A DNA stretch of 29,229 nt from a virus. The translations under genes and the position numbers were made by a program. The stretch covers positions 1-29,229 of IMG/VR virus record IMGVR_UViG_3300030109_002855. One strand, given 5' to 3'. A model generated the notes under the pieces. The model ran no database searches. It was not told the origin of the DNA and saw only the letters and a program-made list of their open reading frames with translations. Below, in pieces: positions 1 to 29,229 of the stretch; the stretch's first letter is position 1, and the number at the start of each line of letters is the position of its first letter.

Positions 1-77
1 AATTTCTTTTTTTCTTTAGGTTCTAGTTTTTCTAACAAACCACTATCAGCCTTTTGAAGTGTATATTGCCAACTCAT
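1..77 (-). CDS. N-terminal fragment of a tagged structural-module protein
   Basis: Only the first 25 codons are inside the window; the gene continues past position 1. It begins MSWQYTLQK, a member of the W-x3-L-x-K N-terminal tag family seen throughout the minus-strand module. A lysine/glutamate-rich stretch follows. The ATG overlaps the TGA of the preceding 453-aa gene (ATGA), as at many junctions here, which supports the start and translational coupling. Nothing can be said about the body of the protein. Confidence 0.7.
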   Translation of the reverse strand, partial: MSWQYTLQKADSGLLEKLEPKEKKK

Positions 78-1435
78 TCTAAATCCCCCATGACTTCTCT
101 TAATATAGCAAACTTTTCAGGTAAAGACTCAACTTCAACAGTATGTACATCATTTCGTAAGAACGACTTATCTAAAGAGATTTCCCTTAATTCTGCTAAA
201 TAATACATAAATGCATATAATTCAGTAGTTCTTTTTAATTCCATACGATAATCCTCATCTTTTATGTCTGCTACACCTATACTAACATCTTTAGGTAAAC
301 CTTCTTCATCAAACATAGGGTCAGGTTCAGCCAAGTAATAGGATTCTTTAGCCTCTTCATCATCTAGTAAATCACCAAGTCTTATTTCTATTGCATCAGC
401 ATAATCAATAATCTTAGACTCTTTCATTTCAGTAAATATTTTTACCTGTGATTTAGTGGCATCAGGATTCATTGCTTGTTTAATATCTGTTGCTACCTTT
501 CTATAATTTAAATCTATAAACCCTCTTAATCGTTTTGTGTCTCCAACTTTTATCTGTTCTAATTTAAATCCTTTCTTAGTAAATATTTCTTTCAACAATT
601 CTATTCCTGTTTTACCAGAATACTCATCATTTAATACTTCTAACAATCTAACAGGGTGTCTACCTTGTTCATATTTATCTAGAAATTTAAATATATTTTT
701 TTGGGAAAATAGTCTAGACTCACTTTGTAATGTATCCAATTCACCTCTATAATTTTCTATTCTAGAGTCTTTACCATATCTATTAAGTAAATTAGTTAAT
801 GTGGAGATAAAAGAGTAATCACTAGAAGAACCTCTTTCCTTTCTAGATAGTTGGTCTTCTAACTTATCGAGCGTAGATATAGCAGTTTCTAATTTGCTGA
901 ATATATTTTCATCGGCTACAAACGCATCATAGATAGCCTTTTCATCTGAACCTTCTTCTAAATTTTCTACAAAATTATCTAATTGTTGTTGATTTTCTTC
1001 TGAACGCATATCATCAGACATACCTGCTAATAAAAACATAGCAGCATTATCTTGTTTAATTTTTAGAATTTGTTTAAACACTTTACGATGTGCTGTAATG
1101 GCTACAAATATTTTACTCATATCTATCTTAGGTTCTCTTACAGGTTCTCCTGAATCTCGATTAAATCTTTGTGAACCTAATCTAGTATATCCACCTGAAG
1201 CAGTCATCAAATCATCAGATAAAGATTCTCGAAGTCTATCTTTCCAATTACCATCAGTGACTCTAACAACATTTTCCAAATTGTTAACGAAGTTATCAGG
1301 AACTTTACTAGACAATAAATCTTTTACTTTAGGAGAAAATGTTTTTTTAATTTGGTCTAATACAAAAGCAGTTTTAGCCGTAGGCTCTTTATGACCGCGA
1401 ATATCTGCTTTCAATAGTATAGACACACTTACCAC
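74..1435 (-). CDS. hypothetical protein downstream of the portal gene (453 aa)
   Basis: I do not recognise this protein. It is soluble-looking, rich in charged residues and predicted-helix segments, with an acidic C-terminal third (residues about 345-400) and no membrane segment, cysteine cluster or tag. Its place directly after the portal gene is where many tailed viruses put a prohead protease, scaffold or head protein, but no protease motif is visible, so this is only positional inference. The start is uncertain: GTG at 1435 overlaps the previous stop by a few bases, and GTG at 1426 lies just after GTGGTAA and is equally plausible. No ATG is available near the N-terminus. Confidence 0.75.
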   Translation of the reverse strand: MVSVSILLKADIRGHKEPTAKTAFVLDQIKKTFSPKVKDLLSSKVPDNFVNNLENVVRVTDGNWKDRLRESLSDDLMTASGGYTRLGSQRFNRDSGEPVREPKIDMSKIFVAITAHRKVFKQILKIKQDNAAMFLLAGMSDDMRSEENQQQLDNFVENLEEGSDEKAIYDAFVADENIFSKLETAISTLDKLEDQLSRKERGSSSDYSFISTLTNLLNRYGKDSRIENYRGELDTLQSESRLFSQKNIFKFLDKYEQGRHPVRLLEVLNDEYSGKTGIELLKEIFTKKGFKLEQIKVGDTKRLRGFIDLNYRKVATDIKQAMNPDATKSQVKIFTEMKESKIIDYADAIEIRLGDLLDDEEAKESYYLAEPDPMFDEEGLPKDVSIGVADIKDEDYRMELKRTTELYAFMYYLAELREISLDKSFLRNDVHTVEVESLPEKFAILREVMGDLE

Positions 1436-1641
1436 TTATTTTCTGTATTTCTTTTTCTCTTTGGCATTAAAATTACGTCAGGAATATCATTGCTGTCAGG
1501 AATTTTCTTTTCTACTGTTCTAGACAAATCGATACCTACTGCATCTAAATCTCTATTCACTTCTACCTTACGTGCATTATACACTTTTGCTCTTGCTTCT
1601 GCTAGTTCTCTTTCTAATTGTCTTACACTTTTTTCAGTCAT
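1429..1641 (-). CDS. small coiled-coil protein between portal and 453-aa gene (70 aa)
   Basis: A 70-residue charged protein. Residues 4-35 form a heptad-like helix (RQLERELAEARAKVYNARK), followed by an extended basic tail ending in N-K-W. A clear AAAGGTGATTAA ribosome binding site precedes the ATG, one of the best examples of the GGTGAT type used in this genome. It lies after the portal stop with a 43-base gap and overlaps the next gene. Small coiled-coil proteins next to portals can be scaffold or head-assembly factors; the function here is unknown. Confidence 0.75.
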   Translation of the reverse strand: MTEKSVRQLERELAEARAKVYNARKVEVNRDLDAVGIDLSRTVEKKIPDSNDIPDVILMPKRKRNTENKW

Positions 1642-1684
1642 TTAATCACCTTTTTTTAAATATGCTAGAATAACAACTCCGGCA

Positions 1685-3331
1685 CTAACCTACCCTTCTT
1701 TCAGTTCTTTTATCAACATTTTGATTTCCGGCTGCTTCAGGTAAACCACTAAATCTTTTATCAGGCCCACTATCCATACTAGGTTTATTTCTAGTTGTAG
1801 CAGGATTTTCTTGTCTCTTACTTTGATTCATCATCTCTTCTTGCATTTGTCCTAATTGACTTGCATCAATATTTGTACCTGCATACGGGTCTAACTCAAC
1901 CTTTTCTTCTTGCTCTCCACCTGCACCTTCTTGTTCAGGTTTTGGTTCAGGTTTACTATAAGAGAACCTACCTTCATCATCCATATCTATTTCAAATCCT
2001 AAATTTTTAATTGATGCAGCAATATTAACTTCAAGTTCTCTTTTTCTTAGTTTAGCAACTTCATCCTCTTCTTCCGATGGTGGAAGTTTTAGAACCCAAT
2101 CGGTAATTCCAAACTCTTTTGTTACAAAAGGAAATACATAATTATTCCAAATTGTCTGAGCCATTTCTACTGCTCTATTAGTAACAAGGATTTGCATACC
2201 TTCATTATTTAATCCTCCACTAGAAGAATTATCAGCCATAAATATTTTACTTACTCCATAGAACCCTGATACTCTATCTCTCAAATCATCTTTGACTGAG
2301 ACATAATCCATTTCTTTTAGACTATCCATAAACTTAATCCATTCAATAGAACCTTTACCACCTTCTGATTCAATACCCATTACAGGTATAAAGTGTGGGT
2401 CTTGTTCCATCTTTTCTTTTACGCCTTTCCAAAAAGATTTCATAGATTCTATATTTCTAGTCTGTACTGCAAGTAATCCTCTAGGCATCCTTGCCTTAGT
2501 GTATGATGAATTAATATAATTATCCATAGCAATAAGTGTTGTAACACTATTCCATAAAGTAATTAGTGGTGATAGACCATATAACCTACTAGGTGTATAT
2601 TTACTAAAATGTAAGACTTCACCCTCTAAGAAATATTGTTCTTCACCATTTACTCTATTAACATAATGTATAGGATATAATTCAGATGTACCACAATGAG
2701 GACAAGACCCTACCGGAGTATCACTAATGAAATCTCTATGCCTTAAACAGGTAAATCCCTCATTACCTCTTTCACCTAACTCATCAGCATAAATATGCAT
2801 ACCAACTGGGTCGCCTCGATAGATTTCTTTTATACGGTGCATCATTACTTCTGAATCGTTATCTAAGAAATATTCCTTAACTAAGACTAAGTATGCGTCA
2901 TCCATTATGTTCAAATCATCTTCCAACTCCTTAAGCACATCAATAAACAATTGTTCTGATTTGTTGACATACCCCTCCATGAATGATAATGCGTATTTTA
3001 GTTGGTCACGATTAGGTTTAGACAAATTTGTAGAGCCGCAATCTACACATTCGATTGTTGGAGTTTTATGTTCTTTACCGCAGTCATCACACTTAGCGAC
3101 AAACTTTTCTTCCCAAACATACCCTCTTCTAAATATTTCATTTTTTAATTGAGTAACGCAAGTTCTAACTATTATAGATTGATTTGCTATATGATAGATA
3201 ATAGGTGCAGTTAACATATAGGAATTATCTTTCTCCTGAATACCCGGATTAAACACCTTACGGTCAGCAGGTCTTGGGGTTGTTCTTCTGAATAGATTCG
3301 TTATGCTGAATCTTCTTTTTTCTTCTACCAT
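1685..3331 (-). CDS. portal protein with two zinc-finger-like insertions
   Basis: The portal is the dodecameric ring at one capsid vertex through which TerL pumps DNA. Seen here: 548 residues, the Y-G-L-S-P-L hallmark at about 251-256, a long central helix region after it, and a proline/glutamine/glutamate-rich C-terminal tail (about 455-548), all typical of the phage portal family. Odd features are two cysteine pairs at C81/C84 and C95/C98 and another set at C195/H198/C210/C213, which look like inserted zinc ribbons. The ATG is preceded by GGGGGAT. It is separated from TerL only by the homing endonuclease gene, the usual TerL-portal order. It carries no W-x3-L-K tag. Confidence 0.9.
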   Translation of the reverse strand: MVEEKRRFSITNLFRRTTPRPADRKVFNPGIQEKDNSYMLTAPIIYHIANQSIIVRTCVTQLKNEIFRRGYVWEEKFVAKCDDCGKEHKTPTIECVDCGSTNLSKPNRDQLKYALSFMEGYVNKSEQLFIDVLKELEDDLNIMDDAYLVLVKEYFLDNDSEVMMHRIKEIYRGDPVGMHIYADELGERGNEGFTCLRHRDFISDTPVGSCPHCGTSELYPIHYVNRVNGEEQYFLEGEVLHFSKYTPSRLYGLSPLITLWNSVTTLIAMDNYINSSYTKARMPRGLLAVQTRNIESMKSFWKGVKEKMEQDPHFIPVMGIESEGGKGSIEWIKFMDSLKEMDYVSVKDDLRDRVSGFYGVSKIFMADNSSSGGLNNEGMQILVTNRAVEMAQTIWNNYVFPFVTKEFGITDWVLKLPPSEEEDEVAKLRKRELEVNIAASIKNLGFEIDMDDEGRFSYSKPEPKPEQEGAGGEQEEKVELDPYAGTNIDASQLGQMQEEMMNQSKRQENPATTRNKPSMDSGPDKRFSGLPEAAGNQNVDKRTERRVG

Positions 3332-3387
3332 ATCTTATCCCCCTAATTATTAATTATCCGATTTCCCAAACGCATATTAAAGTTCCT

Positions 3388-4755
3388 TTATGTGCTATTT
3401 ACTCCTATCAGATTTGAGGCATCATCTCTCTCTAACTTATCCATCCAACTCATTTTAGAATTTTCTTCTAGTTTACTTATAGAATCCAAATCAATATCAA
3501 AAGCAGAAAAGTCAAAGTTTGCATTATCCCTATGATTATGATATTTCATTAATTTAAATAATTCTCCCATTCTACCTTTAGCCCAAGGTTGTTTCTTAAA
3601 TCCTTTTTTGATTCTAACTAACTCTAGTAATATATCTGCATTCGGGCCTTTCATTCTAAAGTGTGGCCTACATTTAGTCAATAATTCATGCACATCTTTT
3701 TGGGAATAGAAGTTTAATCTGTTTACAGGTCTAGTATCTTGTGGAGATTTTTGGTCTAAATGTAATCTACCCATACCTAAACACTTGTGTAACTCTAACA
3801 TGAAAGCCTTACCTCTATCTCCCGTAGCAACTAAACCAACTCTAGGATTGTTATTTCTATCCATAGTAATATATCCATCAGAATCTATGAATGCCGCAGT
3901 ATAGGCCCAAACATTCTTTTTGATATCATCATTTATCTTATAGTATGCTCCATCCACATTAGTAATATTTTGGCTAATTGCTAATTTAGAGATAATTTGA
4001 GGAGAAGACATTTTCTTAAGATTATCAGGCAATGCTTCATGTATTTCTCTAGAAGATATTCCCGGTGAATTACAAACAGATTTCAAAATGTTTTCTTTAA
4101 TTCTTTTCTTAATTCCTTTTGTAGAACTTTGAGATTTTATAATTCTCTTAAAATCTTTTTTTGCTGATGTCATTTCTTTACTAATAGAAATATATTGTTT
4201 ATTTAAAGGCATGTCCTTTATTTCTAATTTATGTTCCCAATACTTACAAAGAGAATCTATAACCTGTCTTTTGGTATCTATATCTTGAATTTTACTAAGT
4301 TTAATTATTTGTGATTCTGAGCAAGTCATATCTTTAATTACAGACTTATATGGACTAGCCCAATAAATTTTATCAATACTTTTATCTAAATGGTCTGCGT
4401 AGGCATCTATTAAATTATCAATAGATTTACTCATATCCAATCTTTTTTCACCTTTAAGAGTTCTTCTAAACATTCTCATATCTTTCACCAAATCAGGAAT
4501 GTTCTTACTCTCTATTGTATATTCCTTAAGTGATAAATCTAATATTCTATCTGCCTTTGTATATGACATGTTGAAATCTTCTGCAAATTCTTTTACTAAA
4601 TCACTATGACTAGATAATGGTCTACCATCAAGCCATAACATCTTGGCTTCTAGTTCCATCTCCTGCTCTAGTTGACGTTGTTCGGCAGTAAGTTCTTCAA
4701 CTTCCTTTACTTTGTCTGTTAATGCTTGTAGTTGTTCAGAATTAGGAGTCGCCAT
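3388..4755 (-). CDS. LAGLIDADG homing endonuclease with winged-helix region
   Basis: A single LAGLIDADG motif is visible at residues 284-295 (AYTAAFIDSDGY), followed by a domain to about 410 with basic patches (KGFKKQPWAKGRMGEL), as in homing endonucleases that cut DNA to spread their own gene. Residues about 216-275 resemble a winged helix (ISSREIHEAL, then a strand ending DGAYYKI). Residues 50-80 form another helix-turn-helix-like segment. With one motif it would have to work as a dimer. It is a free-standing gene between intact TerL and portal genes, with its own GAGGT ribosome site. The N-terminal 200 residues are unexplained; a fused small terminase is conceivable but unproven. Near the C-terminus, MSWMDKLE (435-442) resembles the structural tag. 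Confidence 0.8.
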   Translation of the reverse strand: MATPNSEQLQALTDKVKEVEELTAEQRQLEQEMELEAKMLWLDGRPLSSHSDLVKEFAEDFNMSYTKADRILDLSLKEYTIESKNIPDLVKDMRMFRRTLKGEKRLDMSKSIDNLIDAYADHLDKSIDKIYWASPYKSVIKDMTCSESQIIKLSKIQDIDTKRQVIDSLCKYWEHKLEIKDMPLNKQYISISKEMTSAKKDFKRIIKSQSSTKGIKKRIKENILKSVCNSPGISSREIHEALPDNLKKMSSPQIISKLAISQNITNVDGAYYKINDDIKKNVWAYTAAFIDSDGYITMDRNNNPRVGLVATGDRGKAFMLELHKCLGMGRLHLDQKSPQDTRPVNRLNFYSQKDVHELLTKCRPHFRMKGPNADILLELVRIKKGFKKQPWAKGRMGELFKLMKYHNHRDNANFDFSAFDIDLDSISKLEENSKMSWMDKLERDDASNLIGVNST

Positions 4756-4770
4756 AATATTTACCTCTTT

Positions 4771-6207
4771 TTAAAAATTTAATCCCATCAATCCTGTGTT
4801 CATATTTATAGATGGCTTTTGTGGCGCATCAAACACTCCGAGGTCATCTAGTAGTATAAAGGAGTCAGTAGGAGACTGAGTAGCAGCATTAGCCAATGCT
4901 AACCCCATAACTAAGTCATCATGCGCCCCTACACCCTCAAATCTGCCGGATTCTGTTATAGAAAACATAGATAATTCTTCAATTAATGCAGTAGTCATAC
5001 TCCTACTGTTATTATCACCATAAGGAAAGTTAATTTTACCATTTTCTATGTTCATTTGCAGATTTAATATGATTTCTTGCTTCTTTTTTCTTGTTGTGTT
5101 GAAATCTTTGATGTTCATATCAGTTAAACTGCGTAATTCTTGTGTAAATGCCTTAGCAAATGTATTTGTTTCATATAATATCTGCTCAGGCTCAAAAACT
5201 TGACCTATTATTCTTATTTTTTCAATATTTTCTCTAAATTCAACATTTTTTGCTCTATCAACATGAACAATTGTTTTATTTTTCTCTTCATCTACTTCTA
5301 AAACAACAATTACATTATAATCACCATCAGTAGAGATAGCAGGGTCAACTCCAACGTAATATTTGTATCCTTTATCTTTACGATGACCTAATTTTAACAC
5401 ATATTCTTTATTTTTACATTTATTTACATAATCAGGGTCAAAAAGTGCAGTTCCGGTTGAAACTGGTATACATAAATACTCTCTAGTAAATTTTAATGAC
5501 CCTATTTCCGATTTTCTTTGCATTAATGCATCATAGTCCCATCTTTCAGGCCAAAGAGGTTTATTCATTGAATTTAAGCATGGATATTTTCTAACAGTAT
5601 AAGCATCATTCTCTTCTAACTGTGAAAATATATCAGTATATGTAAAAGGAGTACCAATCATTCTCAAACTTGCAGTATGATGTAATGTCGGTATCATGTC
5701 CCCAAAGAACCAATCTGTAACTCTTTGAATACCTGATAAACTAAACTCTTTCAAAGGGTCATCAATAATTATTTCTTGAGGGTGAAGTCCTCTAATTTGA
5801 GAACCAACAGAACGCTCTAAAATTGCATTACCATTAGTCAGTTGAATATTACCAATAGCCCAACCTCTAGAAGGTCTGAATTTTTTTAATTGTGGTATGT
5901 TAAAATATTTATCTATTTCACGCATATGTACTAAAGTCTGTTTTTGGTTAGAAGATATGTATAACATCTGAAAAGGTGGCTCTTGAAACACAAGATTCCA
6001 TACCACCCAACTGTGCATAAAGACAGATTTCCCGTGGTCACGACTACAAACAATTACTGTTCTATCTGTATTTTGCATCAATTCTAACCATTCTTGCATA
6101 TATTCAGGATACATCATTCCTAATACATTCTTAAAAAAATACGGAAAAGAGTTCTTGGATAATTCCATATCCATAGAAGTCATAAAATCCGTACTATCTA
6201 ATTTCAT
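4771..6207 (-). CDS. terL: terminase large subunit (ATPase and nuclease)
   Basis: TerL cuts concatemeric DNA and drives it into the prohead. The ATPase half shows a Walker A-type loop CSRDHGKS at residues 54-61, Walker B EIIIDDP at 145-151 and the coupling motif IGTP at 184-187. The RNase H-like nuclease half shows D288 in VGVDPA, E346 in LYETNTF and D430/D431 in AHDDLVMG, so both active sites appear intact. Length 478 is normal. An ATG at 6252 is possible, but the ATG at 6207 is preferred because GGTGAT sits just upstream, overlapping the previous stop, and the longer form would overlap the upstream gene by 41 bases. No intein interrupts it. Confidence 0.95.
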   Translation of the reverse strand: MKLDSTDFMTSMDMELSKNSFPYFFKNVLGMMYPEYMQEWLELMQNTDRTVIVCSRDHGKSVFMHSWVVWNLVFQEPPFQMLYISSNQKQTLVHMREIDKYFNIPQLKKFRPSRGWAIGNIQLTNGNAILERSVGSQIRGLHPQEIIIDDPLKEFSLSGIQRVTDWFFGDMIPTLHHTASLRMIGTPFTYTDIFSQLEENDAYTVRKYPCLNSMNKPLWPERWDYDALMQRKSEIGSLKFTREYLCIPVSTGTALFDPDYVNKCKNKEYVLKLGHRKDKGYKYYVGVDPAISTDGDYNVIVVLEVDEEKNKTIVHVDRAKNVEFRENIEKIRIIGQVFEPEQILYETNTFAKAFTQELRSLTDMNIKDFNTTRKKKQEIILNLQMNIENGKINFPYGDNNSRSMTTALIEELSMFSITESGRFEGVGAHDDLVMGLALANAATQSPTDSFILLDDLGVFDAPQKPSINMNTGLMGLNF

Positions 6208-6211
6208 TATA

Positions 6212-6475
6212 TCACCAATCTCTACAAGCCATACATCTAGCAGAGTAATCACTTCTTTTACATGTAGAACAATTATGCCTTGCCCTAAACGATTTCCTTC
6301 TCTTACCTTTTCTTTTACCTGAAACAGTTACTCCTCTTTGACCCCAATGTACTCTCTTATATCCACCCTTACCATTAGGAACACATTTCATCCATTTCTT
6401 ACCCTTACGAGTAGATGATGTTTTTTTTGTAGCCCTAGTACATTGCCCTTCTTTAATTACTTCAAACCAAGTCAT
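6212..6475 (-). CDS. small, very basic, tagged zinc-ribbon protein (87 aa)
   Basis: Starts MTWFEVIKE, matching the W-x3-I-K tag. The middle is extremely rich in Lys/Arg/Gly (for example SGKRKGKRRKSFRAR), and the C-terminus has C-x2-C and C-x2-C pairs (NCSTCKR, RCMACRD), a likely zinc knuckle. A tagged, strongly basic protein next to terminase could be a DNA-condensing internal virion protein; that is inference. Its ATG overlaps the stop of the 145-aa gene by four bases. The GGTGAT of terL overlaps its own stop. Confidence 0.8.
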   Translation of the reverse strand: MTWFEVIKEGQCTRATKKTSSTRKGKKWMKCVPNGKGGYKRVHWGQRGVTVSGKRKGKRRKSFRARHNCSTCKRSDYSARCMACRDW

Positions 6476-6909
6476 GTTGTACCCTTCCTTCTTTTATATG
6501 TTTTACATGCTGCACATGTTGGTCTACATCTTCTTTTAGTACCTTTAGATGCATCCTTTCTACCACAAGGTTTTGGCCCACCTTTTTGACCACAACTAGA
6601 ACAATCTATCCAACCTCTTTGAGTTTTACCACCTTTTTCTTTTCCACCTCTTCTAGAAAACCAACCGTGTAATCCTTCATCTTTTTCTCTCTTGAAATTG
6701 TCTCCACCTTTCTTTACAGAATTACCCCAGTTCTTTGCTCCCACTTTTCTACACTGAACTAAAGCACCACTTGCATAGGCAGAAGGCCATTTCTTGTAAC
6801 GCCTCCTAACTTTATAATAACAAGCATCTTGTTTTTTACCCGACCTTTGAGTTTTACGTCTGCGGGGTTTTTTCTTCTTAGCCTTTAAAACATCAAACCA
6901 TACATCCAT
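6472..6909 (-). CDS. basic tagged protein of a family widespread in large marine viruses (145 aa)
   Basis: Begins MDVWFDVLKAKKKKPRRRK: the tag followed immediately by a polybasic stretch. The body contains motifs that I recognise from small basic proteins common in marine phages and giant viruses: WPSAYASGALVQCRKVGAKNW, then GLHGWFSRRGGK, then PCGR and CRPTCAAC. I cannot assign the Pfam number with confidence (DUF5872/DUF6321-like). Several cysteines suggest metal binding. The function is unknown; DNA binding inside the virion is plausible given its charge. The TAATG junction with the upstream GNAT gene indicates coupling. Confidence 0.85.
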   Translation of the reverse strand: MDVWFDVLKAKKKKPRRRKTQRSGKKQDACYYKVRRRYKKWPSAYASGALVQCRKVGAKNWGNSVKKGGDNFKREKDEGLHGWFSRRGGKEKGGKTQRGWIDCSSCGQKGGPKPCGRKDASKGTKRRCRPTCAACKTYKRRKGTT

Positions 6910-7469
6910 TATATCACCTCAGTTTTTATTGCAGCCCACCAACTAGAATTATGAACATAATATTTTTCTAATGTACCTACATTACCATTTGCTGCACCAA
7001 TAGAAATCTCATTAATTAGTTCATCAGGTAATTCTGATTCATCCAATTGCCTAAATCCTTCTGATAGATAATGTTTCATAGCAACTTTACTTGAAAAATT
7101 TACTATAAGTTTTTTATTACCCTTTACTCTAATCATTTCACGGAATAATAATTTCATTAATCCTCTACCTCTAGAAGTATCTCTAACATGGATTCCTGAA
7201 CCTAATAAAAACTCTTTATATGGGGCATAACCAATCACACCTACTGGCTTATCTGTATCTTTTTCATATGCAACATGATGTACTGAGGGTTGTGTTGCAA
7301 ACTTACCATCGGAAGGTATATTTCTAAACCTATTAACGCGAGATTTAAATCCAGTATAGCCATCTTTTGTGAAAACTTTGACTGCTTCATCTTCTGACAT
7401 TGTTTTAAAATAAATATCATCAGCAGTATAATTAGTGGAGGGAAGTTCGGGATATTTTTCTTCTTCCAT
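6909..7469 (-). CDS. GNAT-family N-acetyltransferase with C-terminal tag-like motif
   Basis: A GNAT fold is indicated by motif A, residues 93-110, with the acetyl-CoA pyrophosphate loop signature VRDTSRGRGLMKLLF, a preceding strand pair (HHVAYEK...PVGVIGYA), and motif B-like MKHYLSEGFRQLDE at 131-144. Length 186 is typical. The substrate is unknown; it may modify a virion or host protein. Oddity: the last ten residues are WWAAIKTEVI, matching W-x3-I-K (W177 to K182), the motif that other proteins here carry at the N-terminus. AGGTGATTAA precedes the ATG, overlapping the stop of the 917-aa gene. Confidence 0.85.
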   Translation of the reverse strand: MEEEKYPELPSTNYTADDIYFKTMSEDEAVKVFTKDGYTGFKSRVNRFRNIPSDGKFATQPSVHHVAYEKDTDKPVGVIGYAPYKEFLLGSGIHVRDTSRGRGLMKLLFREMIRVKGNKKLIVNFSSKVAMKHYLSEGFRQLDESELPDELINEISIGAANGNVGTLEKYYVHNSSWWAAIKTEVI

Positions 7470-7473
7470 TTAA

Positions 7474-10227
7474 TCACCTAAAGTTACCTTTCAAATAATA
7501 TACTGCCTCTTCAGATATACCATGCTTCTTAGCAATGTTCGACATTGAATCTAATTCAGTAACAATGGATTCTATATCATTAGCAGTCAATTCTATCTTG
7601 TGCATATCATGTACATTATTGATGGCACTATTAACATGATAGAAATTATCTAGTTTAGATATACCATAATACACAGGCTTATTCAGCATTTTTCTAATAG
7701 AGTCATGTGATTCTAATAAATTAACTTCAATATTACTTTTGATAAGTAATCCCTTAGTTGTTAAATTATCATAACTTTGTAAAAATGAAGACACTAAGTT
7801 TTTACTTGCAGATGTACCTTCTTCAGTTTTACCATATCCTGATGAAGCCAATCCTGAATCTTTTGCTCTAGGATTCAACAAAGCATCTCCCTGATAATCA
7901 CCTCTTCTTTTTCTAATATGTTTAACTAATACCGCCAAAGGATATAATTTATCGTTGTTATATTCTTTTGCTAATTCCTCAACAGGAGTACCATTAAACT
8001 CTACATCTATATTCAAATTATTTTTTTCCTTTATTTCTTGAAGTGCTGCACCAAACTCAATATCTATGTCTTTGGTATGTTGTGTTTCAAAAATTAAATC
8101 TAATTGTTTAGCGGCAAGTTCCATTTTAGATTTTATTCCTGATAATCTTGAGCCGGGTGCAACATTTCCAATCTCTTCTAATAATTCAGTTAATCTTGTC
8201 AATGCCTTAACTGATAATGTTGCAGTACCCATTTCAGCATAACGCGCTAATAATGTTGTGAATGCAGTAGGTTCTTTTCCTTCCTGAGACATGAAAAAGT
8301 CCATCACCTTATTAGTTACATATTCAGGCTCATCATCGAAAGGCATATTTTCACTAAGTAATGGTCTAATTACATAATCTATTAATCCATCAACATAGTC
8401 ATCATACTCATTTTCAATTTCAGTCAAAACTTCCTTTAACTTAGTCCCTTTCCTTCCAGTAAATAAAGAAGAATATGTTTGTTCCTTTGCTCTTGATGTA
8501 TCATCTTTACCAGTTCTACCTGCACTTGTTCTTGCGCCAGTAGGCATAGCAGCCTTTTCTGATGCAGTTCCTAAGTTTAGAATATCATACATTATATCAA
8601 AATGTTCTAATAATTTTTTATTTAGACCTTCTTTATTTTCTAAATTAAACTCATCAACTAATTTGTTTGTTAATGGGAGATAATAGAAGTCCTTTACTTT
8701 ATCTTCCGTAGCAAACTCTTCTAAATCATCTATGTAATTTTCCAATTTATTAAAATCAGAATCATTTAGTTCTACATCTATTTTAGTAGCATACTTTTTT
8801 GCTCTACGCTTTAATGATTGAATATCTTTCTTGAACGCAGCGACTCTTCCAAAAGCACCTTGTTCCCAAACATATTGAAATAGTGGGTCAACTTCCTTTA
8901 GAGTTTTGAAAGATTCTATATCTTGGAATAATGCGGTTTCAGTTTTATTACCAAACGCTTCTCTAGTTGCTAAATCTGTTTGAGTTTTTGTAGATTGTTC
9001 TGCAAACTCAGGTTCTATCCTAACATCCATTGAATCATAATCACTCGCAGCAGAAGTAGCAGTATCTAATTCAATACTTTGAAACGCCTCTTGGTCTTTC
9101 AAATACCCTTCTAAAAAGTCCCCTAACAATAATATCGCCTGAATACTTCTATCATCTTTTTCAATACGCTGCTTAGGTACTTTAACAATATAATTATCTT
9201 CATTAGTTAAACGATTATCCTTGAGTTGTGCGATTCGTTGAAGAATGCTAGGCATATTCTCCTCAGACACTCTTTCACTAGAAAGATATTTTTCATATGC
9301 TTCTATAAACTCATCTTGAGAAGAAATATATTTTTCAAAATCAGAATGTTTCTTTTCCCAATAATCATATATCTTATCTCTTCTATCTAATGACTTTAAA
9401 GATAGAGAACCAACTAATAAATCAACACTTACTTTCCTAATATCCTCTTGCCCTGAAACATTAATAGATTTCAATTTCCTAAGAATTGTTGATAATCGTG
9501 TTTTCAAATGTGAATAATTATTAGTCAAATCTTCTAGTTGTGAAATATGAGCGTTTAACTTTACAGGGTCGCTCAAATAATTATCTCTTCCTTCATCAGA
9601 TAAAGATATTTTATTAATTGGAGTTTTAATTCCTTTGATTGCAGTTTTAACTGTGACACTTTTACCATCAAAGAGTAGGTTTCTTAAAATAGGTCTTAGG
9701 GTATCTTTAATGATTGTATCTGTCGAGGCAATATCCCCAAAGGCAACCTTAAGTCCTTCTGATGAGGTTCTAGCATAATCATAGAATAAATCTAACACTT
9801 TTCTTTTGGTTGATTCAGGAAATTTTGCAAACCCTTTGTATTTACTTATCTCATCTCTTACTGCATTTTTATACGATGTTGGTGTAAACTCTCCTGTTTC
9901 TTTATCTGCTGTACTTCCAAAAAATTTAGGATTAATTTTAATATCTTGTGTTCTGCCTATTTTACCCGCCATACCAGTTTCAGGATTATCTTGTTTTTCT
10001 GCTAATAAAATTGCGTATGCTACATCATTAGGAGGTGTAGTTTCTCTTACATGTTGTATAAATTCCCTTCTTATAGGTTTAATATCAACATCTTCTTGTT
10101 CAGAACCACCTGTAACATAAGGCATTAATATTGAGTTTAATGAAATAGTTTTACCTCTTATTATCGCATCCATAACTTTATCAAAGAAATCTATATCTTC
10201 TAACCAAGTATCAAACTGCTCACTCAT
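7474..10227 (-). CDS. very large helical structural-module protein (917 aa)
   Basis: Unrecognised. It is long, highly charged and apparently mostly alpha-helical, with many short Lys/Glu-rich helices, no cysteine clusters, no signal peptide and no membrane segment. Residues 3-22 (EQFDTWLEDIDFFDKVMDAI) form an amphipathic helix that contains a tryptophan but does not match the tag consensus. The ATG at 10227 is chosen over GTG at 10242 because GAGGTG lies seven to eight bases upstream; it overlaps the preceding gene by eight bases. Size and position beside another large helical protein suggest a head-internal, ejection or tape-measure-type protein. A tape measure would normally show hydrophobic segments, which are absent. 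Confidence 0.8.
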   Translation of the reverse strand: MSEQFDTWLEDIDFFDKVMDAIIRGKTISLNSILMPYVTGGSEQEDVDIKPIRREFIQHVRETTPPNDVAYAILLAEKQDNPETGMAGKIGRTQDIKINPKFFGSTADKETGEFTPTSYKNAVRDEISKYKGFAKFPESTKRKVLDLFYDYARTSSEGLKVAFGDIASTDTIIKDTLRPILRNLLFDGKSVTVKTAIKGIKTPINKISLSDEGRDNYLSDPVKLNAHISQLEDLTNNYSHLKTRLSTILRKLKSINVSGQEDIRKVSVDLLVGSLSLKSLDRRDKIYDYWEKKHSDFEKYISSQDEFIEAYEKYLSSERVSEENMPSILQRIAQLKDNRLTNEDNYIVKVPKQRIEKDDRSIQAILLLGDFLEGYLKDQEAFQSIELDTATSAASDYDSMDVRIEPEFAEQSTKTQTDLATREAFGNKTETALFQDIESFKTLKEVDPLFQYVWEQGAFGRVAAFKKDIQSLKRRAKKYATKIDVELNDSDFNKLENYIDDLEEFATEDKVKDFYYLPLTNKLVDEFNLENKEGLNKKLLEHFDIMYDILNLGTASEKAAMPTGARTSAGRTGKDDTSRAKEQTYSSLFTGRKGTKLKEVLTEIENEYDDYVDGLIDYVIRPLLSENMPFDDEPEYVTNKVMDFFMSQEGKEPTAFTTLLARYAEMGTATLSVKALTRLTELLEEIGNVAPGSRLSGIKSKMELAAKQLDLIFETQHTKDIDIEFGAALQEIKEKNNLNIDVEFNGTPVEELAKEYNNDKLYPLAVLVKHIRKRRGDYQGDALLNPRAKDSGLASSGYGKTEEGTSASKNLVSSFLQSYDNLTTKGLLIKSNIEVNLLESHDSIRKMLNKPVYYGISKLDNFYHVNSAINNVHDMHKIELTANDIESIVTELDSMSNIAKKHGISEEAVYYLKGNFR

Positions 10228-11830
10228 CCGATTCCACCTCACTACTTTCTACTTTCTTGGTTGCTATTTTTAAATTTTCTAATACCTTTATAGGTTCAGT
10301 AACACCTTTAATATTTATTCGATAATTATCTTCTACAACTCTTTTCATAGACTCATAAATCATTTTTCGCAGACCTTGGCGTATCTTACTATACATGCCG
10401 TTATTAATTAGTTCTTTTAACATTAACTCATATTTTTCTTCTCTAGTTTCACTATCTTTTGCCTTTCTAAACTTACTATAATGATTACCAAACCCTTTAT
10501 TACTATCTACAATATCTAATTCTAAACCTATATCATATAACATAGGAATTAAATCTTTAAACATTCTAAATCTTTTATCATGCTGACCAAGTTCCTTTTT
10601 ATCTCTTTCTTGTATTTCAAAAAGAGTCTGTTTTATATCAATATCTTCTTCGGTAAATAATTTAGATAAATGTTTTAAATCATTTACAGATGACAATACA
10701 TAAACACCACCTCTTAATTCCATAGCAGAAAAAGCCTGTTCTCTTTCATCATAAGCAGTTAACCAATCTTCAAAATCTTGAGCATCTTCAAATCCATATT
10801 CATCATACGTTTCGTTATCTTCTTCACTTGATAAATTATTATAATCTTGAGCAGGTATTTTATTCAAAGTTACACTTGCAGATAACCTCCTTACATACTC
10901 TTCAAATTGTTTCTTTAAATCTACATCTTTAGCAATAGATTCTAGGAACTTATTATCTTGATATACCTTTTTATTTTTAATATTCTCTTTAGTGGTACTT
11001 ATTATGTTACTCATTATTTTTCTTAATCCTTCGGGAGCGTCACTACCTCTCAACCCTTTCAAAGCCTGTTTAGTAGCAATTGATAGTTTGGTTTTTTTTC
11101 TTTGAAAACCTCTAGATTCTAGATTACCCGAAGAATCAATAGGTAAGTCTTTAGTTTCTATAATGTAAATTAGAGTAGGAAATAACTCATTATAATTATC
11201 CCCAAGTAATTCTGTACTACCAAACATCTCTCTTTTATTTCTTTTTGGTATATTACTACTAGTAACAACTTTTCTCAAATATGCAATCATTTTTTGAGAG
11301 TTAGGTCTAGCACTTATTGTATATGTATCGGGTGCAGGTTTGTCAATTTTGTATGTATTTTTCAGCATTTCATATGCTTGAGTTTGTTTTGCTTCATCAA
11401 AATTTTTGATTGCATCAAACAATTTTGTTTTATTATCTCTTACATCCTTTACTCTATCTGCTTTTGTCTGAGGAGTTTTAGCAGATTCAGTCCAATCTGA
11501 TAAAGATTCTATGTCTCCTGATTTGAACTTCTCTAATATAGACGGGAATTGACTTCCTTTACTGCCACTAACTTGTTGACCTGTTTTGATATTCTTTATT
11601 GCCTCCAGTATTTTCTTAGCCCTATCATCTACTCCATCAATGGCTCTAATCTCAGCAAATGATTCAGGATTATCTAAAAAATATTGTATTGCTTTTCTTC
11701 TACCTGCAACATTTGCCGCAACAGTCTCCGAAATCAATTTATCCATTTGTTTATCAGTATAGAGATTGACTAAAATTCTCCTATAATCATCAGCAGTCTT
11801 TCTCGGAAGGGCTTTCAATAAATTAGTCAT
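10220..11830 (-). CDS. large helical structural-module protein (536 aa)
   Basis: Unrecognised. It is mostly charged helices. Near the N-terminus IDGVDDRAKKILEAIKNIK (about 64-82) resembles a helix-hairpin-helix DNA-contact motif. An acidic segment around 340-375 (SSEEDNETYDEYGFEDAQDF) is notable, and the C-terminus is serine/glutamate-rich. The ATG at 11830 has GGAG upstream. It overlaps the 917-aa gene by eight bases, so the two are probably co-translated and may act together. It has no clear tag, though it begins MTNLLKAL. Confidence 0.8.
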   Translation of the reverse strand: MTNLLKALPRKTADDYRRILVNLYTDKQMDKLISETVAANVAGRRKAIQYFLDNPESFAEIRAIDGVDDRAKKILEAIKNIKTGQQVSGSKGSQFPSILEKFKSGDIESLSDWTESAKTPQTKADRVKDVRDNKTKLFDAIKNFDEAKQTQAYEMLKNTYKIDKPAPDTYTISARPNSQKMIAYLRKVVTSSNIPKRNKREMFGSTELLGDNYNELFPTLIYIIETKDLPIDSSGNLESRGFQRKKTKLSIATKQALKGLRGSDAPEGLRKIMSNIISTTKENIKNKKVYQDNKFLESIAKDVDLKKQFEEYVRRLSASVTLNKIPAQDYNNLSSEEDNETYDEYGFEDAQDFEDWLTAYDEREQAFSAMELRGGVYVLSSVNDLKHLSKLFTEEDIDIKQTLFEIQERDKKELGQHDKRFRMFKDLIPMLYDIGLELDIVDSNKGFGNHYSKFRKAKDSETREEKYELMLKELINNGMYSKIRQGLRKMIYESMKRVVEDNYRINIKGVTEPIKVLENLKIATKKVESSEVESDE

Positions 11831-11845
11831 TGTAGCATCTCCTTC

Positions 11846-11917
11846 TTAATAATTATTTAATATGCTTTGCACTTGTTTTGATTGTGAATTCTGTTTTAAT
11901 ATTCTTTTCCAACTCAT
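11846..11917 (-). CDS. 23-residue microprotein consisting mostly of the tag
   Basis: Reads MSWKRILKQ followed by a Gln/Ser-rich tail ending ILNNY, then TAA. Its ATG overlaps the TGA of the upstream 96-aa gene in the usual ATGA arrangement, and the following gene has its own GGAG site just after the stop, so it is embedded in the operon like a real cistron. It is too short to have an enzymatic fold; about a third of it is the tag. It may be a capsid-binding peptide or a regulator of tag docking, or the eroded remnant of a longer tagged gene. Confidence 0.6.
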   Translation of the reverse strand: MSWKRILKQNSQSKQVQSILNNY

Positions 11918-12204
11918 TTCAATTGCCCCGCTAACCTATTTAATAGTCCAACAATACTACGAATCAAAAATTCGTCATGTCTTGGAAGTTTACCTCTATT
12001 TTCTTCCAACACCTGAACATACTCTTCTATGTATTTTGCAAATAATTCATACTGTGAGTCAATAAGAACTTGAGGGTATTCATAAGAATCCCCAGCGTGT
12101 TCTTTAACACTTTTTTCAAAATTAGTAATTATATTATTTGCTTCTGTATAATATTGCATCATATCTGGCCTACTACCACTCTTTAGTGTGTCTTGCCAAC
12201 TCAT
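11914..12204 (-). CDS. small tagged helical protein (96 aa)
   Basis: Starts MSWQDTLKS, a near-ideal example of the tag, then a helical acidic domain with aromatic residues (YYTEANNIITNFEKSV, YELFAKYIEEYVQVLEENR) ending in LLNRLAGQLK. No metal motif or membrane segment. Its ATG overlaps the TGA of the zinc-HTH gene. The function is unknown; a small head-associated protein is likely from context. Confidence 0.8.
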   Translation of the reverse strand: MSWQDTLKSGSRPDMMQYYTEANNIITNFEKSVKEHAGDSYEYPQVLIDSQYELFAKYIEEYVQVLEENRGKLPRHDEFLIRSIVGLLNRLAGQLK

Positions 12205-12857
12205 TGTAACTTCTCCTCCATTTTATTTCTAACATCTAACCAAACATCAGGATGGTTTTGTGCTAATACTTCTTGCACTATTTGCATTTGTGCAACTATA
12301 ATTGTATCTTGCCTCTTATGCACAAGTTTACCTTTGAACTCCATAACATATTTTAGACTCTCTCTAATTTCTCTAGCGAGTTTGGTTAAACTATCAATAG
12401 ATTTTGGGTCTGTACTTCCTTCATCAAATAATGATTCTATCATAGTATCTAATCTACCAATGTTTCTTTCTAATGTTTCTATCTCATCTATTTCCTTCAC
12501 AGCAATTATATTTGCTGCGGATTGTTGAACTAAGGGCTGTAAATGATTTTTTACATGACGCACTATTTGTTCTTCTGAGCATCCTACAATTTCTGCGGCC
12601 TTAAGTGGAGTCATATTACCGGCATGTAATTGTTCTTCCAATTCTTTTCTAATAGGACTAACACATAACCCACACTTAGGATTAGATGAGTTAACGTATT
12701 CCCCCATATGATTTCTTTGGTGTCTAGAAGTTGTACCACTAGGCCAATCATATTCTCTATCTATAATGTCTGTACTAACATGTAATTCTTCGACTCTATG
12801 TTCAATCTCGTACCTGTCCTCATGATTACATAAGACACAACGCTTTCTAGTTACCAA
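12201..12857 (-). CDS. protein with two copies of a zinc/HTH module; candidate terminase small subunit
   Basis: Residues 1-106 contain two copies of one module with identical spacing: C7-x2-C10-x35-H46-x3-H50 and C62-x2-C65-x35-H101-x3-H105. Between the cysteines and histidines each has a helix-turn-helix-like segment (PLKAAEIVGCSEEQIVRHV in copy two). Residues 130-218 are a long helical, probably oligomerising region. DNA-binding head plus helical body is the layout of small terminases, which recognise pac or cos DNA; a transcription factor is the alternative. It lacks the tag. The start is TTG at 12857 with AGGTG upstream; no in-frame ATG precedes the first cysteine pair. Confidence 0.75.
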   Translation of the reverse strand: MVTRKRCVLCNHEDRYEIEHRVEELHVSTDIIDREYDWPSGTTSRHQRNHMGEYVNSSNPKCGLCVSPIRKELEEQLHAGNMTPLKAAEIVGCSEEQIVRHVKNHLQPLVQQSAANIIAVKEIDEIETLERNIGRLDTMIESLFDEGSTDPKSIDSLTKLAREIRESLKYVMEFKGKLVHKRQDTIIVAQMQIVQEVLAQNHPDVWLDVRNKMEEKLQ

Positions 12858-12865
12858 GTGAACAC

Positions 12866-12979
12866 CTATCTATTTTCTCTCAATTCTTTGAAATCTTCTG
12901 CGTCAATGTCTCCATCGTCATCAACATCTAGTTCCTTTTGTTTTCCTTTTAATTTTAGTATCTCTTGCCACTTAGTCAT
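12866..12979 (-). CDS. 37-residue tagged protein with an EF-hand calcium loop
   Basis: Begins MTKWQEILK, the tag with one extra residue, then a short lysine linker, then DVDDDGDIDAED, which matches the canonical EF-hand loop with ligands at loop positions 1, 3, 5, 9 and 12, Gly at 6 and Ile at 8. It ends FKELRENR. The protein is little more than tag plus calcium loop. Its ATG overlaps the stop of the 58-aa gene, and its stop runs into the AGGTG of the zinc-HTH gene, so it sits tightly in the operon. Single EF-hand loops usually pair, so dimerisation or docking on a partner is likely. Confidence 0.75.
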   Translation of the reverse strand: MTKWQEILKLKGKQKELDVDDDGDIDAEDFKELRENR

Positions 12980-13148
12980 AGTTAAACCTCTCATTCAAAT
13001 ATTCTTTTCTTGCGGAACACCCACAATCTACACCTGTTTTTTCTGAAACATAATCAACGGCTTTTTTGATTCCTGTTTTTGTTGTGATTCTTTCAACGGT
13101 ATCACCTAATCCTCTATCTTGCCTTTTAAGATATCTTTTCCAACTCAT
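12972..13148 (-). CDS. small tagged protein of the GLGDT/DCGC phage family (58 aa)
   Basis: Starts MSWKRYLKR (tag), followed by GLGDTVERITTKTGIKKAV, then DCGCSARKEYLNERF. The GLGDT-x-I-T-x-x-T-G-I and CGC-x2-R-x3-LN patterns are ones I recall from small uncharacterised proteins in many marine and Bacteroidetes phages, where the CGC...LN end is strongly conserved. The function is unknown. Unlike what I recall of those relatives, this one carries the local tag, as if the virus had added its own sorting peptide. The ATG is clear and the stop overlaps the next ATG. Confidence 0.75.
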   Translation of the reverse strand: MSWKRYLKRQDRGLGDTVERITTKTGIKKAVDYVSEKTGVDCGCSARKEYLNERFNYD

Positions 13149-13158
13149 TTCTCATCCC

Positions 13159-13695
13159 TCATATTTTATCCAACATCGTATCAAATTCTTTTACATCTTC
13201 AAACTCAAAATCTTCCATCATAAATAAATCATCTAAATAAGTTCTAAAATCTACTAGCCGTTTAGCAATATCTCTCAAAGTTCTTTTCATTGCATCATGG
13301 TCTTCTTGATTCTTTTCAGTTCTAGGAGTTTTTCTAAATTGTTCTTGAATAACCCTAATAGTATCAGCCACATTTTTCATATGTCCTTTTAATTCTTGCA
13401 TTGCTTCTGCTGATAATTTTGCCTTTATCACGGTAGTTTCTTTACTTAGATGTTTTAATGCTTCTTGACTCAACTCATAAAAATGATACAATTTTTTACT
13501 TTCACCTTCAACATGTTCTTTACCACTCATTAAAGTTCCATCAGGATGCTTATGTGTTTCACCAATATACTGCTTTCCATCTTCAAAGAAATGTCTTTCA
13601 CCTTTTCCTTTCTTTACTTCTACAATCATACCATAGGTTTTGCATGGGTCTTCCCCACAACCACAATTTTTCTTAAGTACATTTTCCCAAGTCAT
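13159..13695 (-). CDS. tagged structural-module protein with Cys-rich and DGK/THKHPDG motifs (178 aa)
   Basis: The chosen start is ATG 13695, giving MTWENVLKK (tag). An upstream ATG at 13722 is in frame, but GGTGGT precedes 13695 and this start overlaps the previous TGA as ATGA. Residues about 9-20 are NCGCGEDPCKTYG, possibly a metal site. Then a beta-rich stretch, FFEDGKQYIGETHKHPDGTLMSGKEH, contains the repeated DG-x-G/H turns seen in some phage virion proteins. The second half is helical and charged. The function is not known; a decoration or head-tail protein is possible. Confidence 0.8.
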   Translation of the reverse strand: MTWENVLKKNCGCGEDPCKTYGMIVEVKKGKGERHFFEDGKQYIGETHKHPDGTLMSGKEHVEGESKKLYHFYELSQEALKHLSKETTVIKAKLSAEAMQELKGHMKNVADTIRVIQEQFRKTPRTEKNQEDHDAMKRTLRDIAKRLVDFRTYLDDLFMMEDFEFEDVKEFDTMLDKI

Positions 13696-14783
13696 ACTAC
13701 CACCTTCATTATAGTTCTCCAATCTTTAACTTCTCTATCACTACTTGTTAATTTTTCATCTTCTTCAGGTTCTTCTTTAACAGGAGGTTTCCAACCTGCA
13801 AGTTTAGCCATATGATTAACTTGTCTTCTAGAAATATAAATATAGAAATCTTCAACAAAACCCGGAGTACCTTTAGCATTCAACAAGGTTTTAACTTTCT
13901 CACTTTCAGTATTATTTTGTACATTTATTGGTGTACCCATTAAACGGGTTCTAGCCCTAGTAGTAGCAAAGTTTCCTGCCTTTGTGGTAAACTCATCATC
14001 CCTAACCATAACTTTCATCATTTGTCTAATTTCTGAAATACCCTCATATGCAAACTTTGCTGCACCTGCCTGTTCTATTTTTACAGGAGCATCTTCTTCA
14101 ATATGATGTACTACATTTTTTATTGCTTTAGCACCTGCGGTTACAACAGCAACTAACCCCGGCTTATTAAATGGTGAAAGGCTGCCATCACCATAAATTG
14201 CTTGCCACATTGGTGGTGTAGCCTCACCCTTACTTGTATCCCACCAAGAATCATCTGCTGCTCTAACACTTTCTACTTTGTTTTTATAGTCGGTTCTATA
14301 TTCAATATAATCATCAGTTCTATAATGACCATATATTGTTTTCTTTACTGGTTTTTTAGTTCTAGGTCTAATACCTACAATACCCTCGAATGCAATATTT
14401 CTAGGATTCAAATCACTATCAGTTGCACCATGCTTCATTAGTACACCTATTATCGCTTCAAACTCTTTAGATTCCTGTGGGCTGAAAGTAGGTTGTTTCG
14501 CCATCCTTTCTAAAAGTTCTATCTCTTTAGCCAAACCCGGTGTTTCTTTCGGGCCGGAATTACCCATTATTCTACCATCAATACCATGTTGCATTAGAAT
14601 ATCATAAAGAGTTCCCTTGAATCTAGTTACTCCCATACTTGCTGCTGAAACTCCTTTAGCGGCAGTTTTCCAATCATTAAATAATTTAGAAAACTCTTCG
14701 CCTGAATACTCTACGCGAGATTTACCATTACCCATTGAAATAACAGGTTCAACTTTCTTTAGTGGTTTTTTTCTTTTTGCCAC
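13692..14783 (-). CDS. structural-module protein with C-terminal tag-like motif (363 aa)
   Basis: Unrecognised. The N-terminus is basic (MAKRKKPLKKVEP). The middle mixes helices with a tyrosine-rich strand region (YGHYRTDDYIEYRTDYKN) and an alanine/valine segment (about 200-225). The C-terminal tail is acidic. The last ten residues, DWRTIMKVVV, match W-x3-M-K (W355 to K360), the motif carried at the N-terminus by its downstream neighbour. The start is GTG at 14783 with a strong GGAGG seven bases upstream. Its size would suit a capsid protein, but no HK97-fold signature can be read by eye. Confidence 0.75.
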   Translation of the reverse strand: MAKRKKPLKKVEPVISMGNGKSRVEYSGEEFSKLFNDWKTAAKGVSAASMGVTRFKGTLYDILMQHGIDGRIMGNSGPKETPGLAKEIELLERMAKQPTFSPQESKEFEAIIGVLMKHGATDSDLNPRNIAFEGIVGIRPRTKKPVKKTIYGHYRTDDYIEYRTDYKNKVESVRAADDSWWDTSKGEATPPMWQAIYGDGSLSPFNKPGLVAVVTAGAKAIKNVVHHIEEDAPVKIEQAGAAKFAYEGISEIRQMMKVMVRDDEFTTKAGNFATTRARTRLMGTPINVQNNTESEKVKTLLNAKGTPGFVEDFYIYISRRQVNHMAKLAGWKPPVKEEPEEDEKLTSSDREVKDWRTIMKVVV

Positions 14784-14958
14784 GCTTTAACCTCCTATTA
14801 ACAGTTTTATTATTAAAAAGAGGACTTGTAGCAGCAGAAGTAGTAGAAACTGTACCTGACATCTTTAATTCTTTTATTTCTTTTTCTAAGTTATCTAAAA
14901 AAACATTTGCATCTTGTTCTTTCTTAATAGAATCGAACCAATAAGATAATTCTTTCAA
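14749..14958 (-). CDS. small tagged protein with basic tail (69 aa)
   Basis: Begins MKELSYWFDSIKKEQ, with the tag (W-F-D-S-I-K) shifted inward by six residues. A short acidic helix follows (VFLDNLEKEIKELK), then a Ser/Thr/Ala linker and a polybasic tail (RRLKRGKKKKTTKES). The start is TTG at 14958 preceded by GAGGTGG, the second probable TTG start in this operon. The basic tail overlaps the beginning of the 363-aa gene. DNA or RNA contact by the tail is plausible. Confidence 0.7.
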   Translation of the reverse strand: MKELSYWFDSIKKEQDANVFLDNLEKEIKELKMSGTVSTTSAATSPLFNNKTVNRRLKRGKKKKTTKES

Positions 14959-14959
14959 A

Positions 14960-15103
14960 TTACCACCTCATTATACTAACTAACCATCTCCAAACTGTTT
15001 TGTTTTCATTTTTATCTTTAATTATCATATTGGCGTTGGTTTCTTCATCAAATAAAGAATCCATGATTTTATCATGGTTGTGACATTCTAACATTGAATC
15101 CAA
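14960..15103 (-). CDS. small hypothetical protein (47 aa)
   Basis: The frame is open from TTG at 15103 (GGGAG four bases upstream, overlapping the stop of the 228-aa gene) or from ATG at 15094. It reads through an acidic helix (KIMDSLFDEETN) to a tryptophan-rich end, VWRWLVSIMRW, followed directly by the next gene's ribosome site. The end vaguely resembles the tag but lacks the lysine. It fills the gap between two genes exactly, the main reason for calling it. Confidence 0.5.
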   Translation of the reverse strand: MDSMLECHNHDKIMDSLFDEETNANMIIKDKNENKTVWRWLVSIMRW

Positions 15104-15104
15104 T

Positions 15105-15791
15105 TTACTCCCTCTTAATGGTATCTTTCCAATCTAATGATTTGTATTCTCTCATTTTATCCTGCCAAGTTTCTACATCTTCTATAACAAACTTGTCTGA
15201 TACGTCTTTTAGGGGTTCAGGGTCTTTAGCAGTTAAATCCTCTAATCCACCCATATCTTTTATTTGCTCAACAATTAACATATCGTATGCTCTAATGAAG
15301 GTATGTCCTACATAATTCTTAAACTCAGATGATTCTGACAGTTGTTTTAAAGCATGGCTAATAAGTCGCTTTAAGTCAAGTTGCTCAGTATTAGATAGTT
15401 CCCCTTCCATAACTTTTTGTAATATTTTTTCTCTTATCTTACCATCCATTTCTGCTGTTGCTGCATCAAATAGACCTATTTCTTCTAATTGTTTTATTGT
15501 TTCTTCACTTAAATCCTTAGTTGATGTGTCTAAAGACATAGGTTCTTCATTTTCATCTAATTCTTCCATCTGCTCTTTAGCACCTTGTAAAGAAAGGGTT
15601 AATGGTTCTCCTAGTATTGGTACAACGAATGAAACTAAGGTTTCTTCTGTTAGTTTACCAACAGCAAATTTATTAAAATCTTCTAACGCTAAACCCGATA
15701 AATCCAAAGCAGTTTCTTCTACAAATCCACCTAATCTATTGAATATAGGTAAGAAGCCAGTAGAAGATAATACAGTACGATAATCAACCAT
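15105..15791 (-). CDS. helical structural-module protein with C-terminal tag-like motif (228 aa)
   Basis: Unrecognised. With ATG 15791 (GTGGTG just upstream; ATG-less GTG/TTG starts up to 15818 are possible) it begins MVDYRTVLSSTGF. It is acidic and helical, with a LDENEEPM acidic loop and a leucine-rich central helix bundle. The extreme C-terminus SLDWKDTIKRE contains W221-x3-I-K226, matching the tag, and twelve residues earlier TWQDKMRE is a weaker second copy. Possible head-associated or scaffold-like protein. Confidence 0.75.
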   Translation of the reverse strand: MVDYRTVLSSTGFLPIFNRLGGFVEETALDLSGLALEDFNKFAVGKLTEETLVSFVVPILGEPLTLSLQGAKEQMEELDENEEPMSLDTSTKDLSEETIKQLEEIGLFDAATAEMDGKIREKILQKVMEGELSNTEQLDLKRLISHALKQLSESSEFKNYVGHTFIRAYDMLIVEQIKDMGGLEDLTAKDPEPLKDVSDKFVIEDVETWQDKMREYKSLDWKDTIKRE

Positions 15792-15851
15792 TACACCACA
15801 ACCCGCTATCACTAGCAAACGGTCAACATTGGCTAAAGGATATAATGCTGT

Positions 15852-15998
15852 CTATTCTTCTTCCAAAATATGATACATTCCTAACCATTCTAAGAAAGCA
15901 ACTTTCATAGGTTTTTCTGTATTCCAATTCTTTTTACTTTCAATATAATAAGGGTTTGAAAAACCTAATAATTGTGCTTCCCAATAATCCCAATCCAT
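15852..15998 (-). CDS. small tryptophan-rich protein (48 aa)
   Basis: MDWDYWEAQLLGFSNPYYIE begins an aromatic-rich protein that ends in GMYHILEEE. It follows the first paralog directly (TAG then ATG two bases on). The W-x-AQLLGF-x-NPYY pattern looks like a small conserved phage protein, but I cannot name a family. It starts with a Trp near the N-terminus but does not match the tag. A GGA eight bases upstream is a weak ribosome site. Confidence 0.6.
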   Translation of the reverse strand: MDWDYWEAQLLGFSNPYYIESKKNWNTEKPMKVAFLEWLGMYHILEEE

Positions 15999-15999
15999 A

Positions 16000-16758
16000 C
16001 TAATTCCATTTAATTTCTATTTTTTTATAATGGTCTAAAATTTCTTTTATAGCAACATCAAGCCCATACTCTTCTACTGGCATATCCCCATAATCATCTA
16101 TAAACACTGCTATACTATTACTCATATGAAACTCATAGGGATATTTTTCTGAATGTATGTGAAGACCTTTTCTTTTACTTACACCACCCCACTCATTAAA
16201 TTCTAAATTTCCTGCACCATTATATTCTCTAGGGTCATAATGTATTTCCCAATCACCAACTCTATATGGGTCTTTGATAAACATACCACCATTGACGACA
16301 GTAGATACTTGAGCAATTAAATCTAAAGCGCGACAATAAACTTCTTCAGGTATTTTCTCTGCCTGTTTATTCATTATATATCTTGATTCCTCTACTGTTA
16401 TTTCAAAATGATTTTTATTCTTAACACCTTTAGTCTCTACATTTGTACCAGTCATAGGATATAGATAAAATTGAGATACAAAATGGTCAGGGCCACGTAG
16501 TTCATTATAACCTGTGGGAGATGGTTCTCTAATAATACGATAATATTCAGTTCCTCCTCTATTCCCTTTATCACGAACTTTATCGAATATACTATTATCA
16601 TCATACAGTGGGGTATTTTTTATTTTATTTTGTAGTGCGAACATTCTATCTTTACAGTCATCTTTATCTTCATCAGGTTTGTTTACATCAAAAGGTTTCA
16701 CTTTGAACTTAGGTAAGTTAACTGTTCTCATCTCATTTTTCAAAATATCAAACCACAT
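16000..16758 (-). CDS. tagged paralog family, member 1 (252 aa)
   Basis: One of five tandem paralogs. It has MWFDILKN (tag), then a conserved lysine-rich linker (LPKFKVKPFDVNKPDEDKDD) ending in a cysteine, then a variable domain that includes IPEEVYCRALDLI, the family's second signature, and a C-terminal strand ending IEIKWN. The ATG at 16758 is preferred over GTG 16767 because GGAGTGA lies seven bases upstream. The variable domain is probably beta-rich (many Tyr, Gly, Asp and short strands). A virion surface or decoration role is inference only. Confidence 0.85.
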   Translation of the reverse strand: MWFDILKNEMRTVNLPKFKVKPFDVNKPDEDKDDCKDRMFALQNKIKNTPLYDDNSIFDKVRDKGNRGGTEYYRIIREPSPTGYNELRGPDHFVSQFYLYPMTGTNVETKGVKNKNHFEITVEESRYIMNKQAEKIPEEVYCRALDLIAQVSTVVNGGMFIKDPYRVGDWEIHYDPREYNGAGNLEFNEWGGVSKRKGLHIHSEKYPYEFHMSNSIAVFIDDYGDMPVEEYGLDVAIKEILDHYKKIEIKWN

Positions 16759-16763
16759 TATTT

Positions 16764-17525
16764 TCACTCCGTAAACTTAATATTAATATTATTTATATAT
16801 TCTGCAATTAAATCTAACCCGTCTCTAATCACTTCCTGTTTGAAAGTATAGTTATTCTTGTACATATCAGACTTTTTAGTATTATATTTTAGGTCTACAT
16901 CTAAATCACAATCCATTCTACTGAGGATACTATTATTATTGTGTACTAATCCTCTTACTCTTTCAAAACTGTCTACCACACTAAAAAAACCATTTCTAAC
17001 ACCAAATGTACCATCATTATCGTTTCCAGTACTATCCTTAGTAAAATATATTATAGTACCATCTTCTGACTTAAATTCTACATCACGTTGTAGTACATCT
17101 AATATTCTGCAATAACTTTCTTCACTTATTTTAGTTTCACCAAAAGTTTTGGCTTCAGTGTCGTCACCAAAAGTTTCAGCAAATGACGCATTGTCAATTA
17201 CAACACGTATTCTAAAATAATAATTTCCAGTATAATTAGGATACATTTCAGGTTTTGGTATATATGTTATGCTTAATCTATGCAGATGGGCGTAACTTTT
17301 TTTGTAAATAAGCACATTAAAGTATGGGTTTTTTATTTTCTCTTCTAATGAACTTAGTTCCGATTGGTTAAAAAATTGCCTATCATAAAACTTCTTTTCT
17401 ATCTCTTTGACTTTTCGTTCGCAATCATCATCTTCTTCATCAGGTTTATTCGCATTAAAAGGTTTAACTTTAAATTTGGGTAAGTTAATACTCCTCATTT
17501 CATTTTTTAAAATATCAAACCACAT
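16764..17525 (-). CDS. tagged paralog family, member 2 (253 aa)
   Basis: The same plan as its neighbours: MWFDILKNEMRSINLPKFK at the N-terminus, acidic linker PDEEDDDC, a variable central part, ISEESYCRILDVLQRD at about 135-150, and a C-terminal INIKFTE. The central region (YKKSYAHLHRLSITYI, YYFRIRVVIDN) looks like alternating beta strands. GGTGAT precedes the ATG. The first dozen residues are almost identical to members 1 and 3 while the middle is hardly alignable, a mosaic pattern of constant head and variable body. Confidence 0.85.
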   Translation of the reverse strand: MWFDILKNEMRSINLPKFKVKPFNANKPDEEDDDCERKVKEIEKKFYDRQFFNQSELSSLEEKIKNPYFNVLIYKKSYAHLHRLSITYIPKPEMYPNYTGNYYFRIRVVIDNASFAETFGDDTEAKTFGETKISEESYCRILDVLQRDVEFKSEDGTIIYFTKDSTGNDNDGTFGVRNGFFSVVDSFERVRGLVHNNNSILSRMDCDLDVDLKYNTKKSDMYKNNYTFKQEVIRDGLDLIAEYINNINIKFTE

Positions 17526-17529
17526 ATAA

Positions 17530-18285
17530 TCACCATTCTATTTTTACGTCTTCAAAATGACTTTCTATTTTACTCAATGCCGCAGCAACACCTTTAGCAG
17601 TATCCCAACCAATTGGGGCGTTATCTTGACCTGTCTTCCACATATTTCCAAAATCTGACGTACGTACTGATAACGCGTTCCAAAGTGTAATATAATCTAC
17701 TTCACCCTTTGTTATAGTAATCGTTAGAAGTTTTCTTATACGTATCCCTGTCGGGTCTTCCATCACAAGGTCATTATTTTTATATTGTATTTTCCAATCG
17801 CCTACACTCTCACGGTCATATTGTCCAAACCTTTGTGGAGAACCCTTACTAATCATATCTAACGCCTTACAATAAACTTCTTCGGGTATTTCGTTCACAT
17901 CTTGGTCTATATCTTGATGGCTATCTTCCGTTATATATACCTCAACATGTGTATCAGGGTCGGCAAACCCATCACTTAGTGTAGGATATAAATGTAATTT
18001 TGCATAAAAAAGTTCGTCATCATCTATCATGCTATCCATTCCAAGATATTGAAATCTACCCTCATCTGCCATTTTTTCAATCTCATCAAATAAACTTTGT
18101 ATGCTACCTTTTGGATTATTGTGAACAAGTTTTATTTGCTCTGATTTTTTCAATACTTCATTTAAGAATCTATCTTTACAATCATTATCTTCTTCATCAG
18201 GCTTATTTACATTGAAGGGTTTAACCTTAAACTTGGGTAAATTAATACTCCGCATTTCATTTTTAAGAATATTAAACCAACTCAT
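17530..18285 (-). CDS. tagged paralog family, member 3 (251 aa)
   Basis: Starts MSWFNILKNEMRSINLPKFK, with a linker ending PDEEDNDC, the family signature IPEEVYCKALDMISKG in the second half, and a C-terminal VKIEW. The ATG at 18285 overlaps the TGA of member 4 (ATGA) and is preferred over the in-frame GTG at 18294. The variable part is acidic. The repeated end -[IV]-[EK]-[IW]-W across the family suggests a conserved last beta strand. Confidence 0.85.
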   Translation of the reverse strand: MSWFNILKNEMRSINLPKFKVKPFNVNKPDEEDNDCKDRFLNEVLKKSEQIKLVHNNPKGSIQSLFDEIEKMADEGRFQYLGMDSMIDDDELFYAKLHLYPTLSDGFADPDTHVEVYITEDSHQDIDQDVNEIPEEVYCKALDMISKGSPQRFGQYDRESVGDWKIQYKNNDLVMEDPTGIRIRKLLTITITKGEVDYITLWNALSVRTSDFGNMWKTGQDNAPIGWDTAKGVAAALSKIESHFEDVKIEW

Positions 18286-18908
18286 ATAGACCACTTCATT
18301 CTTTCAATAACCTCTGGAAGTCCTTCAGGAATATCATCATTACCAACCCACACTAAACCTAATTCTACTTTGATATACCTATCTTCGTTATAATTAACAT
18401 TATCTGTTAAAAAAAAGTATTGGTTAAATTCATTTATATAATGCTCGTTATAATCTTCTATGTTTGTAATCAACTTATGTTTAAGAAAATTTTCATATCG
18501 CATCTGATGTGATGTTCCGTTTGCATAAAAATTTTGATAATAAAATTCTTTCTTCGTTGAAGGTTGATTACTTTTCTCTTGAAGCAAATCTAATAACCTA
18601 CAATACGCCTCTTCAGGTAATAAATCTACATTTTTACTATGAACATTTTGTTGTAATCTAATAAATTTTTTAGCATCTTCTTTATGGTAATAGGTAATAT
18701 AACCCGTACCACTAGGTTTGTAAGAATCATACTCTTCCGATATCTTAGTTGGGGGTTGAAATCTTTTAGCAGTATTATACAATTCCATAATTTTATCTTT
18801 ACATCTAGTTTCTTCGTCTTCAACTTTTGGTTTGTCAAAGGGTTTGACCTTGAACTTAGGTAGATTAACAGCCCTTGCTTGGTTTTTTAAAACACCAAAC
18901 CAATTCAT
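18282..18908 (-). CDS. tagged paralog family, member 4 (208 aa)
   Basis: Starts MNWFGVLKNQARAVNLPKFK, with a shortened linker (KPKVEDEETRC), family signature LPEEAYCRLLDLLQEK, and C-terminus ERMKWSI. The ATG at 18908 overlaps the TGA of member 5. It is shorter than members 1-3. It shares ETRCKDKIMEL with member 5, so these two form a subgroup. Confidence 0.85.
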   Translation of the reverse strand: MNWFGVLKNQARAVNLPKFKVKPFDKPKVEDEETRCKDKIMELYNTAKRFQPPTKISEEYDSYKPSGTGYITYYHKEDAKKFIRLQQNVHSKNVDLLPEEAYCRLLDLLQEKSNQPSTKKEFYYQNFYANGTSHQMRYENFLKHKLITNIEDYNEHYINEFNQYFFLTDNVNYNEDRYIKVELGLVWVGNDDIPEGLPEVIERMKWSI

Positions 18909-19522
18909 ATAGGCCACCTCATATTATCTGTTTCCTGTCTAAGTGCCTGACCAATCTTATCTGTTTCCTCAGAACTTAGTGGTGGGGTTTCATCGTACAT
19001 TCCATCTTTCCAATTATACCAATCATACCATAAAAGAGACAACCTTAAATTCAGTATATTATGACTCGTTTGTTTCGTGATAGCCAATTTTTGCATATAA
19101 AAATCTTCATTGTCACTTAAATCAACATTAATGTTATAATCCATTAAAGTAGTCTTACCTTCACCGGCTTTAAGTAAATCTAACGCTGTACAAAATACTT
19201 CTTCAGGTATATTATCTATGTCACCAACAGCATAAAAACGGTCAATCGTCACTCCCGTTCCTGTTTTTTTACCACCATAATACATCGAAGTATAACTACT
19301 ATCTTCTATTCTATGAATAGGGTTAATTTCTTTTTTAACTCTAACAAATTCACCACCTATTTCACTAGGAAACTGATACCTTCTAACAAAATCAGCAATT
19401 TCCATAATTTTATCTTTACATCTAGTTTCTTCTTCGTCCGGCTTTGCAGCATTGAACGGTTTGACTTTGAACTTAGGTAAATTAACTAAACCTTGGTTTT
19501 TTAGAATATTAAACCAAGTCAT
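18905..19522 (-). CDS. tagged paralog family, member 5 (205 aa)
   Basis: Starts MTWFNILKNQGLVNLPKFK, linker KPDEEETRCKDKIMEI, signature IPEEVFCTALDLLKAG, C-terminus DNMRWPI. The central part has several Tyr/Thr-rich strands. The ATG overlaps the TGA of the upstream repeat protein. It is closest to member 4. It is the most upstream paralog and so the first of the family to be translated on the long transcript. Confidence 0.85.
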   Translation of the reverse strand: MTWFNILKNQGLVNLPKFKVKPFNAAKPDEEETRCKDKIMEIADFVRRYQFPSEIGGEFVRVKKEINPIHRIEDSSYTSMYYGGKKTGTGVTIDRFYAVGDIDNIPEEVFCTALDLLKAGEGKTTLMDYNINVDLSDNEDFYMQKLAITKQTSHNILNLRLSLLWYDWYNWKDGMYDETPPLSSEETDKIGQALRQETDNMRWPI

Positions 19523-20265
19523 TGTTCTGCCTCCTTTTCTGCTTCAGGTGTAAGATATGTGGGTAATTTACTATTGTTTGTTAGTCTTTCCTTCATTTTC
19601 CCATGAAACTTAGAAGCATCAGTATCTCCTTCTACTCTCTTCCTAGTCATCATTCTAGCATGATACTTTCGTTTTTCTTCATCTGTGAAATCATCGTATT
19701 CACTAACATCTCTATGTTGTAAATCTTTATACTCATTTCCTATTGATTCATCCCCTTCAAATGGTGGAGTATAGTTTGGATTATTCTTCATTCTCATATA
19801 CATTCTAAAAGCAATGTTACTTTTATCAGACCTTCCGTGTTCTGTAATTTCTTTATGATACAATCTAGCCCAATATTTGTGTTTCTCATCTCTTGAATAA
19901 TTATCATACATTTCTTTAGTAGTAGAAGGCATTCTCTCAATTGCATCATATTGTGGTTTAACCATAAATCTATTCTGTTCGTCTTCTAAAGAATAATAGA
20001 TTTCTTTAGTGGAATCACGTTTCGTTCTTTGCAATTGTCTATAATGAAATCTCTCTAATTCTCTAAGCCTTCTAATTTCGTCGTCTTGTAAAGGTGGGGC
20101 TTGAACTGCTCTTTCAACTTGTCTCCTATAATGGGCACGCATAGATTCATGATACTTTTCTTTATTTTTATCATCCATTCTATAATATTCATCCTTAGTT
20201 AAAGTAGACCATCTGCCGCCATAAGGATTAGGCATTTTTAGAATACTAAACCAACTACTACTCAT
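19519..20265 (-). CDS. tagged repeat protein, first gene of the structural operon (248 aa)
   Basis: With ATG 20265 the protein begins MSSSWFSILKM (tag after three serines). The body contains four copies of a helical unit of about 21 residues with a Lys-Glu-x-Tyr start and KYHARM-like end: about 21-42 (TKDEYYRM...KYHESM), 85-103 (TKEIYYSLEDEQ), 114-135 (TKEMYDNYS...KYWARL) and 185-205 (SEYDDFT...KYHARM). It is very rich in Arg, Lys, Tyr and Glu. GGGTAG upstream is a poor ribosome site, so the start is less certain; the in-frame alternative lies at 20286. It resembles repeat-containing small virion proteins, but I cannot name it. Confidence 0.75.
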   Translation of the reverse strand: MSSSWFSILKMPNPYGGRWSTLTKDEYYRMDDKNKEKYHESMRAHYRRQVERAVQAPPLQDDEIRRLRELERFHYRQLQRTKRDSTKEIYYSLEDEQNRFMVKPQYDAIERMPSTTKEMYDNYSRDEKHKYWARLYHKEITEHGRSDKSNIAFRMYMRMKNNPNYTPPFEGDESIGNEYKDLQHRDVSEYDDFTDEEKRKYHARMMTRKRVEGDTDASKFHGKMKERLTNNSKLPTYLTPEAEKEAEQ

Positions 20266-20334
20266 GAAATCTACCCACAAAATCAATTACCCAAATCGCC
20301 CAATTAGGCAATATGTGAATGAAGGCGGCAGGTA

Positions 20335-20535
20335 TCATACTTTAGCCTCTTCTATCCGGTATAAAATGTTAACCCCGTGATTTGTCGAAAAATGGGCGGT
20401 CATTTTTTTGCCACTTGCGATTTTTTTTATTTTTAAATTAATGCATTCCCGATATAAGATTGTACAGTTAGCACATTTTATAGTTCCTACAAATACCACA
20501 ATTAGAATTTTGTTGCTACAAACACCACAATTAGA
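20335..20535 (-). pseudogene. possible Com-like zinc-ribbon remnant without a start codon
   Basis: The minus frame is open for 66 codons and reads NCGVCSNKIL, then GTIKCANCTILYRECIN, that is C-x2-C ... C-x2-C with the N-K-I-L and I-K-C-x-x-C features of Mu Com-like zinc ribbons. It ends at TGA before the structural operon. However, a TAA lies immediately upstream of the first Ser codon, and no usable start precedes the first cysteine pair. A direct repeat of about 20 bases (20487-20508 and 20516-20537) places a second NCGICRN in another frame. It may be a decayed or frameshifted gene, or chance. Confidence 0.3.
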
Positions 20536-20537
20536 TT
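20487..20537. repeat. tandem direct repeat, 29-base period
   Basis: CTACAAAYACCACAATTAGA occurs at 20487-20506 and again at 20516-20535 in the non-coding stretch 20266-20747. No third copy is visible. It overlaps the zinc-ribbon remnant and could equally be a binding site. The rest of 20266-20720 is AT-rich with T and A runs and no convincing gene. Confidence 0.7.
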
Positions 20538-20718
20538 ATGCCTGTATCTTTATGCAAGAGCGTTTTTTTATTCTATTATATTTATATTCCCTTCTATTTA
20601 ATTAAATATAGTGCCTTTTGTACTAAATAAGATAAGATTAATCACAGTAAAAAAATCTTTTTGATTATTTTATAAAAAAAAATTTGAACCCTGCTACGCA
20701 CCCATACCCCAATTACTA

Positions 20719-20758
20719 CCCATATGGTACGGTATAAAAAACGTACAACCATATGGTA
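20719..20758. promoter_or_regulatory. pair of CCATATGG palindromes flanking a TATA-like tract
   Basis: CCATATGG at 20720-20727 and ACCATATGGT at 20748-20757 are arranged as an inverted pair, with GTACG and CGTAC arms around GGTATAAAAA. The second is the exact palindrome found at 23143, 23868, 23918 and 24593. Reading rightward from the second copy, CTTTG follows six bases on and an A/T-rich TATA-like tract (CATAAAAATA) about 22 bases on, the pattern of the other sites, so a rightward promoter toward the structured RNA region is possible. Confidence 0.55.
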
Positions 20759-20799
20759 TGCGCTTTGCCGCAGACCTCATAAAAATAAAGAAAAATCGG

Positions 20800-21295
20800 G
20801 TTAAGAGGTTAAACACACTTAATGAAAAGATAATCTCCTACCGCCGCGAACTCGGAGATTCAATCTTAACTAGTAAATGCTTTTGTTTAACATTAACCGT
20901 CTTTTCTTAGGTTGGTGCTTGCACCTTAATCGCTGCTTACAGACCTTGGAAATGTTAAGGTCGGGACTTACATAGGATAGATTGGATATGCCATTCTTGG
21001 TTGTTACCAAGTTGGCCTTCGGTTTATTCTCTATCAGACTTCACGAAGTTATTGTGTCGCTCCTCTATTGCCCGTTATGTTAATGGAGTAAGGAAGAGGC
21101 TGCGTACTATCCTCATCTTATTATACACGACTTCGCTGTCAATACCTTACTCCGTAGGAGTTTACATAAGGCGGTACTGCTTTCATATACTATTGTTCCT
21201 AAAGCACTCATGCATTAGTGGTTTACCTTTCGGTTAGGAACTCATAAACGTGGTTCAGTTTTAAGGAGTATCACCTCTTTAATACTCACACCTTA
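20800..21295. ncRNA. candidate structured non-coding RNA of about 500 nt
   Basis: There is no credible gene here, but many complementary arms: 20832-20838 with 20854-20860 (AATCTCC/GGAGATT), 20942-20947 with 20957-20962 (GACCTT/AAGGTC), 20996-21001 with 21006-21011 (CTTGGT/ACCAAG), 21085-21093 with 21145-21153 (nine pairs), and 21266-21271 with 21282-21287. A closed three-way junction is formed by 21196-21202/21234-21240 (TTCCTAA/TTAGGAA), enclosing CACT/AGTG and ACC-TTTC-GGT. On the minus strand that last loop is GAAA, favouring minus-strand transcription as a tail of the 21304-23085 operon. A palindrome-type promoter at 20748 would favour plus. The strand is left open. Confidence 0.5.
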
Positions 21296-21303
21296 TTCGA
21301 ATC

Positions 21304-21489
21304 TTATATTCCACCTGCTGACTGATTACGATAAATTGTAATAGCCTTTCTAAACTTAGAAGGTTGAAAGTTCTTATTTGTTTTTGTTAGTTTTTCAATT
21401 ATGATATCTACCTTATCAGGTGATATATCTACGTCAACAATCATACATACTAACCATTCAAAATGTTTCTTTGTGAATAATGAATACAT
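21304..21489 (-). CDS. small helical hypothetical protein (61 aa)
   Basis: ATG 21489 gives MYSLFTKKHFEWLVCMIVDV and a basic C-terminal helix (FQPSKFRKAITIYRN). GGGGGAAT lies just upstream. A longer in-frame reading to 21567 exists, but it would overlap the whole upstream gene in another frame, so the short form is preferred. It is the last gene of the leftward operon before the structured region. The function is unknown. Confidence 0.65.
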   Translation of the reverse strand: MYSLFTKKHFEWLVCMIVDVDISPDKVDIIIEKLTKTNKNFQPSKFRKAITIYRNQSAGGI

Positions 21490-21490
21490 A

Positions 21491-21631
21491 TTATTCCCCC
21501 GTATATCCATCAAACCAACCATCACCACTTGTTTCAGGGTCTTGGCAATGTTCTTGTGCTTCTTCAAGAGTTAATCCTCTCTTGATTGTTCTATTATTCC
21601 CATTAAATCTAAATCTAATTATTTTATACAT
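21491..21631 (-). CDS. small conserved phage protein, RGLTLEEAQEHCQDPETS type (46 aa)
   Basis: MYKIIRFRFNGNNRTIKRGL followed by TLEEAQEHCQDPETS and ending GWFDGYTGE. This matches a very small protein that I recall from many phages, especially marine ones, in which an R-x-I-K-x-G-LTLEEAQ-x-HC-x-DPETSS core ends in a WFDGY motif. Its role is not established, to my knowledge. The ATG overlaps the stop of the upstream 54-aa gene, and the stop overlaps the next ATG region. Confidence 0.85.
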   Translation of the reverse strand: MYKIIRFRFNGNNRTIKRGLTLEEAQEHCQDPETSGDGWFDGYTGE

Positions 21632-21788
21632 TTAATACATCTCCCGTTGGTATTTTAACTAAATGACTCATCTCTAGACCTGCACATATAACCGAAGTAT
21701 CAAAGGTTTTCTTAACAGTATAGTATTCACCGTTTACTTCTAAAATAATCGTATGCAACGATATATATTCATCTCTAAAATCTATCAT
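21624..21788 (-). CDS. small hypothetical protein (54 aa)
   Basis: Reads MIDFRDEYISLHTIILEVNG, then a short beta-like domain (EYYTVKKTFDTSVICAGLEM) to the end. The start is uncertain: ATG 21788 has GTGGAG about nine bases upstream; ATG 21797 is in frame but directly abuts that site. It overlaps the zinc protein upstream and the RGLTLEEAQ protein downstream, as expected in a tightly packed operon. Confidence 0.6.
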   Translation of the reverse strand: MIDFRDEYISLHTIILEVNGEYYTVKKTFDTSVICAGLEMSHLVKIPTGDVLNV

Positions 21789-21921
21789 TATCTTCATCTC
21801 CACATTCTTTACAATCACCTATACGGTTCTCTGAATCATAAAACTCATCACAAATATTACATAGAAAATAACCACAACCATTTAATAATTCTAAAGCATC
21901 TTTTAGGGTTTTCTTAGTCAT
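21775..21921 (-). CDS. small zinc-binding protein (48 aa)
   Basis: MTKKTLKDALELLNGCGYFL leads into C21-x2-C24 and C37-x2-C40, with a further C16; the paired knuckles CNIC and CKEC imply one zinc ribbon. The tail is acidic. The ATG overlaps the TGA of the 25-aa gene. Phage-encoded mini zinc ribbons often regulate transcription or inhibit host enzymes, but nothing here identifies a target. Confidence 0.75.
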   Translation of the reverse strand: MTKKTLKDALELLNGCGYFLCNICDEFYDSENRIGDCKECGDEDNDRF

Positions 21922-21995
21922 TCCTCTTCATCCCCCTCAAAGTATTCATCTAAATATTCATGGTCGTACGAAGTCATACTATCAGGATAAGGCAT
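21918..21995 (-). CDS. acidic microprotein (25 aa)
   Basis: MPYPDSMTSYDHEYLDEYFE plus GDEEE, with five tyrosines and eleven Asp/Glu residues. GGTGAGG lies upstream of its ATG, and the TAATG and ATGA overlaps on both sides fit a translated cistron. Strongly acidic mini-proteins in phages sometimes mimic DNA; that is only a suggestion. Confidence 0.5.
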   Translation of the reverse strand: MPYPDSMTSYDHEYLDEYFEGDEEE

Positions 21996-22117
21996 TATTC
22001 CTCACCTTTCCCAACAGATGATAAGATTTCTTGGTAATCCTCAAGTAGATTCTCACTACATTTACGACAATATAGTTTATTTGCTGATATTATTTTACCA
22101 CACATACATTCATTCAT
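21995..22117 (-). CDS. small zinc-knuckle protein (40 aa)
   Basis: MNECMCGKIISANKLYCRKC has C4-x-C6 and C17-x2-C20, a compact zinc knuckle, followed by an acidic helix (SENLLEDYQEILSSV). Its ATG overlaps the TGA of the 258-aa gene (ATGA), and it ends TAATG into the next gene. The function is unknown. Confidence 0.7.
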   Translation of the reverse strand: MNECMCGKIISANKLYCRKCSENLLEDYQEILSSVGKGEE

Positions 22118-22890
22118 TCTTCATCACCATGTTTTAATCTTGCTTCTCTAGTTAATGCTACAATATCAGGACTACATTCTGTCTTTGATTCTGTAACATG
22201 CTCAAAATAACATTCTAGTTCAGGTTCTTGTGAAAAAGTAATTTCTCCGTCTGCAACATCTCTAAAACATTGTTGTAAAGCACTTTCAAATATATGTTGA
22301 ATTAAACCAACATCAGAAATAACATTATCAACCATTCTTTCTTTAATAGTGGCGGCTTTCTTTACTCTTGCAGATTCCCAACTAATATTAAATGTTAATA
22401 TTAGACCATCATTTGAATTTGTAAGTTTAGAAACTAAAATAACTTCTTCATCCTCAGGAATAGAATATTGAAGAAAATGTCCTTTAATATAATCACGATT
22501 AGAATTACCTACAAACTTAGATAATTCCTCAGTAGGCATATTTGTAAAATTAATTTGATTACCTTTTGGTTCATGCCAAACTGTGTTGATAATTTCTTCA
22601 GTAGTAGTAGTTAACTCAACATTTTCCCATCCATTATCTTTCATATTTTCAACTATACCAGCAGATAAATATTGATATGGTGAAGTAAACATTATTCTAC
22701 CATCAACTACACATTCAGATACAACAGTTGATTTTATTTTATCATATTGACCAACAGGAGATGTTTCATATATATTAGATACATTAATACCCCAATCATC
22801 TAATGAATGTAATAACTCATAATAATGATAATCTTTCAGTTTCGTGTTTGCATATTTCATGTTCATTGTTCTTTTGTATGTTATACTCAT
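22114..22890 (-). CDS. hypothetical protein (258 aa)
   Basis: Unrecognised. A soluble alpha/beta-looking protein beginning MSITYKRTMNMKYANTKLKD, with NISWESARVKKAA near residue 170, a helix with IKERMVDNVISDVGLIQHIF, and an acidic end (KHGDEE). No catalytic motif is visible. GGAG lies ten bases upstream of the ATG, which follows the stop of the 64-aa gene directly. As the largest protein of the early-type leftward operon it may be its main effector. Confidence 0.75.
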   Translation of the reverse strand: MSITYKRTMNMKYANTKLKDYHYYELLHSLDDWGINVSNIYETSPVGQYDKIKSTVVSECVVDGRIMFTSPYQYLSAGIVENMKDNGWENVELTTTTEEIINTVWHEPKGNQINFTNMPTEELSKFVGNSNRDYIKGHFLQYSIPEDEEVILVSKLTNSNDGLILTFNISWESARVKKAATIKERMVDNVISDVGLIQHIFESALQQCFRDVADGEITFSQEPELECYFEHVTESKTECSPDIVALTREARLKHGDEE

Positions 22891-23085
22891 TTATTTCAAC
22901 TCCATTGTTTGAAAGGCTTTCAACCCTGCTGATAATTCAGAAAAACATTCTGCGAAATCATCACCTTGTACAGTCAATTCTTTAATGACTAATACTTGGG
23001 CTGAACCTGATTTCATGTGTCCTACTGATAACTTATATTTGTAGGGTTTTGTTTCTTGTATTGTATTATTAGTTGTTTGCGTCAT
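22891..23085 (-). CDS. small hypothetical protein, first gene of the leftward operon (64 aa)
   Basis: MTQTTNNTIQETKPYKYKLS, then a strand-helix domain (QVLVIKELTVQGDDFAECFSE, a C-terminal helix LSAGLKAFQ). GTGAT lies upstream of the ATG. It sits 25-30 bases downstream of a TATA-like promoter (23110-23122) and the ACCATATGGT palindrome at 23143, so it heads the operon 23085 to 21304. The function is unknown. Confidence 0.7.
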   Translation of the reverse strand: MTQTTNNTIQETKPYKYKLSVGHMKSGSAQVLVIKELTVQGDDFAECFSELSAGLKAFQTMELK

Positions 23086-23109
23086 AATTTATCACTTTAT
23101 ACATCCGTC

Positions 23110-23156
23110 ATAGGGTATTTAACTGGTAGCAGTCAAAGCACTACCATATGGTTGTA
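23110..23156 (-). promoter_or_regulatory. palindrome-type promoter for the leftward operon
   Basis: On the minus strand ACCATATGGT (23143-23152) is followed by exactly 25 bases and then TACCCTAT (23117-23110), with CTTTGA in between and TTAAATA just before CCC. The same layout occurs upstream of the two divergent paralogs. Read as archaeal, TTAAATA is a TATA box about 37 bases from the ATG. Read as bacterial, TTGACT would be a -35 with a poor -10. The palindrome is the likely regulator site. Confidence 0.65.
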
Positions 23157-23183
23157 ATATTTGCTTTGCGGTATTATAACCTT

Positions 23184-23202
23184 AAAAAGGGCATTTCTGC
23201 CC
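23184..23202 (-). terminator. hairpin and T-tract terminator after the 175-aa gene
   Basis: The minus strand reads GGGCA-GAAA-TGCCC followed by TTTTT, about 35 bases after the stop at 23238. A five-pair stem with a GAAA loop plus T run fits a small intrinsic terminator and insulates this gene from the next leftward promoter. Confidence 0.7.
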
Positions 23203-23237
23203 AATTAAGGTGTTAAGTAGGGTTGAATCTACCTAAC

Positions 23238-23765
23238 TTATTCTTCATCTTCCCCCTGAGAAGAACCATTTACCAAAACAACGGGTGATTCCCCGTCCCA
23301 AAGGTAAGGTGCGTTATCTGTATTTTTGGTAAAATCTGAATATGCTTTATTCATCATTTGTCTACGGCTTGCGGTATTTGCATCAGCAAACTCAGTTGCA
23401 TCAGTATAATTTCCGCCACCGGATTTACCGTGTCTCATTTCTAGTGTGCGTATTGATTCGTTTTCATTGAAAAGTGTAACCATTGCAGCATGATAAGCGG
23501 ATAAAACCGCATCTCTTGCAATAAGTACAGCATCAGGCATAGTTGAACCTCTACCTGACCTAAATGGCTTATCTGCGATATCAGCGAAACATGTTCTGAT
23601 AGCACCGTAAAGTGCATCTCTAGACTCAGGTTTCTTATCAGCAGCAGCGATTAATTGCGGTACTGCAATTAACTCAATATTCTGTTGCCAATCAGGATGG
23701 CTTTCAAACCATGCCTCAATTAGTGTTTTCTTACTTTCCCATTGTTCATTTGTCATATCTGTCAT
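23238..23765 (-). CDS. divergent paralog pair, leftward member (175 aa)
   Basis: Paralog of the 157-aa protein encoded at 24018 in the opposite direction. Shared features in order are NEQWESKK near the start, I-A-V-P-Q-L-I-A-A-x-D-x-KPE at about 35-45, a central alanine-rich helix, R-HGKS near residue 115, AD-x-A then a basic helix, a W-D-G motif near the C-terminus, and an acidic SSQGEDEE tail. Acidic tails of this sort occur on single-stranded-DNA-binding proteins, but no OB-fold can be read, so the function is unknown. ATG 23765 has GAGGA upstream; an in-frame reading extends to 23813. Confidence 0.8.
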   Translation of the reverse strand: MTDMTNEQWESKKTLIEAWFESHPDWQQNIELIAVPQLIAAADKKPESRDALYGAIRTCFADIADKPFRSGRGSTMPDAVLIARDAVLSAYHAAMVTLFNENESIRTLEMRHGKSGGGNYTDATEFADANTASRRQMMNKAYSDFTKNTDNAPYLWDGESPVVLVNGSSQGEDEE

Positions 23766-23834
23766 AATAATTCCTCTTTTTATCTCCTTTGTTAAGTATC
23801 TATTCAACCCCACTTAACATAATATATAGTGGAT

Positions 23835-23877
23835 ATAGGGTACTTAAGGGTGTTCTCAAAGTACCACACCATATGGT
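23835..23877 (-). promoter_or_regulatory. palindrome-type promoter for the leftward paralog
   Basis: On the minus strand ACCATATGGT (23877-23868) is followed by 25 bases, then TACCCTATA (from 23842), with ACTTTGAGAAC and CCCTTAAG in between. The spacing is identical to the 23143 site. The leader to the ATG at 23765 is about 50-60 bases under a TATA-box reading. Confidence 0.65.
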
Positions 23878-23917
23878 TGTAATACATAATATTTCATTAT
23901 ACATTTAAATAAATACT

Positions 23918-23960
23918 ACCATATGGTTCTACTTTGATAGAACCCTTTAATAAGCCCTAC
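23918..23960 (+). promoter_or_regulatory. palindrome-type promoter for the rightward paralog
   Basis: ACCATATGGT at 23918-23927, then 25 bases containing CTTTGA and CCCTTTAATA, then AGCCCTAC at 23953-23960. The spacing and order are the same as in the two leftward promoters. Together with the site at 23868 it makes a back-to-back operator pair 50 bases apart serving both paralogs. Confidence 0.65.
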
Positions 23961-24017
23961 ATCGGCTATTATTATGCTCACAAAGGCAATCAGTTAATGA
24001 TAATAAAGGTGTTAAAA

Positions 24018-24491
24018 ATGGAAACATGGGAAGATACAAAAAAGAAAGTTGAAACAATGATAGCGGCAGATGATAGAGGTTCACTCGATGAAGGTCTAAA
24101 AGTTGTAGCCGTACAATTAATTGCAACAGGAGATAGTAAACCTGAGATGCAAGAACAAATGACTAAGACTCTAAAAGAGGCTCTTAGAGGATGTCACGGA
24201 TATCCTTGGAGAAGAGGTGGTGGAGGTATTCTTTCTGCTGCTGCTCTTAGTACAGTGGATGCAATAGTAGCAGATGTTGAAACAGCATTTGCAAATGCAT
24301 TCGATTCTTGTGTCGGTGTTCAAGCATTACTATTGCCTCACGGTAAAAGCAAGAATACTCATTTCGCAAATGGTGCAGATTATGCAAGCACACTCACAAA
24401 GACAATTCGTAAAAACGCAACTACGCTTTACAAAGCAGGTTGGGATGGTTCTCTAGATGGTCTAGGGATTTCTTCACAGGAGGAAGAATAA
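24018..24491 (+). CDS. divergent paralog pair, rightward member (157 aa)
   Basis: Paralog of the 175-aa protein. It shows METWEDTKKKVETM, KVVAVQLIATGDSKPEM (matching AVPQLIAA...KPE), a glycine-rich RRGGGGI turn, an alanine-rich helix, LPHGKSKN (matching RHGKSGG), ADYA, GWDGS, and the acidic SSQEEE tail. ATG 24018 has AAAGGTG seven bases upstream; the reading frame is open back to 23934 but that part lacks a ribosome site. It is ended by a strong terminator, so it is transcribed alone. The function is unknown. Confidence 0.8.
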   Translation: METWEDTKKKVETMIAADDRGSLDEGLKVVAVQLIATGDSKPEMQEQMTKTLKEALRGCHGYPWRRGGGGILSAAALSTVDAIVADVETAFANAFDSCVGVQALLLPHGKSKNTHFANGADYASTLTKTIRKNATTLYKAGWDGSLDGLGISSQEEE

Positions 24492-24520
24492 AACGGATTG
24501 ACTCTTTGTGAGTACTAATT

Positions 24521-24559
24521 GGGGGAATAGGGCTTTAATGCCTTATTCCTCCTTTTTTT
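24521..24559 (+). terminator. strong intrinsic terminator after the rightward paralog
   Basis: The 13-base arms 24521-24533 (GGGGGAATAGGGC) and 24540-24552 (GCCTTATTCCTCC) pair fully apart from two G-U pairs, with loop TTTAAT and then seven T residues. It lies 30 bases past the stop codon at 24491. This is a textbook bacterial-type terminator. Confidence 0.9.
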
Positions 24560-24592
24560 ATTTTAAGGTCTTAAACTGACAAAGCGTTTAAT

Positions 24593-24660
24593 ACCATATG
24601 GTTGTGTATTGTTTTAAAATAGAGGCTGGCGAAAACTTGACCGTATCCTTTATATACCCT
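24593..24660 (+). promoter_or_regulatory. fifth isolated palindrome with downstream TATA-like core
   Basis: ACCATATGGT at 24593-24602. Rightward, TTTATATACCCT lies at 24649-24660, the same TACCCT element but 52 rather than 25 bases away. Leftward, CTTTG follows nine bases on. The arrangement is looser than at the other promoters. It is the only promoter-like signal before the 25203 gene, which would then have a leader of about 500 bases. Confidence 0.45.
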
Positions 24661-24919
24661 CCTAGCCGACTTGATTTGTAGGAACTGACTAAACATCATT
24701 CGTGTACAAGAATAACCTAATTAATACTTAAAGCAGTATTATTCAAAGGATAAATATTTTACTACCAATATGACATCAGTTATTATTACTAATGATTAAA
24801 GAATCATTATTAATACAATATGTATTATTTGATAAAAATATCAGTATCTAGTATCCTATATAATATAAGATAACTAAATAATATCTTACTCATTTTGATT
24901 AACATTCTTCCTTTTCACT

Positions 24920-25175
24920 TAAGTGGAAACGAGAGGTAGGACAAAATGAATAAGATATACAATATATGTATATCATTATAATATACATTATCATTTACTA
25001 CATTTACATACATACATACATACTTTTTTTCTCTCTCTCTTTATTTATTTCTCTCTCTATGAAAAACAGTGGAAACGAGAGAAACGAATAAAGTAGAGCA
25101 AAGTGGTAAACATATACTAACATATGTATATCATTGTGTCATTTCCAACAAGTGTAAACGAGTGGAAACAAGAAT
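24920..25175. repeat. direct repeats in an AT-rich non-coding region; candidate origin
   Basis: GTGGAAACGAGAG occurs at 24923-24935 and 25069-25081, with degenerate copies GTGTAAACGA (25152-25161) and GTGGAAACAAG (25162-25172). ATATGTATATCATT recurs at 24964-24977 and 25122-25135. The intervening stretch has CATA (about 25004-25024) and CT-rich (25031-25058) simple repeats. The whole of 24661-25202 is strongly AT-rich and has no gene. Iteron-like repeats plus AT-rich DNA beside a transcription switch fit a replication origin; no replication gene is present to support it. Confidence 0.5.
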
Positions 25176-25202
25176 AGCATTAAAAAAAATAACGTGATTA
25201 AC

Positions 25203-25622
25203 ATGGATAAAGAAATTAAAAGAACAAATGAAGAAGATAACAAAGAAAGAAAGATAACAATGTTTAGTGGAAAGAGTGATGTCAAATATACACCTCCACA
25301 AACAATGCATCAACCTTACACAAGAAAACCTCTTGAAGGTGTAGCACTATTAATACATGAGAAGTGTAATGATATCAAAGGAATGCTTATTGAAAAGAAT
25401 GAGCAGTATGGAGATTCAGCATTGAATCCAATTAGAATATTTTCAACATCTAATACAGATGAACAACTGCGAGTTAGGATAGATGATAAGTTAAGTCGTT
25501 TATCTCGCGGTAATGATTCATTAGAATCAGATGATGATATAATTAATGACCTAATAGGTTACTTAGTTTTATTATCAATACATAAAGACACTCACCCCGT
25601 AAGTGGAGAAGTTGTAGAATAG
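25203..25622 (+). CDS. MazG-like / DUF1599-type nucleotide-associated protein (139 aa)
   Basis: The second half reads EKNEQYGDSALNPIRIF, RVRIDDKLSRLSRG, then DDDIINDLIGYLVLLSIH: K-N-x-x-Y-G-D-S, R-x-DDK-x-x-R and D-x-x-x-DL-x-GY. This is the pattern of the DUF1599 (nucleotide modification associated domain 1) branch of all-alpha NTP pyrophosphohydrolases, metal-dependent via the acidic helix residues. The N-terminal 45 residues are charged and probably disordered. ATG 25203 has GTGAT upstream. A role in nucleotide pool or modified-base metabolism is inferred from the family. Confidence 0.75.
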   Translation: MDKEIKRTNEEDNKERKITMFSGKSDVKYTPPQTMHQPYTRKPLEGVALLIHEKCNDIKGMLIEKNEQYGDSALNPIRIFSTSNTDEQLRVRIDDKLSRLSRGNDSLESDDDIINDLIGYLVLLSIHKDTHPVSGEVVE

Positions 25623-25639
25623 TCTTAGCGGGCTATCCT

Positions 25640-26575
25640 ACAATACTTTAGGGTGTTATAATAAGGGTTTAATCCAACATAAAAAAGTAAAAAGATATAG
25701 TGGATGAGTGATGTCAAGCATAAAAGTCGCTTGATGCTAATTCTAGATTAGCAAAGTAATTCAATATAGAGTAGTAGGCTATCACAAGTATTATGCTTGT
25801 AATAGTCGGTCAGGTTTGTGTGAAAGCACTTGCTTTACTTGAAAGTTGTCATATTACCAAAACTTGTAAAACTAATGTATCTGTAATCTCAAACAGATAA
25901 TCAGTAAGAATTGTTTCCGCTAGAGGCAATGGTCTGCTGATGACTTACCCACGTGGTGACGGCATAGAACGGTTACTTTCCCTTATAACATTCAATAGTC
26001 AATGAAGACTTTAAAATAAAAACACTCAAAATATCAGACGGGAGAATACGGTAAGGCTTATCGCTTAGTCTAGTTTATTTGTTTCCCGTTCCATTGCTGC
26101 CGTATGCATAATTGGTGTTTCTGATATTTCTATGAGTAGAGTTTACTGAAATAAAAAAGACAAATCGAGGTGGATTAGATTTCCATCCAAAGCAGTGATT
26201 AAATGACCTGCCCAATCTTGATATGATTCTTTTCTTACTACCTCTGAGGACTAGAACAAAAGAATCAATTAATTTTCGAGTATCAGTAATGTGGTTTTCG
26301 CCCATGTCTTTCTCTACTATTCACACTCATGACTACTTATGTAGTTCACAATTAAGGTTTTATCTTAATAATAAAATCTTCTAGTTTCTCTTGCTTAGGG
26401 GTATATCATTCTTTTATGTGGTGTTTTGGAATGGTAAATGCGTCATGCGACCTCAGTTTATTAGAACTAGAAAATTTTTCCTTAGTTGAGAGTCGGGTTT
26501 GTCAGTTAATACATCGCGGGTAACTGAGCAAGAGCCAAAAGATGTTCCCGACTAATCACATTCCAATATGGAGAT
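25640..26575. ncRNA. candidate large structured RNA, about 900 nt
   Basis: No credible gene lies between 25623 and 26582, yet paired arms are dense: 25714-25719/25729-25734; 25879-25884/25893-25898; 26029-26038/26120-26129 (ten pairs) enclosing 26038-26043/26084-26089 and 26046-26051/26100-26105, which cross like a pseudoknot; 26224-26233/26258-26267 (ten pairs); 26332-26336/26341-26345; 26354-26363/26371-26380 (ten, one G-U); 26379-26386/26465-26472; 26426-26433/26559-26566; 26491-26497/26547-26553 enclosing 26502-26508/26521-26527. Size and complexity recall phage-borne giant RNAs such as GOLLD or ROOL, though I cannot match either. Neighbouring genes suggest plus-strand transcription. Confidence 0.5.
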
Positions 26576-26582
26576 AATTAAA

Positions 26583-27131
26583 ATGAATATATTTATACTA
26601 AGTAACACACCAAAAGAATGCGCTAAACAAATGTTAGATAAACATGTAGTCAAAATGCCTACTGAAAGTATGCAGATGATTTCAACGATTTTACATCATC
26701 ATGGTATAGATTCACCTTACAAACCTGTAATGTTAAATCACCCCTGTACTATTTGGGCTAGAAAAAGTAGACAAAACTTTAGTTTTCTTTGGGAACATTG
26801 CTTTGAATTGTGCAAAGAATATACAAAGCGTTATGGAAAAGTACACAAAGTCGAAGAAACTTTACAAGAGTATGCAAGTAAAATTGCAGAAATGTACATT
26901 TTGTTACCTGATATTGGACTAACACCGTTTGCTCAAGCAATGCCTGACAAATACAAAAATGAAGATGCAGTGAAAGCATATCGTGAATACTATCTAAACG
27001 AGAAATACACTTTCGCTACATGGAAAACACAAAAGCCTGATTGGTGGCCTGATAACCATTACAACAATATGATAGACTTAAGAAAGAAACAGTTTCAAGA
27101 TAAAATGAGGAGAAATAAACATGCCATATAA
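26583..27131 (+). CDS. phage DKHVVKM-family protein, possibly pyrimidine-dimer glycosylase-like (182 aa)
   Basis: Contains MLDKHVVKMPTESMQMISTI near the N-terminus, NHPCTIWARKSRQNF at about 54-68, ELCKEYTKRYGKVHK, FAQAMPDKY, AYREYYLNEK and a WKTQKPDWW end. This string of motifs is a widespread phage family often labelled as hypothetical or as pyrimidine dimer DNA glycosylase by distant similarity. I recognise the family but not a proven activity. ATG 26583 has GGAGAT seven bases upstream. Its end overlaps the next ATG by eleven bases. Confidence 0.8.
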   Translation: MNIFILSNTPKECAKQMLDKHVVKMPTESMQMISTILHHHGIDSPYKPVMLNHPCTIWARKSRQNFSFLWEHCFELCKEYTKRYGKVHKVEETLQEYASKIAEMYILLPDIGLTPFAQAMPDKYKNEDAVKAYREYYLNEKYTFATWKTQKPDWWPDNHYNNMIDLRKKQFQDKMRRNKHAI

Positions 27132-27654
27132 TAATTGCCAAAAAATAATGGAAGACGGACACAGATGTAATAAACAGTTTAGAGTGCCTTCACATAAATG
27201 GAGATTAAAATTCTGTCCTGAGTGTGAAACTAATCCTAGACATAAAGGGAATAGGATGCATGCTCTAGCAAGTGATTTGGAAATTAAAGAATATCTTGTA
27301 GCGTTAATGAAAGAATATCCTAGCATTAAAGATATAGTACCTAGTCAAACTCAAATAGATGAAATACGCAAAGTATTGAAGAGTTTTAGTGATGAATTAG
27401 ATGGGATGAGACTCAAAAGAGGAGATATTGATAGGGTACTTAGTGCTAATAAAACTCATGTATCTAAGAAGTTAAACGAATATAGTAATATGGTTAATGA
27501 AGAACTAAACAATGCTAAAAAAGATTTTTTTCGTTTAACTGAACCTGAATCAGAAAAGTTACAGAGACAATTACTAACGCTAAGTAATAGACTTACTAAG
27601 TTAGAGAAAAGGCTAAAAGCAATAGAAGATGATTGGAGTGATGTTGATTGCTGA
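27121..27654 (+). CDS. zinc-ribbon plus coiled-coil protein (177 aa)
   Basis: The N-terminal zinc site uses C6, C16, C32 and C35 (NCQKIM...RCNKQF...FCPEC). From about residue 60 it is a long charged helix that becomes a clear coiled coil at 125-170 (EKLQRQLLTLSNRLTKLEKR). It could be a dimeric nucleic-acid-binding or adaptor protein. It overlaps the genes on both sides. Confidence 0.75.
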   Translation: MPYNNCQKIMEDGHRCNKQFRVPSHKWRLKFCPECETNPRHKGNRMHALASDLEIKEYLVALMKEYPSIKDIVPSQTQIDEIRKVLKSFSDELDGMRLKRGDIDRVLSANKTHVSKKLNEYSNMVNEELNNAKKDFFRLTEPESEKLQRQLLTLSNRLTKLEKRLKAIEDDWSDVDC

Positions 27655-27782
27655 AGTGTGATGAATGTCATGATACTGGCATAGTAGTTAAACAAGATGC
27701 AACGGGTGAAATGGATATTGAAATGTGTATTTGTAAATCACATGTGTATAAGGATTGGTTGATTAAATATGGACTTAAATGA
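27648..27782 (+). CDS. mini zinc-ribbon protein, CDECHDTG type (44 aa)
   Basis: From TTG 27648 (GGAGTGAT upstream) it reads LKCDECHDTGIVVKQD, then MCICKSHVYKDW, giving C4-x2-C7 and C27-x-C29. The C-x-x-C-x-DTG-x-V pattern resembles DnaJ-type or helicase-loader zinc ribbons in phages. No in-frame ATG precedes the first cysteine pair. It overlaps the previous gene by seven bases and the next by fourteen. Confidence 0.6.
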   Translation: MLKCDECHDTGIVVKQDATGEMDIEMCICKSHVYKDWLIKYGLK

Positions 27783-28002
27783 TATTAAGAATTTTGAAAT
27801 GATGAAGCACCATTTTAATCAGATGATAGAGTTCTATGAGAAGATGCCACCATTGGTAAGTAATATTCATAGAACAATAATTGAAGATTCATTGACTTCA
27901 ATAGCAGCCGTTATGGAAGGAGTAACAGCACAGTTATTAGAAGTAATTGATGATGATTCAGTAATAGTAGATGTGAAAAATATGATGGAGGATGAATTAT
28001 AA
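27769..28002 (+). CDS. small acidic helical protein (77 aa)
   Basis: MDLNDIKNFEMMKHHFNQMI leads a methionine-rich helical protein ending in an acidic VKNMMEDEL. It has no metal motif. The TAATG junction at its end couples it to the next microgene. The function is unknown. Confidence 0.65.
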   Translation: MDLNDIKNFEMMKHHFNQMIEFYEKMPPLVSNIHRTIIEDSLTSIAAVMEGVTAQLLEVIDDDSVIVDVKNMMEDEL

Positions 28003-28067
28003 TGGAGTTCTTTCTAATCATGTTAGTAATATTTATTAGTTTGCGTTTATTGGGGTTTAAGATATGA
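28002..28067 (+). CDS. single-helix hydrophobic microprotein (21 aa)
   Basis: Reads MEFFLIMLVIFISLRLLGFK plus I, essentially one membrane-spanning helix. It is coupled by TAATG to the gene before and by ATGA to the gene after, which supports translation. Comparable micro-peptides in phages act on membranes or on lysis timing; no evidence ties this one to a role. Confidence 0.5.
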   Translation: MEFFLIMLVIFISLRLLGFKI

Positions 28068-28177
28068 GTATCATGGTCAGAAGATGTAAAATTTGTGGTA
28101 AAAACCACCGCATCAAAGAACAATATACTAGTAGGATTTGTAAAGAATGCTACAAAGAAATGGAAGGAGAAGAATAA
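28064..28177 (+). CDS. mini zinc-finger protein (37 aa)
   Basis: MSIMVRRCKICGKNHRIKEQ, then a second knuckle ICKECYKEM, giving C8-x2-C11 and C26-x2-C29, a complete four-cysteine zinc finger in 37 residues. It overlaps the preceding ATGA. The acidic tail holds the GGAGAAG ribosome site of the next gene. Confidence 0.65.
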   Translation: MSIMVRRCKICGKNHRIKEQYTSRICKECYKEMEGEE

Positions 28178-28179
28178 AT

Positions 28180-28350
28180 ATGAAATTATTATGTAAAGGG
28201 TGTCTATATGTTATGGAACACCATAAAAGTAAAATTAGCAACAGGTGGCTTTGTGATAGATGTAACAAGCCATTTATACCGGAAGGTAGTACACATCTAA
28301 AAATTAGGAGAAATAAAAATGAAAATGAAATTGAAAACAACAACAGGTGA
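28180..28350 (+). CDS. mini zinc-ribbon protein (56 aa)
   Basis: ATG 28180 follows GGAGAAG. The protein has C5-x2-C8 (LLCKGCLY) and C25-x2-C28 (WLCDRCNKPF), a zinc ribbon, then a basic and asparagine-rich tail. An in-frame reading begins further upstream at 28147, but it would run through the preceding gene in another frame. The tail overlaps the next gene by 32 bases. Confidence 0.7.
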   Translation: MKLLCKGCLYVMEHHKSKISNRWLCDRCNKPFIPEGSTHLKIRRNKNENEIENNNR

Positions 28351-28510
28351 AACGACAATAGATTGGTCAGAAGTTTGTGCAGTAACAGTCTGCCAAGTTT
28401 GGTCAACTGAATTTGAGATGATGCTAGAAGAATATCATGTGCATCTTAAATCAGGTACGATTTTTGTAACGCAAGATGCAAAGATTAAATCCGTAGGATG
28501 GTGGGCTTAG
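28319..28510 (+). CDS. small beta-rich hypothetical protein (63 aa)
   Basis: MKMKLKTTTGETTIDWSEVC followed by strands (EYHVHLKSGTIFVTQDAK) and ending VGWWA. It reads like a compact beta domain. GGAG lies eight bases upstream of the ATG, inside the preceding gene. The next ATG follows the stop directly. The function is unknown. Confidence 0.65.
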   Translation: MKMKLKTTTGETTIDWSEVCAVTVCQVWSTEFEMMLEEYHVHLKSGTIFVTQDAKIKSVGWWA

Positions 28511-28765
28511 ATGAATACATTTCAAATGGAAATAGAAACTAAATTAATTAATGATATTGATTTACCACCATTGATTGTCAAGATGGATGAAAATGATTAT
28601 CCTAAGATATTAATTAATACAGCACACAAGACTTGGTTGATGTTATATCGTAAAGAAATAGCAGGATGTGCAGAACATTTATTTAAACAATTAGACAGAG
28701 TTCTTACAGCGCACCTACAAGAAATGCGCTCATTTGAGAAAATGGAAGATGAGCAAAATGACTGA
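28511..28765 (+). CDS. small hypothetical protein (84 aa)
   Basis: MNTFQMEIETKLINDIDLPP opens a small alpha/beta protein with a C-terminal helix (CAEHLFKQLDRVLTAHLQEM). Its start abuts the previous stop, and its end overlaps the next gene by eight bases. I do not recognise it. Confidence 0.65.
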   Translation: MNTFQMEIETKLINDIDLPPLIVKMDENDYPKILINTAHKTWLMLYRKEIAGCAEHLFKQLDRVLTAHLQEMRSFEKMEDEQND

Positions 28766-29229
28766 TGATAGTTTTCTTCTAGAGTTAAAAGAAGGGGCAA
28801 CTGAAAAAGGTAAACTGAATATTGCATTATTGAGAAACACTTACTATCTATCAATCAAAGCAGGATTAAGTGATGCTTTGTGTATGACTTGTCATGACCC
28901 TATTGATATAAATCAAATTTTAGGTTGTGGTCAGAAGTATAATTTGTTTTGTTCGCCTGAGTGTAGGAAAGAATTGTATGATAGTCGTAAACCACAGTTC
29001 CCTCCAACAACTAAACATTGTGAAAATTGTGGAGTACATTTTACGGTGTATAGTGCAAAAATGCTAGGAGTAAGAAAATATTGCAGAGAAAAATGTCGGG
29101 TTGAAGCAAAGAACAAAAGAAAATTAATTAGGAGAATAGATGACATACAGAATTTCAATGCTCTTAAAAATAGATTAGAAAGAAACATAGCATCATTCAA
29201 AAAAGGTAAAGGTGTTGAATGTTTGGAGT
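28758..29229 (+). CDS. protein with two tandem zinc fingers, cut by the window edge
   Basis: Open from ATG 28758 (or in-frame ATG 28749) to the right edge with no stop, at least 157 residues. It has two similar zinc modules: C42-x2-C45-x19-C65-x3-C69 (CMTCHD...FCSPEC) and C88-x2-C91-x17-C109-x3-C113 (CENCGV...YCREKC), followed by a basic region (KNKRKLIRRI). This suggests a nucleic-acid-binding regulator; an endonuclease domain could follow beyond the edge. It is the largest of the zinc proteins in this chain. Confidence 0.7.
   Translation, partial: MTDDSFLLELKEGATEKGKLNIALLRNTYYLSIKAGLSDALCMTCHDPIDINQILGCGQKYNLFCSPECRKELYDSRKPQFPPTTKHCENCGVHFTVYSAKMLGVRKYCREKCRVEAKNKRKLIRRIDDIQNFNALKNRLERNIASFKKGKGVECLE

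Follow-up and report, generated by a model that had tools for sequence, protein, structure and literature searches.

A short terminal tag shared by non-homologous late proteins of magrovirus-type viruses: a probable prohead cargo address

Variants of a single eight-residue consensus, M-[S/T/N]-W-x-x-[I/V]-L-K, start fifteen minus-strand genes in a viral contig (IMG/VR record IMGVR_UViG_3300030109_002855, positions 1 to 29,229; hereafter the window, i.e., the whole stretch of 29,229 nucleotides that was analysed). What does such a peptide do on so many proteins? The explanation that we favor, with a probability of roughly two in three, is that it is a prohead cargo address which copies the docking end of the scaffold and carries a site for the maturation protease, in tailed archaeal viruses of the magrovirus type. 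The original prediction, in which the tag sorts a defined set of cargo proteins into the virion or prohead, gains inferential support from the late, head-side location of the tagged genes, the W motif of the scaffold and the presence of I-L-K at sites of the capsid-maturation type.

The tag in the window and the viral group

All fifteen tagged starts that had been listed exist on the minus strand; 12 of them fit the strict pattern W-x-x-[ILVTM]-[LIVMF]-K, and the other three (77, 13148 and 14958) are looser variants. TerL, the portal and the zinc-HTH protein lack the tag, as had been claimed. The description of the carriers as about fifteen unrelated proteins holds for the shared tag but not for the count: five of them (16758, 17525, 18285, 18908 and 19522) are tandem paralogs with a common NLPKFKVKPF after the tag, so that there are approximately 11 independent cases rather than 15. 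Likewise, the tag is an N-terminal feature only in part, given that C-terminal copies exist as well, including three in the window that were previously unlisted. The features are as follows (a slash marks a putative cut).

51..77, minus strand: N-terminal tag variant MSWQYTLQK; protein cut by the contig end
1409..1435, minus strand: N-terminus VVSVSILLK/AD of 453-aa protein (74..1435); putative cleavage half I-L-L-K without W
6452..6475, minus strand: N-terminal tag MTWFEVIK, 87-aa basic Cys-containing protein (6212..6475)
6883..6909, minus strand: N-terminal tag MDVWFDVLK, 145-aa basic Cys-rich protein (6472..6909)
6924..6941, minus strand: C-terminal tag WWAAIK, GNAT acetyltransferase (6909..7469)
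11813..11830, minus strand: N-terminus MTNLLK/ALP of 536-aa protein (10220..11830); putative cleavage half without W
11894..11917, minus strand: N-terminal tag MSWKRILK, 23-aa ORF, almost the tag alone; gene status uncertain
12181..12204, minus strand: N-terminal tag MSWQDTLK, 96-aa protein (11914..12204)
12953..12979, minus strand: N-terminal tag MTKWQEILK, small protein (12866..12979), EF-hand-like by eye
13125..13148, minus strand: N-terminal tag variant MSWKRYLK, 58-aa protein (12972..13148)
13672..13695, minus strand: N-terminal tag MTWENVLK, 178-aa protein (13159..13695)
13704..13721, minus strand: C-terminal tag WRTIMK (end DWRTIMKVVV), 363-aa protein (13692..14783)
14923..14958, minus strand: N-terminal tag variant LSYWFDSIK, 69-aa protein (14749..14958), TTG start
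15114..15131, minus strand: C-terminal tag WKDTIK (end LDWKDTIKRE), 237-aa protein (15105..15818)
16738..16758, minus strand: N-terminal tag MWFDILK, tandem paralog 1 (16000..16758)
17505..17525, minus strand: N-terminal tag MWFDILK, tandem paralog 2 (16764..17525)
18262..18285, minus strand: N-terminal tag MSWFNILK, tandem paralog 3 (17530..18285)
18885..18908, minus strand: N-terminal tag MNWFGVLK, tandem paralog 4 (18282..18908)
19499..19522, minus strand: N-terminal tag MTWFNILK, tandem paralog 5 (18905..19522)
20236..20265, minus strand: N-terminal tag MSSSWFSILK, 248-aa protein (19519..20265)

Several of these ends are conserved in relatives. The full-length counterpart of the truncated ORF at 77, in a 95.6-kb relative, has 110 aa and an identical start. 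The I-L-L-K N-terminus of the 453-aa protein recurs in 9 of 11 sequences, a count that includes the query and near copies, and of seven sequences found for the 536-aa protein, including the query, five have a cleavage-type site without the W tag, one has the full tag and one has neither. At the C-termini, the acetyltransferase ends in SSWWAAIKTEVI, 23 of the 24 distinct tails in the 13692..14783 family retain the W motif, and in one family this motif is followed by K in 18 of 23 C-terminally tagged tails. An apparent C-terminal tag on the LAGLIDADG-like protein 3388..4755 (end ..MSWMDKLERDD..) was rejected: the motif is present in 0 of 71 distinct tails of its relatives, compared over the last 13 residues.

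The window is part of a tailed-virus contig of the magrovirus type, and we infer that the virus belongs to the order Magrovirales and infects Poseidoniales. Magrovirales are characterized by archaeal tailed-virus genomes of ~90–100 kb with two oppositely transcribed gene clusters, a family B DNA polymerase and kinship with Druskaviridae (PMC10768690), and magroviruses are described as ubiquitous in the surface ocean (PMC10160649). Compared with this description, the records of our group span 87–103 kb, with two strand clusters, a GC content of 0.31–0.44 and a PolB match. The major capsid protein (MCP) of the group matches 11 phage records, all of them archaeal viruses and eight haloarchaeal; the three whose taxonomy was looked up are Druskaviridae. 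A genome scan for the host led to two loci in Maricaulis-labelled MAGs and one in an Altibacter-labelled MAG, all most likely misbinned viral contigs, and therefore gave no host.

Two halves of the tag

Judging from the aligned sequences, the tag is made of two separable halves, W-x-x-I and I-L-K, a division that is new here, because the copies on scaffold ends keep W-x-x-I but mostly lack L-K. The C-terminus of the protease-scaffold fusion has W-x-x-I without I-L-K (W in all 142 unique sequences that lack a gap, out of 146 aligned), and the helix predicted there in the structure model begins at the conserved W. A small coiled-coil protein has W-x-[DEQ]-[IL] near its C-terminus in 130 of 135 sequences, with F in place of W in three, and [LIMV][LIMV]-K-[SA]-G in 134 of 135, in a set whose search seeds were partly chosen by the W motif. 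The fusion profile matches 57 of these 135 proteins, among the matches listed through positions 352–407 of 408. Both proteins look like components of head assembly. The coiled-coil protein is encoded near the fusion. The two structure models used in this work have pLDDT values of 65 and 56, i.e., moderate or low confidence.

The I-L-K half, in turn, is found without the W of the tag in the MCP N-arm (K28 in 137/137, with L/I/V at P3) and on either flank of the protease domain (K22 in 145/145, with one gap, and K174 in 146/146), where the two lysines map to low-confidence linkers outside the modelled domain. P1 is K in every unique aligned MCP and protease site of the group, and W is rare among the eight residues before it (0/145 for K22, 0/146 for K174 and 1/137 for K28). 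At the protease-scaffold junction, KFDILK is identical to the commonest tag core, WFDILK, except for the W. In three Druskaviridae, P1 stays K and P2/P3 change jointly at the MCP and the junction ([MV]SK/A), which is suggestive only, given that two of the three have the same MCP N-terminus.

The protease domain matches the PHROGs head maturation protease (best E 4.5e-15). In a Foldseek search with its model, herpesvirus proteases rank second (Epstein-Barr virus, a weak match with E 0.009) and seventh (E 0.093), with no match below 0.001; the remaining PDB matches, LetB among them, were regarded as chance. The MCP is of the HK97 type by profile and fold: it matches the PHROGs major head protein (E 6.8e-22), and its leading Foldseek matches, none with E <0.001, are mostly HK97-fold capsids or encapsulins.

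Taken as a prohead cargo address, the tag would be a short terminal helix with an S/T/N/D cap and a docking face formed by W and I/V. It would mimic the helix that ends the viral scaffold ([S/T]-W-x-[D/E]-I-H, C-terminal in both the fusion and the small coiled-coil protein), and tagged proteins would therefore be collected inside the forming prohead. The tag probably includes a cleavage site as well: [I/V]-L-K would be recognized by an HK97-type maturation protease cutting after lysine in the MCP, at both flanks of the protease's catalytic domain and in the N-tagged cargo, which would therefore be loose in the mature head and might be ejected with the genome. For the C-terminal tags, a cut after K would leave the W half on the protein, and the proposal does not explain processing there.

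The tag lysine is not absolute (622 of 731 N-terminal tags), and the residue after it is loosely constrained (K, E, A and N are commonest; in the MCP, P1' is mostly A/S). Among 389 non-redundant tags, proline occurs directly after the lysine once against 16.7 expected, and is above expectation at each of the next seven positions. This proline pattern is also compatible with a helix that ends at that residue.

The strongest alternative, which we nevertheless consider unlikely, is that the whole W-x-x-I-L-K is a single capsid- or scaffold-binding helix, with K as a salt-bridge contact and the likeness to the MCP and protease sites due to convergence. The last residues of the tag do fit a helix end, and the motif also occurs at extreme C-termini, where a cut after K frees almost nothing. 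Against this stand the invariance of I/L-L-K, without W, at three maturation-type positions and the scaffold copies, which have W-x-x-I mostly without L-K.

Distribution and diversity of the carriers

All 12 large contigs of the group that were examined, the one with the window included, have 9–23 genes or ORFs with the tag, and almost all of these are on the strand of the head genes. Across eight genomes, an N-terminal tag is present on 111 of the 270 genes located upstream of the MCP, compared with 2 of 191 tail-side genes and 3 of 399 early ones. A position-specific score of at least 10 within the first 20 residues was found 125 times on the late strand versus 4 times on the early strand of nine gene-called genomes, the same ones from which the profile was derived by a pattern of our choice; five shuffles gave a mean of 9.0 matches over all positions of the whole protein set. 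Given these numbers, chance is not a fair explanation. The tag could have turned out to be equally common on non-structural genes, and instead is almost absent from the early strand and the tail side.

A few matches deviate from this pattern. Three early-strand genes in the eight genomes carry tag-like motifs, and one diverged genome (G061) has some of its tagged ORFs downstream of the MCP, albeit on the same strand as the MCP. Early-strand C-terminal matches such as LEEWF and DLDWF resemble PIP boxes and were discounted. The loose C-terminal pattern also picked up a small family, whose members mostly have 74 or 77 aa and end in W..[LIVM][VIL].FW.HLW or similar; we judged it unrelated.

It is improbable, in our estimate, that the tag docks proteins not for packaging but to another late viral or host complex, such as a membrane factory, the portal or the terminase. 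In its favor, known domains are lacking from most carriers: Pfam matches (E 0.001) were obtained for no more than 5 of 180 family representatives, so that cargo function is almost unreadable in this way. The scarcity of the tag among tail and early genes speaks against such docking, as does the same W motif on the protease-scaffold fusion and the nearby coiled-coil protein.

With the tag masked, 801 unique tagged late-strand ORFs form 260 families (95 with at least two members and 165 singletons), and when 80 family representatives are aligned, almost nothing besides MSWxxILK is resolved; the tag is thus not the start of one ancestral domain, which the clustering rules out as its origin. The tag is also portable between termini. 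Among homologous acetyltransferases (linked at E<1e-3), it is N-terminal in 3 genes (4 rows) and C-terminal in 6, and in another family two of the three members are tagged at both ends. The acetyltransferases with tags at opposite ends indirectly support the idea that the peptide might by itself suffice to send a protein into the prohead core, as a T4-type capsid-targeting sequence does. A protease cleavage site needs no placement at either terminus. This observation bears on a still less probable reading, in which the tag is only a protease substrate, with W and F at P6/P5 filling subsites and head entry achieved by other means. The resemblance of the junction KFDILK to the tag core fits such a role, whereas the rarity of W before the MCP and protease lysines and the presence of W on scaffold ends that lack the L-K half do not.

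The synonymous codons for I, L and K at tag positions are mixed and close to background, which, at the level of codon usage, indicates constraint on the protein. The idea of a translation-start element or a single duplicated gene start can practically be dismissed: the serine before W is AGT in 53/55 cases, ATGA (the start codon followed by A) opens 97/127 tagged genes and the five window genes are true paralogs, but AGT likewise predominates as the second codon where untagged genes begin with MS- (58/85), and the mixed codons, C-terminal copies and 260 families rule such an origin out.

Implications and comparison with known systems

The literature searched, partly on archaeal viruses, mostly outside subscription journals and represented by titles and the beginnings of abstracts, describes no such tag. 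If the cargo-address interpretation is correct, the cargo list of uncultured magroviruses, including orphan virion proteins, becomes readable from sequence, the capsid-address idea of T4 extends to archaeal viruses, and cargo is seen to copy the docking end of the scaffold itself. In addition, the maturation protease would gain a cleavage motif, and proteins could be loaded into an HK97-type shell by means of a short, portable tag.

More tentatively, we propose that this could be a lineage-wide packaged-effector system, in which any late protein that gains the eight-residue terminus would be loaded by scaffold-helix mimicry, set free by the capsid protease and brought into the archaeal host together with the genome. 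The 9–23 rapidly exchanged proteins per virus would then be a swappable payload, and C-terminally tagged proteins would retain the tag and remain bound to the shell.

Herpesviruses combine a protease-scaffold fusion, a release site, a C-terminal shell-binding end and a short scaffold twin with the same end. The magrovirus-type system resembles this arrangement in its protease domain (with a weak fold match), putative release site, scaffold end and second protein sharing that end, but differs in cleavage chemistry, and we know of no such cargo tags in herpesviruses. Encapsulin systems bring many proteins into an HK97-fold shell by way of one short terminal peptide. By contrast, the magrovirus-type peptide is mostly N-terminal and probably cut, and its shell is that of a virus whose portal and TerL are encoded in the window, unlike an encapsulin shell, which comes without phage packaging genes.

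In the capsid-targeting sequence of T4 (IPI, IPII and IPIII), the targeting residues come first and the protease-processing residues follow, with the cut after E (PMC9026906). Both systems have a short N-terminal peptide common to otherwise different proteins, whose head-interior location is known in T4 and inferred here. Unlike in T4, the cut would follow K, and the tag is present on far more families and on C-termini as well and resembles the scaffold C-terminus. Support for removal of the peptide by the prohead protease, as in T4, is indirect and comes from the [ILV]-[LMI]-K that the tag has in common with the invariant MCP and protease sites. The maturation cleavage of HK97 gp5 is at K103/S104 (PMC10275583); the MCP N-arm of the magrovirus-type group similarly has a lysine followed by a small residue, together with an HK97-type protease, but the HK97 scaffold is an MCP domain, whereas here the scaffold seems to form a single protein with the protease, and the site is present in cargo proteins. 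In the giant phage SPN3US, eight proteins have propeptides of 20 to 254 residues with an AXE motif (PMC10052503). Several head proteins of that phage lose N-terminal propeptides to one protease, as the tagged proteins would here; the magrovirus-type tag, in contrast, is only about eight residues long and is found on 9–23 genes per genome.

Tagged proteins of the window and their virus lineage

All 15 starts for which an N-terminal tag (M-[S/T/N]-W-x-x-[I/V]-L-K) had been claimed in the original prediction are present, all on the minus strand of the window, and 12 of the 15 conform to the strict pattern W-x-x-[ILVTM]-[LIVMF]-K, the variants being those at 77, 13148 and 14958. The carriers had been described as about fifteen unrelated proteins; the tag stands, but the unrelatedness does not hold for five tandem paralogs (starts 16758 to 19522) that have an NLPKFKVKPF stretch in common, so the number of independent cases is about 11. 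Three window proteins carry a C-terminal copy of the tag:

6909..7469, window protein with a C-terminal tag copy
13692..14783, window protein with a C-terminal tag copy
15105..15818, window protein with a C-terminal tag copy

The five paralogs (16000-19522, minus strand) are strongly divergent beyond the common N-terminal stretch, and there are only three in the close relative G012 (95.6 kb), which looks like rapid amplification of one cargo gene.

The window comes from a virus record of 71,554 bases, and its TerL and portal are recognized by the corresponding PHROGs profiles (terminase and portal). When IMG/VR was scanned for TerL, 169 relatives were obtained among the pattern matches, the best 80 of which were retained, and the portal was found in 12 of the 12 large records searched (87-103 kb). 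The genes of G012 form two clusters of opposite transcription, and the GC content of nine gene-called genomes is 0.31 to 0.44. The family B polymerase matches haloviral polymerases (2066 phage records compared). For the major capsid protein (MCP), 11 phage records were matched, every one from an archaeal virus (8 haloarchaeal, 3 methanogen viruses); HVTV-1, HCTV-5 and HCTV-1, which are among these matches, belong to the Druskaviridae. The virus is consistent with the published outline of Aoguangviridae and the order Magrovirales (PMC10768690 and PMC8651126), and we infer that it belongs to Magrovirales and has a Poseidoniales host. The 184,733-base record G027, which contains two different MCPs and two proteases, is probably a chimeric assembly.

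Distribution and putative cargo of the tag

Comparison of related genomes indicates that the terminal address on head-region proteins is real and lineage-wide. In nine genomes, including that of the window, gene-called with a simple codon-score caller, profile matches (score ≥10) within the first 20 residues number 125 on the late (head-gene) strand and 4 on the early strand, against a mean of 9.0 matches at all positions in the whole shuffled set; because the profile was derived from the same genomes via a pattern of our choosing, the comparison of strands and positions outweighs the absolute count. The other matches at this score comprise 26 internal and 6 C-terminal ones on the late strand and 5 on the early strand, and there are 9 to 20 tagged late genes per genome. 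As to the expected clustering of tagged genes in related contigs, they concentrate on the late strand, ahead of the MCP. For the eight genomes whose contig includes the MCP, N-terminal tags are found in 111 of 270 late-strand genes upstream of it, and the counts fall to 2 of 191 for the downstream genes and 3 of 399 for the early ones (C-terminal tags, 8, 0 and 0, respectively). Three further genomes, whose MCPs belong to a more remote branch, contain 19, 14 and 23 tagged ORFs (raw ORFs rather than called genes), all on the MCP strand; one of the 14 has the tag at the C-terminus, and in one of these genomes several tagged ORFs lie downstream of the MCP.

A DNA-pattern scan of the collection for M-S-W-x-D-I-L-K gave at least 120 stretches. 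Among 50 records tested from 80 listed matches, mostly contigs new to the analysis, the protease of this lineage is present in 37 and the MCP in 34, and the 13 without the protease include two with its TerL and one with its portal; by these matches, 39 of the 50 belong to the lineage. The available stretches of the remaining 11 contain one to five tagged ORFs in eight cases and none in three.

Tag-like sequences also occur on the early side. A protein of about 390 aa encoded directly to the right of the window (record G000, 29322-30497, plus strand) has G[KR]WDKILKRK near residue 14-17; this motif is found in all three of G000, G001 and G012, yet the gene is on the replication side. In record G009, a single early-strand gene (3003-3740, minus strand) has MSWFSILK within its start.

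The possibility that the tag is the beginning of one ancestral domain, which would have undermined the original prediction, is rejected on the basis of clustering with the tag masked: 801 unique tagged late-strand ORFs of at least 40 aa from the collected loci fall into 260 families. Of these, 95 have at least two members and 165 are singletons, some of which may be spurious or too short for linkage given that these are ORFs and not called genes. A MAFFT alignment of 80 family representatives yields the consensus MSWxxILK followed by nearly no resolved columns. Five family matches were obtained with Pfam for 180 representatives, most of the cargo being without a known domain, and PHROGs gave matches to eleven families for 80 representatives. 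Selection on the tag acts at the protein level because the I, L and K codons are mixed and close to the genomic background; the Ser before W is AGT in 53 of 55 cases, and AGT is the main second codon of untagged MS- starts, too (58/85).

The tag can be located at either terminus. An acetyltransferase family (linkage E<1e-3) includes four N-tagged rows, representing three genes given that one gene lies in two overlapping stretches, and six C-tagged rows; in another family, two of three members carry it at both ends. Within the family of 13692..14783, the W motif is retained in 23 of 24 distinct tails, down to ~23% identity, and is followed by K in 18 of the 23, a modest difference from the 622 of 731 N-terminal W..[ILVTM][LIVMF]X starts in which X is K.

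Proposed docking and cleavage halves in the head proteins

The missing head genes were located through the gene order of G012, and the MCP and the maturation protease were identified by PHROGs; the alignments consist of unique sequences longer than 380 aa (MCP) or 340 aa (protease). At the C-terminus of the protease-scaffold fusion stands [STDN]-W-x-[DEQ]-[IVLA]-[HN], with W in all 142 ungapped sequences. The profile of the fusion matches 57 of 135 coiled-coil proteins (E ≤0.001), with listed matches spanning positions 352-407 of 408; it also detects short ORFs of this kind in many of the 50 tested scan records. The coiled-coil protein itself (58-102 aa) ends with W-x-[DEQ]-[IL] in 130/135 (F for W in three) and contains [LIMV][LIMV]-K-[SA]-G in 134/135 unique sequences, counts that are not independent of the two motifs, by which the family seeds were partly picked.

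The lysine motif recurs at sites of the MCP and the protease. In the N-arm of the MCP, K28 is invariant (137/137), preceded by L/M/I in 136 and, one position further, L/I/V in 137 sequences, and followed by A/S/Q/G/T. The protease has [FL]-x-[IV]-[LIM]-K ahead of the domain (K22, 145/145, one gap) and [KR]-F-[DNE]-[IVL]-[LVI]-K past it (K174, 146/146, one unread base in the third place). W occurs within eight residues before the lysine in 1/137 MCPs, 0/145 at K22 and 0/146 at K174. The cargo tag is the sum of these two parts, a putative docking half (W-x-x-I) and a putative cleavage half ([I/V]-L-K). Among 389 non-redundant tags, proline right after the lysine was observed once (16.7 expected) and is more frequent than expected at the seven positions following, a pattern that fits a scissile bond but also a helix end.

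In the Druskaviridae HVTV-1, HCTV-5 and HCTV-1, K is kept at the residue before the presumed cut (P1) of the sites taken as equivalent, with [MV]SK|A at the MCP and the junction, and the tag was found in none of the nine packaging/head proteins of HVTV-1 and six vir519 proteins checked; accordingly, the lysine sites seem to predate the tag.

An AlphaFold2 model of the fusion (60-row alignment, pLDDT 65, pTM 0.40) includes a domain at ~25-160, mostly at pLDDT 63-88, both lysine sites within low-confidence linkers, a coiled coil (288-362) and, from the conserved W388 onward, a C-terminal helix; in Foldseek, the Epstein-Barr virus protease ranked second, a weak match (E 0.009). The model of the MCP is of low quality (pLDDT 56), but its top fold matches are mostly HK97-fold capsids, none at E <0.001. 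The protease open frames of records G044, G047 and G057 (512-535 aa, matched in two pieces) apparently contain an insert compared with the usual ~400 aa.

The tag, originally proposed as a virion or prohead sorting signal, is lineage-wide and located on head-region proteins; most likely it directs loading into the prohead and includes a site for maturation cleavage. Docking would be mediated by W and I/V of a short helix, capped and common to the cargo and the scaffold ends, and cleavage would occur after the tag lysine. The respective reports describe cleavage at K103/S104 in HK97 (PMC10275583), residues 4 and 7 for targeting and 8 and 10 for processing in the capsid targeting sequence of T4 (PMC9026906), and a single SPN3US protease that strips N-terminal propeptides from eight proteins (PMC10052503). 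The likeness to the T4 sequence would be in the way of working, and no kinship is claimed.

Neighboring genes

Between TerL and the portal, 3388-4755 (minus strand) encodes a protein that is LAGLIDADG-like by eye (AAFIDSDGYI; best Pfam E only 0.09) and has 114 similar ORFs in the loci compared; the corresponding place in HVTV-1 is occupied by an HNH endonuclease gene. The divergent genes at the strand border, 23238-23813 (minus) and 23934-24491 (plus), look like mutual relatives by eye, and 26568-27131 (plus) encodes a pyrimidine dimer DNA glycosylase domain (PF03013, E 2.6e-8). Several early-strand proteins of records G000, G003, G004, G006, G007, G009, G011 and G012 end with LEEWF, LGEWF, DTDWF, DLDWF, NLDWF or LGDWF, which we take to be PIP-box-like, suggesting that they might bind the sliding clamp.
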